A DNA stretch of 64,000 nt from Linderina pennispora (Eukaryota > Kickxellomycota > Kickxellomycetes > Kickxellales > Kickxellaceae), in the NCBI RefSeq assembly GCF_002104995.1, contig NW_024468255.1:124001-188000 (forward strand), in the 5' to 3' direction. The translations under genes and the position numbers were made by a program. A model generated the notes under the pieces. The model was not told the DNA's origin and searched no databases. It saw only the letters and a program-made list of their open reading frames with translations. Shown one piece after another: positions 1 through 64,000 of this stretch (position 1 is its first letter; each line of letters begins with the position of its first letter).

Positions 1-884
1 AGACCGTCGTCACGCAACTTCTTGGTCCAATGGCGCAGGTACTGCTTGCGGCGGAATATGCAGTTGAACATGGGTGTGAACATGATGGTCCACCAAACCA
101 AATTGCATGCAATATGATCCAGACCCGTGGTAACTAGCCGCAGCTTACCATTAAACGGGTAGGTTGGGTGCGTGTAGTGCATGGTGGTAGTGAAGATGAG
201 GACAGCAAACACTACCAGGCAGCAGAATGCCATCTCACGGCTCTCGTTGAAGGAGCTCTTGATCCGACGGATCTTCCAATTGATGACAGCCACAACCACC
301 CACGCAACCCAGATGAACGCAAACAGGGACGCCTTGTATCCACTCGTATATACACACACATCCAGCATGTCTACGTACTGGATCGTGACCTTCTGCGACA
401 GCACCTGTGAGATGATGCCGTAGATAAGGAGAAGGCCGCAGAAAATGATGAATGGCAGGTACAAGCCAAACCCATTGAATGGCTGGTTGAGCCGGAACAC
501 ACGGTACAACCCGTATGAGCGCAGGGCAATCAGCGAGCTCACAGTGCAGACACCGAGCAACACGCGCACCCACACACCGAACGCCTTGCAGTTTGTCAGT
601 GCAGTGCCACTCAAATGGACGATTCCATTGGCCTGCAGGTCGCCAATAAACCACAGCACAAACGATATGTATACTCCGACCATGATCATTGGGCTCTTTG
701 ACTTTAATGGCGGATAGCTGCGGTTCCATATCAGAAACACCACGGCCAGCAGGTCGATGGCGTAGATGGATGCAAACACGACGAGCAGCGCGAGCTCATT
801 CTTTCCGATCGGGTCCAAATGGTAGCCAAGCAACCTTGCGATTTCCACCCGGTTCTGCTCCTTAGGTGTCAGTGAAAAGGACAT
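1..884 (-). CDS. Seven-transmembrane receptor-like protein (partial, runs off the left edge)
   Basis: Reading the minus strand from an ATG at 884 gives an open frame of about 294 codons to the window edge with no stop, so the C-terminus is missing. Seven hydrophobic segments can be picked out in order, starting around ELALLVVFASIYAIDLL and ending around CNLVWWTIMFTPMFNCIF. A basic tail (RRKQYLRHWTKK) follows the seventh. Short polar loops and a basic turn after TM3 (RSYGLYRVF) suit a fungal 7TM receptor. Fungal 7TM proteins of this general look can carry a C-terminal RGS domain, which would lie outside the window, so the subfamily cannot be set. It could also be a multi-pass protein with no receptor role. 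The frame and membrane topology are seen; the receptor role is inferred. Confidence 0.7.
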   Translation of the reverse strand, partial: MSFSLTPKEQNRVEIARLLGYHLDPIGKNELALLVVFASIYAIDLLAVVFLIWNRSYPPLKSKSPMIMVGVYISFVLWFIGDLQANGIVHLSGTALTNCKAFGVWVRVLLGVCTVSSLIALRSYGLYRVFRLNQPFNGFGLYLPFIIFCGLLLIYGIISQVLSQKVTIQYVDMLDVCVYTSGYKASLFAFIWVAWVVVAVINWKIRRIKSSFNESREMAFCCLVVFAVLIFTTTMHYTHPTYPFNGKLRLVTTGLDHIACNLVWWTIMFTPMFNCIFRRKQYLRHWTKKLRDDG

Positions 885-2350
885 AGATGGTAGCGTCTAT
901 ATAAATAATTACTATTTACAAGTGGTAGTTAGCTGAGATGGCAGAAGAAATGAAAAAGGGAGACAGCTGGATAGCTATAGCGTTGGCCATGGTGCTCGTA
1001 GGGGAATAGGAAAGGGGGACTGCGAACAAACAACCCACAGCAACCCTCATGGAGCAACTCAAAAAGAATGCGCCCGCTGTTCGATGATGGACCCAGTGAC
1101 CTCAGTCACAAAATCATGGCCACATTCCATGTGGAATGGCCTCCCTCCCGCCATACGCGTGTGGGGGTCTGGAAAGAGCTTTAATACAATACTGGTTTCC
1201 ACCCTTGGCAGGAATTTGCAGATTTTCCCATGGACTAGAGAGAAGAGGGGAGCGCTGCCAACGCATGCGCCCAGTGCATCTGCGCATGCCACAAATCAGC
1301 GATGTCCGCGCTATGGATCTACACCCAGCCCATACCAGCGCGCAATTTCCGTACAGTCTGTGAAGCTGCAATTATAGAAGAGCCGATTTGGAACAGAGGA
1401 GAAGGCTGTCATTCACAATCCGGCGAATAGTTTGTGCTGATCCATGGTCCTGCAGCCCCAAGCACTCCATGAACAGACCGCCACCGCTGCCACCATGAAT
1501 GCGGTCCAACCACATAGTAATATCCGGCCATTATAAGCTATACGTACCTGGCGATCTATGATAAGGATCCTTGTGTCGGGAATAAATGAACGACTCAAGC
1601 AAGGTGTAGTGGGTTGGAAACGGGTTGGCTCCTTGGTTGCAGCAGTAAGTAGAAATGGCCGCGTAAAGAAAAAAAAAATCAGGCTCGAGCCGTGAAAGAT
1701 ACAGGATATGCAAGAAAGAGGGGAAAAAAAGGTTGAGGAAGAGGGTGAGCAGGAACCGACGATCCACCAGCGCGCGAGGAGGCAGAAAGAGCAGCTTTAT
1801 ACTGTTATAAGGCCAAAGCTCGTAGCGTTAGCTCAACCGATTTTTTAGACCACAGTTGCTCTACAATGCTGATGCTTTTGCAGTCGGGATCGGACGCAAA
1901 AGCTTCCTTTATTCTGGGTCCATGCTGGATTTGCCAGAATATAGCCCATCCCAGCACAAGAGAAAGCCGAATCGGCCGGAAATTACAGCACTCGGGTAGG
2001 GAGGGAGAGCGCGAGTAAGAACACGAGAAAATAAAGGCAATGATGTGCTGGCGCCCGGCCAATCCCTCTCCCCAGTCGGAAAGAGCAACAACATAGCGAA
2101 GATCAGCCAGAGCACTGTCAGCCACAAGGCTGGCAGTTTTAGATGGCAAACGTTATTTTTTGCGCGCCAGCGCTCAAGGCCAGCGCTCTTATTCCAGCAA
2201 AGCACAGGGACCAGTGGCAGACACACAAAATAACGTCATGAAAACAGCAGGAGCGACGACTCTGCAGTTACTTTGGGATTACCAAATATAAAAGGCATTG
2301 GTATTTTCCACAACAAACTAATGTAAACAGTCAGGCACCAGCAAGAGTAT
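885..2350. other. Intergenic, no supported gene
   Basis: About 1.5 kb. Several short open frames on both strands overlap one another and none shows a recognisable domain. It presumably holds the promoter of the 7TM gene on its left and the 3' flank of the membrane-protein gene on its right. No RNA gene seen. Confidence 0.5.
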
Positions 2351-4282
2351 TTATAGCTTCTTCTTCTCGGGCAGACCGTCACTGCCATACACCGAGGATG
2401 TGCGACCCGACAGACTGTTACTGTGAACTGTGCTTCGGCGGGCAAAGTCGACAATCAAGTCACCAATTGTGGCCACGGCCAAATCCACCGCTGCTGCCAG
2501 CTGCCGACACATCTCCACGAGGACCTGGATGCTGTCCCGCCATCCCTGTATGGCAATGGGCCATAGCCCAGCAGCAATGGTGCTGATGTGCACAAGCAAC
2601 TGCTGCCAATAGCTTGACGCCAGGTGGTGTACGTAGCTTACGAGCTCACTTGACAGAATCCACGCATGGGTTTTCGCAAGCAATCGAAGCGGCTGGAGTC
2701 GCTGCAACAACCTCGACATGTGCACAGTTGCTCCTTGCCAAGCACCACACAAGTGGCGGAAAAACGATGTAGCAACGGTCCAAGCAATACGTCTGAGCCT
2801 TGCCACCAGAATTCCAGAGGCCAGCCGGCCCATGTACGAGACTGTGAAAGCCCACAGCTGCGATGCATGGGCGGCCATTGCCTGCATCCTCGGCAATATC
2901 ATTTCGCGGGCCCGTGAATATGCAGCATGGCTGTATTGGATGAGCCATGAATACTTGGCCAGCAGCGCCTGCATGCGAAGATACACCTCCACCACCCCGG
3001 GAATCACGGTTGCCGAAAAATGCTTGACAAGTCGAATGCCAGCTATGAGTGCATTCTTGGATTGCTTCAGCAAGGGTACAAGACGCGCCCAAACAGTAGA
3101 TGTCTGGATTCGGCTGAATAGTAGAATTGCGGATCCGACCAGAAACTGAATAGCACAGTCGCCTGCAAGCATACAGACCCGAAAAGCGGGTCGCCATGCA
3201 CGCTCATATGCCAGAACTGCCTTGGTACAGATCCAGGGTGCCATCACTCCGCTGACGAATGCCTTGACCATGCGGATCCGCTCCGAGGACGGAAGCAGCA
3301 TGAGCAGCACAGGTCGTAGCCAATGCCGGTGGTGCTTCAGCCAGCCAGACACAGCGCCGATCCACTGCCACAATAAGACAAGGTCGCACATCAAGTCCCG
3401 GCTCAAAATCCTGGCTGCCTTCCAAATCTGTCTAGCAAGCCAGCATACCCGCCAATATGTGGCCGAGATCCCCGCAGCAGTCGCACTACAGGCAGGCACA
3501 ATATAGTCTAACACTGCAAGCTCGGTAAAATCGCGCAGCACCGGTCCACCGGTCTCTTGCCACCAGCAGCCAAAGTCAGTGCACCGCGCAAGCAAGTATG
3601 AGATAAACGAGCCGATGGCAGGCAGGCCGGTATTGAATGCCCATACAACTGTGGTCTCGGTGATAAGAATGGCTGCATCAACCATGCGCTGCTTCAGATT
3701 GAGCCGAGTCACAAGCCCTGTGACAATCGTATGCATGGTTGCCGCAGCCGTGCGCACTGTCGATAGCGAGTGTGCTGCAGCATTCAGCAAGGCGTCGATG
3801 GTACAGAACACTAGCAGCTCAAAGACATCCCAGCCAAGACGCACTACCACATACGCTGTGGCCAGCGGCATCAGGGGCAGCGCTGCAATAAAGCGCTTCC
3901 ACCCGCGCCGCCTCCTGCTTGTCTGCGGTGTTTGATTTTTGCTGTCATCGCTCTCCCCCTCTGATTCCGACCATGACTGCAACTGGGCACGGCAAGCACC
4001 ACTCGACCAGCGCCGCCGCTGCCACCGCTTTGACTCCGCACTGCTGTCATCTGAAACCTCCGGCTGCTCGTCCAAGAAGCTCATGCTCCTGCGTCGAACT
4101 TTTTTAGTCTGCGCCATCTCCTCTATGTGCTTGCGTGCCTCTTTCAGCTTCCGCTTGACAACACGCCGCTCCCGCCAATCTAGCGTGTAGTTCTTTGCAG
4201 CTGCAAAGAACAGGAGTGCGAGTAAAGCACAGCTGAATGATACGAATTGCAAATTGAAGTCTGACTTTTCTCGAATTCCCAT
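2351..4282 (-). CDS. Large helix-rich membrane-associated protein of unknown function
   Basis: 643 codons from the ATG at 4282. An upstream in-frame extension begins only at a GTG and is rejected. One hydrophobic segment near the N-terminus (FVSFSCALLALLFFAAA) is followed by a highly basic, Ser-rich stretch with acidic clusters (roughly residues 45-125). About 450 residues of closely spaced hydrophobic and amphipathic helices follow, rich in Ala, Leu, Trp, Arg and His. The tail is hydrophilic (SLSGRTSSVYGSDG). I recognise no family. The long amphipathic part could lie on a membrane or lipid-droplet surface, or be a many-helix integral domain; that is inference from composition only. The frame stays open for 1.9 kb, which supports a real gene. 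Confidence 0.6.
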   Translation of the reverse strand: MGIREKSDFNLQFVSFSCALLALLFFAAAKNYTLDWRERRVVKRKLKEARKHIEEMAQTKKVRRRSMSFLDEQPEVSDDSSAESKRWQRRRWSSGACRAQLQSWSESEGESDDSKNQTPQTSRRRRGWKRFIAALPLMPLATAYVVVRLGWDVFELLVFCTIDALLNAAAHSLSTVRTAAATMHTIVTGLVTRLNLKQRMVDAAILITETTVVWAFNTGLPAIGSFISYLLARCTDFGCWWQETGGPVLRDFTELAVLDYIVPACSATAAGISATYWRVCWLARQIWKAARILSRDLMCDLVLLWQWIGAVSGWLKHHRHWLRPVLLMLLPSSERIRMVKAFVSGVMAPWICTKAVLAYERAWRPAFRVCMLAGDCAIQFLVGSAILLFSRIQTSTVWARLVPLLKQSKNALIAGIRLVKHFSATVIPGVVEVYLRMQALLAKYSWLIQYSHAAYSRAREMILPRMQAMAAHASQLWAFTVSYMGRLASGILVARLRRIAWTVATSFFRHLCGAWQGATVHMSRLLQRLQPLRLLAKTHAWILSSELVSYVHHLASSYWQQLLVHISTIAAGLWPIAIQGWRDSIQVLVEMCRQLAAAVDLAVATIGDLIVDFARRSTVHSNSLSGRTSSVYGSDGLPEKKKL

Positions 4283-5723
4283 TTTTGAATTTTGCGCCGT
4301 GCTGTGAGAATAGAGAATAAAGTTCAAGTTGAGGAGAAAAAAGGACTTCTTGGCAAAAAAAATATTGCCTGACGGTGTCACTACTGACTACTGACACGTG
4401 TCCAATTACCTCCACCAGTCGACACCTGGCCATTTGGTGCCAGCAGTCTCCGACTCATACTCGGCTGACGGAATCCAACAGAGCCACAGTGGCCGGGATA
4501 AACACAGCGGTCAGTCCTCCAGAAAACCGAAGCCTGGCAACCAGACCAACAGCCAAACCATATCCCTGGTAGGTAAAGATCATTGTGAACAGCTTTTTAT
4601 GTGAATGATTTATGGCACCACTGCATCACTCCTCAGTGAAACTAGCAACCAGATATGTCACAAAATTTGCATTTAGACTGAATGAGAATGGCCATAAGAT
4701 TATTTGTCACTCCAAGAAATGCATTATATGAGCATCCCATGCGCATAACATGTATACATCCCTGTGTATACTATGTGATACGCAAAGACTGCGGGGTCTT
4801 AATGCCATATGCACTGGGGACGTTTTGTCTGTAGTAATAAGCCTATAGTAATAAAACACACTATACGCTACTCTTTCCACAACATCGCGCGGGTGAGCTG
4901 TGACAAGATACACACTGCCATAGTATCTTACAGCCGTTAAACTTTTGCTGAGCAGCAGGTTGAGATACCGCTTAATTAGGTTCCCAGTCACTCATATGTC
5001 TAATCGTTTCCGGAGGAGATGTGGCTGAATGTTTTTCCACAAAATTGGAATGGACATCTGCCAACGAGCTGGTCCACGGGCTTGGTAGCAGTGATGAGTT
5101 ATCTCTTGGCCGGCTGCTACCAAGCGATCTAGTGCGGACTCCGCAGTATTTACAGAGAAGATCACCAGCAGACCAAGGCTGTCCGCCAACCTTATCCCAA
5201 TATCTCAAGGCCAAAGTCCGTACTCACCAACATACAATTTTCCCGACGGATTTGACCAGACACACAGACAAAGCTGCTGTAGCACTGCCAAGCACCTGCC
5301 AAGTACCTGCTAAGATGTGTGGTCTGTGAGCAGCTGGCAAGGATAGGGATCCTTGAGCCTGAATCGACCAGACATGAAATGGACGGCAACCTGGAAAGTA
5401 AAAAGGAAGTGCGGCTCTACAAACAACGGAAATGTCGCGCAACCCTGCTGACGATTGCGGAACTATTGTCAAACGAGGCATCCAACAATGATGAACCTGT
5501 CCAGGAGTCCGCACCACCTGTCCTGGAGGTCAGGGGATACGCCGCCGGCCTGAGACAGGGCCAGGGGCGCTGCCTTATAAATGCATCCATACCTTTGTTC
5601 TTGGCGCGCTCTTCACATCCCTTTGCCTGCGCATATGTAAAAAAACGCTTCGTTCTTTACTTTTGTCAGTGTTTTGTACAGCTACTATCTGTTGTCTGAA
5701 GGCACGCCTCTAATATAATTTCA
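4283..5723. other. Intergenic region; YTP1-like gene promoter at its right end
   Basis: About 1.4 kb with only short unsupported open frames. A TATA-like element (TTATAAAT) near 5575 lies about 150 bp before the YTP1-like ATG. Confidence 0.45.
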
Positions 5724-7300
5724 ATGCTGCGACTTGCCAGACGTTTCATTTCTGCCATCTCTCTATTGCTGTTTGCTGTTCCTATCCTTGTTCAGGCGCA
5801 TGGAGACGATATGGACAGCAGTGCAGGACATGACCACAACTCGATTGGTAGCGGCCCACTGCCTGACGAAGCCAAATACTTCCACTGGCCAGATGAGCCG
5901 ATGGGATGGGCACTGCGCACCCACGTTGTGTTGTGTCTGTTTAGCCATCTGCTATTCCTCCCGACAGGTAAGAAACAAATGGAATCCCATCGAAATCACT
6001 GGGATGCTAGGAAGGAATAGAGGACATGCATGACGGATTTGTCATGGACACCCACAGGTAGAATACTTTCATCGTGTGCAGCTTGGTCAACTGTCTGGTT
6101 GGCGTGCGGAAAAACAGCCAAGAGAGGAGGAAATGGCGACAATCCCAATTCACGACAAGTCACGCATCCTGCTCACGCACATCATGGCCCCCCACTCAAT
6201 GAGAGCGTACACCTCTTCTGTTGTATGTAGCAATGGCCATGGAATTTGCTCGGCACAAGTACCAACCGATCGTCCAGGTGGCTGGGGCGCTGGTCGGACT
6301 GGTTGGGTTTGTGTTTGGCTGGATTGGAGGCAGCGTCGACAACACCTACGCCCGCTTTGGGTGGTTCATGCTAAGCCTGCTGGTTATTCAGACCGTGCTC
6401 AACCTTGCGCTCACCACCGGATTGGTTCGGAAGAATGCTTTGCTAGAATCCCCGTACCGCTATGTCACTGCCTTCCAGTTCATATTTACATACATGGCAA
6501 TGGTGCTGGGCGTGATTACATTCCTGAACCTGTGCAGCCACGGGCATCTCGGCCAGTGCATCTCTCACTTTGTCCGTGGCAGCATGCTGATGGGAACGGC
6601 GATTTCTGGTGTCATCGCAATGCGACTGTGCGGACCGGTGCTGATGGAGCTGGGTCGGCCGCTGGAGTTTTTTGAGTGCGGGATAATTGTGACCGTCGGC
6701 CTGATCGGCACTTTTACTGAGCACAACTTTTTCCAGTCGAGCAGCACGGACGCATGGTCGCACAAGGACCTACAGCACACGATGATTGGCATTTGCTGGC
6801 TCGCTGGCGGATCGCTTGGTATGGCAATGACCTGGAAGAGCCCGCCGCGTAACCGCTCGCCGATCCCCGCACTCATATTCATCGCAACCGGCGTGTCGAT
6901 GATCATACATCAGCAGGATCTGGTCATGGCTTCGCGTACACATTTTCTGTTTGGCGCAGCAATGATCATAACTGGTGTGGTTACTATATTCGAAGTTACC
7001 ATCATTGCGTCAGGCTTCATCAAGGAGCGCGGCGAGCCATCTCTATTCCAGTATGTACCGCTGTACTTTATGTGCGCATCAGGCATGTTTTTGATGGGCT
7101 CGAACAGGGACATGGTTCTGCTCCTCATAAACTCAAAGGTTGATATCGCCACATACGGCCTGCTGCTTCTCAGTTTCTGCTTCGTCATCTTTTTCTACTT
7201 CTACCTATTGGTTGACCTGTATCTCAAGCTGTGCCAGCCACCTCCGGCTAAATATCACCCGTTGCCCTCTCACGCAGAAAACTGGGTCGAGCATGTCTGA
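5724..7300 (+). CDS. YTP1: YTP1-like multi-pass membrane protein (DUF2427 + Ytp1 domain), one intron
   Basis: Exon 1 is 5724-5967 and exon 2 is 6231-7300, joined across a 263 bp GT-AG intron (GTAAGA donor, TATGTAG acceptor). The spliced product is 437 residues. It starts with a signal peptide ending at VQA, then a His/Asp-rich luminal stretch (HGDDMDSSAGHDH). The DUF2427-type segment (MGWALRTHVVL..LLFLPTAMAMEF) runs through the splice junction into the hydrophobic Ytp1 region, with about ten membrane helices. The junction is convincing because it joins LLFLPT directly to AMAMEFARHKYQ, as in the family. Yeast Ytp1 is a plasma-membrane or mitochondrial-associated protein of unclear function, so no reaction can be assigned. 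A second in-frame AG near 6055 was considered and not used. Confidence 0.85.
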
Positions 7301-7414
7301 CGCCTATCAGACATGGGCCATCTTGTTAGCAAGCATACTTGTTGGCGTGATTAATTATTCGATAGTACTTTTTTAAAACTAATATAACTCAGAAACCACA
7401 TAACGCTTTTATGT

Positions 7415-8614
7415 TCACAGTGTTGTCGAGAATTGGATCGTGTCAGTCGAGCGGTTAGCATCGTAATTACACAAGTAGTTTGTGTTTGTGTTTTTGTCTG
7501 CTGCAGCCTGCGAGCCAGACTTGAGATTGTAGCTGAGCTGCGTTGTTGAGGCATCTTCCTTGCATGCAAAATCCTCACTCGAGCTGTGCAGAGGCAGCTT
7601 GCTGGGGATGTTGCGGTTCTTGCGGCTGCATGTGCGACGGACGTACTTTGTGATCCTCTGATGGGTCTTGTCAAATGCTGGGTTCATCAGGAAGATGAGC
7701 ATGTTGATCATTCCCTGGGTAGCCGGCATCAGGTTTGCCATGATGTAGAGCCAGAAGGGCTGGCTGTCTGTAATCATGTTTGTGACGATGTTCCACGTCT
7801 GAGTGACAATAGGCACAATCGGGTAGCAGGCAATGCGCAGAGTCGCCGACCTGATGTACTTGCGACGCATGTCGGTCATCATGTTGAGGGTAGAGCCGTC
7901 AAGCATGTCCAGCTTCTCGGGACCCTGGGTCTCCTCGACACGGTTTATGACGCTCATCATCTGCAGGTAGATCAGAATCGAAATGATGAACAGAAAGACG
8001 ATGCCGGCAGCTGTCCACATGTAGTGTGCAACCCAGATGTTGCGGTTGTACTCAGACTCTGACGTTGCAATACGGAACACTTGCATTGACGGCATCCAGC
8101 CAATCTTCTCGTACATGTACATGTACGAATGGGTAACCAGAAAGCCCAGAACAAACGAGACGTACTCGTAGTAGCCTTGGATCCGGTTTGCAATGTGCGT
8201 TTTACGCATCAGCACCGTCAGAACAAGGTGGATTCCGATGCAGACAGTCAGGAAGACGAACGACACAACGCTACCAGCCAGCATCCACACAATTGCACGG
8301 AGGTTGGCCTCGGAGAGCGTTGACATGTAGTCGTTGTTGAAGACAAAGAGCTGAGTTACCGAGTAGATGAGGTCAGCGGCGGCAATCCACCCGGAGAGCC
8401 GAAAGGACGGGCGGGAAAACAACTCGCGGTTGCGGATAGAGAGGACGATGGTCGCTCCAATAACAAAGATAGAGCTGACAATCGACGCAATGTTGAATCC
8501 GTGGCCTACGACGGCCCAGTATCCAAGCACACCATGGGGGTCTGGGTATTGTGCAACTGCAGCGGCAGCCTCGGCAGTGGTGGTCCGCACTGAAAACTGG
8601 TTGTTACCAAACAT
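7415..8614 (-). CDS. Fungal 7TM receptor, cAMP-receptor/Git3-like
   Basis: 399 residues from an ATG, intronless. Seven membrane helices are visible: residues ~35-60, 73-95, 105-135, 152-170, 195-220, 250-275 and 285-312. The last ends in the motif MINMLIFLMNPAFD. The third intracellular loop carries a charged segment (RVEETQGPEKLDML). The C-tail is about 85 residues, basic then Ser/Thr-rich, suited to regulation by phosphorylation. Layout and TM6-TM7 pattern resemble fungal cAMP-receptor-like or Git3/Gpr1-type receptors that signal through G-alpha to nutrient pathways; the ligand is unknown. A clear paralogue lies at 58526-59641 on the same strand. Topology is seen; family assignment is from pattern recall. 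Confidence 0.8.
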   Translation of the reverse strand: MFGNNQFSVRTTTAEAAAAVAQYPDPHGVLGYWAVVGHGFNIASIVSSIFVIGATIVLSIRNRELFSRPSFRLSGWIAAADLIYSVTQLFVFNNDYMSTLSEANLRAIVWMLAGSVVSFVFLTVCIGIHLVLTVLMRKTHIANRIQGYYEYVSFVLGFLVTHSYMYMYEKIGWMPSMQVFRIATSESEYNRNIWVAHYMWTAAGIVFLFIISILIYLQMMSVINRVEETQGPEKLDMLDGSTLNMMTDMRRKYIRSATLRIACYPIVPIVTQTWNIVTNMITDSQPFWLYIMANLMPATQGMINMLIFLMNPAFDKTHQRITKYVRRTCSRKNRNIPSKLPLHSSSEDFACKEDASTTQLSYNLKSGSQAAADKNTNTNYLCNYDANRSTDTIQFSTTL

Positions 8615-10947
8615 ATTGCGGTAGCGATTGATATAGTATTGAAAGCAGAAAATGGAAATGGAGGAGCGGAAGGTGCTTTGACGCTGCGTGGGGAAGACTG
8701 TGCGTGCAACAGAGAACGCAGGGCGGCTGTTCTGCTTTTTAAACGATAAAGGACGTCGCGTATGCGAGAGAATTGATTGCTACATTATAAAAATGCAGAG
8801 TAAAAGGAGTTGCTTTGTTTAAGGCTGCAGTGACTAGTCAAGTGTGAATGCGAACAGCAACTCAGAACGACAGCACATCCTATCTTTACACAGGAGGGAG
8901 CGCGTTCACTGTTGCGCGACTAATTAGAAGCAGCTGGGTGTATAAATCATGCACCTGCTCGGTCATAGGACGCGGATGTGCTCTTTTTGCCGTCTCTTTC
9001 TGACCTATTCCTCATTGAACAGAAGCTTGCCCAAGTATGCTTGACATAGACCAGCAGCGAACCTCGCTTAAAGGGAGCGGATGCGTTCGCGCTCGCAATG
9101 CATGCAGCGAGATGCCGTTCCTTTTTTACTAGGCAATCATAGGCGGTTTTGTTGATTGGCGTCTGTTGCGTGCAGGTGATTGTGTGGATCCGGGTAAAAC
9201 TCGCCACCGCAGTGGAGGAGTGGCAGCGACACGCCCCCTCTCTCCCTGCTGCCTATGGAGCAGAGGACTGCGCCAGTGAGCTGAGCCAAGACAATCCAGG
9301 GCATATCCCGCATTCAACTCAGGCGCGGGGACTGCCTAGAAAATCACTGCCCAGAGATGGCGCCGCCATCCATCTCAGCCACGGCCACCAGAACCTGTCT
9401 TCTTGCCGGTTGAAGGTTTGCCCAAAAAGGCTTCAAAAAACAAGTAAACGACATTTTTATACCAGATACACTGCATCGCCTTAATGCCACATTGTGTCGC
9501 CGTGCCTGCGTGACGGCATGTATGCAGCAGTCGGTCACTCCGCCGGAAGGTCATTAGCTGTTGCGCTTTCTCTGTCTTCTTCTCTCTGCCTTTCTCTCTT
9601 CTGATATCAAACCCGTCTATTTACTTCTCGCCATTTCTCTCGTCACAGCAACAACCACAAACACAAGCACGACAATAGCCAGCCGAGCACAACAGCAGTA
9701 GCAAGGACGGGACAACAATATTGGCGCACTCTTCTAAACAAAGGCAAGTCGCTTTGCAGACATGAAGCAAAAAGGACGCACCTATCTCTGGGCGAAAAGA
9801 CGTGTGCATCAGCTAGAGCACCGAGCCTTGCCCAAGCATCAGCACCCCTACACTGGCCAAGCCTTAAATGGGCGGGTCTCCGGCTGATGCTAGGCTTGGG
9901 CCATGGCTGGTGCACACCCTTTTCTCGCTGCTTCCTATATCCTTTCTCCCGGATCATTCACGGACCACACATTATTTGTTTACACAACTGAAAAAGCTGC
10001 GTCCGCCCTGTTTCAGTGTTGCTCGCTTCATTCCGCACACCTACTTTCACACTAGCGTTAGCATGAGCTGGGTTGTGTGGTTGCCATTAGCAGCAAAGTG
10101 AAATAAAAGAAAATAGCAAGAGGTACAAAAAGAAGCTGCGTTTTATCATTTGTTTTTGGCCACCCCTGGCTTTTCCACTACACCAGCAGTCGCGGGGTCC
10201 ATACATGATCCAGGCTACCAGGGGCATGCAAGTTATTTGTCTGGCGTGTACCTGCAGCGTATACCACCCTCTCTTTTTTAGAAAGCGTTCCTACCATACC
10301 TATGGGGTTTGGCGACCTCGCTGGCTCCTTTTTGCTTGTTCTTGTTGCCATATGTAGCCCGGACCTTTTCTGACGAGTACCAGCAGTCAATCATTGCAGC
10401 AAATCCAGTGTCTTCAGCAATTTCAGAAATTCCTCCGTCCAACAAGGGAATCGGCATTTATATCGGACGATTTGAATTGGTGGAATAAACGGTGGATAGG
10501 CCGGTCTCAGTGACAGGTGCGGTATTATACACTCGATTCGCCACGGAAAGCCAAAGCGATCTCCAGGCGTATATGGAAGAATTGCTATTCAAAGCAAGGT
10601 ACAGTAAATTTTTTCTTTTAATAGACCATGTCGCACCGCACTTGATACTGGTTCTGCGGGTCGTATTTAAACGGCCAACACTGGCACACGCCCATCGCAT
10701 ACAAATCTGAACCAGACAAGCCGTTTATCTCATAAACCCCGCCCCCAAAAAACCTGATTGCTCCATATTGACTTGTTGAAAGCCCTTGCTTGCTGTCAGA
10801 TATCTCTCCACCACCACTTTTCACAATACTGACTTTTTTGTCTTCCTTTCTCTTCTGATCTACCTACATATACCCTTTGCTGTAGCCCTCATAACCTGTC
10901 TTGTATTTTAGCCTCAACACTTGCATACAGACACACACAAACTCCTA
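8615..10947. other. Long intergenic region upstream of the bZIP gene
   Basis: 2.3 kb between the divergent 7TM receptor and bZIP genes. Only short overlapping open frames with no domain. Pyrimidine-rich tracts (about 10835-10900) precede the bZIP start and suit a 5' leader. No tRNA or other RNA recognised. Confidence 0.5.
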
Positions 10948-11535
10948 ATGGATCACACACAGTACCCCAGCTCAAGCCAGGAACTGCAGGCACTTTCCAG
11001 CACCCACATGAAACCACCGCCCCCACAGCCAAATTCAGCCGATGACCTCGCGCACAGCCACGACCACGAGTTTAACGACTCGGACTACAACAGCGACGAG
11101 CGGCAAAGCCCGAGCTGGAGCGCAACCAGATCGCAGAGCGAGGGGTCAAGGTACTGGAAAGACAACCTGAACAACCTGTTGACTCCCCAGACGGTATCAG
11201 AACAAGCGCAGGTCAAACGCCGCACACGCAACCGCGAAGCCGCGCGCCGTTCGCGCCAGCGCCAGCGGGAACGAGAAAGGGAGCTGATCGAGCGCCAATC
11301 CAAACTGACAGAACGCATGAAGGCCCTCGAGAGCGAGCTTGTTGAGTGGCGGGCAATCAACTCCAGCTCCGGTGGCGGCCTGCAGTTGCTGGAAACCGCA
11401 GTCGGCGAGGATGAGCTCACAGAGAATATCAACAACATCTATTCCCTGACCATGGATACACTCAAGATCATCGGCGAACTGCAGCTCCAGCTTGACGAGA
11501 TTACAAAAGAGCTCAACGATATGATCAAAAAATGA
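10948..11535 (+). CDS. bZIP transcription factor
   Basis: 195 residues from the ATG at 10948. A longer frame begins only at a TTG at 10921 and is not preferred. Residues ~90-111 form the basic region with the signature N-R-E-A-A-R-R-S-R (N95 to R103). Nine residues later the zipper begins with L113, L120, L127 and W134 at seven-residue spacing, so it is short. A second predicted helix with heptad-like Leu/Ile (about 159-193) closes the protein. The N-terminus is acidic and rich in Ser, Pro and His, as in an activation region. It should act in the nucleus as a dimer. The asparagine and arginine contacts that fix bZIP DNA binding are present; target genes are unknown. It lies about 1 kb from the duplicated tRNA/lysozyme arm, with no evidence that it controls it. 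Confidence 0.9.
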   Translation: MDHTQYPSSSQELQALSSTHMKPPPPQPNSADDLAHSHDHEFNDSDYNSDERQSPSWSATRSQSEGSRYWKDNLNNLLTPQTVSEQAQVKRRTRNREAARRSRQRQRERERELIERQSKLTERMKALESELVEWRAINSSSGGGLQLLETAVGEDELTENINNIYSLTMDTLKIIGELQLQLDEITKELNDMIKK

Positions 11536-12264
11536 TCCCTGTACGTTTTAATGATACCTTCTTTCTTGATCCCAGACCTCCACCCTTTCCCACAACCTTA
11601 ATGCAAGATGCTTGTCAACAACAGAACCCTCGACAAAGTTGTTAAAAAAGAATAAAGTGATTCCCTGGGAACTGCACAGTATTGTTGTGATCGCCCACTC
11701 CTAGGCTGGTGTTGCTGCTGGCCGATTTGTGTGCTCTGCCAGTCATCTCGATCCTCAGCTTCGGAAATCTACGATGCAGCTGCGCAGCCCTACATTGTGA
11801 CCAGATAATGTTGAACTGTGCTACTACGGATATCCGATATCAATTGGCAATATCAGCAAGAACGGTTGGCGAATTAATGGCACTGAGGCAAAATACCATC
11901 GGGCCCAGGCACCGCAGTGTGACTAAGTGTCAAATGACCGCTGCAATCCAATGTGCTTTGAAGGGTGTACTAATTCCGCAGTAGTCAAACATAAAACGGA
12001 ACTAATCATCCGACAGCATTGGGCTCATCGGAGCTGATTTCTGGTTGATGCAGCTGTACTGGGCCTCAAAGCAAAGTGCGACTACTTTGACAAACCGGCG
12101 ACATATGTTTAAACCCAACTATATGATGGAGACCAAATAAATTCATGGCTGAGGGATGCGATGGTAGCAAACCAAAAGTATTAACGTGCCAGCAAAAACA
12201 GCGAATATCACGCGATATAAACGTACAAATAAAGTGTGGGCCAATAGTACTATATCATACACAG
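11536..12264. other. Intergenic, no supported gene
   Basis: About 730 bp between the bZIP gene and the left arm of the inverted duplication. Only short open frames; nothing recognised. Confidence 0.5.
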
Positions 12265-12436
12265 ACCATATGTACCTACGAAACTATGCCAGTGGAATAG
12301 CGTCTGTGCTTGCTGCCCAACGAAGACAATAGAAGATGAACTGGTAGAAATCAGCTCTCAGTAGCCTATCTTTGCCTTATGTATAGTTTGATTTTTGAAA
12401 AATCAGAAGTTGGACACGGCTTTGTTGTTCGATTCG

Positions 12437-12531
12437 CCGACAATAGCTCAGTTGGTAGAGCGGGAGACTGTAGTGGAATTGAAAAAATTCTTGAAATCTC
12501 TAGGCCACCTGTTCGAATCAGGTTTGTCGGA
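12437..12531 (+). tRNA. tRNA-Tyr (GTA), intron-containing
   Basis: Acceptor stem CCGACAA pairs with TTGTCGG, discriminator A. The D arm is AGCTCAGTTGGTAGAGC. The anticodon is GTA in GGAGACTGTAG, followed by an A/T-rich intron of about 20 nt directly 3' of the anticodon region, the standard place for eukaryotic tRNA introns. The T arm is CCTGTTCGAATCAGG. A second copy, one base shorter in the intron, is at 48015-48108. Confidence 0.95.
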
Positions 12532-13472
12532 TTCTTTTTGAACATCATTTTTCTTGCTGGAAATTGGTTTTTTGGTTCTGAAATTGTTGTCATTGCTAGG
12601 AATGAAGGCAGGTTTGCTGGTAGCGCCTGTGTGTGCTCTTGTTGCTTTTTTTTTCTTTTTTTGTGCATATAGCTGGTGCTCATCTTGTGTAGCAACACCA
12701 TGCTCTGTGTGTCCGGCCACCAAGAACCTGCTTCTTTATCTGTATCTGCATGGCCATTTTGCCATCTGTCAACTATAAGATGCTCGGATGGCTGGTTCCA
12801 TAGACGCTATCTCGCCAGTACTGTTTGTAGATACTGTCGCTGCACTTCAAGTATGCGTATAAAAGCAGCTGGCACCAGAGTACCACACCAGCCTGATGGG
12901 ACCGTGAACGCACCTGGTGCATAGCAAACGCTCTTGGACCCAACAAAACGAAGGGCTGCCCTCCCTAGACTCTTTATCCTTGCTATGATTTTCTCATGAT
13001 GCTCGTGAGCAGCACTCAATTGTTAGCAAACGACATGTGCATCTAGCGCACTAAGTAAAGTGCGAGCTATACAAGTTCCTATCGACTTTATAGATGCGTC
13101 CACTTCCCTCAAATTATATACTTGGGTTTGAAGAGCGGGTGATGGCGTCTGCAGTTGCTGCCAGTGGCCGTGACGCCGTATTTGCAGGTGTCGTTGCGGA
13201 AGAATAAAAGACAATAGGCAGACGATACATATACAGCAGCAAATATGGATACGAGACTCATACAGATGCCAAAAAAAAGAGGTACAGCGCTTTCTACGGT
13301 GAGACTACCCAGAGGTAGCACGGAACACTTGGCAATGGCCCCAGCCGACAATGTGGCAGCACTAGAGTTGCTTGGTGCTCACAGCATGGTGTGGTGGCCA
13401 GCACCACGACGCATCGCGAGAAACAGCAAAAAGATGGCAAAGCAGCCCAGGAGGGGAAGAAAGCAAAAGAGA
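12532..13472. other. Spacer inside the left arm
   Basis: About 940 bp between the two tRNAs, duplicated at 47074-48014. Open frames present in both copies differ at start and Cys/Arg codons, so none is supported as coding. Includes a T-rich tract near 12645-12662. Confidence 0.5.
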
Positions 13473-13546
13473 TGCTCACTACAGGGGTCGAACCTGTGAC
13501 CTACGCGTTATTAGCACGTCGCTCTAACCGACTGAGCTAAGCGAGC
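13473..13546 (-). tRNA. tRNA-Ile (AAT)
   Basis: On the minus strand the 74 nt fold into a full cloverleaf. Acceptor stem GCTCGCT pairs with AGTGAGC (one G-T), D arm GCTC/GAGC, anticodon stem ACGTG/CGCGT around loop CTAATAA (anticodon AAT), T arm ACAGG/CCTGT with loop TTCGACC. No intron. An identical copy is at 47000-47073. Confidence 0.95.
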
Positions 13547-13786
13547 CGAACCAACTAGTGGATCCTCTTGTTGAGGTCACGCAATTTTTTTGTGTACATG
13601 AAACTCCCACTCTGTGGTACATTTTCTTGACAGCAGTCTCAGCCGCTCTGGCTCTTTGAGCAGCAAGAGGAGCTCATTTTGTCACGGATCATGCCGAGCA
13701 CTGCAGCTGGGACTTTCGAGTCTTTGCTTTAGATTGTATTGGTGTGAGAAATAGAGCGAAGTGGGTAGTTACATGGTGTTTTTGGT

Positions 13787-14605
13787 TTAGGCGCACTTGG
13801 GGTATGCCTGGGCGTTGGTGGGAGCCTTGGCAAGCTTGACCTCGGCATTGCGGCGGCGCGTCAGGCCAGACAGAACACGGCCACCAGCCTTGTTCCACTT
13901 GGGCAGCTCGCCGGCAATGACGGTGCTCGGGTTCTCACCAGCATTCAGGCGCTTGACCAGGTTCGATGACTGGGCGCCGCCGCAGCCAACATTGAACACC
14001 CACGACACCAGCGCACCCCACTGGTTCTGGTTGAGCTTGACCTTGCCGTTCAGGTACTTGCCCAGGCACGTGTACTTGGGGATATCGTCCTTGAGCAGAG
14101 CCTCGGCGGTGGCCTGGGTCAGCGGGAACTTGTACTTGACCTCCTTGCAGCCCTTGGTCTGGCACAGGTGGCCGTAGCCGACGGTGGGCAGACCGATGGG
14201 ATCGGGAGCCGGGCTCTTGACGAAGCCCTCGAACTCCTTGATCAGGTTGAGCGAGGCGGCGTTGACGCTCTTGCAGTATCCGCTCGAGGAACCGCCGCCA
14301 GTAGAGCCACCGCCGCCGGTGGATCCGCACTTCTTGGCAACATAGCCGTTCTTCCCAGTCTGGACGTAGTAGTCCGCAACATAGCACCCATGCTGGGTCT
14401 TGTCCCAGAGGTTGTTGCCGCTGACCGACGTGCCGGTTGTCTGGCACGAGAGTGTGACCTGCTCACCCTTCTTGTACGTGCGCACAACCTTGTCTGAGGT
14501 TCCCGGACCTGAGCGGCAGTTGACAGTGTCGCCCTTGATGGCGTAGCCGGAGGCAAGCTGCGAAGAAGTGGCGAGCAGGAGAGCAGCGAGTGTGACGAGC
14601 TTCAT
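13787..14605 (-). CDS. Secreted SH3-GH24 lysozyme (muramidase), copy 1
   Basis: 272 residues from the ATG at 14605. Signal peptide 1-20 ends LASG|Y. An SH3-like wall-binding module spans about 21-95, with VNCRSGPGTS, paired Cys and DKTQHGCYVADYYVQTG. A Gly/Ser/Thr linker (about 96-108) leads to a GH24 (phage T4-type) lysozyme domain, about 110-272. The catalytic triad can be aligned: E126 in EFEGF, D135 in PDPIG, T141 in TVGYGH. It should cleave MurNAc-GlcNAc bonds of bacterial peptidoglycan outside the cell. The GH24 fold is typical of phages and bacteria, and fungal GH24 muramidases with an SH3-like module are known, so an old bacterial or phage origin is inferred. A TATA box lies about 100 bp upstream and two MADS-type elements 370-455 bp upstream. 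The copy at 45942-46760 differs at three residues. Confidence 0.95.
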   Translation of the reverse strand: MKLVTLAALLLATSSQLASGYAIKGDTVNCRSGPGTSDKVVRTYKKGEQVTLSCQTTGTSVSGNNLWDKTQHGCYVADYYVQTGKNGYVAKKCGSTGGGGSTGGGSSSGYCKSVNAASLNLIKEFEGFVKSPAPDPIGLPTVGYGHLCQTKGCKEVKYKFPLTQATAEALLKDDIPKYTCLGKYLNGKVKLNQNQWGALVSWVFNVGCGGAQSSNLVKRLNAGENPSTVIAGELPKWNKAGGRVLSGLTRRRNAEVKLAKAPTNAQAYPKCA

Positions 14606-14706
14606 CTTTTTCGTATGTGTTTTGCGGAGGCCGTGTGAAGACTGGAGGGTAGATTGTTGTTTATCCTGTTGGTAATGGACTGGTCGTGACAGGCAACAGC
14701 GCTTCC

Positions 14707-14714
14707 TTTATATA
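14707..14714 (-). promoter_or_regulatory. TATA box of lysozyme copy 1
   Basis: TATATAAA on the minus strand, about 102 bp before the ATG; the same spacing holds in the right-arm copy. Confidence 0.75.
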
Positions 14715-14971
14715 CACAACTGGCTCCTGAATACAAGCATGAGGTATGGACTCGCTGTCGTAATATGCATAGTCGATAATTCTATTATTAGCACCCATGT
14801 CTGCATATCGCTTGTTTACTCTTCGGGCTGTGCTGCTGAATGGAAATTACCATTAGGCGGTCACTCATGCACAGCGTGCTGCTGCCAGAAATAAGCACTG
14901 ACCTAGAAGGTTTCGATAGTGTGCTTACGAAGCGAAGGCTTTATCCATGACGCCCGGCTTCCAGAATGTAT

Positions 14972-14981
14972 CTAAAAATAA
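14972..14981 (+). promoter_or_regulatory. MEF2/Rlm1-type MADS-box element, lysozyme copy 1
   Basis: CTAAAAATAA, about 367 bp upstream of the lysozyme ATG. It matches the MEF2/Rlm1 consensus YTAWWWWTAR. It recurs in the other wall-hydrolase promoters of this window. Confidence 0.6.
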
Positions 14982-15059
14982 ACCGACGTGCTGAATCCAC
15001 ATAGTGCAAGCCCCAGGACGATCTCTTGTAAGCGCGCATGAGCTTGCAGTTCCAATGGT

Positions 15060-15069
15060 CTAAAAATAA
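15060..15069 (+). promoter_or_regulatory. Second MEF2/Rlm1-type element, lysozyme copy 1
   Basis: CTAAAAATAA, about 455 bp upstream of the ATG and 88 bp from the first site. Both sites are kept in the right arm. Confidence 0.6.
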
Positions 15070-15193
15070 ATTGTCGAGATACAGACTAATGCTGCTGCCT
15101 GACAAAACCGCTATTTACGTTTATTCAGCTAGCAGCGAGTTGGTGCTATGTCTCGATATGCAAATAGGTCTTGTGCAGACTACACACAATCCA

Positions 15194-15785
15194 AGCATGA
15201 AAGTTGGATATACGTTCCCAGTGTATACTTGTGAATGCGGTGATAATGCATTGAGTTAATTGGTAGGAATATTTGAAAAGCAGCCATGAATACATCACAA
15301 TTCATATCAACAATGAGAGGCGAGTACATTACGTGCAATCTGTATAGCAATTGAGCATTTCCTGCTCAATATTGATTACGCAGAATGCCTTGTCAGTGAA
15401 AAGATAATAGGGAGCAGACATGGCGTGTCAGTGCTACAGCTGTGCACCAATGCAATGCGTCCATTTGTCAGCTGAATGGTATTGTTCGTACACTAAGCCA
15501 GCGGAGGTATGTCTCAGTCTCTATAAATATACGCTGTAATCAACACGAAAAATATGCATGCTCACGCTGGGCGGACTATGCTGTATATACCTGGTATTGC
15601 TCCGTCTATACCTCTCTTCCAGACACACGCACCATTCTAGAGATATCAACTCTTTGAGCCTTTGACTATCGTGGTTATCCATCCACCTCCTTTGCAAACA
15701 TGTTACCAGATGATCAACACGGTAAAGATACTCACTGATAGTGGGGTGGTTCATCAGAAAACGACTGGAGTGAATAAGCCATGTT
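15194..15785. other. Intergenic between left arm and COQ5-like pseudogene
   Basis: About 590 bp, A/T-rich; short open frames without recognisable content. Confidence 0.4.
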
Positions 15786-16240
15786 CCACTATCGCAGAAA
15801 GATATGATTGTGCCCACACCAGCACGCCATTCAACCCAATTTTTGAAAGCAAAGAAGTGCTTATCAAACACATTGCTCCAAATCCAGGTGACAGGCTCCT
15901 GGATATGGCAGCAGGATCCAGGCGCATGGACATATACTATCTGCAGTGCTAGTATGAGACGAACTGCGGCTCTGCGTCGTCTGTGGTGCTATTTGATCTA
16001 AACCAAGGGAGGTTTGGTTATGCAAAAAAACAAATTGCGCGATACAAAGTGGGCAAAAGATGGAAGATTGGATTAAGTGCGAGGGAATGCAGACGATCTA
16101 CTGGTGTTCCTGGGCAGCCTGTTTGGTATTTACTGCTGGAAGCTGGGTTTCCACAACATGCCGAATCGTGACAAGGTGCTGAAGGAAGTATTTTACGTAC
16201 CCAAGCCTGGTGGCACGCTCGCAGATGTGGAGTGCAATAG
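15786..16240 (+). pseudogene. COQ5-like C-methyltransferase pseudogene
   Basis: Pieces of a ubiquinone-biosynthesis methyltransferase appear in order but broken. First comes STIAERYD, matching the N-terminal S-V-A-x-x-Y-D of the family, then NPGDRLLDMAAGS for the SAM-binding motif I. A TAG stop follows, then VVLFDLNQGRFGYAKKQI for the acidic strand-2 motif in the same frame. After a frame change comes FHNMPNRDKVLKEVFYVPKPGG, the late conserved block. Family members read this last part as G-I-R-N-x-x-x-x-D-K-V-L-x-E-x-x-R-V-L-K-P-G-G. The conserved G-G-T-G-D-I is replaced by AAGSRRMDI. With at least one stop and one frameshift and the middle part missing, it is a relic; a working COQ5 must lie elsewhere. 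It adjoins the inner edge of the left duplication arm. Confidence 0.75.
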
Positions 16241-16261
16241 CGGGGCAGGGGGATAGGCAAA

Positions 16262-16486
16262 ATGGGAATGCAAGCTTTATACATGTTTATCAGAGTGGTT
16301 TTCAAGAAAACAAAGGCCAAGGACATGGCGCAGGTAGAAAACATGGTCACAAGTGCTATGGCGTTTCAACATCCTCCGGAATCTGGTGTAGAGATAAATG
16401 CAGCAGTATTCAGCACTAAGAGCAAGGGGTTCGAGTATGGCACATGCGGTCTAGCTGTAGGGTACTTTGGCACCAAGCCTCTGTAG
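16262..16486 (+). pseudogene. Gene remnant of unknown identity
   Basis: A 74-codon open frame ending FEYGTCGLAVGYFGTKPL. It looks like the C-terminal end of a larger protein because it has a protein-like composition and no start context. It directly follows the COQ5-like relic but does not resemble COQ5. I do not recognise the family. Confidence 0.3.
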
Positions 16487-16599
16487 TTTCTACATGTACA
16501 ACAATAAAAGTGGCTAGGGGTTTATCAGCAAGGAAAGAGGAGTAGGAATACTAAGTACAGATGGTGATGGCAGAGTTACAAAATGAGGGGTTGGTGGTG

Positions 16600-16860
16600 C
16601 TAATAGATGTGGGCGGCAGTGCGGGTTTTCAGGAACGGCACGGTGACGATCTGGCCATCGCGGGTATAATTTTTGGCAATCTCGTCGTGGGCAGTAATAC
16701 AGATAGGCGTGACGGCGCCTGGGAACCACGGCAGGTGCCTGAACCAAAAGCGCTTTTCGGTCGAATACATGGTCTTGGAATTCCAGCTCCCCAAGGAGTC
16801 GTGCGGGGTGCGGTACATGAAGCGCTCGAGGTTCGACTTGACCTTGCTCTGTTACTCGAG
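16600..16860 (-). pseudogene. C-terminal gene remnant of unknown identity, with an internal stop
   Basis: On the minus strand, protein-like sequence runs ERFMYRTPHDSLGSW...HLPWFPGAVTPICIT...NYTRDGQIVTVPFLKTR. It extends upstream through an in-frame TAA into KTEDCLRLE, so the frame is broken. The aromatic- and Pro-rich composition suggests an ancient coding sequence, but I cannot name it. Confidence 0.35.
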
Positions 16861-17414
16861 CCGCAGGCAGTCCTCGGTTTTGTGTAGGTGGGCAATATTG
16901 TTTTAAACCTAGGGGTGGTAGTGTACTAGACAAAACATCATTATATCTGAGCCAGGCAGCTGGTTTGATCCTAGTATACCCGGCCATGAGCATGGAGTTG
17001 ATTATGCTCCGCTAGGGATGCACTATTGCAATTGACCACATGGTATATACTAACAGGTACGTTGTCATTGGCAGCGGGTGGGCGATATAGCAAAAATATA
17101 GTGCTGCCATGCATGCCAGCGGATGCCTCCGTAGAGGCCTTGCAAGTACTTCAGTAATTCTTGCCTTTAGCTCTACTGCTTGTCAAAGGCGATGCGTGTG
17201 TAGTTGAATTTCTGCTGGTCTAAACAAATGAGAAAAACAAAAAAAACATGGGCCCTAAGAGTATCACCGTTTTTGGTCCAGACGAGGCAGTAAACAGTCT
17301 AGAGAAGCGCTAATTTAGTCCACGCAACGGTTCCCAGCAAACCCGTTTCGCAACTATTTTATTTCACATTCTCGAGCAAATATACGGCAGTGACCCTGTG
17401 TAAACATCGCAAGG
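16861..17414. other. Intergenic upstream of the forkhead gene
   Basis: About 550 bp without a recognisable gene; probable promoter of the forkhead gene. Confidence 0.4.
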
Positions 17415-17561
17415 ATGCAGGCCAGCAGCGCAACTAGCAACACAAACAACAGCCGCATCGAGGAGTGCCGGCTGAAGATAAAACTACAGGACCAATACCA
17501 TTTCCAGTTCTTTTCAAAACTAATCCATCATCTCCACACGACACGCAATTCCTCGTTCTGA
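17415..17561 (+). CDS. Upstream open reading frame (48 codons) before the forkhead gene
   Basis: An ATG at 17415 opens 48 codons, beginning MQASSATSNTNNSR and ending in TGA at 17559-17561. The stop is followed by a single A and then the forkhead ATG at 17563. If the transcript starts upstream of 17415, ribosomes would translate this peptide first and reach the main ORF by reinitiation or leaky scanning. That arrangement often lowers and regulates expression of transcription factors. The peptide resembles nothing I know. Whether the mRNA includes it is not shown by the sequence. Confidence 0.4.
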   Translation: MQASSATSNTNNSRIEECRLKIKLQDQYHFQFFSKLIHHLHTTRNSSF

Positions 17562-17562
17562 A

Positions 17563-18624
17563 ATGAGTGCCTCCAACACCACGGTGCATGACCACACTGC
17601 TGGCCCAATCCACAGCCCTGGCACAGCGCTTGTAGCTGGAATGGCAAAGAAGCGGCGGCGTCCGCCATACTCGTACACTGCACTGATTGCGCAGGCGATT
17701 CTGAGTTCAGAGGACCAGAAGCTGACTCTGCGCGAAATATACGACAGCATCAACGAGATGTACCCAAAGATATGCGATGGTCCAGATATTGGCTGGCAGA
17801 ACACAATCCGTCATAACCTCAGTCTTAACCAGTGCTTCCAGCGCATCCCGCGACATCAGCTGCCACCAGAATTGAGCGCCAAGCTGCGGGGAAAGGGTAG
17901 TTACTGGACCGTTGATGTGGAGCTGATGGACCCCAGCACGCGGAAACGGCTCGAAGAGGCCATGGCGCTTGCCACTGGACATGAGATGCCAAGAAAGCGG
18001 CAGAAGACTGGGAGCAGCACAAACAGCCCGATAGCATCTCGCTACCAGAGCCCAGCATTTGCAACACCACAGTGCTTCCACGGCTCAATTTCAACACCAG
18101 CAGCACCAGCAGCCCTGTCCTCGATCCCAGCGCCCAGCACATTTATTTTCAGCAGCGCTCCGCTGCCAGTACCATTGCTGAATCACCAGCAGCCAAAAAT
18201 AGAGTTGCCACCAATTGTCTCCATGACAGCGCACCATCCCCATGCGTTGACTCCGGTGCACCGCACTTCGCATACATACTACCGGCACCTTAGCAGGGAT
18301 TTCCGCAACGAGGCCAGCACCATTCCGATTCCACGCGGCAACTCACAGGTGCCAATCACTGGGCGGTGGGAGACAGCCGTACCAGATAGTGGGTCTGCCT
18401 ACGAGTTGAGCCCAGCCCAGTACTCGCTCGAGGTTGCGGTGTCATGCTCGCGCTCAACGGCCCGCGATCTCGGCAGCAATCTGCGCACCGGCGTGTTCCA
18501 GTCGTCGACACTCCAGTCTGCAACACCGTACTCTCTGTCTCCTTCGCCCACTGCCGATGCCCAGTCTGGCAGCGACGGCGAGTCTGAGTCGACAAAGCTC
18601 TCTATAAACCACCTGTTGAACTGA
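17563..18624 (+). CDS. Forkhead-box transcription factor
   Basis: 353 residues, intronless. The forkhead DNA-binding domain spans about residues 33-128. It opens RRPPYSYTALIAQAI, has the recognition helix WQNTIRHNLSLN with the invariant N-x-x-R-H-N-L-S core, and ends in the wing segment RGKGSYWTVD. A basic PRKRQK patch after it can act as a nuclear signal. The remaining ~210 residues are Ser/Pro/Thr-rich and low in complexity, with several S/T-P sites. It is a nuclear regulator; fungal relatives drive cell-cycle or developmental genes, and which applies here cannot be told. No FHA domain is present, which argues against a direct Fkh1/Fkh2 orthologue. A short uORF ends one base before the start. 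Confidence 0.93.
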   Translation: MSASNTTVHDHTAGPIHSPGTALVAGMAKKRRRPPYSYTALIAQAILSSEDQKLTLREIYDSINEMYPKICDGPDIGWQNTIRHNLSLNQCFQRIPRHQLPPELSAKLRGKGSYWTVDVELMDPSTRKRLEEAMALATGHEMPRKRQKTGSSTNSPIASRYQSPAFATPQCFHGSISTPAAPAALSSIPAPSTFIFSSAPLPVPLLNHQQPKIELPPIVSMTAHHPHALTPVHRTSHTYYRHLSRDFRNEASTIPIPRGNSQVPITGRWETAVPDSGSAYELSPAQYSLEVAVSCSRSTARDLGSNLRTGVFQSSTLQSATPYSLSPSPTADAQSGSDGESESTKLSINHLLN

Positions 18625-19049
18625 TATACATCATTGTCTGTATTAAATCTGTCATCACAAAAGTGTATAGTAACTACCTCAGGGGCTGTGCCTTCAAAGG
18701 CTATCTCATTGGCCAAGTGTGGTAGGCAATGATGCGCGGGCTATTCGGCTGATTAAGGCAGGCTGGTGAATCTCTAGATATGCTGAGTGCCTGGCCATTT
18801 GTGCTAACCATTTATTTTACGATTTATATGGGCAGCTTGCTTGAATCTGCCACTCCACTTGCACTGGGACGTGTAGCAGACAGCAAGCACGATCCATCCC
18901 TGATTTTTCTCCTTTCGTACCTTCTGCTAGCCGTGCATTCAGCTTTGGTACCAGAGCGTTGAGTAAATAAATGTGGTGGTGAATATTTGTATTGTAACTG
19001 AAAAGGGGGGGGGGAAGTATACATTATAGACTAGTTGGGGCTCATGTAG
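18625..19049. other. Intergenic 3' flank between converging genes
   Basis: About 425 bp. Holds a hydrophobic 60-codon frame at 18780-18962 with no support, and a G10 run near 19005. Confidence 0.45.
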
Positions 19050-19268
19050 TTATCTGAGCATGATAGCGTCAACACGAGCCTGATACTTGCGCGTTGTCTG
19101 CCCCTTGGTCTTCATTTCATTGTTGAAATCGATTGTGACCGAGGATGCACGGGAGGGGGCCACTTCCAGCGAGCTCCGATTGCTGCTGTGAGACCGTCTG
19201 AAAGCAGTCCTAAGCTTGTCCGAAAAGGAAGAGCGGCGGCTTGATGTGAACGAGTCAGTGTAAGACAT
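19050..19268 (-). CDS. Small basic Ser/Arg-rich protein, member 1 of a local pair
   Basis: 72 residues from an ATG at 19268. Ser/Arg-rich N-terminal half (SRRSSFSDKLRTAFRRSHSS), then a polar middle, and a C-terminus ending RKYQARVDAIMLR-stop. A TATA box (TATAAAAG on the minus strand near 19400) lies about 130 bp upstream, which supports a real gene. The next gene on the same strand, 20082-20285, has a similar layout and ends NNEARTAAILFR-stop. The shared features are a basic amphipathic S-x-x-x-K/R-x-x-x-x-F segment and the final A-R-x-x-A-I-x-x-R. No known family recognised; function unknown. Its basic, amphipathic and phosphorylatable character could suit membrane or nucleic-acid binding, but that is only composition. 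Confidence 0.55.
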   Translation of the reverse strand: MSYTDSFTSSRRSSFSDKLRTAFRRSHSSNRSSLEVAPSRASSVTIDFNNEMKTKGQTTRKYQARVDAIMLR

Positions 19269-20081
19269 GGTAGTCAAATTGTTAGAATCGGTTGGTGTTG
19301 TAAAAGGCAAGTAGGCTGTGTAAAAACAACTGGCTGTTGCTGAGTAGTGTGAGGGGATGAGTGGTGATATGTGAGCTTAGCGAGAGCAAGGCAGATGCTT
19401 TTATACCGATGCAGCATGTTCGTATTCAGGCGATTCTGTGGTCGGTATTTTCTTTACCCGTTACCACGTTCTATTCTTTGTCAAGGCGGCATATCCGCAG
19501 CAGCAGGTTATTCTCTTCTCCCCACACTGAACCAGCTGTGCTGACCAATTCCTGGCTGATCTCTTCAAATGTGTCATGTTGCTTCGAATTATTTTTGGTC
19601 AAAATTTTGCGATCGACGGAGGTGGAAAGGTGGGGTAGAAGAGCTGCGGTCAGGAAGATTTTCTTTATCGATGCACATCTGCCAGGCGCGAGCGACTTCA
19701 AGCTGCAAAGGAGGGGGTACCATGGGCTCCGCCATGTCATAATGCTGCACTGCGCCAGTTTTCCAAACGTGAGTGCATATTGTCGACTGATGACAAATGG
19801 AGTGTAGATCAATGTTCCTGAGTCAGTGGGGATGATCAAGGTAATTATTTTCCGGCCACATCCAACAGTAGGGCATGGATTAGGATTCCGTATATTCAGC
19901 ATGGAGAGAAGACCGTCACATTTATTTCCTGTTGCGGGGAGAAGAAAGATGTAACGAAAAAAGTATGAACTTTCAAGTTCCGGCCGGAATTGGGCTCAGG
20001 GCCATGGAGGATTTTCTTGGCATTTGGCACGGAAGCGGGGGTTCTAAATGTGCGCACTTGCCATTTAGAGCTTGTACTTGA
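19269..20081. other. Intergenic between the two small basic genes
   Basis: About 810 bp, with the TATA box of the downstream gene near 19400. Open frames here have no support. Confidence 0.45.
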
Positions 20082-20285
20082 TCATCGGAAGAGAATTGCT
20101 GCGGTACGAGCCTCATTGTTGCGCTTGTGGGCGGGATGGTTCTTTTGATCGGGCGAGGGTCTTAGTGTGGTTGCAGAGTCCTTGGACTTTACTCTTTCGA
20201 GCTGAGATGATTTGGTGAAAAGTTTCTTGATCCTTTGTCTAGTTGAAGTCGACGAAGACGAGGAGACAGACGGTGGTGGCGACAT
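20082..20285 (-). CDS. Small basic Ser-rich protein, member 2 of a local pair
   Basis: 67 residues from an ATG at 20285; a longer frame starts only at a GTG. It begins MSPPPSVSSSSSTSTRQR, then a basic segment RIKKLFTKSSQLERVKSK, and ends NNEARTAAILFR-stop. That terminus mirrors 19050-19268. A TATATAAC element about 145 bp upstream (near 20430) suits a promoter. Same strand and direction as member 1 with about 0.8 kb between, so a tandem duplication followed by strong divergence is likely. No known family; function unknown. Confidence 0.5.
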   Translation of the reverse strand: MSPPPSVSSSSSTSTRQRIKKLFTKSSQLERVKSKDSATTLRPSPDQKNHPAHKRNNEARTAAILFR

Positions 20286-20807
20286 TGAGGCTTGCAGTCT
20301 GTGTTTTCGGCTGTGTGAAGGTTTGTATGTTCCGAGCACTTGGAATATTTGGTGGCCCCCAGAAATGGTCTGGTTTTGTGATAAGCAATTTGGTTGATGC
20401 GGGGGAATGTGTGCCTGCAGATGGCTGTTATATACGCTAGGCGTTATTACTCCGCATGGTGAAAAATCCGCGCTTGGTATTATCCCGGGTAAGAAGCATC
20501 ACAGGCGGAAATCTTGCGCTATCAAGGCGACTGCGGCGACACCCGGGTCTACCTCTTCACAAAACCACACGGCTTCAGTTAATGAGACATCATCAAGTAT
20601 TGACTAATGCACTCTATGGCAGCTTTCCTCTTTTGATACCGTGTGAAGACCAGGGATATAAGGCAAGTGAGGATCAAGCAAGCACATGTAAATAGGCCTT
20701 TTTTGCTTGTCATCTAGAATCTTCTTTCTGAAAATGTGGAATTCGTGTACAAAGTTTTAAGAGTGAAATCCGGTATGCAATGTGTGTGGTCCGTCGCAAA
20801 GACAGGT
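20286..20807. other. Intergenic, no supported gene
   Basis: About 520 bp; promoter of the small basic gene (TATA near 20430) and 3' flank of the formin-like gene. Confidence 0.45.
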
Positions 20808-21791
20808 TCATGGCGAGTTCCGTGGGGAGATGGGCATGGAGCTGTGCAGGCGGATGTCGCTGGCGTAGGTGAGCCGGAACCTGCGGGCCTCCGCAACAGC
20901 TAGTGAGTGATCAAAGCATGGTTCTTCGAGAACCTTCAGGCATTTGTATAGGGATGTGCCCAAAAGCTCTCTCCGCAGACTCAGGCGCCGCTCGACATCC
21001 AGATGCGCATCAACCATTGCGTTAATCAGGACCAGGGCGCTGGTCAGAACACGCTCTGCGAGCCGTGTGCTCGGCATTTTGCACTCGTCGTACTCGCTGT
21101 CGGAGGCCGTCGAGGCTGACGATGGTGGCGTCATTGGTGCCTGTACGGCTGTGACGAAGTCCATGGCAAATGCAAAGCTAGCATTCGCAAGCGTATCGAA
21201 GCGGTTACGCAGCTGCAGCGCGTTACGTGCCCGTGTGAATGCGTCCAGAACCGATGACACGCCGGCGTCAGCTGCTTGGCGCGTACACAGGCGCGCCAGC
21301 ACGCGGAACGCGACAACATGAATACTGGGCATATCGACAAAGCTTGTGGACAGTGCAAGGCTTGCAGGGATCGATGACTTGGCCACCGCCATGACGCCTG
21401 CAGGCGACATTGCCAGACAAAGCGTGCTTTGGATAGTCTCCAGGATGCACGACTCGGGGATGTAGGAGTACTTTGCAAACCGCATGGACCCCGATTCGTC
21501 GCCGGAATGCTGCCGGTCAGCGTAGGCGGCGCGGGCGCAGATCCAGCAGAACAGAATATGCTCAAGGACCTCAATTGCGTTGGTGGCCGTGGCGGGGTCG
21601 TTAGCGGGTGCGACTGAGAGCTGCGATTCGAGGTGCCGCCGGAGCTCGACGAGCGATTGGCTCAGTAGTGTGGTGTCGATAGGATTTGCGTACAGCTTGG
21701 TGCTGACAGCATTCACTAATGACTGGGTGTGGTTCGTGCGCAGGGTGTCTAGCTGGTACGGTGACGTGTTGTGCGTGTACATGGTAGTCAT
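20808..21791 (-). CDS. Formin GBD/FH3-like armadillo protein lacking FH1/FH2
   Basis: 327 residues from an ATG at 21791. The protein is almost wholly alpha-helical. Helices around AIEVLEHILFCWICARAAY, SPAGVMAVAKSSIPASLAL, HVVAFRVLARLCT and LRRELLGTSLYKCLKVLEE follow the order of the Rho-GTPase-binding/FH3 region of diaphanous-type formins. The last block matches the formin R-x-E/x-L/F-x-x-x-x-L-Y/x-x-x-L segment. The actin-nucleating FH1 and FH2 domains are absent: the frame ends 30 residues later at ISPRNSP, with a Ser/Asp-rich insertion at about 215-245. It may bind a Rho GTPase or compete with a formin. Alternatively it is a diverged armadillo protein of other origin. Fold assignment is by recall of pattern, not by search. 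Confidence 0.55.
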   Translation of the reverse strand: MTTMYTHNTSPYQLDTLRTNHTQSLVNAVSTKLYANPIDTTLLSQSLVELRRHLESQLSVAPANDPATATNAIEVLEHILFCWICARAAYADRQHSGDESGSMRFAKYSYIPESCILETIQSTLCLAMSPAGVMAVAKSSIPASLALSTSFVDMPSIHVVAFRVLARLCTRQAADAGVSSVLDAFTRARNALQLRNRFDTLANASFAFAMDFVTAVQAPMTPPSSASTASDSEYDECKMPSTRLAERVLTSALVLINAMVDAHLDVERRLSLRRELLGTSLYKCLKVLEEPCFDHSLAVAEARRFRLTYASDIRLHSSMPISPRNSP

Positions 21792-22476
21792 GCTCTGTGA
21801 TATATTTCACCGTTAATGGCTCGTTTGTTAGAGAATCGTTACTTTGTAAGCGAATGGGCTGTAATGTTTGGGTGGATCGAAGTGTCGAGCCAGGAGAAGT
21901 AGAAAGCTGAGGGGTGATACAAAGGTAAGGTAAGGAAAGAAAAATGAAATGAAATGAAATGAAAGAAATCCGAGACGACGAACTTTAGAACAAGTTGGGC
22001 AAAGGATATTGGAGGAGAAGGCGGGGGAGCTACTGCTGTTTATAAATTGTTCCCTGGAGCGGAGTTAAACCAATGTATGACGACCAGCCATGGTAGATGA
22101 ATTTCCATTTCCATTTCGAAACCTGTTTTATCAGAAAACTATCGGCTATCCAACAGCACTCATGGAACATCATGAGGTGGAGGCAGTAGTGGGGCAAAAT
22201 ACGAAGGGCGCTGGCAGGAGCAAAAAAAATACTATATCCCAGAGCACACCACTTTTGAAGGAAACATTTGCTGTGCACAATTTCAGCGATATGATCTTCA
22301 GTTGCTCCTTTTGGAAACGTGAGGGGCAGTTGATCTGGTGGTGGGAACAGTGATGCAAATTTTTTCCAAGCAATACATCCAGGGGAAATAAATGCACTTC
22401 GCCAGAGTGCGTCTCTGCTGCCTTTGTGGAGAGCACGGGGGATATGTATTAGCTTCCCACAGCTGTATAGTCAAAC
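21792..22476. other. Intergenic; short ATGAA repeat
   Basis: About 685 bp between the SLC25 carrier and the formin-like gene, both on the minus strand. An ATGAA unit repeats four times near 21942-21965. No gene recognised. Confidence 0.5.
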
Positions 22477-23391
22477 TTAGAGATTCAGGGTCTTGATTGT
22501 CCACTCGTACGCAACAAAGGTGGCTGCGTTGGCGGGGAATGCCCTCAGAATGGTGGGGCCAAACCCACGGAACAGGATGCGCCAGTTGCCACCCTTAATT
22601 TCGTTTCTGAGCGCACTGACCGCCGCGCTCGTGCTCTTGTGCTTGTAGTCCATCTGCATCCGCGACTTGATAATGTCTTGTGGGTACGCTGCCAGCCAGG
22701 CCGCAATGCCGGCAAAGCCGCCGGACAAGAACTGCTCCATCCCGTTGCTCTGCGAGCCGTCGGCGTGTCCTGTGCGCGCATAGACAAGGCCGGCCTTCAT
22801 GCCCTCATACAGACCAAAGTAGGCAACGAAGCTGGGGATATCGCGCAGAATCGTGATCCCCAGACCGCGGTACAGGCCAGCAAAGCCACGCTCCTGGACT
22901 GTCCGCACGCCGCAGTTGAACACACCCGTGTATGGCTTCTGGCCCGGCTTCAGCGTGCCGTACTGCGTCTGAAGCTTGACCTTAAGCAGCTCTACGGGGC
23001 AGTTCATAAACGACATGACGCCGCCCGCCAGACCGCCAGCGATCGCTTTTTGCTGCAAGGTGAGGGGCTGAGAAGAGTTGGACTGGAAGAGCCGCAGGAA
23101 ATAGCCGTTGGCAGCAAACACCACAGCATTGCAGAAGCCGATGCCCGCCAGGGGAGATGTCACTCCCTTGTACAGACCCGCGGCACCCTCGCCGTGCAGG
23201 GTCGCGCGCAGGCAGTCCATGCTGCTTGTGTAGAGGGGCGGCGAGGGCTGCGTCTGCATGCGCACCTTGATAGTGTCGAATGGGTGGCCGACCACAACCT
23301 GCGCCCATCCGCCCATAGTGCCGGCGATGAACTCGCCGATCGCCTTGGGTACCACCTCCTTTTTCTCTGCGGTAATTGCGACTGTGGCCAT
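22477..23391 (-). CDS. Mitochondrial carrier (SLC25 family), carnitine/amino-acid type
   Basis: 304 residues, the usual carrier length. Three repeats of about 100 residues each carry the P-x-D/E-x-x-K/R signature: PFDTIKVR, PVELLKVK and PQDIIKSR. Matching G-rich helices are present (AGTMGGWAQV, AGGLAGGVMS, SGGFAGIAAW). It sits in the mitochondrial inner membrane and exchanges solutes by alternating access. The general look is of the carnitine-acylcarnitine / ornithine / Ymc subgroup, but the substrate contact residues were not aligned, so the substrate is open. No cleavable presequence, which is normal. Divergent from the alpha/beta-hydrolase gene at 23902, with a shared 510 bp promoter. Confidence 0.93.
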   Translation of the reverse strand: MATVAITAEKKEVVPKAIGEFIAGTMGGWAQVVVGHPFDTIKVRMQTQPSPPLYTSSMDCLRATLHGEGAAGLYKGVTSPLAGIGFCNAVVFAANGYFLRLFQSNSSQPLTLQQKAIAGGLAGGVMSFMNCPVELLKVKLQTQYGTLKPGQKPYTGVFNCGVRTVQERGFAGLYRGLGITILRDIPSFVAYFGLYEGMKAGLVYARTGHADGSQSNGMEQFLSGGFAGIAAWLAAYPQDIIKSRMQMDYKHKSTSAAVSALRNEIKGGNWRILFRGFGPTILRAFPANAATFVAYEWTIKTLNL

Positions 23392-23901
23392 AGCGTGTGC
23401 TTTTGGGAATAGAAACGAGTGGGTGTAACAGGGGAGTGGTTAGTGGGGATCAAAAGCTGTAGATAATAAAAGTCGTCTCAACCGGAAGAGAAAGGTGGAG
23501 TGCTCAACCGCCGCCGCCGCCGCCTTGTCTGTCGCCACTGGCGGTGGCGATCAATTTGCGAAATAGCCCAATATTCCACCTATCGAGATGGTGCGCCATC
23601 CAAAAATAGGGTGCTGTAGAGAGAACCAACCCAGAAATGGAGGCTATTCATGACTCAGAAGGTCAATGTTCCGCACTGATCAGCGACAGGAATCAGATTA
23701 CGATCAGCGAGCCACGATTACCTGCCTTGCTGATTTACAGCCAGTCCAATGCGTGGCACGCGGACGACTGTGTATATTTGCTACCATGTCGCTCTCTCGT
23801 CCCCGGTTCCGGTTTCATTTGTTAGCGCTCTGCTTCTCTACTGTTCGCTCTTCTGCTTCCCTATTGCCCTCTCCCCCTCCTAATCATCTGCTACACAAAT
23901 A
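23392..23901. promoter_or_regulatory. Divergent promoter region, SLC25 carrier / ABHD13-like hydrolase
   Basis: 510 bp between divergent starts. Contains a CCG-repeat tract near 23508-23526. No other gene supported. Confidence 0.5.
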
Positions 23902-25074
23902 ATGCTATACGCCATCCTGGCTTCGCTGGGCGGCATCGAAGAGGTTTTGAAGTCCGTGTGGGTGTGGACGCCGACAGTTCTTTTCTACGTCGTCATGATG
24001 CTTGTTGGTCTTTCAGCCTTTGCCCTGTTTGGCGTGTTCCTGTTCCAGCGCGACATGGTGTACCCAGCAGGCTTCCCTGCCAACTCTCGGACGCGGGTAA
24101 GTTGCGATATACAAGGGATGCAGTAATGACCTGCACATTTGCAACACCGCCCAACTAAACCTAGACGTCTTTAGGTCTCACTACCCTCTCAGTTCGGCAT
24201 GCCCAACTTTGACGACCTCCGGCTGGAGACGTCCGACAAGGTGGTGATCCGCGGGTATCTGATTAAACGCGAGACAGACGAGGAAACCAAACGCGCACCA
24301 ACGGTTCTGTACCTCCACGCCAACGCCGGCAACATGGGCCACCGCCTGCCCATCGCCAAGGTCCTGTACGATAAGCTGAAGTGCAATGTTTTCATGCTAT
24401 CGTACCGTGGCTACGGGCTCTCTGACGGACAGCCGTTTGAGGCTGGTATTAAGACCGATGCCCTGACGGCGCTGCAGTTCCTGCGCTCCAACCCGCTGAC
24501 AGCCAACACAAAGATTGTCGCCTTCGGGCAGTCACTGGGCGGCGCCGTGGCCATCGATCTCGTGTCAAGCAATCAGGACGAGTTTGTCGGTCTGATGCTC
24601 GAGAACACGTTCTTGTCGATTCCCAAGCTGATTCCCAGCGTTATGCCGCTGCTGCGCTACCTGACCTTCCTGAGCTGGGAGAAATGGAACTCGGAGCAGG
24701 CTATCCGCAAGGTTGCTGGCGTGCCAATCCTGTTCTTGTCTGGGCTGCGGGACGATTTGGTGCCGCCGCCGCAGATGCGCAAGCTTTTTGAGCTGGCCAG
24801 CCGTGAGGAGAAGAACCCGGTCACATGGGAGGAGTTCGAGAATGGCTCGCACAATGATACTTGCGGGCAGGAAGGGTATTTTGAGAAGATAGCTGCGTGG
24901 TGGGAGGCCCATGTCGTGGCTGCTGACCCGTATGTGCCGACGGGCCGGCTCAGCGGAATGGGCACCAAGGATATCATCGAGCGCAGCAACGGCACCCGCG
25001 AGATCATCGACAAGGATGAGCACCCGGCTGAGCCGGCTGAGGAGAAACCAGGCCATGCCAAAAAGGACGATTAG
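23902..25074 (+). CDS. ABHD13/Bem46-like alpha/beta hydrolase, one intron
   Basis: Exon 1 is 23902-24096 and exon 2 is 24193-25074, with a 96 bp GT-AG intron in phase 0. The product is 358 residues. A membrane anchor near the N-terminus (about 22-48) is followed by RDMVYP and the splice into FGMPNFDDL, as in ABHD13/Bem46 proteins. The hydrolase core has the oxyanion motif LHANAGN, the nucleophile elbow GQSLGG (Ser about 179), an acid Asp in LRDDLVPP (about 253) and His in NGSHND (about 285). The acidic, Lys-rich C-tail is disordered. Probably a membrane-bound serine hydrolase on lipids or acyl groups; the natural substrate of the family is poorly known. Bem46 relatives act in polarity and germination in some fungi. 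Confidence 0.9.
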
Positions 25075-25212
25075 ATTTTCAGCATGTTTTAGTATTGCGA
25101 ATTAACGGCTTCGTTTTTTTTTTTTGGATCGCCTAGAATCTGGCAAGAAAGCGACTGAGTTTTGACTATCTCTTTGCCTCCGCTCCCAGCACCAATACTT
25201 GATTATTTAGCC

Positions 25213-26466
25213 ATGGCCAATACATTAGATGCAGAGCAGCATCCGGCGACAGTTATTGTCGAGATGGACGAGCCGTACGTGCAGGCAATCCTCGAGCGCA
25301 CGTTTTCCAAGTACCAGCCCCTGATCGCTACCGCCTCTCCTGCAGCCCACGCGCCGGGTAAGCTAATGCACTGGCGCGAATACGAAAAGATCGATTGGGA
25401 CAACGTGCACCGCTCGACCTCTGTGTTCTCCTCGGCCTACTGCATCCGCAAAGGCTTAATTCGTAAGGCTCAGATGGCGTTCAATATCAAACTGTACACG
25501 GCCAAGCACCCGGATTCGATTCTTCTGCGGGGCGTCCCCGAGACCTGGATCTTTGAGCTCGATGATATCGACTATCTGGACGAGGCGCTGATGGAGTGCT
25601 TCGAGGTTGAAGACGGAATGCGCGCGAACGAGGGCGTCGAGGAGCCCAGAGACCGCCAGCAGTTTATCCTAAAGCCCTCGTTGACGGGCCGTGGTGCAGG
25701 AATCTACGTGTTTGATACGAGAGAGAGGCTCGAGGAGCTGCTGGAGCGCGAGTTTGAGAGCGACGATGAAGATGAGGAGGAAGAGGAGGAGCTCGAGGGC
25801 CAGATGATATCGCAGATCCGCGAGTGGGTCATCCAGCGGTACATCAACAAGCCCCTGCTTTTGCCCACGCACGGGTCGCGCAAGTTCCACATCCGCGTCT
25901 ACGTTCTTGCTGTCGGTTCTCTGCAGGTGTTTGTTTACAAGCAGATGCTCGCTCTCTTTGCACCGCATTCCTACAAGGAGTCTGCGGGGGATCTCGATGA
26001 CCAGCGCGCGCATCTCACAAACACCTGCCTTCAGGCGAAGGCGCCTGGATTCGATGAGTCGAGTGCAGTTGAGCTGTTCTGGAAGTTGGATCTGGACAGG
26101 GAGAAGCTGGGCAAGGTGTTTGACCAGATCTGCGAGATCCTGCACGACACATTTGCGGCTGTGGCAAGTGAGCCGACGTCGTTCCAGGCGTGGCCAAACT
26201 GTATCGAGCAGTTTGGATTCGATTTCTTGGTCGACGAGGACTGCAATGCGCTGATGCTGGAGGCGAATGCGTACCCAGATTTCAAGCAGACTGGCGAGGG
26301 GCTGAAGTCGGTTGTTGAGGGGTTCATGGCTGCATCGGTAGCTACTGCGGTTGACAAGTTCCTGGTCGACGAGAAGGATGTCACCAAGGACATGCGGGAC
26401 ATGATGGACGCGGACCGCGACGGTCTGGTTGAGGTGTTTTCGCGGAGCAACGACAGACATCGGTAG
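25213..26466 (+). CDS. Tubulin-tyrosine-ligase family ATP-grasp protein
   Basis: 417 residues from the ATG at 25213; an earlier frame start is only a TTG. The TTL fold is shown in order. ILKPSLTGRGAGI is the ATP-binding lysine and glycine loop, VIQRYINKPLLL and FHIRVYVL follow, then RAHLTNTCLQ and FLVDEDCNALMLEANAYPDF with the metal-binding Glu/Asn. An acidic insertion (DDEDEEEEEELEG) sits in the middle. Family members add tyrosine, glutamate or glycine to tubulin or other proteins. Single-copy fungal TTL-like proteins resemble yeast Pby1, whose acceptor is uncertain. It lies 139 bp after the hydrolase gene and converges on the ABCG gene with a 44 bp gap. Confidence 0.88.
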   Translation: MANTLDAEQHPATVIVEMDEPYVQAILERTFSKYQPLIATASPAAHAPGKLMHWREYEKIDWDNVHRSTSVFSSAYCIRKGLIRKAQMAFNIKLYTAKHPDSILLRGVPETWIFELDDIDYLDEALMECFEVEDGMRANEGVEEPRDRQQFILKPSLTGRGAGIYVFDTRERLEELLEREFESDDEDEEEEEELEGQMISQIREWVIQRYINKPLLLPTHGSRKFHIRVYVLAVGSLQVFVYKQMLALFAPHSYKESAGDLDDQRAHLTNTCLQAKAPGFDESSAVELFWKLDLDREKLGKVFDQICEILHDTFAAVASEPTSFQAWPNCIEQFGFDFLVDEDCNALMLEANAYPDFKQTGEGLKSVVEGFMAASVATAVDKFLVDEKDVTKDMRDMMDADRDGLVEVFSRSNDRHR

Positions 26467-26510
26467 TAAATTAGACCTAGTGTTATTAAATAAAGCTTCA
26501 AGTAAATTCT

Positions 26511-28394
26511 CTACAGCCAGATGTACTTTGGCTTGGCCTTCCAGCGCAAGAACGCGTATCCAGCAGCATAGTTGACAGCGCCAAGCATAATCAAAAACAG
26601 AACGCTTTGCCAGGTATTGAACCTGGTCAGGCTGTACGACTTCAGCACCTGCTCGCCGGTTGCGTAGCACTGGGTTTCGGGAGGACAGGTGAACGTGAGT
26701 CCGCCAAGCTCGTTTTGCGCCAATGCTGCAAACGTGTGGAACACAGGGTTGATCCAGCGGAGCCAGCGCAGGACGGGTGTGATCGTTGACGGGTTTGAGA
26801 ACAGGCCGCCAAACAGCAGCTGGATGGTCAGAATTGCGGGTGCAATCATGAACCCCATCTCTGTGGACTCGACTGCCGAGCCGACCATCAGGGTGAAGGC
26901 AATGGACACCATGTTGATGCAGTAGAATATGGCCAGGGCAATAAAGAACTTGCTGGCACTGAACGTCAGGTGTGCAATAAAGTAGATGCCGATGAACAGG
27001 ATCGTGTTGCTTATCAGGGCGAACGGCAGGAACACGGTTGCCTTGGACACGTAGAACGAGGAAATGCGGAAAGCAGCCGAAGCACGCTCACGCACCATGA
27101 TATCGCGCTCCTCTACGTACAAGGACAACATGGGCATGACCACCGGGAAGGTTGCATTGACTGTGATGATGAACAGCACACCCATGCGGTTCATGACACT
27201 GAGCGAGTCGTTCTTCAGGTAAAAGTACATGAAGCCGATCAGCACGCCCATGACAATTGCCTGCATAATCTGGCCCACGGCGAACGGCGTGTTGCGCAGC
27301 GCATTCGTCCAGTCGCGCCTTGCCAGTGTTGCATACTCGTACAGCCAGCTGTTCTTGGTAACCACGTGCGAATTATCCTGCTCGCCGTAGCTGCGAGCCA
27401 ACGATTGCTTCTCTGCAAAGCTTCCACTGGAGGCATTGGCGTGCTCGGCGAATGTATCTGCTAGCGCTGCAACCCGCTCTTTGCTTTGCGCCAGAGTCGT
27501 GTCGCTGCGATAGTCAAGAGTCATCAGGTCGACAAAGTAGTCGGCTGGATTCTCGTGCATCGGGCACTGGTGGCCAATCTTGGCAAAGTACTGGATGGAC
27601 TCCGAGACAGGGCCGAAATACACGATGCGACCCTGCGACAGCAGAATGACCTTGTCGAAGAGATTGAAGATGCGCGCGCTAGGCTGGTGGATTGTCATCA
27701 TGGTCGCAATCCCGCGGTCCTTGGAAATGCCCTTGACTAGCTCGACCACCAGCTCCGACGAGTTGCTGTCGAGGCCCGATGTCGGCTCATCGAGGAACAA
27801 AATGCTGGGGCTTGTCAGGAGCTCCATGCCGACAGAGACTCGCTTTCTCTCGCCGCCCGACACACCGCGTGTCTGGGCATTGCCGATAGGCGTGTCTTTC
27901 GCGCCCTCGAGTCTCAGCTGGCGCATCACTGTCTGGACGCGCTCCAGCTTCTCCTTCTCCGTATACTGGCTGTTGGAGAGGCGGAGCTTGGCTGCATACG
28001 TGAGTGTCTCCTTGACTGTCAGGAGCGGGTGCATCATGTCATCCTGCTGCACGTAGGCGGTCGTACGCTTGAACGAGCCGGGGTGACGCTTGGCACCGCG
28101 ATACAGGATAGAGCCAGAGAGACGGCCGCCCTCAATACGGCCAGATAGAGCATTGAGGAGGGTTGTCTTACCGGCACCCGATGAGCCGATAATGGCAATG
28201 GTCTCACCAGCACGGGCCATTCCGGTGCCCTTTGACATGATGGTCTTCCACTCTGTGCTCTTACCAGCCTTAGTTTTGACCTCGTACGTCAGATCGGTCC
28301 ACTGAAGGATTGGCTCGCTGAGGGATTCGGTTACTCCGTGGTACGGCGTAGACATGCCCTCAGACAGGGCTTCCTCGTCGAAGGATTTGGACAT
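26511..28394 (-). CDS. ABCG-type half transporter
   Basis: 627 residues in the order ATPase then membrane domain, the reverse arrangement typical of the ABCG (White) family. Walker A GSSGAGKTT (about 70-78), Q-loop YVQQDD, signature VSGGERKRVS (about 178-187), Walker B ILFLDEPTSGLD (about 198-209) and H-loop TIHQPS are intact. About six membrane helices follow from residue 370, ending in a basic tail KAKPKYIWL. As a half-size protein it must dimerise to form a pump, probably for lipids, sterols or small hydrophobic molecules at the plasma membrane or a vesicle. The substrate cannot be read from the sequence. All ATPase motifs are present. Confidence 0.95.
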   Translation of the reverse strand: MSKSFDEEALSEGMSTPYHGVTESLSEPILQWTDLTYEVKTKAGKSTEWKTIMSKGTGMARAGETIAIIGSSGAGKTTLLNALSGRIEGGRLSGSILYRGAKRHPGSFKRTTAYVQQDDMMHPLLTVKETLTYAAKLRLSNSQYTEKEKLERVQTVMRQLRLEGAKDTPIGNAQTRGVSGGERKRVSVGMELLTSPSILFLDEPTSGLDSNSSELVVELVKGISKDRGIATMMTIHQPSARIFNLFDKVILLSQGRIVYFGPVSESIQYFAKIGHQCPMHENPADYFVDLMTLDYRSDTTLAQSKERVAALADTFAEHANASSGSFAEKQSLARSYGEQDNSHVVTKNSWLYEYATLARRDWTNALRNTPFAVGQIMQAIVMGVLIGFMYFYLKNDSLSVMNRMGVLFIITVNATFPVVMPMLSLYVEERDIMVRERASAAFRISSFYVSKATVFLPFALISNTILFIGIYFIAHLTFSASKFFIALAIFYCINMVSIAFTLMVGSAVESTEMGFMIAPAILTIQLLFGGLFSNPSTITPVLRWLRWINPVFHTFAALAQNELGGLTFTCPPETQCYATGEQVLKSYSLTRFNTWQSVLFLIMLGAVNYAAGYAFLRWKAKPKYIWL

Positions 28395-29162
28395 TATGCT
28401 ATCAAAGGAGAGAGATGTGTGTTGCTTGAGCTTGGAAAGCAGAGGCTGTAACAGGTGTATTGCTACGAAGGATTAGATAAAGCGGCTCTGACTGGGTAGT
28501 CCGAAGAAAAAATGGAAGGTCCCTTGAAAGGCTAGTGCGACCACTGAGGGGCTGAGTGATGAAGTTGTTGTGTGGGTTGAAGGTATATGGTGTAACTAGG
28601 CTGAGGTTTAAATATGTGGTGGCAGAGACCACAGAAGCGGCTGGGTCTTGGCAACATTTTCCTGCGAGTTCTGCCTGTTTGCTTTTTCGAAATAGGCTAG
28701 AAGGCCCACGAGAGCCACAGGAAAATTCGGTTGGATGTGCACCAGAGACCAGCAGCACTACTGTGCTGCCCAGCTCAACTGGTTTGTAATTCTCGGCTGC
28801 TCTCGGGCGCCAGGCCGGTCCCGACATCGGCGCAGCGCGAAAAACAAGCATTAGACATTGGCCACAACATGTACGTGCATGTCGAGAATTCGCAACGGTG
28901 AGTCTTGGCGTGTATACTACCAGGAAGCGGCACATGTCACAGGACCACTGCCTTTTTGGAGCGTATTTGTCAGGAAATCAAGGTGCAGAGGATGCGGGGG
29001 CTAAAAAGCCGATGGTGTCTTGGCATATTCCTCGTGTTGTGCCAAAAACGCAGTCCAAGCATCGGCGCCGAGACAACAGCAGGTGAGCCCTCTATCGAAC
29101 CAATCTGCTTATGTAAAAGGGGTCCATATTTATAATCAGGTGGAGAGATGTCAATTAGATTG
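28395..29162. other. Intergenic upstream of the ABCG gene
   Basis: About 770 bp; promoter of the ABCG gene and 3' flank of the CDF gene. No gene recognised. Confidence 0.45.
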
Positions 29163-30521
29163 TTAAGCCTCAGCGTTGCGATGCTCCGACCGGTGAGTAA
29201 CCTCATAGTCAACATGGACATGGCACCGACCAATGTCCGGCATGTTCTCGTACTTCTCCTGCAGCGACTCGGCGACGTCGTGCAGCACAATCAGTGGTGT
29301 GCTGGGCGGCATAACAATGTCGACCTCGACAAATAGCTTGGACCCTGAGTGGTAAGCGACCACCCGGTCGACCTTGTCGATTCTTGGGTCATGTGTTATC
29401 GCCGTGTACGTCAATATCTGCAGCAAGTGTGGGTCGGCGCTGATGCCTACGATCAACTTGACCTGGTCCCACGCCTCCTCGACCCACGAACTCAGGATCA
29501 TTAGCGCAATGATCAGCGAGCCCACCGGGTCCATCCAGGGCCAAAGGTGCTTGCCGATGATGGCCATGGTAAGGCCAAACGAGTTCACAAACACGTCGTT
29601 GCGGTGGTCGGTCATCAGCACATGTGCCGAATTGTACTCGCGCAGCGTGTAGCAGTAGAAGAACAGGCCGATTTTGGCCACTAGCGCCGCCAGCACGCAG
29701 ATGCCATCGTACAGCGACAGCTGGTTTGGCTCGTTCCTTGACGACAGCAGTGCCTGGATAGACTCAGCCAGCAGCGCAACCGAGAAAGTACCCATCAGGA
29801 CGGCAAATACGATCACGCCGATGGTCTCGAGCTTATACCGGCCCGACGGGTACAGCGAGAACCTGTCGCGGCGGCGCGCGGCAATGGACGCCAGGAGCAG
29901 GATAATTGACGACAGGAGGTCCATCATGGCCTCACTCATAGCGGCAAACAGAGACAGCGATTTCGATGAGATTGCTGCATACAGCTGCGCCAGCACTACC
30001 AGCACATTGACAAACACCGACACACGCACCGCCATGTCCACCTGCCGCTGCTTGCGCCGCCGCTGCTCTGACTGCAGCTCAATTACATCATCCGTATGCT
30101 GCTTGTTGACGCCTAGGAGCTCGGCAATAAGCTCGTTCTGTGATTCGTAGTACGCAGCCACCTGCCGCCCCTGCGATTTCATGACGTCCTGCAGGCCTGA
30201 CTCGGACATTTGCGCAGCGACGAATTTTGGCACCAGCTCGGCCTCAGCCCTGGTGATCGAGGACCCGGTAGACGATGCTGTTGACGGCTTGTGGGCGTGG
30301 CTGCTGATGCGCTTGCATCGATCGCAGGCGTTCATCTGGTCGGCCAGCGAGGGATCGGAGGGTGGTGCTGGTGCGCCTACGGCACCATATGATGCTGGCT
30401 GTTCGGCTGCAGGCTGCGAGCCATCGTTCAGCAGTGCCTTCTGCTCGGCCGGCATCTCTGCCTTGCTCTTCTTGGGCTTTGCGGCGCCCTTGCCCTTTGA
30501 CTTTTTGTTTCCGCGAGTCAT
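29163..30521 (-). CDS. Cation diffusion facilitator, Mn-type
   Basis: 452 residues from the ATG at 30521; upstream in-frame sequence is a low-complexity leader without ATG. The N-terminal 150 residues are hydrophilic, starting Lys-rich (RGNKKSKGKGAAKPKKSK). The CDF membrane domain follows with about six helices (about 160-360), then a C-terminal ferredoxin-like cytoplasmic domain ending in HVHVDYEVTHRSEHRNAEA. TM5 has D-H-R-N-D, the D-x-x-x-D pattern typical of manganese CDFs. TM2 has S-E-A-M-M-D where D-x-x-x-D is usual, so the first acidic residue is Glu. It should export Mn2+ from the cytosol into vacuole, Golgi or outside by proton exchange. The mRNA leader is unusually rich in U and C runs. 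Confidence 0.9.
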   Translation of the reverse strand: MTRGNKKSKGKGAAKPKKSKAEMPAEQKALLNDGSQPAAEQPASYGAVGAPAPPSDPSLADQMNACDRCKRISSHAHKPSTASSTGSSITRAEAELVPKFVAAQMSESGLQDVMKSQGRQVAAYYESQNELIAELLGVNKQHTDDVIELQSEQRRRKQRQVDMAVRVSVFVNVLVVLAQLYAAISSKSLSLFAAMSEAMMDLLSSIILLLASIAARRRDRFSLYPSGRYKLETIGVIVFAVLMGTFSVALLAESIQALLSSRNEPNQLSLYDGICVLAALVAKIGLFFYCYTLREYNSAHVLMTDHRNDVFVNSFGLTMAIIGKHLWPWMDPVGSLIIALMILSSWVEEAWDQVKLIVGISADPHLLQILTYTAITHDPRIDKVDRVVAYHSGSKLFVEVDIVMPPSTPLIVLHDVAESLQEKYENMPDIGRCHVHVDYEVTHRSEHRNAEA

Positions 30522-32195
30522 GATAAGGATATGAGATAAAGGTTCTGCAGGCGAAAAAAAAAAAAAGAAAAAGTGATGGTGACTGTTGGAGCAAAAAACA
30601 AAAAAAAAATAATCGGCTGGTGGTTGGTGGAGGGGTGGAGCATCTTGAGGCCCAGCATTCTCGGGCAGACAGATCACTACAGGGCTGGGTTGCTCCAGGT
30701 TGGGCTGCCGATGTAATAGCGCCGATTCGCGTATTGTTCTCCGCGCCGCAAAATTTTGGTGTTACGATTGTCGCCATCATCTGGAACCTAATCCGAAACT
30801 GCAATCCCGCCCTGATTCATTGATCTGGAATTCATTGGTCCGAGCCGTGGTCTGAGACCGCATGCAGCCAGTGGAGGTGGATCCCCATTTTTTGCACAGT
30901 TCTGACAGGGCGACAGGAGGGGGTGAAAATGCCCACAGACAGGTCAGCATTGACAGTGCAAATCAGTTTTGTTCCCTTCATCGTCCTGTGTTATCAGTAA
31001 TGCGAGCCATGTCTGGATTGTCAGTTGACTCAGCTGTTATGCAACCACTCATTCAGCAAATGGAGCCACTGTGAAGGAGCAGTAGCACTCGCTCTGCATG
31101 CTCACCCCCTGACCCAGCTGCAGGGTGGATCCCGCCTGATTTCCTCTGAGTTATTGACATACATCTGGCAGGATCCATTTACTTGCCTTTGGTGGGAAAA
31201 AAAGGCAAGATCGCGCTGAACCCAGGCGGAAATTCTGTTTTGCCCGTTTATCTAAGCAGCTCCAAAAAAACAAAATAGCAGGGCGGCAGATATTCGAACA
31301 GTTCTGCGTTCAAGGCGATTGAGTAACAGGAAAGCAGCGGATTTACAGAACCATCCCCAAGGTCATGTTCAGTCAGTACCATATGTACGCAACATTGCAT
31401 GTCATGAGCGGAGTCTAATATTGCTTGGTGGATAGTTACACGCAATGCTGTTATTGTTTTGATCTCGCACTACCCGAGCGGTGAAAATAGGGAATGTCAA
31501 CACGAAAGTGATCACAACACCAGGCGTGTGCGTAGGGCTCTTCTGGGTACCAGGATCCAAAAATAAGGAGTGCGTAACGCTAGTGTAGCACGAATCCAAG
31601 ACTACATTAAACCTCGAAAAGGAATAGTGCACTGCGTGTCCCTCGCTTGTGCTTGTTTACGTTTTCTCTATTTTCACTCCCCGACCCAATGCATATATCG
31701 GCCGGCCAGCGCAGAAACTGGTTTTCGGCTCCTGGGCATGCGTGTGGCGGGTTCATGGTGCGATCCGTAGACTGTTTTTAGAGCCCAGGTGGGAAAACCG
31801 GGCCGGCCAACCGCAGCTTCCGGCGGCGCTACCAAGGAAGGGAAGAGTGCATCATTTGTGTACATGCTTTGCCAGCACAATGCGGCGCAATGCCATGCTA
31901 GGTTCAAACAGGCCTACTTTATGCTTAAACAGACAAGCGACAGGGGGCATGGGGAGGGGGTGGCTCCGGGGCTCGATTGATGGCCAGTGACAACAAAAGT
32001 TTAGATTGTAAGCGGCGTATTTAATGAAACAAAATTTAAAACAGGAACGTAATGTCTGGTAAACTATAGCAACAATGGTAAAAGGGGAGGAGTAAACATA
32101 AAATAAACAGACGTAAGGAAATAATAAGCATACAGGGAGGGAGTGGTGCGTTCCAGAAGGAAACTGATTCCTGAGGAAGCAAGCAAACAACAGCC
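30522..32195. other. Intergenic, no supported gene
   Basis: 1.7 kb. Poly-A/T tracts near 30553-30610 are the leader of the CDF gene. Short frames on both strands show no domain. No RNA gene seen. Confidence 0.45.
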
Positions 32196-32588
32196 TTAGT
32201 TGAACTCGATGCCCAGCGCCGACGATTCCCGGTTCTGCGTGCCATACAGCTTCCTGCGCAGGTCGGAGAACGTGCCCATGATCGGCTCCTCCTCTTCCAG
32301 ATACTCGTCGGGCGTCGCCGGCGACATCAGCGCCGACGACGGCTGCTCGTACATTGCCAAGTGGCTCAGATCAAGCTGCAGCTGCGGCGCCGCCGACAGA
32401 GGCCGCGCGCGGCTCTGCCGTTTGTTTTGCGAGTGCTGGACAGTCGCGGCAATCGGCGTCATGCAGTGGTCAAACAGCTCGCTGATGGCCTCAAGCTTGA
32501 GCGCCGGATCGGCAAACTCGACCTCGATCTTGTGAATCGGCGGCGAGGCCAGCGGTCTCAGCGAGGGCGATGTCTTTGTCGAGTTCAT
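32196..32588 (-). CDS. Small acidic/Ser-rich protein of unknown function
   Basis: 130 residues from an ATG at 32588. The coding strand shows third-position G/C preference like neighbouring genes. Features: a segment IHKIEVEFADPALKLEAISELFDHC that could form helices, a low-complexity middle, an acidic patch YLEEEEPIMGTFSDLRRKLYG, and the tail SSALGIEFN. No domain recognised. The TFSDLRRKLYG segment could be a short binding motif. A TATA-like ATAAAAG on the minus strand near 32720 lies about 130 bp upstream. Judged real on codon use and promoter, but identity unknown. Confidence 0.5.
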   Translation of the reverse strand: MNSTKTSPSLRPLASPPIHKIEVEFADPALKLEAISELFDHCMTPIAATVQHSQNKRQSRARPLSAAPQLQLDLSHLAMYEQPSSALMSPATPDEYLEEEEPIMGTFSDLRRKLYGTQNRESSALGIEFN

Positions 32589-34517
32589 TTTATGATTGGA
32601 AAAGTGTAAAAGCCGGGAAAAAAGAACCAAGGTGCTTTAGGAGGAGTGCTGGAGGGAGAAGTAGAGCTTTTTTTCGTGCCTGGAAAAGTAGTCCTCTGTC
32701 AAAGGATATGCTGCGGGCTTTTATACAAAACCCGCTCTGTCTCAGAGACCTGTGGCTGGCCAAAAAGCACGCAAAAATAAAAGGTGAGCCAGTACTATCA
32801 AAAATTGCCATTGGCTAGTAGATATTTCACACTTTGGCGCAAATATCGTGGCATTGTGGAAAAGAAGTTTTTCCCAAAGCCCGTAGCCCAATCTGTCTAA
32901 AATGGGGGCAATGAGGCGGACGGGTCGCTTGCCCGCTGTCCGCACCCACCCAACCTCCCTCCTAGTGACAGGCCCAAGAAAACTTTTCATGGTTCCCAAC
33001 CCAAATGTGTTCCACAGTACCTGCCCATCACCGATCCATATAGATCAGAATAAGCTAGGATTCTCGCCATGACGCGGCCAACGCCTTTCAACGCAGAGCC
33101 AATTCAAGCGCAAAGGTGGACGCGAATAGCACTCACCAAGCAAATAGCTTCCCGAAACAGGATAGGCAGTGCAAGATTCACATCCGGGCCACAGTGCCGT
33201 CGACTGGATCAGAGCATCCCATTCTGGATGAACAAAGGCGATGCCCACCCAGCCCAGCCCCAAACTAAGCGCGAGAATACGGGCGTAGTCTCCAGCATGC
33301 ACACAGCCTAACCCGCGCTCCATCAGCAGGCCGCAATAGCGATGTGTGCTCCACACCCACAAATGCACTCCTGCAGCAGCGAGCAGCGCACCCCGTGCTC
33401 AGGGGTGCCACTCGCTGTCATTCTACAGACCACAGTTGGTTCACACGATACAGCCATGTGCTGGACAGATCCGAAAATAGGCTCCCCTGGATCCCGGACC
33501 AAACGCACGCAAAACGCTGGATACACCTGTAGGCCCGAGACCCGCGACTCGGGAGAGAAAAGACGAAAAGCGGCAAGCTTGCGTCTTCCTACTATCGCCC
33601 CTCAGCGTTCATCCAGTATCGGGAGCACAGAGCCCACCCAGGCCGGAGCCGATCACAGCCATCATGAACAAATACAGCTAAATTTCTCCCAAAAATTAGC
33701 AAAGCGGAAACTATAGCCCAGGTTTAGTCTGGGGCATTCGCTTGGCTTTTGGGGTCTTAGTGCTGCAATTCCGGGTGCTGGTGCGCGTGTGCGCGCCCGC
33801 AGTTCGATGCCCGGCGGCGCGAAGCAGAGGCCCTTGGATATTTTTCGGGACGTGCGGCGGGGCCGACAATTTCCCCAATACCGTTCTGGTGGAGCAGTGC
33901 GGGCAACTCTGGCGTCTAGGCAAGGTACGGCTTTCACAAGCTGATGCTTGCTGTTTGACGCGCCGGACGAGCCCGCACTTGCGAAGCCGGAGAAACATGC
34001 GGTGTGGGAAGTCGGCCCTCAGTCGGTTTGGTCTTATGCGGGGCACTAGCGTTTCCATAGTGTATAGCCCGTGTGCCAACACGTCCGAGAGCGATAGGCG
34101 CAGGATGCCCTCCGGCAATGGCCCATTGCGCTCGCTAGCTTGCCATCTTAAGGCTGTTTCCGTATGGTTCCTTGGAAGACCCCGCTTGAGTTAGCCGGGG
34201 CAGTGTCCGGTTGTGCTGTTGTTGAGACTCCTTCAGTGTGCAGTCTCCCTCGCCTTCAGGACCTGCCCTGGTGCCTGACCTCGGGCGGGAAAGGGGCTGG
34301 AGACGGCTGGGCTTGCTGGCGGTGCTTGGCGAGTTGGAGCGGTCTTATATACCCCGATACCTGTTAGCTATTGCGCGCGCATATTCCAGTTCAGGCCGTA
34401 CGAGACTATGTCTCGATGACGGGCATGATACTACCATGCGGGCGACATCCTCCCACCCACCACATTTTTTGCTGCTGCGGCATACGATACGAATGTAGTT
34501 TTATTGCAAAACGCGAC
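32589..34517. other. Intergenic with possible gene remnants
   Basis: 1.9 kb without a confident gene. On the minus strand a hydrophobic frame (33045-33368) contains ILALSLGLGWVGIAFVHPEW and meets a GTGAGT donor-like site. Another (33711-34118) begins LPEGILRLSLSDVLAHGL, loosely like an FNIP-type repeat. A TATATAAG on the minus strand near 34344 could be a promoter. These could be a decayed or intron-rich gene, but I could not join them into one model. Confidence 0.35.
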
Positions 34518-37500
34518 TTAAGCTGAAGACTGGTGGTCGGCATACGCCTCGGCGTGCAGCTCCTTGACGATATCCAGCCAGCGCGACTTTCCGTCCTTGC
34601 CCATGTCCAGGGTGAAGGCCGTCAGGTCGTCGAGCTTTTTGATCACCTTCTTCACATACGCGCGCCACCGCTCCTCCAGCGCCTGGTTAACCACATTCGG
34701 GGCCGTTTTGTCAACGATCACATGCACAACCTCGGCAGTGCCCGTCAGCAGCATATACGACAGTACGACGGTGAGGTTGCGGTCCGGCAGCGCAAAGGTC
34801 AGCGCAAAGCAGACGCTGGACGCGTCGGTGTCGAGGACGATCGAAAAGTTGTGGGTTGTCTCCAGCGACGCCACGCTGACCTTGCCTGTCATCTCCATGG
34901 CGATATGCACAGTGTCCTCCAGCAGGTGCGCCGGCATCGCCAGCAGCTTCACTAGCGTGCTTGCCGTCTTCTCGGCGCCCAGACGGTCGACGATCCCCGA
35001 AAGATACGCGGCCACGCGTTCCGACACGCCCTTTGGCGGACGCACTATAGGCAGAATCCGCACATCCCACGCCGCGCGCAAAAGGTTCTTCGGCACGCTA
35101 AACAGGCCCACCAGCTTCGCCAGCTTCTGAGCCGGTTCCTCCGCTGCTGCGCTGTCTGCGGCTTCTGCCGGTACCTGCGGCTCCGATTGCTCGTCGTCTG
35201 CTGGCACAGCGTCCAGGCTGAGCTTGTACTCGCAGCGCACGGTCCCGCGGCACCCTGTATAAGCAACCAGCACCTCCTGGCGATCCACCAGCACCTCGTC
35301 GACACTCAAATGTCCGGTGCCCACATACTTGGACACCACCGCCTCGATGCTGTCGACGACGTTGACCGACATCTTCATCCACATCATCAAAGACCGCAGC
35401 GTCACCAGCAGCTGGGCGTTTGTGCACAGCAGTGCTGTCGGGGGCAGCGGCACAAACGGCGGCGCCCGTGCCGAGTTCTGGCGCATGTGCAGCTCGCGGA
35501 ACTTGTACATGAACGCCTCCACCTTTGTCGCCCCGGGCCGCAGCCGGTGCAAGTTGCGCTGCAAGTTGCGGATGCGCTGCGCCTTGTCTGCCGCCCGATC
35601 GCCCATCACATCATCCGAGGCCACCTCCTTGAACAAAACCGTCACTGCCTCCTCCAGACGAGCCCAGTCGAGTGTCATCTTGGTCGACAGGGCCTCGAGC
35701 CACTGCGCAAACCGCGGGATCGGCTCCATCGCTGCCGTCACCAGAGGCGCGGGCGCCGACGCACTGCTGCCAGCAGCCACCAGCGAGCCGGCAAACACAC
35801 GCGCCGATGCGACCACATCAGAGATGTGGAACGTGTCGTATGCCACCAGCCGTACATCTACCACAAACCGCGTATTGAACACCAGCCGGATGTTGTCGGC
35901 CGCTGTATACATTGGCATTACATTCAGGTCGCTGATCTCGGCCAACGACGACCTCAAATGCTCCTTCATCGTCATCAGCCGGTCCACCACCAGCTTTGAC
36001 TTGTCCTCAGGCTCAGTCTCGCCCAGCATCCGCACAAACCCGACAGGAATCATCGAGTCAAGCGCCAGCGAAGGGGACAACGACCGGATGTTGACCATGG
36101 GCCCTGTAGTAGACAGTATGTCGCTGAGCGGTGTCATCTGGATAACCAGCGATAGTATCGACAGGGGGTTTCCCGTCAGATTCATACGCGCCTGCAATGT
36201 GCGCAGCCAGCGCGACAGATCCGCCGACACCTCAAAGCCCATCCTGCGACGGCTCGACCCTGCACCGTGCGCCCACGGCCAGGTCGACCCGATCCGCAGA
36301 ATGCGATTCGACTCGGGCTCCACCTCCGCCATAGTAAGATGGTACGACAGCTCGCCCTGTTGGTCGCCCGTGAACGGTTCTGGCACACGGCACGAGATTG
36401 ACAGCAGCCGCGAGTCCAAGCACTGCAGAACGAGCTCGGTTGCAGCATGCTCGTTGGCACCAAGCATCTTAGTCAGCGCGCCTGTATACGGCCCAGCACA
36501 GAACGGATAGAACGCGGTGGTGGCCGCCAGCATACGCCGCAGAGACCGCTGCTCCCACACGCACAGCTGGCGCGCAACATGCGTCATCAGGTGGTGCTCG
36601 GACCAGTCACGGATCAGGCTCTGCAGAGCCCGACCGACGTTCTTGTACACCAGCATCATCTTGCTGTACCCGCCCTTGGTGTTGCCCGAACCGCGCCCGT
36701 GGTATCCGCCGTCAGGGCCTGCGTGGGCTCCAAAGTACACTGCATCGGCATGGGCTGCCGAAACCGCCGCCGGAAGCCCGTCCAGCGCCACAGGCACTGA
36801 GGCGATGACCTGGCAGGGAATTACGTGTCTGCCGACCAGCGTCTGTGCCGCCGACGACGCCTTGCCGTCAGACGTGCGGTACTCCACCAGCCGTGCGCTA
36901 TCACTACGCATTGCCGGGTCCAACTCATCCGAGGCTATCCGCACCGACACCATCCTTCTCGCCTCGTCAGCAAGCACACCGCTGCTAGCCACATGCCAGT
37001 TTATAGGCGATGCACGCATCAGCGCTGCTATCGGCAGATACAGGATCGGCACCTGCTCGTCGAGCTCGTACAGCCCCTGCTTGTCGAGCCCGACAACTGA
37101 CAGCTCCTTCGACACAGCAGCACGATGCCCATGTGGTGACGTCGAGAACGACGGGATGCGGAAGCTATACGGAATCTTCCACTCCGTGAGCTGTGTCTGC
37201 AGAAGCCGCAGCGCAAGCCGTGCGCGGCACATCGATGCTAGGGCGTTAAGGTAGTCCAATGTGATGCTAGTGCGGCCCGACAGCATCGCATCCACACGCT
37301 CTGTTACATCCCATTCGGCCCCGTCTTCGCGCAGCCGCTTGCTCTGGCCACCGCTGCCGCTGTTGGCACGCACCATGCTCGGGTCAAGCTTCTTTTCAGC
37401 CAGCAGCCGCCGCGCCACCGACGAGAACAGTCGATCGACCTGTAGGGCAATGACCTGGCCTACCTCGTACATAAGCTGGTCCTTGGGGTGCGGATTCAGC

Positions 37501-39713
37501 AGCACCAGCCGGAAATGCAGCCGGTCTGTCATTGCCCCCATCAAGTACCACTCGCCATCGCATCCCTCGATCTTGTAGAACCGCACACGATTCAGCGGCT
37601 GCTCAGTGCCAATTCCACGCATCAGCGCATCAGCCTCCTGCTGCGAGATCCGCAACGGGAAATTCGCCGCCGCTGGCACCGGTCCATTAGACCCAACGGC
37701 CGGTGATCCCATCAGATACGACTGTGCCGATGCCACCGCAGGCGTCACGCTGGCCTCGACGCGGCGCCTGACGCCGGTCAACACAAATCCAGGCAGCAGC
37801 CCGCAGGTAGCCATACCCATAGGCCGCAAGCCCAGCGACCGGAACGCAAGGCTGTCCAGATCAGCGAGCGCCAGACTCGAGCGCATGTCCACCAGAAGCT
37901 CCGCCAGCCTCCACGGCGTGCGGTTCGCCTGGTCTGCCAGTTGCCCAATCATGGCCTCGCTCAGCGACGCACTAACCGACACAACCTCTGAAGCCCGAAC
38001 CACCAGCCGGCCTGTGAATGCATCGACAGTGATATCCACTGCGCCTTCATCCTGGCGGTACCACGCCCGCAGCTTCGGCACAACCGCCGCCTGTGTAATC
38101 TCTGACGCACTCACGCTGCGCTTCACTTCGCCCGACGCCATGCCATACAGCAGCTCAACAGCCCCCTCATCGAACAGACCCGATTCCACCACTGAGCTGT
38201 ACAGCGACTCGAGGATCTTGACCGAATGCCGCCACGTAACCTGCCGCAATAATCTCTCGGCGTTGATGCCCTCGCTATCCAGCACGACACCGCCACCGTT
38301 TGCCAGATCCTCGCTCAGCTCGCTCGCCTGCGCCACCGTGCGTGACCACGTGTGTGTCTGACCAAGCCCCGAATGCGCTGTCCACGTGATGCTCAGCCCA
38401 AGCTTGGGGATAAGGTTGCGCCGATCCTGCTCAATCCGCAGGAACTCGTGCTTATCGCTTGCATCGTCTGGCGACGCCTCCAGCGCATCGGGACCTTCAA
38501 TCGCCGAGGCGTGGATTGGCCGCGGCACTGGCAGAGGACAGGGCTTGATCACAATCGCATTGCCACGGCTGCCGCCGCTGCTATTGTGGCCAGCCGCTGC
38601 ACGCGACGACGTCCAGTACCGCAGTACCACCGATTTGTCGGCACCCATCTCAATCTGCAGCAAATTCTCCCACCGCACGCGCCGCAGTACGGCCGCCTGC
38701 TTGGCTACAGTGTCAAGCAGAATGCTGAGGCTCTGCATGTGCAAAAAGTCGTACAGGCGCGCCAGCTGTGGCACCTCGCTCTCCTGCAGAAGCTGCGTCT
38801 GGCAATGTTGCGCCATGTCGTTTGTCTGCCGCTTATCCAGCCGGATAGCCATCTCGCCTGTCAGCGCCGGATCCGAGCCCACCAGCAGCTTGATTCCCAC
38901 GACGTGCCACGGCACATTCGAATACTGCAGCAGTGTCAATGTAGCTTCGAATTCGCCTGCAACTGTGAACGTCACCCTGCCGCCGTCTATCGAGTACCGA
39001 CGCATAGCTGTAGGCACCGGCCCGCCGCGCAGAATGCGTGCCCTAATAATGCCATTGATCGCCTCCAGAGTCTGCGCAACCTGCGCACGGGTCAGCATGG
39101 GCGGCGGCACAAATGCTTCCTTCACCACGCTAGGCAGTTTCTGATACGTGCCAGTTGTCAGCACATCCACCGCTGTTGGCACATCATAGTTCCTCAATCG
39201 CGCCTGCGGCAATGCCAGATACGTTGCGTACAGTCCATCAACGGCCCGTGTGAAGTACTCGTTCTGCGACTGCAGGTACGCAATTGCGTTCTGGCACTTT
39301 TGAATCTGCGGGGCGTTCCGCGACCACTTCACCAGCACCAGCAGCTTCGTGAGCTGCTCGCGTATATGCTGGGTGTACTTTTGGATCTCCTCGCGTCGGT
39401 TCTCCTCTGTCCGGCTCGGCAGTGTCTCGATAAGCGTCACCAGCTCCGTGTACGCGTATGTTACCATGCGGGTCACTATGACACTCAGAGGAATCATGTC
39501 TACCGTCACCTGCGGCAGGTCGGTATCAGATCCGGCCTCGGACCCGCTGCCGTAGTCGCTACCACTAAAGTTGCCCGACAGGCTGTGCTCCGGCTGCCGA
39601 GGGATAGTGCCACGTCCGAGGTCGGCCATGGTGGGCTGTGTCTGCGCTTCTGGAACTTGTGTATTGCCTTTGTCCGAGGTTACTCGCGAAGGAACGCGTT
39701 GAACGCTGGACAT
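34518..39713 (-). CDS. MED14: Mediator complex subunit 14 (Rgr1)
   Basis: 1731 residues in one uninterrupted frame from the ATG at 39713. After a disordered N-terminus of about 68 residues, the Med14 N-terminal helical domain begins at VTVDMIPLSVIVTRM (about 69-83). It continues through ELVTLIETLPSRT, LLVLVKWSRNAPQI and FTRAVDGLYATYLALPQARLRNYDV, the hallmark order of MED14 proteins. The rest is a long chain of alternating helix and strand repeats typical of the architectural backbone of Mediator. It links head, middle and tail modules and is needed for RNA polymerase II transcription in the nucleus. Length is comparable to or greater than that of other fungal MED14 proteins. Divergent from the Tpa1-like gene with a 378 bp intergenic region. 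Confidence 0.95.
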   Translation of the reverse strand: MSSVQRVPSRVTSDKGNTQVPEAQTQPTMADLGRGTIPRQPEHSLSGNFSGSDYGSGSEAGSDTDLPQVTVDMIPLSVIVTRMVTYAYTELVTLIETLPSRTEENRREEIQKYTQHIREQLTKLLVLVKWSRNAPQIQKCQNAIAYLQSQNEYFTRAVDGLYATYLALPQARLRNYDVPTAVDVLTTGTYQKLPSVVKEAFVPPPMLTRAQVAQTLEAINGIIRARILRGGPVPTAMRRYSIDGGRVTFTVAGEFEATLTLLQYSNVPWHVVGIKLLVGSDPALTGEMAIRLDKRQTNDMAQHCQTQLLQESEVPQLARLYDFLHMQSLSILLDTVAKQAAVLRRVRWENLLQIEMGADKSVVLRYWTSSRAAAGHNSSGGSRGNAIVIKPCPLPVPRPIHASAIEGPDALEASPDDASDKHEFLRIEQDRRNLIPKLGLSITWTAHSGLGQTHTWSRTVAQASELSEDLANGGGVVLDSEGINAERLLRQVTWRHSVKILESLYSSVVESGLFDEGAVELLYGMASGEVKRSVSASEITQAAVVPKLRAWYRQDEGAVDITVDAFTGRLVVRASEVVSVSASLSEAMIGQLADQANRTPWRLAELLVDMRSSLALADLDSLAFRSLGLRPMGMATCGLLPGFVLTGVRRRVEASVTPAVASAQSYLMGSPAVGSNGPVPAAANFPLRISQQEADALMRGIGTEQPLNRVRFYKIEGCDGEWYLMGAMTDRLHFRLVLLNPHPKDQLMYEVGQVIALQVDRLFSSVARRLLAEKKLDPSMVRANSGSGGQSKRLREDGAEWDVTERVDAMLSGRTSITLDYLNALASMCRARLALRLLQTQLTEWKIPYSFRIPSFSTSPHGHRAAVSKELSVVGLDKQGLYELDEQVPILYLPIAALMRASPINWHVASSGVLADEARRMVSVRIASDELDPAMRSDSARLVEYRTSDGKASSAAQTLVGRHVIPCQVIASVPVALDGLPAAVSAAHADAVYFGAHAGPDGGYHGRGSGNTKGGYSKMMLVYKNVGRALQSLIRDWSEHHLMTHVARQLCVWEQRSLRRMLAATTAFYPFCAGPYTGALTKMLGANEHAATELVLQCLDSRLLSISCRVPEPFTGDQQGELSYHLTMAEVEPESNRILRIGSTWPWAHGAGSSRRRMGFEVSADLSRWLRTLQARMNLTGNPLSILSLVIQMTPLSDILSTTGPMVNIRSLSPSLALDSMIPVGFVRMLGETEPEDKSKLVVDRLMTMKEHLRSSLAEISDLNVMPMYTAADNIRLVFNTRFVVDVRLVAYDTFHISDVVASARVFAGSLVAAGSSASAPAPLVTAAMEPIPRFAQWLEALSTKMTLDWARLEEAVTVLFKEVASDDVMGDRAADKAQRIRNLQRNLHRLRPGATKVEAFMYKFRELHMRQNSARAPPFVPLPPTALLCTNAQLLVTLRSLMMWMKMSVNVVDSIEAVVSKYVGTGHLSVDEVLVDRQEVLVAYTGCRGTVRCEYKLSLDAVPADDEQSEPQVPAEAADSAAAEEPAQKLAKLVGLFSVPKNLLRAAWDVRILPIVRPPKGVSERVAAYLSGIVDRLGAEKTASTLVKLLAMPAHLLEDTVHIAMEMTGKVSVASLETTHNFSIVLDTDASSVCFALTFALPDRNLTVVLSYMLLTGTAEVVHVIVDKTAPNVVNQALEERWRAYVKKVIKKLDDLTAFTLDMGKDGKSRWLDIVKELHAEAYADHQSSA

Positions 39714-40091
39714 TTAGAGTAGAATGTCACGCCGTCTGGAAGATAGTATCTCGCGAAAGAACGGTAAATGTGAGCAGCGGTTGACCAAAGGGCGCGATCG
39801 CTTGCAAAGGAGAATAATTAGCGTTGAGAATGCGTCGGGATTAATAATTAAAAAGGAGAGAATAAAAAAGCAGAGGAGGGAAACTCTGGCGGGGACCAGC
39901 CGAAAAGCAAGACTGGGAAAGAAAATAAATGCAATGTCGGCATGCGCGTGTGATTGGCTGGGGGCCTGCCACCCCCTCTTTTCGCTGTTCTGCCACAACT
40001 ACCGCAAAGCCCAGAAATGAAGGTTGCACTTTGAACCCGAAAAATTTTTATTGCTGAACCCTTTTTCTCTCCATATCCGCATACCTACGCC
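39714..40091. promoter_or_regulatory. Divergent promoter region, MED14 / Tpa1-like gene
   Basis: 378 bp between two divergent housekeeping starts. No clear TATA box; purine-rich on the plus strand around 39815-39930. Confidence 0.5.
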
Positions 40092-41579
40092 ATGCCCGAG
40101 GAGACGACAAAGAAGCCGCGCGTCGACCTGCGCTCCGACTTCCCGCACGGCAAGGAAGACAGCGACCTGCACATCCGCCTCAACCCGTCGCTGCTCACGG
40201 CCGATTTCACTACTCCCTTCCACACAGCCTACACCAGCGATTCGCTCTCGGCAACCACCACGATCGCCTCTGGCGACAGCACTGGCACAATCGTCGCATC
40301 GCCGTTCCACACCGGCAAGCTAACCAACGTGTTCCCCAAACACTTCCTGCTGGCGCTCAAGGAGGAGCTGAAAACGCTGACGTGGCACCACCGATCCAAC
40401 GACCTGTACAAGTTCAACCAGACCGACGACTTGGCGCTCAACGCATTACCGCACATTAAGGCGCTCAGGGACTACATGGCAGGCGAGGAATTCGTCGGAT
40501 TCATGGAGAGCATCACCGGATTGGAGCTCACCCGCGGCTACCTCGATCTGGCAGCCCAGCGGTACAAGTCCACCAACCACCTGCTGTGCCATGACGACGA
40601 CGTCCACCGTGGCAAACTGGCGCGCAGAATCGCCTATATCATCTACCTGGTCGACGAAGAGTGGTCGGCGGAGGACGGCGGCGCCCTGGGTTTGTTTGGC
40701 AACGACGAGAACCGCCATCCGACGAGCATCCAGGAGCACATTGTGCCAGAGTTCAATTCCATGGGCTTCTTCCGCACCGGCCTCGTCTCGTATCACACGG
40801 TCGAAGAGGTCACTGTCAAGGATCTTGCCCGCGAGCGCTGGTCTGTCACCGGCTGGTTCTACGGCCCTGTCACGCCTGAGATCACTCCCGACCCTGACCA
40901 CCTCCCCCACCTGCCTGCATCTGTCCTGCCCGCCGTCGCCGATCTCACCGACACCTCCTGTGAACTCGAAAAGTGGGTCAACCCGGACTACCTGAAACCC
41001 GAGACCCAGACCCGTATCCTCGATGCCCTGATGGAGCAGAGCAGTGTTGAGCTGCGCGACTTTTTGCGCTCCGACGTCTTTGAGAAGGTCTCGCAGGAGC
41101 TCTCGGACGGATTCTGGTCAGAGGCGCCGCTGATGGGCCCGCCCAATCTGCGCCAGTACCTGGCCGCCGAGCCAACGACTCCGCTGGTCAAGGACCTGGC
41201 CGGCTTCCTGCGGTCAAAGAGCTTCGCCAGCCTGCTCAAGTCCCTGACATCTCTCGATTTGATCAAGGGATCGCAGGAGCTGCGCAAGTTCTCGCATGGC
41301 CACTACACGCTGATCCACGACCAGGCACTGGAGCCCAACGGTCTTGACGTCACTCTGTCGCTAACCCAAAAGACCGACTGGGACGACGAGGCATGGGGCG
41401 GTGCCACGCACTATATCGCCGATGCCGACGAGCTGCTGCGCATTCAGCCTGCCACCAACTCGCTTGCACTGGTGCTGCGTGACGAGGGCGTGCTGCGCTT
41501 TGTCAAGTACCTCAACCACCTGGCCGAGCAGGACAGACAGGAGATCTCTATGGTTTTTATTGAACAGCCTGAGGAATAA
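40092..41579 (+). CDS. Tpa1/OGFOD1-type prolyl 3,4-dihydroxylase
   Basis: 495 residues, intronless. The N-terminal 2-oxoglutarate/Fe(II) dioxygenase domain (about 40-260) carries H167 and D169 in LLCHDDDV, H235 in SYHTVEEV and R249 in RERWSVTGWF. These are the iron and 2-oxoglutarate ligands expected for the family. A second, catalytically inactive double-stranded helix domain follows (about 320-490) with HGHYTLIHD and WGGATHYI, as in yeast Tpa1 and human OGFOD1. These enzymes hydroxylate a proline of ribosomal protein uS12 and influence translation termination and mRNA decay. All iron ligands are present, so it is likely active. Its stop lies 9 bp from that of the converging coiled-coil gene. 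Confidence 0.95.
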   Translation: MPEETTKKPRVDLRSDFPHGKEDSDLHIRLNPSLLTADFTTPFHTAYTSDSLSATTTIASGDSTGTIVASPFHTGKLTNVFPKHFLLALKEELKTLTWHHRSNDLYKFNQTDDLALNALPHIKALRDYMAGEEFVGFMESITGLELTRGYLDLAAQRYKSTNHLLCHDDDVHRGKLARRIAYIIYLVDEEWSAEDGGALGLFGNDENRHPTSIQEHIVPEFNSMGFFRTGLVSYHTVEEVTVKDLARERWSVTGWFYGPVTPEITPDPDHLPHLPASVLPAVADLTDTSCELEKWVNPDYLKPETQTRILDALMEQSSVELRDFLRSDVFEKVSQELSDGFWSEAPLMGPPNLRQYLAAEPTTPLVKDLAGFLRSKSFASLLKSLTSLDLIKGSQELRKFSHGHYTLIHDQALEPNGLDVTLSLTQKTDWDDEAWGGATHYIADADELLRIQPATNSLALVLRDEGVLRFVKYLNHLAEQDRQEISMVFIEQPEE

Positions 41580-41588
41580 ATTAATCGT

Positions 41589-43550
41589 CTACAGAAACCG
41601 CGACAAGAAGCTTGATCTGCGGCTCTTTGTGTGCGCCTGCCTGGTGGGCGCTGGCGGAGTAGCAGTATGGCTACGCAGGTTGACTTTGGGCGTCACCGGC
41701 TTGGGCCTCGGCGACCACGCTGGCGACGACCCAGCTGACAATGCCCCTAATGTCGGGCGCATGCCACCGCTGTGCTTCTTCTGCGGTGTAGAGAACGGCG
41801 ACCCGTCTTGCGTCCGCCGGTGACTCCTAGCCGCCTCGCCTACCGCCGCCTCCTCTCCTTCCTCGCCTTCGTATTTGCGCTTCCGTCCCTCGAGTTCCTT
41901 CACTCTTGCAGCCAGCATCTGGTTCTCTCTCCGCTCGCGCTCCAGCTCTGCCATCACCTCCTCCAGTCGCTCGTTCACCAGCTGCGTCTGCCGCCGCTCC
42001 TCGATCATCTGCAGGTCAAGCGCCGCTCGGCTCTCATCAACTGGAACTGGCTGCTGCACACCCAACCTTTGCTGTGCATCGCTGAGCCGAGCCTCCACTG
42101 CCCGCAGCGTGATGCTGAGCACCCGTTCGCGCTCCCGCCCCATCTCCACCCTATCTGCCTGGTTTTCACAGTGCTTCTCAAGCTCTGCCACCCTGGCTTC
42201 CAGCGCCAACCGCTGCTGCTCGTTGGCATCTTTATCTCGTACATTCTTCAGCTCCTCCTTGGCCCGCCTGTACGCCCACCGCTCGCTCTCCAAGCCCTTC
42301 TCCACACGCTTCAACTCGGTTTCCAGCTCCCGACACCGCCCAAATATTTTGTCGCGCTCACTACCGATTGCCTGCTGCGCCCGGCGGCTCTCCCGAAGCT
42401 GCGTGCCGCTTTTTGCAAGTTCTGCCATCAAGCGTTGCACTTTGGATGCCACTACCTGCATCCGCTTCTTGATGGCCTCGTTTTCTGGCTCGCACGCCTC
42501 GAGCTCTTTGACACGATTCTCCAGTCTGTCGATTATCTGCAAATACTCGTCGTTGTCAGATTCGAGCTGCTTCGTGTAATGCATGAGCTGCGATTTGTCG
42601 CTCTCCAGCTGCTGGATCTCGCCGCTCAGAATGAATATTTGTGTGTTGAGCTTGTCGATTGATGGCTCCTCCTCCGCTAGATCCTCAGATGCTGGCACGC
42701 CGACTTCCGCTGTGAGCTCATCAACAATCTTCTTCGACCTTTCGATGCTCTCGTCGATTTCCCGGCGCATCTCATCGAGCGATGCCTGGCCCATGGCCTC
42801 TATTGTCTGCTCGTTCGGCTCTGTGGGCAACATACAAGGTTCCGTAGGCTGTATGGTGGGCTCTGCGGCTGGCGTATCGAGTTCTTCTGGCTTGCATAGG
42901 TCTGTCGGCTGAATCAAGGACAACATAGCGCTGGCCACATCCTCCTGGTCCTCCTCTGTGTGTGCATCGTATTCCACCCTAGCCGGGATCTGCATCGCCA
43001 CAAGCTGCCCGAATCCCTCAAGCGCATCCTGGACATTCTGCGTCATACCTGTACCGTCTTGATCATGCAACTGCGCGTACTCATCATACTGACTGCAGTC
43101 ACTTGCAATATCCACATCCTCGTCTTCTTCCTCCTCGGCTGACGATGACCCAATGCTAATTACATCGTCCTCCGCCGCTTCTCCGCTAGCCCACTGCAGG
43201 CGCGCCCGAGCCCACTGGTCGTGGATATCGGTGCTACTGCGCTCCTTCTCCGTTACCTCGTCGCATTCGTGCTCGCTATCCAGGCCGGCCGACCACATGC
43301 TCTCTAACGACACGTTGTTGGTTGAGCTGTTTTCAAGCACTGCGTGTTCGGCCATCCACTGATCAAAGCTGCCAGAGTCTACGGCGCCTGGCTCGTCGTC
43401 GGGGTCACAGTCGCCTGAGTGTTCAGTGTCATCGTCAAGTGCTGCGCTTTGGTCCGGCTGGAACTCCTTCTGCAGCACCTTCAGGGCGCTGCTGATAGCA
43501 TCGGCAGTGACCGCCTCAGCGGTCTGCAAATCGCTGTTGTACGTGTCCAT
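41589..43550 (-). CDS. Coiled-coil protein of unknown function
   Basis: 653 residues. Residues 1-260 are acidic and Ser-rich with a DDDTEHSGDCDPDD-type composition. About 265-560 is an almost unbroken coiled coil with heptads of Leu/Ile/Val (for example QQLESDKSQLMHYTKQLESD). The C-terminal 90 residues are basic, with KRKYEGEEGEE, several S/T-P sites (SPFSTPQKK, SPAWSPRPKP, VTPK) and the tail RRSSFLSRFL. This layout suits a cytoskeletal or spindle/nuclear scaffold controlled by proline-directed kinases, but I know no specific orthologue. The coiled coil makes homology by recall unreliable. Confidence 0.6.
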   Translation of the reverse strand: MDTYNSDLQTAEAVTADAISSALKVLQKEFQPDQSAALDDDTEHSGDCDPDDEPGAVDSGSFDQWMAEHAVLENSSTNNVSLESMWSAGLDSEHECDEVTEKERSSTDIHDQWARARLQWASGEAAEDDVISIGSSSAEEEEDEDVDIASDCSQYDEYAQLHDQDGTGMTQNVQDALEGFGQLVAMQIPARVEYDAHTEEDQEDVASAMLSLIQPTDLCKPEELDTPAAEPTIQPTEPCMLPTEPNEQTIEAMGQASLDEMRREIDESIERSKKIVDELTAEVGVPASEDLAEEEPSIDKLNTQIFILSGEIQQLESDKSQLMHYTKQLESDNDEYLQIIDRLENRVKELEACEPENEAIKKRMQVVASKVQRLMAELAKSGTQLRESRRAQQAIGSERDKIFGRCRELETELKRVEKGLESERWAYRRAKEELKNVRDKDANEQQRLALEARVAELEKHCENQADRVEMGRERERVLSITLRAVEARLSDAQQRLGVQQPVPVDESRAALDLQMIEERRQTQLVNERLEEVMAELERERRENQMLAARVKELEGRKRKYEGEEGEEAAVGEAARSHRRTQDGSPFSTPQKKHSGGMRPTLGALSAGSSPAWSPRPKPVTPKVNLRSHTATPPAPTRQAHTKSRRSSFLSRFL

Positions 43551-43654
43551 TAATTAGTAAAAAGAAGGTTTAAGGGAAGGCAACAAGGCAAGTTTGTGAA
43601 AAGCAGGCGTGAGACCACAAATTTATTTGCCTAATTCTGACTGCCAACTAGTGA

Positions 43655-44551
43655 TCAGCAGCCCTTGTAAATTGGCTTCCTCTTCTCCTTGAACGCACGC
43701 AGCCCCTCGAGCCGGTCCTCGGTCGGAATGACCTGCGCATAGCACAGCTGCTCGACATCAAGCCCAGTGCTTGGATCCACAGTACTAGCATGATCGATAG
43801 CACGCTTCGCCATACGCACAGCCACAGGCCCGTTGGGCAGAATCTCCCTCGCCCACTCCAGCGCCCGCTCATACGCCGCCTCCTGGTCCGCCGGCTTTCC
43901 CTCATCCATACACTCGGGGTGCTCCACCATATCGTTAACAATCCCCATGGCCATGGCTGGGAACGGGCCCAGTCGGCGCGCCGTAAACACCAGCGCCTTG
44001 GTCTGCGACGGCCCAATCAACTTGGTCAGCCTCAAGGTGCCGCCGGCGCCCGGGATAATCGCCAGCGACGTCTCCGGCAGCCCCAGCAGCGCCCGCGGCC
44101 CGGCCACGCGCAGATCGCAGCACAGCGACATCTCGAAGCCGCCGCCCAGCGCCGCCCCATCTATGGCCGCAATGGTCGGCTGCGGCAACGACTCGAGCTC
44201 CCGGAACGCCATTTTCATGCTGTGCAAGAACTGCGACACCTCTTGCGGCGTCATGCCTGCGCGCTCCTTCAGGTCCGCGCCAGCACAGAATACTCCGGCG
44301 ACGCTGCTGCGCAGGACCACCACGCGCGCGTCATTGTCGAACCGGATCTCCTCCAGGGCTGCGCGAAAGTCCTTGACCAGGTTCCGCGAGAGCGCGTTCT
44401 TGGCCTTGGGCCGGTTCAGCGTCAGCGTCAGAATGCCGGCGTCTGCCCCCGTGTGACGGGTCAGGATCACTTCCTTGGCTGATGTCTCGAGGAACCGCAC
44501 AAACTTGTAGTTTGTCGGGGCGATGCGGCGAGAAAGTATAGAAGAAAACAT
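43655..44551 (-). CDS. Mitochondrial enoyl-CoA hydratase/isomerase, AUH-like (3-methylglutaconyl-CoA hydratase)
   Basis: 298 residues. Basic N-terminus MFSSILSRRIAP is a likely mitochondrial presequence. The crotonase fold shows LNRPKAKNALS, the oxyanion segment CAGADLKER, IDGAALGGGFEMSLCCDLRVAG with a catalytic Glu, and LPETSLAIIPGAGGTLRL with the second Glu. The spacing and the PGAGGTLRL block match AUH, which hydrates 3-methylglutaconyl-CoA in leucine breakdown. A general short-chain enoyl-CoA hydratase is the alternative. Both catalytic glutamates are present. It ends about 100 bp from the coiled-coil gene's start on the same strand. Confidence 0.9.
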   Translation of the reverse strand: MFSSILSRRIAPTNYKFVRFLETSAKEVILTRHTGADAGILTLTLNRPKAKNALSRNLVKDFRAALEEIRFDNDARVVVLRSSVAGVFCAGADLKERAGMTPQEVSQFLHSMKMAFRELESLPQPTIAAIDGAALGGGFEMSLCCDLRVAGPRALLGLPETSLAIIPGAGGTLRLTKLIGPSQTKALVFTARRLGPFPAMAMGIVNDMVEHPECMDEGKPADQEAAYERALEWAREILPNGPVAVRMAKRAIDHASTVDPSTGLDVEQLCYAQVIPTEDRLEGLRAFKEKRKPIYKGC

Positions 44552-45354
44552 AACGTGTTTGTGTTAAAGTGGGCGGTTTGGAAAAAGAATGGATCAGGAG
44601 TGCAGAGAAGAAAAGAATGCAGCAAACTGGTCTCGTCTACCCTTATCGCTGAAGGCGGTGGGCTTCCCACGCTTGGGGAATTTTCCGACTGATCGCCGAA
44701 CCTGTGTGAAAAAATGTTTGGATTTCGTGGATGCTAGCCCGTCCACGTCACCCCCGCCAATAGATCGCGTTATTGCTTGCTAAGGCTGTGCATATGCTGC
44801 TTCCCTGCTTGATATCACTGGTGTGGCCTGTATCCTGATGCACAGCCATTAATATGCAACTACTGCATGATATTCTTCTGGCGGTGGACGCTGACCCAAC
44901 AACGGTAATGATACCAGGAGCCTTGCACTGCAGCGATGACACATAACCTTACTTTCAGCCACACATGTTAATAATCAAGTATTGGCAGGTGGAATACCCT
45001 CCTTCGCCATATTCATTTAATTTGACATTCAGCAGAAATGTATGCAGCAATAGACATATGGCCAGGTTTCTATGTTTCTATGAGACACTGGCCATTCGAA
45101 GCATTTAACAACATGTGCACATTTCACATTATCATCGCCACTCGCATGACTATTCTCAACAAATAACTGTGCTATAACTGGGGTGTGAATGCCCACTACG
45201 AAACTATATGTAGCACTCTACATCTGTAGAGTCTGTAACCAGATATTTGAACCAAGTAAATAGTTAATTCAATGATTTAAAATCCCGCGTATGACTAGCT
45301 GAAACGCATTTATTCATATTCTTTGGTGAATATTCTAATGGAGAATATATATTT
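44552..45354. other. Intergenic between AUH-like gene and right duplication arm
   Basis: About 800 bp, A/T-rich toward the arm. No gene recognised. Confidence 0.45.
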
Positions 45355-45477
45355 GGACTATGTATAGTCTGCACAAGACCTATTCGCATGTCGAGACATA
45401 GCACCAACTCGCTGCTAGCTGAATAAACGTAAATAGCGGTTTTGTCAGGCAGCAGCATTAATCTGTATCTCGACAAT

Positions 45478-45487
45478 TTATTTTTAG
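45478..45487 (-). promoter_or_regulatory. MEF2/Rlm1-type element, lysozyme copy 2
   Basis: CTAAAAATAA on the minus strand, about 455 bp upstream of the ATG; same as 15060-15069 in the left arm. Confidence 0.6.
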
Positions 45488-45565
45488 ACCATTGGAACTG
45501 CAAGCTCATGCGCGCTTACAAGAGATCGTCCTGGGGCTTGCACTATGTGGATTCAGCACGTCGGT

Positions 45566-45575
45566 TTATTTTTAG
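45566..45575 (-). promoter_or_regulatory. MEF2/Rlm1-type element, lysozyme copy 2
   Basis: CTAAAAATAA on the minus strand, about 367 bp upstream of the ATG; same as 14972-14981 in the left arm. Confidence 0.6.
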
Positions 45576-45832
45576 ATACATTCTGGAAGTCGGGCGTCAT
45601 GGATAAAGCCTTCGCTTCGTAAGCACACTATCGAAACCTTCTAGGTCAGTGCTTGTTTCTGGCAGCAGCATGCCGTGCATGAGTGACCGCCTAATGGTAA
45701 TTTCCATTCAGCAGCACAGCCCGAAGAGTAAACAAGCGATATGCAGACATGGGTGCTAATAATAGAATTATCGACTATGCATATTACGACAGCGAGTCCA
45801 TACCTCATGCTTGTATTCAGGAGCCAGTTTTA

Positions 45833-45840
45833 TATATAAA
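45833..45840 (+). promoter_or_regulatory. TATA box of lysozyme copy 2
   Basis: TATATAAA, about 102 bp before the ATG. Confidence 0.75.
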
Positions 45841-45941
45841 GGAAGCGCTGTTGCCTGTCACGACCAGTCCATTACCAACAGGATAAACAACAATCTACCC
45901 TCCAGTCTTCACACGGCCTCCACAAAACACATACGAAAAAG

Positions 45942-46760
45942 ATGAAGCTCGTCACACTCGCTGCTCTCCTGCTCGCCACTTCTTCGCAGCTTGCCTCCGG
46001 CTACGCCATCAAGGGCGACACTGTCAACTGCCGCTCAGGTCCGGGAACCTCAGACAAGGTTGTGCGCACGTACAAGAAGGGTGAGCAGGTCACACTCTCG
46101 TGCCAGACAACCGGCACGTCGGTCAGCGGCAACAACCTCTGGGACAAGACCCAGCATGGGTGCTATGTTGCGGACTACTACGTCCAGACTGGGAAGAACG
46201 GCTATGTTGCCAAGAAGTGCGGATCCACCGGCGGCGGTGGCTCTACTGGCGGCGGTTCCTCGAGCGGATACTGCAAGAGCGTCAACGCCGCCTCGCTCAA
46301 CCTGATCAAGGAGTTTGAGGGCTTCGTCAAGAGCCCGGCTCCCGATCCTATCGGTCTGCCCACCGTCGGCTACGGCCACCTGTGCCAGACCAAGGGCTGC
46401 AAGGAGGTCAAGTACAAGTTCCCGCTGACCCAGGCCACCGCCGAGGCTCTGCTCAAGGACGATATCCCCAAGTACACGTGCCTGGGCAACTACCTGAACG
46501 GCAAGGTCAAGCTCAACCAGAACCAGTGGGGTGCGCTAGTGTCGTGGGTGTTCAATGTTGGCTGCGGTGGCGCCCAGTCATCGACTCTGGTCAAGCGCCT
46601 GAACGCTGGTGAGAACCCGAGCACCGTCATTGCCAGCGAGCTGCCCAAGTGGAACAAGGCTGGTGGCCGTGTTCTGTCTGGCCTGACGCGCCGCCGCAAT
46701 GCCGAGGTCAAGCTTGCCAAGGCTCCCACCAACGCCCAGGCATACCCCAAGTGCGCCTAA
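45942..46760 (+). CDS. Secreted SH3-GH24 lysozyme (muramidase), copy 2
   Basis: 272 residues, the mirror twin of the gene at 13787-14605. It has the same signal peptide, SH3-like module, Gly/Ser linker and GH24 domain with E126, D135 and T141 kept. Only three substitutions separate them: Lys to Asn in LG(K/N)YLNG, Asn to Thr in SS(N/T)LVKR and Gly to Ser in VIA(G/S)ELP. None is at the catalytic triad, so both copies should be active muramidases. The promoter with TATA box and two MADS-type elements was duplicated with it. The first of four tandem SH3-CHAP genes starts 1.8 kb downstream on the same strand. Confidence 0.95.
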   Translation: MKLVTLAALLLATSSQLASGYAIKGDTVNCRSGPGTSDKVVRTYKKGEQVTLSCQTTGTSVSGNNLWDKTQHGCYVADYYVQTGKNGYVAKKCGSTGGGGSTGGGSSSGYCKSVNAASLNLIKEFEGFVKSPAPDPIGLPTVGYGHLCQTKGCKEVKYKFPLTQATAEALLKDDIPKYTCLGNYLNGKVKLNQNQWGALVSWVFNVGCGGAQSSTLVKRLNAGENPSTVIASELPKWNKAGGRVLSGLTRRRNAEVKLAKAPTNAQAYPKCA

Positions 46761-46999
46761 ATCAAAACACCATGTAACTACCCACTTCGCTCTATTTCTC
46801 GCACCAATACAATCTAAAGCAAAGACTCGAAAGTCCCAGCTGCAGTGGTCGGCATGGTCCGTGACAAAATGAGCTCCTCTTGCTGCTCAAAGAGCCAGAG
46901 CGGCTGAGACTGCTGTCAAGAAAATGTACCACAGAGCGGGAGTTTCATTTACACAAAAAAAATGTGTGATCTCAACAAGAGGATCCATCAGTTGGTTCG

Positions 47000-47073
47000 G
47001 CTCGCTTAGCTCAGTCGGTTAGAGCGACGTGCTAATAACGCGTAGGTCACAGGTTCGACCCCTGTAGTGAGCA
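47000..47073 (+). tRNA. tRNA-Ile (AAT), right-arm copy
   Basis: Identical in cloverleaf and anticodon (loop CTAATAA) to 13473-13546, on the opposite strand as expected of the inverted duplication. Confidence 0.95.
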
Positions 47074-48014
47074 TCTCTTTTGCTTTCTTTTGCCTCCTGC
47101 GCTGCTTTGCCATCTTTTTGCTGTTTCTCGCGATGCGTCGTGGTGCTGGCCACCACACCATGCTGTGAGCACCAAGCAACTCTGGTGTTGCCACGTTGTC
47201 GGCTGGGGCCATTGTCAAGTGTTCCGTGCTACCTCTGGGTACTCTCACCGTAGAAAGCGCTGCACCTCTTTTTCTGGCATATGTGTGAGTCTCGTATCCA
47301 TATTTGCTGCTGTATATGTATCGTCTGCCTATTGTCTTTTATTCTTCTGCAACGACACCTGCAAATACGGCGTCACGGCCACTGGCAGCAACTGCGGGCG
47401 CCATCACCCGCTCTTCAAACCCAAGTATATAATTTGAGGGAAGTGGACGCATCTATAAAGTCGATAGGAACTTGTATAGCTTGCACTTTATCTAGTGCGC
47501 TAGATGCACATGTCGTTTGCTAACAATTGAGTGCTGCTCACGAGCATCATGAGAAAATCATAGCAAGGATAAAGAGTCTAGGGAGGGCAGCCCTTCGTTT
47601 TGTTGGGTCCAAGAGCGTTTGCTATGCACCAGGTGCGTTCACGGTCCCATCAGGCTGGTGTGGTACTCTGGTGCCAGCTGCTTTTATACGCATACTTGAA
47701 GTGCAGTGACAGTATCTACAAACAGTACTGGCGAGATAGCGTCTATGGAACCAGCCATCCGAGCATCTTATAGTTGACAGATGGCAAAATGGCCATGCAG
47801 GCACAGATAAAGAAGCAGGTTCTTGGTGGCCGGACACACAGAGCATGGTGTTGCTACACAAGATGAGCACCAGCTATATGCACAAAAAAAGAAGAAAAAA
47901 GCAACAAGAGCACACACAGGCGCTACCAGCAAACCTGCCTTCATTCCTAGCAATGACAACAATTTCAGAACCAAAAAACCAATTTCCAGCAAGAAAAATG
48001 ATGTTCAAAAAGAA
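47074..48014. other. Spacer inside the right arm
   Basis: About 940 bp, the counterpart of 12532-13472 with scattered substitutions and small indels. No supported gene. Confidence 0.5.
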
Positions 48015-48108
48015 TCCGACAAACCTGATTCGAACAGGTGGCCTAGAGATTTCAAGAATTTTTCAATTCCACTACAGTCTCCCGCTCTACCAACTGAGCT
48101 ATTGTCGG
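48015..48108 (-). tRNA. tRNA-Tyr (GTA), intron-containing, right-arm copy
   Basis: Same mature tRNA as 12437-12531; the intron is one A shorter. Acceptor CCGACAA/TTGTCGG and T arm intact. Confidence 0.95.
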
Positions 48109-48272
48109 CGAATCGAACAACAAAGCCGTTCAACCTCTGATTTTTCAAAAATTAAATTATACATAAGGCAAAGGCAGGCTACTGAGCTGATTTCTACCGG
48201 TTCATCTTCTATTGTCTCCGTTGGACAGCAAGCACAGACACTATTAAACTGACATAGTTTAGTAGGTACATA

Positions 48273-48601
48273 TTAGTTGGGTATTGCCAATATATCGGCG
48301 CATTCCTGTTTTGTCGCTGCTTATTCAAAAATAGTTCAATCAGGTTGCATCCGGTTCACTGCAGGTACTCATTCCTGTTGGCGCAGCCTATATATAGATC
48401 ACGGATCCTTGCATCTGTTTAGCAACACACTGGAGTTATCTAAGCAATGTATGCATTGCAAACACGTATTGAGTATGCCAAAAATAGATTACGAAACTGA
48501 GTCTTTACTTCAACAAACGCTGGTATAAATAGGGCTGGTTGCCAGTGCACTACCGCCAGCATACCATCACCAACAAAAACAGTACCTTCCACATCAGTAA
48601 A
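48273..48601 (+). promoter_or_regulatory. Promoter region of SH3-CHAP gene 1 (A)
   Basis: TATAAAT at 48524-48530 is 78 bp before the ATG. Two one-mismatch MADS-type elements are present: TCAAAAATAG at 48325-48334 and CCAAAAATAG at 48478-48487. This is the only hydrolase promoter of the eight without a full consensus site. Confidence 0.5.
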
Positions 48602-49339
48602 ATGAAGTTCTTTGCTATCGCTTCCCTCGGTCTCCTCTCCATCTCTGGTCTGAGCAGCGCCTATCCCATCTACAAGGCAGATGTCGTTAACTGCCGCTCA
48701 TCTCCCAGTGCCTCGGGCACAGTCGTCACAACGTACAAGATTAACACGGACATCAACATCAGCTGCCAGATCTCAGGCCAAAATATCAAGGGCAACTCGC
48801 TTTGGGACAAGACCCAGGATGGCTGCTATGTTTCCGACTACTACATCAAGACCGGGTCTTCTGGATATGTTTCTGGAAGATGCAATGATGGATCCACTGG
48901 CGGCGGTTCTACTGGTGGCGGCTCCACTGGTGGGGGTGGCGCACCTGGCGATATGAAGGATGACTATCCGCTCAAGAGCAGCAGCTGCACAGGATATGAC
49001 GGTTATCTCTACGCCAAGTGCCAGTGCACGTCGTTTGTCGCCTGGCGCATCAACTCGCGCCTGGGTATCAGTTTCCACAACAAGTACAAGGGCAAGGCAT
49101 GGGGAAATGCCAACCAGTGGGATGATGCAGCCCGTGCTTCGGGTGTCACTGTGAACAACACCCCGACGCCTGGCTCTATTGCGCAGACCAACAGTGGTGG
49201 TGGTGGCTATGGCCATGTCGCCTGGGTCGCTAAGGTTGATGGCGACAATGTTGTGATTGAGGAGTACAACTACCGTGTCCGTAAGGGCTATGGCACCCGT
49301 ACTGTTCCCAAGAGCGCATTCCAGTACATCCATCTCTAA
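48602..49339 (+). CDS. Secreted SH3-CHAP peptidoglycan hydrolase 1 (type A)
   Basis: 245 residues from the ATG at 48602 (context AAATGAAG). Signal peptide 1-20 ends SSA|Y. SH3-like module about 21-96 with VNCRSSPSAS and DKTQDGCYVSDYYIKTG, then a GGGST repeat linker. The CHAP domain (about 120-245) holds the catalytic Cys in KCQCTSFVAW, WGNANQW, the catalytic His in GYGHVAWVAK and the acidic/Asn pair in EEYNY. The pattern closely follows CHAP enzymes of Gram-positive bacteria and phages, which act as amidases or endopeptidases on the peptide part of peptidoglycan. Type A marker: PTPGSIAQTN with GGGG before GHVAW. First of four genes on one strand, 330 bp from the duplication edge. Confidence 0.93.
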   Translation: MKFFAIASLGLLSISGLSSAYPIYKADVVNCRSSPSASGTVVTTYKINTDINISCQISGQNIKGNSLWDKTQDGCYVSDYYIKTGSSGYVSGRCNDGSTGGGSTGGGSTGGGGAPGDMKDDYPLKSSSCTGYDGYLYAKCQCTSFVAWRINSRLGISFHNKYKGKAWGNANQWDDAARASGVTVNNTPTPGSIAQTNSGGGGYGHVAWVAKVDGDNVVIEEYNYRVRKGYGTRTVPKSAFQYIHL

Positions 49340-49528
49340 GATCGAGAGCTGCCCTGGATTTCTATTTCTGTAAGATATTTTACAATCAAAAGCCATTTAC
49401 TCCTAGATCTTGGCAGCAGCAATGTCTAAGCTATTCCCTGGACCGATGGGCATGCAGTTGCCACTGAACACACATGCTATTTATAAATGCTTGGATGTTG
49501 ATTTTTCTTGAAGATCGCATGGCTGCAT
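49340..49528. other. 3' region of CHAP gene 1 with conserved TCTGTAAGATA element
   Basis: TTTCTGTAAGATATTTTACAATC begins near 49365, about 25 nt after the stop. Nearly the same string follows CHAP gene 3 (near 52405). Confidence 0.45.
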
Positions 49529-49790
49529 GCGGACTGTCTTGCTGAACAGCCGCACATAAGAACCCCTGTATTCCATTGTCCAAATGAAAATGATGATGCA
49601 GCACTGATGTGCACAGAAACAATGTCGCCCATGTCCGCTTACCAAGCAGCCGCATATCTCTTGTCCGCACACCCCCTTTTCTCACGAAGTGGCATTCCAA
49701 AAATAAACAGCACGCACATTTCCATATATCAAAAACGCCGATCGTATGCACTCGTACATAAGCTGAAGTCCACAAAAGTTCAAGAAAATA
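49529..49790 (+). repeat. Duplicated promoter block of type-B CHAP genes (copy 1)
   Basis: About 260 bp upstream of CHAP gene 2, from GCGGACTGTCTTGC to AAAAGTTCAAG, matching 52571-52836 upstream of CHAP gene 4 with scattered changes. Contains CCAAAAATAA at 49697-49706, which corresponds to CTAAAAATAA in the other copy. Confidence 0.8.
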
Positions 49791-49797
49791 CCGCTGT

Positions 49798-49807
49798 CTA
49801 AAAATAA
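49798..49807 (+). promoter_or_regulatory. MEF2/Rlm1-type element, CHAP gene 2
   Basis: CTAAAAATAA, 268 bp upstream of the ATG. Confidence 0.6.
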
Positions 49808-49962
49808 ATTTCTATCAAGGTGCCAATAATAGAATTCTTCTATTGCTCAAAGACATCTCAGACCGGTAGCGGCTGGTTAGAGCAGGTTTCTATCTCGAAA
49901 CACATGCATGCACATGGTACAGTCAACTCGTCAATATGTGTGCCTGAAGCTGGAGTCAAACA

Positions 49963-49969
49963 TATAAAG
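49963..49969 (+). promoter_or_regulatory. TATA box of CHAP gene 2
   Basis: TATAAAG, about 103 bp before the ATG. Confidence 0.7.
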
Positions 49970-50065
49970 GGAGCGGGCAAAGGACTGCCAACAGCCAGAT
50001 ACTCATCATCACAAAACAGTTCTCTTGAAAACCATTTCCCCCTCCACCAAAAACTCCTTTCAGCC

Positions 50066-50791
50066 ATGAAGTTCACAGCAGCTGCAACACTTCTCATCGC
50101 CACCATCTCTCCGCTGGTGAGTGCCTACCCCATCTACAAGGCTGATGTCGTCAACTGCCGCTCCAGCCCCGGTACGTCTGGTGAAGTTGTCAAGACGTAC
50201 GCAAAGGATACTGAGGTCGAAATTAGCTGCCAGATCTCCGGCGACACCGTCAAGGGCAACGCCCTCTGGGACAAGACTCAGGATGGTTGCTATGTTTCCG
50301 ACTACTACATCAAGACCGGATCTTCTGGATACGTCTCAGGAAGATGCAGCGGTGGTTCCACAGGTGGCGGCTCTACCGGTGGCGGCTCCACTGGTGGTGG
50401 CAGCACTGACATGAAGGATGATTATCCTTACAAGAACAACTGCGGTCCTGTCGACAAGTGGAGCTATTACCAGTGCCAGTGCACATCGTTTGTCGCCTGG
50501 CGCATCAACTCGCGCCTGGGCATCAACTTCCACAACCGCTACAAGGGCAAGGCGTGGGGTAACGCGAATGAGTGGGATGATGCGGCCCGTAGTTCTGGTG
50601 TTACTGTTAGCAGTACGCCAAAGGTCGGTGCTGTTGCGCAGACCAATGCTGGGCGGTTTGGCCATGTTGCTTGGGTTGCAAAGGTTGATGGTGACAACGT
50701 TGTGGTCGAGGAGTACAACAAGGGCGGAACCGAGCACTACGGCACTCGCACCGTTCCCAAGAGCTCGTTCAACTACATCTACCTCAACTAA
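50066..50791 (+). CDS. Secreted SH3-CHAP peptidoglycan hydrolase 2 (type B)
   Basis: 241 residues from the ATG at 50066 (CAGCC-ATG-AAG); the frame is open upstream but that part is promoter. Signal peptide ends VSA|Y. SH3-like module with VNCRSSPGTS and DKTQDGCYVSDYYIKTG, linker of three GGGST units, then CHAP. The CHAP domain has Cys in QCQCTSFVAW, WGNANEWDDAARSSG, PKVGAVAQTNAG, His in FGHVAWVAK, and EEYNKGGTE. The PKVGA..QTNAG..GHVAW stretch is very close to staphylococcal-type CHAP domains. Type B marker: NKGGTE after the acidic residues. Substrate: peptide or amide bonds in bacterial peptidoglycan, extracellular. The catalytic Cys-His pair is intact. Confidence 0.93.
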   Translation: MKFTAAATLLIATISPLVSAYPIYKADVVNCRSSPGTSGEVVKTYAKDTEVEISCQISGDTVKGNALWDKTQDGCYVSDYYIKTGSSGYVSGRCSGGSTGGGSTGGGSTGGGSTDMKDDYPYKNNCGPVDKWSYYQCQCTSFVAWRINSRLGINFHNRYKGKAWGNANEWDDAARSSGVTVSSTPKVGAVAQTNAGRFGHVAWVAKVDGDNVVVEEYNKGGTEHYGTRTVPKSSFNYIYLN

Positions 50792-50810
50792 AATGATTCT
50801 ATATTTCATT

Positions 50811-50822
50811 TTCTGTAAGATA
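50811..50822 (+). other. Conserved 3' element TCTGTAAGATA, CHAP gene 2
   Basis: TTCTGTAAGATA about 20 nt after the stop. The RNA form UGUAAGAUA fits a nine-base PUF-type site (UGURNNAUA). Confidence 0.35.
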
Positions 50823-51647
50823 CATGTCTGTCAATATATATACGGCAATAGTCTATTCCTATCAGCACAAAATTGTGCAATAGGAGGATCTGTACAGCGT
50901 GTTAGCTAGGTCAAATCAGTTGGCTTATCACAGTTTGGATATTAAAATCAGAAACCAAATCATCAATGAACATCTGCAATATTGAAAACGGGGCGTGCTC
51001 GCTGAATGTGTCCAATACTGGGCAAAGAACACATATCATTGGCTACTAATCAACTTTTAACAGCGGACATTTGGCGGTGTAGTTCTACCCTTGTAGACTG
51101 TTGCTCCGTGCGGAGGCAATCTTGCTGAACCAGCATGAGCGACAAACAGTATATTCTTCTGCTTCCAAAAATAACGTAGAACCTATATAGAAAGCACAAC
51201 AGAAATGCCGCCCATGACCGCTACCCAAGATGCTGCATATTCCTTGCTCAATTTCTGCATCCACAGAAGGTGCCGATCTAAAAATAGCTTACATGCTATA
51301 TAGATGGTGAGGATAATCCCATGCAGCCGTACATAAGCAGCGGCCTAGCTTAGCTAAACTAACGAAACCGGATTCTAAAAATAAAGAAACTACAGGACAA
51401 AAATAGAATGTGCAGTTTCCTGGAACTGTTCTTTCGCGGTGTTGGATGCACGACGTCGATGTGCTTTTTGCAAGCACAGACGTAAGTGACAGATAGTCCA
51501 ATGTGTTTGTCTGGTTGATGTGTGACGGGGGATTACTGATCATGTATAAAAGGAGTAGAAAAAACCTGCTGTGCCAACTAAAACTCAACAGCAACAAACC
51601 AAAAGCACTTTTCTCAATAACCTTTTTCTCAACAAAACACATCAGCC
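50823..51647 (+). promoter_or_regulatory. Promoter region of SH3-CHAP gene 3 (A')
   Basis: About 825 bp. Holds CTAAAAATAG at 51278-51287 and CTAAAAATAA at 51375-51384 (370 and 273 bp before the ATG). A one-mismatch CCAAAAATAA is at 51165-51174. TATAAAA at 51545-51551 is 103 bp before the ATG. No gene seen. Confidence 0.6.
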
Positions 51648-52385
51648 ATGAAGTTCACTGCGCTTGCGACCCTCTTCCTCGCTACTATTTCTCCGCTAGC
51701 GAGCGCCTATCCTGTCCAGAAGGCTGATACCGTCAACTGCCGCTCCAGCCCCAGCACCTCGGGCAAGGTGGTCAAGACCTACAAGAAGGATGCTGACGTA
51801 AAGATCACCTGCCAGGTCTCGGGACAGAACATCCAGGGCAACTCGCTGTGGGACAAGACCCAGGATGGCTGCTATGTTGCTGACTACTACATCAAGACTG
51901 GCAAGAACGGCTATGTTGCCAAGCAGTGCAGCGGCGGTGGTTCATCTGGTGGTGGCGGCAGCAGCGGCGGTGGCAGCTCTGGGTCGGCTGGACCTATGAC
52001 CAACGACTACCCGTACAAGAGCAACTGCGGTCCTGTCGATAAGTGGAACTACTTCAAGTGCCAGTGCACATCGTTTGCTGCCTGGCGCATCAACTCGCGC
52101 CTGGGAATCAACTTCCACAACCGCTACAAGGGCAAGGCATGGGGAAATGCCAACCAGTGGGACGATGCAGCGCGTGCCTCGGGTGTCAAGGTCGACGGTA
52201 CTCCGACTCCTGGTTCCATTGCGCAGACCAACCAGGGCGGCGGCGGCTTTGGGCATGTTGCTTGGGTCGCTAAGGTGTCGGGCAACAATGTTGTGATTGA
52301 GGAGTACAACTACCGTGTCCGCAGGGGCTACGGGACGCGTACTGTTCCCAAGAGTGCCTTCAACTATATCCACCTCAAGAACTAA
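51648..52385 (+). CDS. Secreted SH3-CHAP peptidoglycan hydrolase 3 (type A')
   Basis: 245 residues. Signal peptide 1-20 (ends ASA|Y), SH3-like module about 21-94 with VNCRSSPSTS and DKTQDGCYVADYYIKTG, and a Gly/Ser linker about 95-114. CHAP spans 118-245: catalytic C140 in CQCTSFAAW, WGNANQW, PTPGSIAQTN, H203 in FGHVAWVAK and E219/N221 in IEEYNY. Type A like gene 1; the two also share 3'-flank sequence. Note TSFAAW where the others have TSFVAW. Extracellular peptidoglycan amidase or endopeptidase is inferred from the family. Confidence 0.93.
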   Translation: MKFTALATLFLATISPLASAYPVQKADTVNCRSSPSTSGKVVKTYKKDADVKITCQVSGQNIQGNSLWDKTQDGCYVADYYIKTGKNGYVAKQCSGGGSSGGGGSSGGGSSGSAGPMTNDYPYKSNCGPVDKWNYFKCQCTSFAAWRINSRLGINFHNRYKGKAWGNANQWDDAARASGVKVDGTPTPGSIAQTNQGGGGFGHVAWVAKVSGNNVVIEEYNYRVRRGYGTRTVPKSAFNYIHLKN

Positions 52386-52570
52386 AATTTCCTTATATTT
52401 CTCTTTCTGTAAGATATTTTACAATCACAGCCCATTTCACACTAGTTCTTGTCAGCATCAAGTCCTGCGCTATTTTCTGGAAGGACATGCAGCTGCCGTT
52501 AAAACACCAGTGCCTTTACCAAATGTTCAGAAGCAGAATTTTGTTTTATTTTGAATTCCGCCAGGTCGCA
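52386..52570. other. 3' region of CHAP gene 3 with conserved TCTGTAAGATA element
   Basis: TTTCTGTAAGATATTTTACAATC at about 52405, matching the flank of CHAP gene 1. Confidence 0.45.
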
Positions 52571-52836
52571 TGCGGACTGTCTTGCAGAACTGCTGTGCAT
52601 GAGAAACCACGAATCCCATTTTCTCCAATAGAAAAGTGATGATGCAGCATTGATATGCACAACAAGTGTGCCGCTCATGTCCGCTTACAAAGCAGCCACA
52701 TATCTCTAGTCCGCACACCTCCCCCTTTTTCTTCATGATATGGCAGTCTAAAAATAAACAGCACCCGCGTTTCCATATATCAAAACCGCAGATCGTATGC
52801 ACTTGTACATTAGCTGAAGTCTAGAAAAGTTCAAAG
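52571..52836 (+). repeat. Duplicated promoter block of type-B CHAP genes (copy 2)
   Basis: Matches 49529-49790. Holds CTAAAAATAA at 52748-52757. Confidence 0.8.
52748..52757 (+). promoter_or_regulatory. MEF2/Rlm1-type element, CHAP gene 4
   Basis: CTAAAAATAA, 340 bp upstream of the ATG. A near match CTAAAAATAC is at 52842-52851. Confidence 0.6.
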
Positions 52837-52992
52837 ACTATCTAAAAATACAATTCCACCAAGACAACAACAAATTATTTCTATTTCACAGTGAGATCCT
52901 GGGACCACTTAGCGACTGGTTAGAGCAGGTCTCTGTCCCAAAGCAACATGCATGATGCGGTGGACTTGTCAACATACGTGTGAACAAACATG

Positions 52993-52999
52993 TATAAAA
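52993..52999 (+). promoter_or_regulatory. TATA box of CHAP gene 4
   Basis: TATAAAA, about 95 bp before the ATG. Confidence 0.7.
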
Positions 53000-53087
53000 G
53001 GAGCAGGAAAAGGGCTGCCCATCAGCCAAATACTCAGTAACAAGAAACATCCCACTTCCTCTCGTCACCAAAAAATTTCCTTCAGCC

Positions 53088-53801
53088 ATGAAGCTCACGG
53101 CAATCGCAACACTCTTCCTCGCCACCATCTCTCCGCTGGCGGGCGCCTACCCCATCTATAAGGCTGATACTGTCAACTGCCGCTCCAGCCCCAGCACCTC
53201 GGGCAAGGTGGTCAAGACCTACAAGAAGGGCGATGACATCAAGCTCACCTGCCAGATCTCCGGCGAGACCATCAAGGGCAACTCGCTGTGGGGCAAGACC
53301 TCGGACGGCTGCTACGTCGCTGACTACTACATCAAGACTGGGTCCTCCGGGTACGTTGCTGGACGGTGCAGCGAGGGTGGCTCATCTGGTGGCGGCTCCA
53401 CTGGCGGCAGCAGTACCGGCATGAAGGATGATTATCCTTACAAGGACAACTGCGGTCCTGTTGACAAGTGGAACTACTTCAAGTGCCAGTGCACGTCGTT
53501 TGTTGCCTGGCGCATCAACTCACGTCTGGGCATCAACTTCCACAACCGCTACAAGAGCAAGGCGTGGGGTAACGCGAAGGAGTGGGATGAGGCGGCGCGC
53601 GCATCAGGCGTCAGGGTCGACGGTACCCCGAAAGTGGGTGCGGTTGCGCAGACCAATGCCGGGCCATTCGGCCATGTTGCTTGGGTGGCCAAGGTCTCAG
53701 GCAACAATGTTGTGGTTGAGGAGTACAACAAGGGTGGAACTGAGCGCTACGGCACCCGCACTGTCCCCAAGAACTCATTCAACTATATCCACCTCAACTA
53801 A
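53088..53801 (+). CDS. Secreted SH3-CHAP peptidoglycan hydrolase 4 (type B')
   Basis: 237 residues. Signal peptide ends AGA|Y. SH3-like module with VNCRSSPSTS and GKTSDGCYVADYYIKTG (Gly replaces Asp of the DKTQDG seen in genes 1-3), then a short Gly/Ser/Thr linker. CHAP has Cys in CQCTSFVAW, PKVGAVAQTNAG, His in FGHVAWVAK and EEYNKGGTE. Type B like gene 2, with a shared promoter block. Its SH3-coding half is almost the same as that of gene 5 at 62152, while its CHAP half belongs to type B. Intact catalytic Cys-His. The urease gene converges on it 175 bp downstream. Confidence 0.93.
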   Translation: MKLTAIATLFLATISPLAGAYPIYKADTVNCRSSPSTSGKVVKTYKKGDDIKLTCQISGETIKGNSLWGKTSDGCYVADYYIKTGSSGYVAGRCSEGGSSGGGSTGGSSTGMKDDYPYKDNCGPVDKWNYFKCQCTSFVAWRINSRLGINFHNRYKSKAWGNAKEWDEAARASGVRVDGTPKVGAVAQTNAGPFGHVAWVAKVSGNNVVVEEYNKGGTERYGTRTVPKNSFNYIHLN

Positions 53802-53975
53802 AATGTGTCTATGTTTCATTCGCTGGAAGATATATTGCTATCAATAAACATCGATATCATAAAGATGCATGCTTTTTTCTGTAGGTGCAAATGTTTGATT
53901 GTATTGCTATGTTGATAGTATACTTGTGTTTATAAGTTTATTGAAGTGTCTCTTTGGGTTAAGTACATGTGTTGC

Positions 53976-56660
53976 CTAGAAGAGCAAGTGCTTCTGAGTG
54001 AGTGGCAGCTCAGTGGCAGGCTCGCACGAGCATGATTCGCCATTCAGCTTGACTTCGTATGTCTCCGGGTCGACCGTGACGTTTGGCAGTGCGCAGTTGA
54101 GCTTCAGATCCTTCTTACCAATGAAGCGGCATTTCTTGACTGGTACCAGGCGCTTAGTGACCTTGTAAGTTTTCGCCATTGCGCCGTAATCCTCATCGAG
54201 ACTGGCCTGTGACACAAATGCGATCGAGTTATTACGCACACCTCCAGGAAGAGCTCCAAACATTGGCCGCATATACATAGGCTGAACGGTTGGGATCGAG
54301 GCGTTCGGGTCACCCATCTGGGCATATACCGGCATTCCTCCCTTGATCACAACGGAGGGTCGGATGCCGAATTCCTGTGGTGACCACATTACCAAATCTG
54401 CAAGCTTGCCTACTTCTATCGAGCCGATAACGTGCGACAATCCGTGGGCAATGGCCGGGTTAATCGTGTACTTTGCAATATAGCGGCGAATGCGGAAGTT
54501 GTCGGCGCGATCGTAGATTGAGGCACGCGGGATTCCAAGTTCATCGCTATTCTCAGGGACAGGCAGATGTCCGCGCTGGCGCTTCATCTTGTCAGCAGTA
54601 CGCCAAGTGCGACCAACAACCTCGCCGATACGGCCCATGGCCTGCGAGTCAGACGACATAACCGAGATGGCGCCCAGGTCGTGCATCACGTCCTCGGCAG
54701 CAATAGTCTCGCCACGAATGCGGCTCTCGGCGAAGGCGACGTCCTCAGCAATACGCTTGTCCAGATGGTGGCAAACCATGAGCATGTCAAGGTGCTCATC
54801 ACAAGTGTTGGCAGTGTACGGTCTGGTTGGGTTGGTCGATGACGGGATGACTGACGGATGGCCGCACACAGCCAGAATGTCAGGTGCGTGTCCGCCCCCA
54901 GCACCCTCGGTGTGGTACGCGTGGATAGTGCGGTCGCCAATAGCAGCAATGGTGTGCTCGACAAATCCAGACTCATTCAATGTGTCGGTGTGGATAGTCG
55001 TCTGAACGTCCATCTCGTCGCACACAGTGAGACATGTGTCAATGACAGCTGGTGTGGCTCCCCAGTCCTCGTGGATCTTCAAACCGACTGCGCCAGCACG
55101 GATCTGCTCGCGCAGTGGTTCTTTTTCCGAGCAATTGCCCTTCCCAGTAAATCCAATGTTCATAGGCAATGTATCAGTGGTTTCGAGCATGGTGCGGATG
55201 TGGTAGGCGCCTGGTGTGCATGTGGTCGCGTTGGTGCCGGTGTTGGGGCCAGTGCCACCGCCGATGAGCGTGCAGATACCGGATGCTAGGGCTTCGTCAA
55301 TAAGCTGCGGGCAAATAAAGTGGACATGCGTATCAATAGCAGCAGCGGTAACAATCTTGCCTTCGCCAGCCATGGCCTCAGTCGATGTACCTACGTACAT
55401 CCCAGGTGTAACGCCGTCCATGACGTCTGGGTTTCCGGCCTTACCGATGCCGACAATCATACCGCCTTTGATTCCGATATCAGCCTTATAGACACCAGTA
55501 TAGTCGATGATGACAGCGTTGGTGATTACCAGGTCAAGGCATTGGCGGCGCAGCAAAGGGGTAGTCTGGCCCATTCCGTCGCGCAGCGTCTTGCCACCAC
55601 CAAATTTGCACTCGTCGCCGTAAACCGTTGCGTCCCACTCAATCTCGGCCCACAGGCAGGTGTCTCCTAGCCTAACGCGATCTCCGATTGTCGGCCCGTA
55701 TGTCATAGCATACGTTGCACGGTCCATGGTACGCGGGCGTGGAACACGCTGGGTAACCGCCAGCGCCTGCGGCAGATGCATAACACCCAGGTCCTTCATC
55801 CCGGCGAGAATATGAGCAATACGTGTGCGGTCGACCTTGCCGGGAGCAAAGTTGTTGCCGCCATTAACAATCTTGTTGCCAGCGATATCGACCAGGGTGA
55901 CAATTCGGGTGTCTCCGGGCTCGAAGCGCACGGCGGTTCCGGCGGGAATATCCAGGCGACGGCCGTAGGCGATCTCGCGGTCCATCTCGAGCGTGGGGTT
56001 GGCTTCGGCGAAGTGGTAATGGGAGCCGATTTGCACTGGACGATCTCCGTGGTTGGTGACTTGAAGTGCATAGCGTGTTCGGCCTTGGTTAATTTTTATT
56101 ACGCCTGGCGCGGGGATTATGTGGCCGACCGACGCCAAGTCGCTGGTGGGCTCATAGCCCTTGGCTATATCGTCGTTCCATGGGAACAGCTTTGTATTGA
56201 TTGTGGTGAGTTTCTCCAGCCGGGCAGTCTCAGCTGCAGCCGCCCACTCCGGGGGCTCGTCGTCGCTCGGGTTCTTGATATCTGCGAAGTTATCAGGGCC
56301 CTGGCCAATGTCGATACCAGCCCCGTAGAGTGCGAGCTGCAGGTCACCATCCAGTGTGCATACGGGGGTGTGGACGGTTACCAGGAACGTGCCATCGCGG
56401 AACGTCCCTTCGATCTGCACCTCATGCAGCATCTGCGGGACTGACGGCTGGACATGTCTGAAGCCGAGGATATTTTGTCCGATTGTCTGCAAATCGCTGA
56501 CAGAATGGGTACCGTCGCGGATGAGTTCCAGCAGGACGGTTGCCAGTAGTGCCGTGCATTCAGAGGCATTGAGTTTTACGCCACGCGCGAGGCGGCGCTG
56601 AGCAAGTAGCCCGGTCTGGTTTAACACAAGCTTGTCGAGCTCGCGTGGCAAGAGACGCAT
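53976..56660 (-). CDS. ure1: Urease (single-chain, nickel)
   Basis: 894 residues with gamma, beta and alpha parts fused in one chain, as in fungi and plants. The nickel site is complete: HVH at about 445-447, carbamylated Lys in GLKIHEDWG (about 528), His in TTIHTDT (about 557), His in [11 protein letters not shown] (about 583) and Asp in SSDSQA (about 671). The flap CHHLDKR holds the catalytic Cys/His (about 630-631). Urea is split to ammonia and carbamate in the cytosol; nickel-loading accessory proteins must be encoded elsewhere. It is longer than many fungal ureases (about 835-840), mainly because of a polar segment between the gamma and beta parts (about 125-170). No intron is seen. The C-terminus [10 protein letters not shown] matches the family's usual end. 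Confidence 0.97.
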
Positions 56661-57379
56661 GGTGTGTTTAGAAGCGGTGGAAAAGCGGTGTCGAGTGTCA
56701 GGGTGAGGAAGGAGAAAAGGGTGGTGGGGGTGATGAGGTGACTCGGGTCAGTTTGCGTGTGTGAAAAATAACTGAACGATCTCGAATGCCCAGTGCGGTG
56801 GCCACAATAACAGCTTATGTACAATGAGTGTGCTGGTTGGAAATACTGGCTGCTAGGAGGCGACAAGTAATAGGTAGGGTGCGCAGGAAATAATAGCGAT
56901 TCCCATAGCCTCAGTGCGCCGCCAAGTTCTTTATTTATGAAGGCAGCCCGCAAACAGACTCCACCGGAAGCGCACTGATGAAACACTCGGAAACTAAAGG
57001 AACTGGTGGCCGCGGAGCAAAAAGGATCATGCGTTACCTCTCCCCTGATGAGGCACTTGAAGCCCAATGCACCGAGCGTTGCAGATCTTATCTCTGGTGA
57101 GCTGCAAAAAAGAGCAAGCTCACGAATAGCGGGGATTTTTCATAACAAACCGTGTTGCCGGAGAAAGTGCGACGTTTTATTTCTTTCTTTTCGGTGACGG
57201 AACTAGTGCTAGCACATGATTGCTGGATCCTGCCGTAGAGCGTCGTACCGTGGCTCTTATCAACAGCCATCACGGCTCATATATACGCTTATCGAGCGAT
57301 CTGTTTCATCACTTCAGTCCAAATCGGGGCTCTACACCCCGAACGACTCAACAGGCCTTTAAACTTCAATTGGTGTAAC
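56661..57379. other. Intergenic upstream of urease
   Basis: About 720 bp; urease promoter and 3' flank of the methyltransferase gene. No gene recognised. Confidence 0.5.
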
Positions 57380-58282
57380 CTAATGCTTGAGCCATGCTAC
57401 ATAAAGGGTGTGGTATCCGTCGGCGTGGTCGCTGACTGGAACACGATACAGAATAAAGCTCTCCAAGAGCCGTGCGACAAACTCCTGGTGCACAATGTCT
57501 GACCGCAGTTCTTGTCCGATGACAACAACGACAGGATGCTTGCTGTAGCTGCTGCTGTCGCTGCGGGCTCTGCGGCATGCATCGACAAGCGTGTCTGCAA
57601 GCAGGCTGGCGACAGTCTCATGGAACACGCAGTCGCTAACAACAATCATGTCAATACCTGCCTGCAGCACCCGGAGATCCGTTGGCGGATGTCCCCACAG
57701 GTACTCCGTTGCATACACAATCCCCTTGGCTCCGTCCCTCTTGATTTTGTCCCTGGTATGCAGTGTTGCGGACTGATGCATGCATAGCTCTACGTTTTTG
57801 TTTAGCAGCTTCATCATGCGAGGTTGGTCTGTGAGAATGACCTGGCGAGCGCCAAGGCGATGCAAAACTAGTCCAACAAGTCCACATCCCGATCCTAGCT
57901 CGAGGATATTTAGTTGGCTCAGGTCCCAGGATCCACCCGCCTGCTGGTCTACAAAGAACTGACCCATGATTACACTGCTGTCCCACAGGACGGCTCCCGT
58001 CTGTCCCAGCTCGCAGTTAATATTTGGGTTCTGCGCAATAGTGAGTGAAATAGTTGTTTTTCCACTCTGCAGCTCGATGTCCAGTTCGGATTTGGTAGCA
58101 TCGACAAGGTTGGGTCTGGTTTCCGCGCTCTTGCTATAGTAAACGCTGTACAGCTCGCACACCTCCTCCTCCGCATCTTCGACGGGCACGTACTCGCCAA
58201 TTCTGTGCTGGATTTGCTCGAAAAACGATAGTGCAGAAGGCAATGTCATGGGGGTTCGATTTAGGTGTAGGTGGGTATGCAT
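57380..58282 (-). CDS. METTL21-like (methyltransferase-16) protein methyltransferase
   Basis: 300 residues from the ATG at 58282; a longer frame starts at a TTG, and a shorter start at 58249 (MTLPSAL) is possible. The seven-strand SAM fold shows TGAVLWDSSVIMGQFF (the pre-motif G-x-x-x-W-x-S of this family), motif I LELGSGCGLVG, the acidic ILTDQ after strand 2, and the DMIVVSDCVFHE block in the place of the family's D-x-x-Y motif. Family members methylate lysines of elongation factors, chaperones or ribosomal proteins in the cytosol (yeast Efm/Rkm5, human METTL21). The specific target is not clear. An N-terminal extension of about 85 residues has no known domain. Confidence 0.82.
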   Translation of the reverse strand: MHTHLHLNRTPMTLPSALSFFEQIQHRIGEYVPVEDAEEEVCELYSVYYSKSAETRPNLVDATKSELDIELQSGKTTISLTIAQNPNINCELGQTGAVLWDSSVIMGQFFVDQQAGGSWDLSQLNILELGSGCGLVGLVLHRLGARQVILTDQPRMMKLLNKNVELCMHQSATLHTRDKIKRDGAKGIVYATEYLWGHPPTDLRVLQAGIDMIVVSDCVFHETVASLLADTLVDACRRARSDSSSYSKHPVVVVIGQELRSDIVHQEFVARLLESFILYRVPVSDHADGYHTLYVAWLKH

Positions 58283-58525
58283 TTCGAGGGGAGGGGGCAG
58301 AGTCAGATGGAAGGCTCTGAAACAGGACAATAGCAGTCGATCTATGGGTGCACTGCAATACAAATAAGGCAATTCTCACAGTAGCCGATCAGCATTTGCA
58401 CACAAGTGCTCGGCCTCGCACGATTTTGCCGCAAGCGGTCTTGGCTGAAACAAAAAGTAGCCGCTGCTAATACAAAGTAGCGAGGAGACGATGCACATTG
58501 TTTACAAGAAAAGGACTATCAGGTA

Positions 58526-59641
58526 CTACACAGGCGAATCATTGATCATGCTTTTGATTCCTGGCTTGGCAACAGCTGTGCGCTCGGAACACATGGTCGG
58601 CCTACGCTCACGGAACTCCCCAAGCTCGCACTTGTTCTTGCTATACCTCCCTCTAATGGCCATAACCAGGACATTGCGGTACGTGTCGAGTGCTGGGTTC
58701 ATGAGGTATACCAGAAAGTTCAGCGTGCCTTGCATCGATGGCATCAGCCAGCTCATGACGAAGAGCCAGTACGGTGGGAACGCCTTCAGATTTGCTGAAA
58801 CTAGCCACGTCTGGGTGATCACTGGTATAAGAGGGTAGCACGTGACTCGCAACGTCACCGAGCGAATATAATTCCTGCGCTTGTCGTCCATTTCGTGCAT
58901 TGTGGCCTCGTCCAGCCGATCAAGATCCTCTGGTCCGGAGTATATCTGTTTTGTCGACCTCCATATCCGCGACATCTTGAGATACGTGAAAATGGCAATA
59001 AAGAACAGGAAAATAATCCCAGCGAACATCCAAGCCCACTGTATGAGCCACAGATTGCGGAAGAATTCAGCTTCGGGCGAGGTGATGTGGAACATCTGTG
59101 CGCTCGGCACCCAGATAACCCTTGAGAACATGTACATGTATGGATGGGTTACCAAGTACCCGAAAGAGAAGCTGACCACCTCGTAGTATGGCTGCAGCTT
59201 TTTCGCCCACATAGACCTTCGCGTTAATACCGTGAGCAAGAGTTGAATACCCATGCAAGTAGACAGCATAACGAAGGACACCGATGCACCGGCCATCATC
59301 CAGAGCATGGCCCGCAGACGGATGTCAGACTGACGAGTCATGAATGAGTTGTTGAATGTGAAAACCTGGCATACCGAGTATATAGTGTCACAGGCTGCAA
59401 TCGATGTCGACAGACGCAGAGATGGGCGGGTCAAAAGGCTGCGGTTAAAGGTGACAAACACGATGGTGGCCAGTATGACTATACAGCTACATACAATAGA
59501 GCAGATATTAATGCCCTTGCATACGGGCGCCCAGTTTCCTAGCATTCCATGTAGCTGGTGTGGTGGAATAACAGTTTCTGCGGGGGCCTTCGAGTCTGCT
59601 CTGGATGGAATTGCTCGATATAAGGAAGTAATAGTGGCCAT
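58526..59641 (-). CDS. Fungal 7TM receptor, cAMP-receptor/Git3-like (paralogue of 7415-8614)
   Basis: 371 residues. Matches the receptor at 7415-8614 throughout: RPSLRLSTSIAACDTIYSV, FVMLSTCMGIQLLLTVL, SFGYLVTHPYMYM, the third loop with GPEDLDRLDEATMHEM, and the TM6-TM7 block YIRSVTLRVTCYPLIPVITQTW followed by QGTLNFLVYLMNPALD. The C-tail is short (about 40 residues) compared with about 85 in the paralogue, so desensitisation or effector contacts may differ. Same strand, 50 kb apart; they flank the lysozyme-bearing region. Ligand unknown. Confidence 0.8.
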   Translation of the reverse strand: MATITSLYRAIPSRADSKAPAETVIPPHQLHGMLGNWAPVCKGINICSIVCSCIVILATIVFVTFNRSLLTRPSLRLSTSIAACDTIYSVCQVFTFNNSFMTRQSDIRLRAMLWMMAGASVSFVMLSTCMGIQLLLTVLTRRSMWAKKLQPYYEVVSFSFGYLVTHPYMYMFSRVIWVPSAQMFHITSPEAEFFRNLWLIQWAWMFAGIIFLFFIAIFTYLKMSRIWRSTKQIYSGPEDLDRLDEATMHEMDDKRRNYIRSVTLRVTCYPLIPVITQTWLVSANLKAFPPYWLFVMSWLMPSMQGTLNFLVYLMNPALDTYRNVLVMAIRGRYSKNKCELGEFRERRPTMCSERTAVAKPGIKSMINDSPV

Positions 59642-60312
59642 TTTATAATGGAATCAGAAGGTGACAAGAAAAAGCAATGTCTTTTGCAAGGAAAAGGACA
59701 GAGTTGCAAGGTGCCCATACTGGTGTTTTATGTAAACCCAAAAAGGCGGCTAGAAAACAGCACTGTTCCGGTGACCTGATGTTTGTTCCTGCAGAACAAA
59801 CAAATGGCCTAGAGCAACCCGAAGGTTCACTACTGCGGAGACCGCACACTGCATAAATTAGTGGCGGCAGCTAGCATATTGCACCAGCAGCTTGTATGCA
59901 GAAAACAGGCAGGATATTTTAAAAGCCGAATATGCAACAGGAAAAGAAAGTTTATCGCCAGCAATTCCAGAACACGGGCTTTGAGGAGGGTCCAGACACA
60001 TTAGGAACTACTCTGCCACCGGCAATGGCCGTTCATTGCATCAAAAGGTTCAAGGACGCTGTTATGTAAGCTACGCAAAACCCACCAGTGACTGGCTCCA
60101 CGTTTGCAGGCAGGCGTGCATTCCTATTTCCTGCTCAGGGATAGTGGTGCACGCTACGATTTGCTGTGTACTCATGGTCTGGTGTGCTGGGACGAAGGCC
60201 ACTATTTACATAGCAAATGGTGTTTTCCAGGTTTGTGCCATGCATGGTAAGGGCGCTAGATTATATAGCATTTAACCATTATAACCGGAAGGAGAGAATG
60301 AATAAAGTCTGT
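59642..60312. other. Intergenic, no supported gene
   Basis: About 670 bp. Receptor promoter and lysozyme 3' flank; nothing else recognised. Confidence 0.45.
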
Positions 60313-61128
60313 TCACTTGCAGCTAGGATAAGCCTGCTTCGATGAAGGGGTCTTGGCAAGTTTGACCTCGGCATTGCGACGGCGCGTCAGGCCAGACAGA
60401 ACACGGCCACCAGCCTTGTTCCACTTGGGCAACTCGCCGGCAATAACAGTGTTCGGGTTCTCACCAGCGTTCAGGCGCTTGACCAGGTTCGACGACTTGG
60501 CATTACCGCAGCCAACGTTGAACACCCACGACACCAGCGCACCCCACTGGTAGTCATTGAGCTTGACCTTGCCGTTCAGGTACTTGCCCAGGCACGTGTA
60601 CTTGGGGATATCGTCCTTGAGCAGAGCCTCGGCGGTGGCCTGGGTCAGCGGGAACTTGTACTTGACCTCCTTGCAGCCCTTGGTCTGGCACAGGTGGCCG
60701 TAGCCGACGGTGGGCAGACCGATAGGATCGGGAGCCGGGCTCTTGACGAAGCCCTCGAACTCCTTGATCAGGTTGAGCGAGGCGGCGTTGACGCTCTTGC
60801 AGTATCCGCTCGAGGAACCGCCGCCAGTAGAGCCACCGCCGCCGGTGGATCCGCACTTCTTGGCAACATAGCCGCTGGTGCCAGTCTGGACGTAGTAATC
60901 CGCAACATAGCAGCCGTGCTGGGTCTTGTCCCAGAGAGAGTCGCCCTTGATGGTCTCACCGGAGGTCTGGCAGGAGAGAGTGACATCGTTGCCGCTGTTG
61001 TATGAGCGGACAACACTGTAGCTGGTACCAGGTCCGGAGCGGCAGTTGACGCCGTCGGCCTTGATGGTGTAGCCGGAGGCCAGCTGGGTTGAGGCAAGGA
61101 GAGCGATTGCAGACGTAACAAATCTCAT
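60313..61128 (-). CDS. Secreted SH3-GH24 lysozyme (muramidase), copy 3
   Basis: 271 residues. Signal peptide ends ASG|Y. The SH3-like module differs from copies 1 and 2 at many positions (YTIKADGVNCRSGPGTSYSV, SGETIKGDSLWDKTQHGC), whereas the linker and first half of the GH24 domain are almost identical at base level. Catalytic Glu in EFEGF, Asp in PDPIG and Thr in TVGYGH are intact. The C-terminus has drifted (KTPSSKQAYPSCK). The SGETIKG segment is also found in the SH3 modules of CHAP genes 4 and 5, hinting at exchange between the two enzyme classes. Divergent from CHAP gene 5 over a 1 kb shared promoter. Confidence 0.94.
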   Translation of the reverse strand: MRFVTSAIALLASTQLASGYTIKADGVNCRSGPGTSYSVVRSYNSGNDVTLSCQTSGETIKGDSLWDKTQHGCYVADYYVQTGTSGYVAKKCGSTGGGGSTGGGSSSGYCKSVNAASLNLIKEFEGFVKSPAPDPIGLPTVGYGHLCQTKGCKEVKYKFPLTQATAEALLKDDIPKYTCLGKYLNGKVKLNDYQWGALVSWVFNVGCGNAKSSNLVKRLNAGENPNTVIAGELPKWNKAGGRVLSGLTRRRNAEVKLAKTPSSKQAYPSCK

Positions 61129-62151
61129 TGTTGCAGGGGTTTCAGAAAGAGGAGGATGGGAAGGGGATTGTAGGGGATAGAGGGGTTGGTTAGTATGGAG
61201 ATGAATAGCGTGTGTGGTCGTATGGATGTCTGTGACGTGCGACAGCTGCCATGTTTATATACATTTCCTGGGAGTGGTTGGTTGGGGTGAGGTGCTAACG
61301 ACTTTTTTTTGGAAAGTTCTGCATAAAGACGCTTCTGTAATCCAGCAGACAAGCGGGTGTTCAGCAAGTGCTTTGCAGGATCCACGCAGTGCTTGTTTAT
61401 TTTTAAACCTGCTGCACAAGATGCATTCTGACATGGATAGGAGCTCTTGTACATATTGCAACGACACAACTAGAAGCGCGGACTTCACACATGTGTTCGT
61501 TCCGCTTAGATAATACAGATTGTTCCAAAATTAGAAGGGCGGAGCTTGAAAACTTCATTAGCTTATGCCTCAGCATTCACGCGAATAAGGCAACAACAGC
61601 TGATGCTTATAAAGACAACCACGCCGATCACTATTTTCGCACACTATACGGACCGTTTAGACCACAACATGGACATGCAGGTAGGTGCGGAGCAGTGAGG
61701 GAGTGTGAGGTGGAGATTGTCGGGAATTTGGTTGTAAATGGCGTCTGGCCAGTGGCAAACAATGCATGCAGCACATCCATGTATGCGGGTGGTCCGGCGC
61801 TAACGGTCTTTACCTCAAAGACTAGCGAATTGGCAACTAGCGTGTATCCTGCACAGCATCTATAATGTATTCTAAAAATAGCTGAAGGTGAAATAAGCGA
61901 GCTCCCCTGTACTAAGCTATTTCCGCAAGACCTGGATTTCCATGATAGAAACCTGGCAATGGGCCTGTTTTCGCGCAGGAAATAATGTGTAGAACAGGGT
62001 GGAGTATGGAGTATTTGGGGGAACTGCACCATCTTATATAAAGCGTGCCGATTACCGGCTGGTCCACATTGTCAACACCAACCGACATACCCTTTCCTCT
62101 ACCTAACAACCGTAAACGAAACAAACCCCTTCCCCTCAAGTTCCTTCAGCC
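61129..62151. promoter_or_regulatory. Shared divergent promoter, lysozyme copy 3 / CHAP gene 5
   Basis: 1 kb between divergent starts. TATATAAA on the minus strand at 61254-61261 serves the lysozyme (126 bp from its ATG), and TATATAAA at 62035-62042 serves the CHAP gene (117 bp). MADS-type elements: TTAAAAATAA on the minus strand at 61397-61406 and CTAAAAATAG at 61872-61881. A 124-codon frame at 61491-61865 lies inside and is unsupported. Confidence 0.65.
61872..61881 (+). promoter_or_regulatory. MEF2/Rlm1-type element (exact CTAAAAATAG), CHAP gene 5
   Basis: Full match to the yeast Rlm1 form CTA(W)4TAG, 280 bp upstream of CHAP gene 5. Confidence 0.6.
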
Positions 62152-62889
62152 ATGAAGTTCACGGCAATCGCAACACTCTTCCTCGCCACCATCTCTCCGC
62201 TGGCGGGCGCCTACCCCATCTATAAGGCTGATACTGTCAACTGCCGCTCCAGCCCCAGCACCTCGGGCAATGTGGTCAAGACCTACAAGAAGGGCGATGA
62301 CATCAAGCTCACCTGCCAGATCTCCGGCGAGACCATCAAGGGCAATTCGCTGTGGGGCAAGACCTCGGACGGCTGCTACGTTGCCGACTACTACACCAAG
62401 ACCGGTTCCACTGGCCTTGTCACCGGACGGTGCAGCACCGATGGCGGCTCATCTGGTGGCGGCAGCAGCGGCGGTGGCAGCTCTGGGTCGGCTGGACCTA
62501 TGACCAACGACTACCCGTACAAGAACAGCTGCGGTCCCGCTGACAAGTGGCTGTACTTCAAGTGTCAGTGCACGTCGTTTGTCGCCTGGCGTATCAACTC
62601 GCGCCTGGGCATCAATTTCCACAACAAGTACAAGGGCAAGGCTTGGGGCAATGCCAACCAGTGGGACGAGGCTGCCCGTGCCTCAGGTGTCAAGGTCGAC
62701 GGTACTCCGACGCCTGGCTCCATTGCGCAGACCAACAAGGGCGGCGGCGGCGCAGGCCATGTCGCCTGGGTCGCCAAGGTTTCCGGAAACAGCGTCACTA
62801 TCGAGGAGTACAACTACGGCGTCTACAGAGGATATGGTACTCGTACTGTCCCCAAGAGCACCTTCAACTATATCCACCTCAAGTACTAA
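62152..62889 (+). CDS. Secreted SH3-CHAP peptidoglycan hydrolase 5 (mosaic B/A)
   Basis: 245 residues. The signal peptide and SH3 module are almost those of gene 4 (GKTSDGCYVADYY, SGETIKGNSLWG). The linker and start of the CHAP domain equal those of gene 3 (GGSSGSAGPMTNDYPYK), and the CHAP half is type A (PTPGSIAQTNKGGGG, EEYNYGVYRGYGTRT). Catalytic Cys in CQCTSFVAW and His in AGHVAWVAK are present. It lacks the conserved 3' element seen after genes 1-3. Converges on the NAD(P)HX dehydratase gene with an 80 bp gap. Same inferred role: extracellular cleavage of bacterial peptidoglycan peptides. Confidence 0.93.
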   Translation: MKFTAIATLFLATISPLAGAYPIYKADTVNCRSSPSTSGNVVKTYKKGDDIKLTCQISGETIKGNSLWGKTSDGCYVADYYTKTGSTGLVTGRCSTDGGSSGGGSSGGGSSGSAGPMTNDYPYKNSCGPADKWLYFKCQCTSFVAWRINSRLGINFHNKYKGKAWGNANQWDEAARASGVKVDGTPTPGSIAQTNKGGGGAGHVAWVAKVSGNSVTIEEYNYGVYRGYGTRTVPKSTFNYIHLKY

Positions 62890-62969
62890 TACCATCGCCT
62901 GCAAAGTGGCATCTGGGCCGACAACTCCTTCGCAGTAGAAGCTGCTACATGCTTACAAGTTCAATATAT

Positions 62970-63947
62970 TTAGAGTTTGGGTGCCTTTACCGACTTTAGA
63001 ATTTCCTCAAACTTGTTGTCGAATGCCAAGTCGACCTGCTCCAAAACACTGGTTGACTGGGTCGCTCTCCCACACTCCTCATATGCTAAGAACGACGCGT
63101 GTCTGGTGATAGTGCATGCAGCAAATGCCGCCAGCATAGGGATCTCGTCTCCATTAATCTCGCCGGTGTGCTTCCATGCGTTGGCCTTGTACCGCTCGCC
63201 CCAAGCCAAGAACGTAGCAATGGCGCCGCTGAGGATGTCGCCCTGGCCGCCGCACCGCCTGAGTCCGCCGACCTCATCGCAGATAAATAGACGGTCGCCG
63301 TTGCTGATTATATCGGATTTGCCCTTGCGCACCACGGTGACTCCACCAAGGGCATTGGAAACAAGCTGGGCAGCGATTTCGGGTGCGTCGCTGCCATTTG
63401 GATCCACATCCAAGGCCTTGGCAAGGCGGTTGAACTCCGGTGCGTTGGGTGTAAGTATGGCGTTCTTGTACCCATGGATGATTTCAGGAGAGTCGGCCAC
63501 GATGGCCAGCGAGTCAGCGTCCAGGACTACCGGAATCGACAGCGAGCGGGCATGCTTAATAGCGCGCTTGACGCTCTCCCTCATATTCGGATCGTTGCCC
63601 AGACCAGAGCCCACCGATACGGCATGAATTTTTGCCAGCAGTGGCTTCAGCTTCTCATCGACATCTTCCAGACTCCGGTCGGTGTTGGAAACAGAGCGCA
63701 GATACGGGTTGACGATCAGGTCGGGCGAGTACGCCTTGATGACAGACGCAGCATCCTTCTCGCATACGACATAAGCGAGGTCTGCACCCAGGCGCAGGGT
63801 GGTGGAGGCGGCAAAGTAGGGCGCACCTGTGTACTCCTCACACCCGCCTATGGCAGCAATTCGGCCACAGTCGCCCTTGTGCAAGTTGTAGGTGAGGGGC
63901 GGGATAAGCTGGGCGATGGTCTGTAGGCGGGGCCGGTGCGTACTCAT
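62970..63947 (-). CDS. ATP-dependent (S)-NAD(P)H-hydrate dehydratase
   Basis: 325 residues of the ribokinase-like CARKD/NNRD family. Landmarks: the N-terminal IPPLTYNLHKGDCGRIAAIGG, the substrate loop YTGAPYFAA, VSVGSGLGND, VVLDADSLAI, LTPNAPEFNRL and the catalytic GGQGDILSG with its aspartate. The enzyme repairs damaged NADHX and NADPHX in an ATP-dependent reaction, working with an epimerase encoded elsewhere; it acts in cytosol and/or mitochondria. Length agrees with yeast and human relatives. Start at the ATG of MSTHRPRLQ; no presequence is obvious. Confidence 0.95.
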   Translation of the reverse strand: MSTHRPRLQTIAQLIPPLTYNLHKGDCGRIAAIGGCEEYTGAPYFAASTTLRLGADLAYVVCEKDAASVIKAYSPDLIVNPYLRSVSNTDRSLEDVDEKLKPLLAKIHAVSVGSGLGNDPNMRESVKRAIKHARSLSIPVVLDADSLAIVADSPEIIHGYKNAILTPNAPEFNRLAKALDVDPNGSDAPEIAAQLVSNALGGVTVVRKGKSDIISNGDRLFICDEVGGLRRCGGQGDILSGAIATFLAWGERYKANAWKHTGEINGDEIPMLAAFAACTITRHASFLAYEECGRATQSTSVLEQVDLAFDNKFEEILKSVKAPKL

Positions 63948-64000
63948 TTTTCCAGCGACTAACGGAGCTAATAGACCAACTGAAGTATACGAACGTTGGA

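Follow-up and report, generated by a model that had tools for sequence, protein, structure and literature searches.

Head-to-head GH24 and CHAP genes with an apparently exchangeable SH3-like head in the fungus Linderina pennispora

The closest described relatives of the enzymes considered here are the fungal SH3-like CWBD-GH24 muramidases, such as TsGH24 (PDB 8b2s; PMC10394673), together with the GH184 family. According to the sections of that paper that were consulted, fungal SH3-GH24 enzymes, among them those of Mortierella, Metarhizium and Trichophaea, have muramidase activity; the OD-drop was 0.17 for the catalytic domain without its SH3 head compared to 0.50 with the head. The same sections deal with enzymes taken singly and not with pairing, exchange of heads or regulation, and the bacterial members that they mention are GH184 proteins without an SH3 head; the terms CHAP, Linderina and Coemansia have no occurrence in the main text. 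A second study (PMC8778642), in its consulted sections, deals with the expansion of GH24 in early-diverging fungi in terms of abundance only, without CHAP or pairing, and already places L. pennispora among the fungi with the highest GH24 counts. Outside the fungi, GH24 domains are found in phage lysis enzymes, the GH24 endolysins (e.g. of Synechococcus phage S-CBS2), whose matches to the fungal proteins span the GH24 domain at 43-49% identity in the best 12 of 1323 records. On the CHAP side, the actinobacterial Phytohabitans and Kineococcus have a CHAP domain without the fungal-type SH3 head, whereas genome G087 and the metagenome proteins P0249 and P0250 (actinobacterial) have the same SH3-CHAP order as Linderina. 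Of the four cysteines that are conserved in the fungal SH3, the actinobacterial SH3 has two, as judged by eye. With the fungal SH3 profile, eight SH3-CHAP proteins of metagenome or other origin were found (i-E 1.4e-16 to 3.5e-20). Among the open-access matches listed, no title dealt with pairing of GH24 and CHAP in fungi, with swapping of the head or with the regulation of such genes.

Hydrolase genes of the window and their copies in the genome

We analyzed a 64-kb stretch of L. pennispora DNA (the window), for which an initial annotation had claimed three SH3-GH24 and five SH3-CHAP enzymes with signal peptides, wall-binding SH3-like modules and intact catalytic residues. All eight open reading frames run uninterrupted from ATG to stop at the coordinates given in Table 1. 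The three GH24 proteins matched PF00959 (E 1.3e-38 to 6.6e-40; 132.5-136.8 bits against a cut-off of 22.3) and the five CHAP proteins matched PF05257 above its cut-off (E 1.7e-17 to 8.8e-20), in full agreement with the claimed inventory. The bacterial SH3_3 Pfam model scored under its cut-off in all eight proteins. Two of them, P0002 (GH24) and P0006 (CHAP), were compared with solved structures. The N-terminal modules of both resembled the fungal SH3-like domains 8b2f, 8b2g and 8b2h, and that of P0006 also matched the head of 8b2s (all E 2.9e-23 to 7.7e-33). The SH3-GH24 muramidase 8b2s itself, with the same domain order and SH3-like head as P0002, matched residues 22-271 of the 272 residues of P0002 (E 4.2e-104). 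The other two GH24 proteins of the window align to P0002 at 99% and 85%, and together these matches uphold the SH3-like wall-binding module of the GH24 enzymes. Signal peptides were assigned by eye, and in the alignments of P0002 and P0006 the solved SH3-like chains start at the point where the putative signal peptide would end; signal peptides are likely in both enzyme classes.

The catalytic residues of the window genes are intact, as claimed (GH24, E-D-T; CHAP, Cys-His-Glu/Asn). Residues E126, D135 and T141 were invariant in all 30 fungal GH24 enzymes aligned, with a spacing that we take to be that of T4 lysozyme, and C140, E219 and N221 were invariant in all 49 fungal and bacterial CHAP rows, with H203 present in at least 90%. 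Throughout the genome, the strict Glu-Asp-Thr motif was found in 10 of the 15 intact GH24 genes. By eye, the five misses comprise one gene without the Asp (C190:244865), two with E-D-T and an altered neighbour, and two with an insertion. The CHAP Cys, His and Glu-Tyr-Asn motifs were found in 20 of the 21 intact genes, the last one having an altered form by eye.

Table 1. Coordinates of hydrolase genes, upstream words and duplicated blocks in the window
Feature	Position	Strand	Basis or remark
SH3-GH24 muramidase, block B	13787..14605	-	ORF and Pfam
SH3-GH24 muramidase, block C	45942..46760	+	ORF and Pfam
SH3-CHAP hydrolase	48602..49339	+	ORF and Pfam; without CTAAAAATA in 700 bp upstream
SH3-CHAP hydrolase	50066..50791	+	ORF and Pfam
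SH3-CHAP hydrolase	51648..52385	+	ORF and Pfam
SH3-CHAP hydrolase	53088..53801	+	ORF and Pfam
SH3-GH24 muramidase, left arm of head-to-head pair	60313..61128	-	ORF and Pfam
SH3-CHAP hydrolase, right arm of head-to-head pair	62152..62889	+	ORF and Pfam
Shared intergenic region of the pair, 1023 bp	61129..62151	.	TATA-like boxes near both ATGs
CTAAAAATA, two copies (14972, 15060)	14972..15068	+	upstream of GH24 13787-14605
CTAAAAATA, two copies (45479, 45567)	45479..45575	-	upstream of GH24 45942-46760
CTAAAAATA, one copy	49798..49806	+	upstream of CHAP 50066
CTAAAAATA, two copies (51278, 51375)	51278..51383	+	upstream of CHAP 51648
CTAAAAATA, two copies (52748, 52842)	52748..52850	+	upstream of CHAP 53088
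CTAAAAATA, one copy, intergenic region of the pair	61872		280 bp from CHAP start, 744 bp from GH24 start
Block B	12268..18624	.	97.1% segmental duplicate of C190:235198-241550
Block C	45353..53797	.	97.8% segmental duplicate, inverted, of C190:229651-238119

The previously claimed number of eight enzymes is correct for the window, but the L. pennispora assembly contains many more, with 29 matches to GH24 at 25 loci and 26 to CHAP, also at 25 loci, spread across it; these counts include mirror contigs and are lower bounds (at least 25 loci for each family). A six-frame search of the genome, in which introns were disregarded, found no NlpC/P60, GH25 or Amidase_2 domain. Six of the window genes lie within a block of 6-12 kb that is present in four copies, 95-98% identical, on contig C190, which supports the claimed local expansion. 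Block B contains tRNA-Leu, tRNA-Ile, GH24 and forkhead genes and no CHAP gene, and block C contains a GH24 gene, two tRNA genes and four CHAP genes. A palindromic mis-assembly of C190, in its simple form, was ruled out because the blocks are islands of 6-12 kb and the matching of blocks C and D stops at their ends. The short contigs C130, C163, C59 and C194 are mirrors of C57a, C57b, C1a and C1b (95.8-97.8%), and C92 has one in C38 (98.6%), so that these copies could be allelic or have arisen by late duplication. The contigs C130, C163, C38, C59 and C194 were left out of the own-genome test of head exchange and of the upstream counts presented below, and included in the dN/dS medians, which were 0.32 for 82 GH24 pairs and 0.22 for 161 CHAP pairs (pairs with dS 0.15-1.5), no value reaching 1. 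These ratios indicate that both enzyme families are under purifying selection.

Gene pairs and exchange of the SH3-like head

At 10 of the 25 GH24 loci, a CHAP gene or its remnant is oriented divergently from the GH24 gene. This genome-wide head-to-head arrangement, a repeated gene pair that was overlooked in the initial annotation, is represented in the window by positions 60313-62889. Two of the 10 paired loci mirror others at 96-97%, leaving 8 distinct pairs, of which 4 have both genes intact and 4 look decayed. Across all 10, the 5 pairs with both members intact measure 774-1023 bp from ATG to ATG, and the other half have one broken member. The CHAP side of the C168 pair is visible only as SH3 fragments and by DNA alignment. 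Shared intergenic or flanking DNA can be aligned between several of the pairs, which are therefore not independent. The genome search for CHAP gave no match near the GH24 matches on C146 (two), C169, C201 and C1:1775994. In other fungi, GH24 and CHAP matches apparently lie on one contig (co-location, orientation aside) in, for example, Linderina macrospora (FBU59_000030/31), Coemansia furcata (H4S07_003179/3180) and Humicola hyalothermophila (VTK26DRAFT_5248/5250), and such apparent co-location is found both in the Kickxellales and in the Sordariomycetes.

A single clade of GH24-linked SH3 modules was rejected in the L. pennispora genome (AU p = 1.1e-8, 30 rows) as well as over the fungi (AU p = 5.3e-14, 69 rows). 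The best fungal SH3 tree (69 rows) has 14 partner changes, in a protein alignment of only 80 columns with many weak forks and bootstraps that had not settled. In the SH3 tree, the Humicola GH24 head groups with the Humicola CHAP head (97/96). At the C57b pair, the signal and SH3 sequences of the GH24 and CHAP genes show 98% DNA identity over 276 bp (dS 0.08), a conversion-like tract beyond which the identity is 40-58% in windows of 60 columns. The GH24 genes at 45942 and 60313 show 91.6% DNA identity in the catalytic half and only 74.6% in the half encoding the signal and SH3 module. CHAP-linked SH3 modules at C57 match the latter half of the 45942 gene with a DNA identity of 82%. Likewise, the GH24 head at C190_74504 is 84% identical in DNA to the CHAP head at C1b. 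In all six GH24 pairs compared, the dS of the SH3 part exceeded that of the catalytic part. These comparisons, which are new here, indicate that the signal-SH3 half has moved between the GH24 and CHAP classes, an exchange that the initial annotation had overlooked. Since the dS of the 45942 head is the same (0.70) to the C57b CHAP head and to the GH24 head at 60313, the exchange appears to be old, except at C57b/C163; the resemblance of the 45942 head to CHAP heads resides in nonsynonymous sites, with a dN of 0.10 versus 0.22 to the 60313 head.

A shared upstream word and its possible meanings

The word CTAAAAATA, which was likewise overlooked before, was found in 16 of 20 representative upstream regions of 700 bp and in none of 118 background windows, which were GC-matched and not promoter-matched. 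The form CTA(A/T)4TA(A/G) was present in 15 of the 20 regions and again in no background window. When the 252 letter permutations of the word were ranked, CTAAAAATA came first and the runner-up reached 6 of 20. Four of the 20 genes are without the word in 700 bp upstream, including those at 48602 and 60313 in the window. Six of nine mutually non-alignable upstream groups contain the word (Fisher 1.6e-8), and in 194 kb all 25 copies, many of them block copies, are located within 1 kb upstream of hydrolase genes, a space that makes up 9.8% of the bases. With 603 copies genome-wide compared to 172 for the reversed word, CTAAAAATA is over-represented in general, and on contig C1 only 8 of its 85 copies are at hydrolase genes. 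Tandem repeats in window positions 44500-63500 did not explain the spacing of the word, about 90 bp. By its letters, CTAAAAATA is a site of the MEF2/Rlm1 (MADS-box) type, the form of which we take to be YTA(A/T)4TAR, and five matches to MADS-box genes were found in the genome; a MADS-box protein is encoded at C190:385523. The GH24 and CHAP genes may share one switch through this putative MEF2/Rlm1-like word.

These observations could also be made on ordinary multicopy lysozymes that expanded for nutrition or defence, the pairing being left over from the duplication of one ancestral pair and the SH3 exchange arising neutrally as neighbours in inverted orientation underwent conversion. We consider this somewhat unlikely. 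It is in line with the position of L. pennispora among the fungi richest in GH24 (PMC8778642, consulted sections), with the alignable intergenic and flanking DNA common to several pairs, and with the broken member in half of the 10 pairs, but it fits less well with the close likeness of GH24 and CHAP heads across contigs (C190-C57, C190_74504-C1b), the grouping of the two Humicola heads, the apparent co-location in Kickxellales and in Sordariomycetes, and the presence of CTAAAAATA in six upstream groups that cannot be aligned with each other.

Because CTAAAAATA resembles an Rlm1 site, the enzymes might instead act on the fungus itself, remodelling its own wall within the cell-wall-integrity pathway, and MADS-box genes are indeed present. 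To our knowledge, however, fungal walls contain no peptidoglycan. In the sections consulted, RlmA, a factor of the Rlm1 type, functions in wall integrity (PMC5015955) and GH24 is classed under cell wall remodelling (PMC8778642), but both catalytic families are of bacterial-wall types and the GH24 relatives are measured muramidases (PMC10394673), and we regard an action on the own wall as improbable.

Ancestry and the proposed two-enzyme system

In the CHAP tree, 52 fungal or fungus-like rows grouped in a single clade apart from 18 bacterial rows (100/96), based on 70 of 174 retrieved proteins and 128 columns, with bootstraps not settled. In the GH24 tree, a single clade likewise united 43 fungal rows, separate from 57 rows of viral and bacterial origin (99/97), based on 43 of 123 GH24 proteins, 57 of 115 bacterial or viral loci fetched and 168 columns, with long branches that meet and bootstraps not settled. 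The viral-contig scans kept 1 and 80 loci. Both fungal clades span Kickxellomycotina, Ascomycota and others. By the refuting condition that the initial annotation had set, the genes do nest within a fungal family. Kickxellales and Ascomycota rows interleave, however, so that the trees do not establish simple vertical inheritance either. More than one origin of the Kickxellales CHAPs is drawn by the tree and not forced (AU p = 0.417); the corresponding value for GH24 was 0.063. The bacterial or phage ancestry proposed in the initial annotation agrees with the nearest outside relatives found, which are actinobacterial for CHAP and SH3-CHAP and phage endolysins for GH24. By sequence likeness, the nearest SH3-CHAP relatives outside the fungi were found to be actinobacterial among the bacteria searched (Actinobacteria for the SH3 head), which is new here. 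In contrast, the proposed acquisition at the present locus was not borne out. Since the sampled fungal members form one clade per family, the trees point to an old acquisition followed by spread among fungi and local duplication, and not to a fresh local transfer. Despite the bacterial or phage kind of the domains, a recent direct acquisition of the window genes with a bacterial or phage donor, or contamination of the assembly by bacterial DNA, is hardly credible and was rejected on the trees and gene neighbours: the outside relatives are distant (the 43-49% of the phage GH24 domains; for the Phytohabitans P0114 CHAP domain 61% identity to P0006, over 55% of P0006), the neighbours of the genes on their 1-Mb contig include Med14, urease and forkhead genes, and relatives occur in other Linderina and Coemansia assemblies.

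The reading that we prefer is that these genes probably encode a co-regulated, secreted, two-enzyme system for peptidoglycan degradation with an exchangeable head. The GH24 enzyme is predicted to cut the glycan strand of bacterial peptidoglycan and the CHAP enzyme its peptide part, as an amidase or endopeptidase. Both would be secreted and active, and the same kind of SH3-like head would keep them on the bacterial wall, a common head implying a common target. CTAAAAATA would turn the genes on together, perhaps when a hypha meets bacteria, and duplicated pairs with swapped heads would yield a varied set of lysins. The products may serve either to nourish the fungus or to kill its competitors. 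More tentatively, and with rather less confidence, the pair may be seen as the fungal equivalent of a phage lysis cassette: a head-to-head unit, built from a GH24 of phage type and an SH3-CHAP of actinobacterial type, that was passed between fungal phyla and, in Linderina, multiplied into a MADS-box-driven regulon whose heads are swapped by gene conversion to give renewable antibacterial lysins.

With this proposal, what was an inventory of fungal lysozymes becomes a system that can be tested, with two complementary wall-cutting activities, one shared and exchangeable head and one candidate switch. If true, it would show how a eukaryote can combine parts taken from bacteria and phage into antibacterial weapons and diversify them, it would make naturally paired lysins available, and it would open a direct route to asking whether fungi sense and digest bacteria.

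Hydrolase genes and duplicated blocks

As the initial annotation had claimed, the window contains eight SH3-GH24 and SH3-CHAP genes; all eight are real and have open reading frames. They lie among ordinary fungal genes (Med14, a complete urease, an ABC transporter, a forkhead factor and a mitochondrial carrier). In the two of the eight proteins that were compared, the N-terminal module (the head) matched the SH3-like wall-binding domain of the solved fungal muramidases 8b2f, 8b2g, 8b2h and 8b2s. The SH3-GH24 enzyme was already known: one study describes muramidase activity for nine head-bearing GH24 enzymes of fungi, including those of Mortierella, Metarhizium and Trichoderma, and an OD-drop of 0.50 with the SH3 head versus 0.17 for the catalytic domain alone (PMC10394673). 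Likewise, two other papers record a high GH24 count in Linderina pennispora (PMC8778642) and GH24 and GH25 lysozymes in Umbelopsis (PMC7928374).

Genome-wide, the search gave 29 matches for GH24 (25 loci) and 26 for CHAP (25 loci), counts that are lower bounds and include mirror contigs. The latter (C130, C163, C38/C92, C59 and C194) are short, 96-99% identical to other contigs, and may be alleles, haplotigs or recent duplicates. In the stretches retrieved, 36 genes join the SH3 module to a catalytic domain within a single open frame. On C190, the contig of the window, a block is present four times, and this duplication accounts for the GH24 genes at 13787 and 45942 and for the tandem CHAP array. 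In a second assembly of L. pennispora, two CHAP genes with consecutive tags (EC988_004409/4410) were found on 2,903-base contigs. Several other features of these regions are included in the table. A 163-bp TG...CA element is present in one mirror contig and absent from the other (stretches L042 and L043); it has a short target duplication, looks solo-LTR-like by eye, and has relatives near the hydrolase loci of C38, C92, C35 and C2. The SH3 protein encoded by stretch L161, which has no GH24 or CHAP match, is by eye perhaps a GPI-anchored surface protein that would bind bacterial walls.

Locations of hydrolase loci, duplicated blocks and associated features
Feature	Location	Remarks
Block, four copies	C190: 81.9-90.6, 136.3-142.6, 169.4-177.8, 229.7-241.5 kb	Both orientations; DNA identity 95-98%
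Second copy (B)	window 12268-18624	Without CHAP genes
Third copy (C)	window 45353-53797	
Forkhead gene, duplicated with blocks B/D	window 17563-18624; copy near C190:240489-241550	Both open
tRNA-Leu and tRNA-Ile genes	window 12437-13546, 47000-48108	Travel in duplicated blocks
Urease gene	window 53976-56660	Single-chain (gamma, beta, alpha parts); between CHAP array and head-to-head pair
Inverted repeat, 3.6 kb	C190:197283-200835 and 205033-208649	96.7% identity; outside window
SH3-GH24 copy	C190:244865-245668	By eye without catalytic Asp; possibly inactive or binding-only
163-bp element	C1:2844968-2845130	Compared with C194
L161	G000:C162:35100-36200, minus strand	SH3 head, Ser/Thr-rich stretch, hydrophobic C-terminus
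L161-like match	C1:3138751-3138960	
Doubled word off GH24/CHAP loci	C1:117058-117158; C212:753779-753894	The only 2 of 21; candidate further regulon members
Divergent GH24-CHAP loci	C130; C57 (two: C57a, C57b); C163; C190 window 60313-62889; C190 at 830 kb; C35; C2; C112; C168	
Linderina macrospora, GH24 and CHAP	contig 79,078	Adjacent tags
Coemansia furcata, GH24 and CHAP	contig 4,877	Adjacent tags
Humicola hyalothermophila, GH24 and CHAP	contig 21,074	Tags 5248 and 5250
Coemansia thaxteri, GH24 and CHAP	contig 43,728	Names from two records
Chaetomidium leptoderma, GH24 and CHAP	contig 72,319	
Further GH24 and CHAP case	15,585-base contig	
CHAP-like ORF, viral-collection contig	L045 6891-8234	54% to window CHAP over residues 165-243

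The divergent pair and its upstream word

Ten loci have a GH24 gene oriented divergently from a CHAP gene or a remnant of one; on C168 the CHAP side is visible as SH3 fragments and through its alignment, at the DNA level, with the CHAP gene of C57a. Both genes are intact in five pairs, with start codons 774, 919, 920, 953 and 1023 bp apart, and in the remaining five at least one gene is broken by stops or frame shifts, for which sequencing error or introns are possible causes. Since C130 mirrors C57a (95.8%) and C163 mirrors C57b (96.7%), the ten reduce to eight distinct pairs, of which four are intact. Several pairs align with one another across the intergenic region, so that there the pair itself is the duplicated unit. 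Other fungi also appear to carry GH24 and CHAP genes on one contig, judging from source contigs of the same size. In L045, the ORF directly before the CHAP-like one looks by eye like a lytic transglycosylase gene, which would make a parallel pair cutting glycan plus peptide.

The genes share an upstream word, CTAAAAATA, which we take to be of the MEF2/Rlm1 type. Of 20 representative genes (left from the 36 intact ones after exclusion of 6 mirror-contig genes and 10 near-identical copies in the blocks), 16 have it upstream, versus none of 118 background windows from the C190 stretch, which were GC-matched and not promoter-matched. Among 252 letter permutations it ranked first, the runner-up reaching 6/20, and it occurs in six of the nine mutually non-aligning groups into which the 20 upstream regions fall. 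In 194 kb of C190 all 25 copies, many of them block copies, lie at most 1 kb upstream of GH24/CHAP hydrolase genes, and the window holds 10 copies versus 0.16 expected. Doubled words with a spacing of 80-100 bp are found at 21 sites genome-wide, 19 of them at GH24/CHAP loci (a count including mirror contigs and overlapping pairs), versus none in the genome for the reversed pattern. Single copies speak against exclusiveness: they number 603 genome-wide versus 172 for the reversed word, and 8 of the 85 copies on C1 are at hydrolase genes. MADS-box genes are present in the genome (five matches), and their products may regulate the GH24/CHAP genes via CTAAAAATA.

Exchange of the SH3 head

If each class had kept its own SH3 module, the GH24-SH3 modules would form one group. 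Such a group was rejected both within the genome (AU p = 1.1e-8, 30 DNA rows) and over fungi and bacteria (AU p = 5.3e-14, 69 protein rows). The best SH3 tree for the latter rows implies 14 partner changes; it was built from 69 of the 272 SH3-matching proteins and only 80 columns, and many of its forks are weak. Over 276 bp of signal+SH3 sequence, the two opposed genes of the C57b pair share 98% identity (dS 0.08), versus 40-58% outside this tract (60-column windows). This tract is recent and conversion-like, and the older exchange is less sharp. The GH24 genes at 45942 and 60313 are separated by a dS of 0.19 between their catalytic halves and of 0.70 between their SH3 halves, and the halves therefore have different histories; but SH3 dS exceeded catalytic dS in all six GH24 pairs compared. 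The 45942 head is as distant from the C57b CHAP head (dS 0.70) as from the 60313 head, being nearer to the former only at amino-acid-changing sites (dN 0.10 versus 0.22). The Humicola GH24 and CHAP heads cluster with one Chaetomium GH24 head (97/96). From these sequences, both classes would seem to need the same kind of head, and hence would share a wall target. At dS 0.15-1.5, median dN/dS was 0.32 for GH24 (82 pairs) and 0.22 for CHAP (161 pairs), and no pair reached 1.

Origins and interpretation

The proposal that the genes were acquired from bacteria or phage and expanded locally stands in part. Bacterial- and phage-type relatives and the fourfold C190 block agree with it; acquisition at this locus does not follow, as the fungal rows form one clade per family. 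For CHAP, 52 fungal or fungus-like rows were separated from 18 bacterial rows (100/96), and for GH24, 43 fungal from 57 viral and bacterial rows (99/97), the top phage match being 49%. Named bacteria among the 120 CHAP matches listed were Phytohabitans and Kineococcus. The SH3-CHAP order also occurs in the bacterial proteins P0249 and P0250 and the bacterial genome G087. The bacterial genome search for the head covered Actinomycetota, Solirubrobacter's phylum: 22 of 396 genomes drawn matched P0249, 12 of them in the SH3 part alone and only G087 over both domains (62-67%), and the two Solirubrobacter genomes drawn had no match. Plain vertical descent within fungi is not shown by the trees either, because in both of them rows from Kickxellales are intermixed with rows from Ascomycota: Fusarium adjoins the Linderina CHAPs (96/96), and Trichoderma and Metarhizium fall within the Coemansia GH24s (95/94). 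This interleaving suggests transfer between fungi for both families; a single Kickxellales clade was not rejected (p = 0.417 for CHAP, p = 0.063 for GH24).

Among the matches listed from the open-access literature, no title concerned the GH24-CHAP pair, the head exchange or the upstream word. The best reading, and one we consider likely, is that of a co-regulated two-enzyme system, with possible roles in feeding, in defence or in controlling associated bacteria, that degrades bacterial walls and has an exchangeable head.
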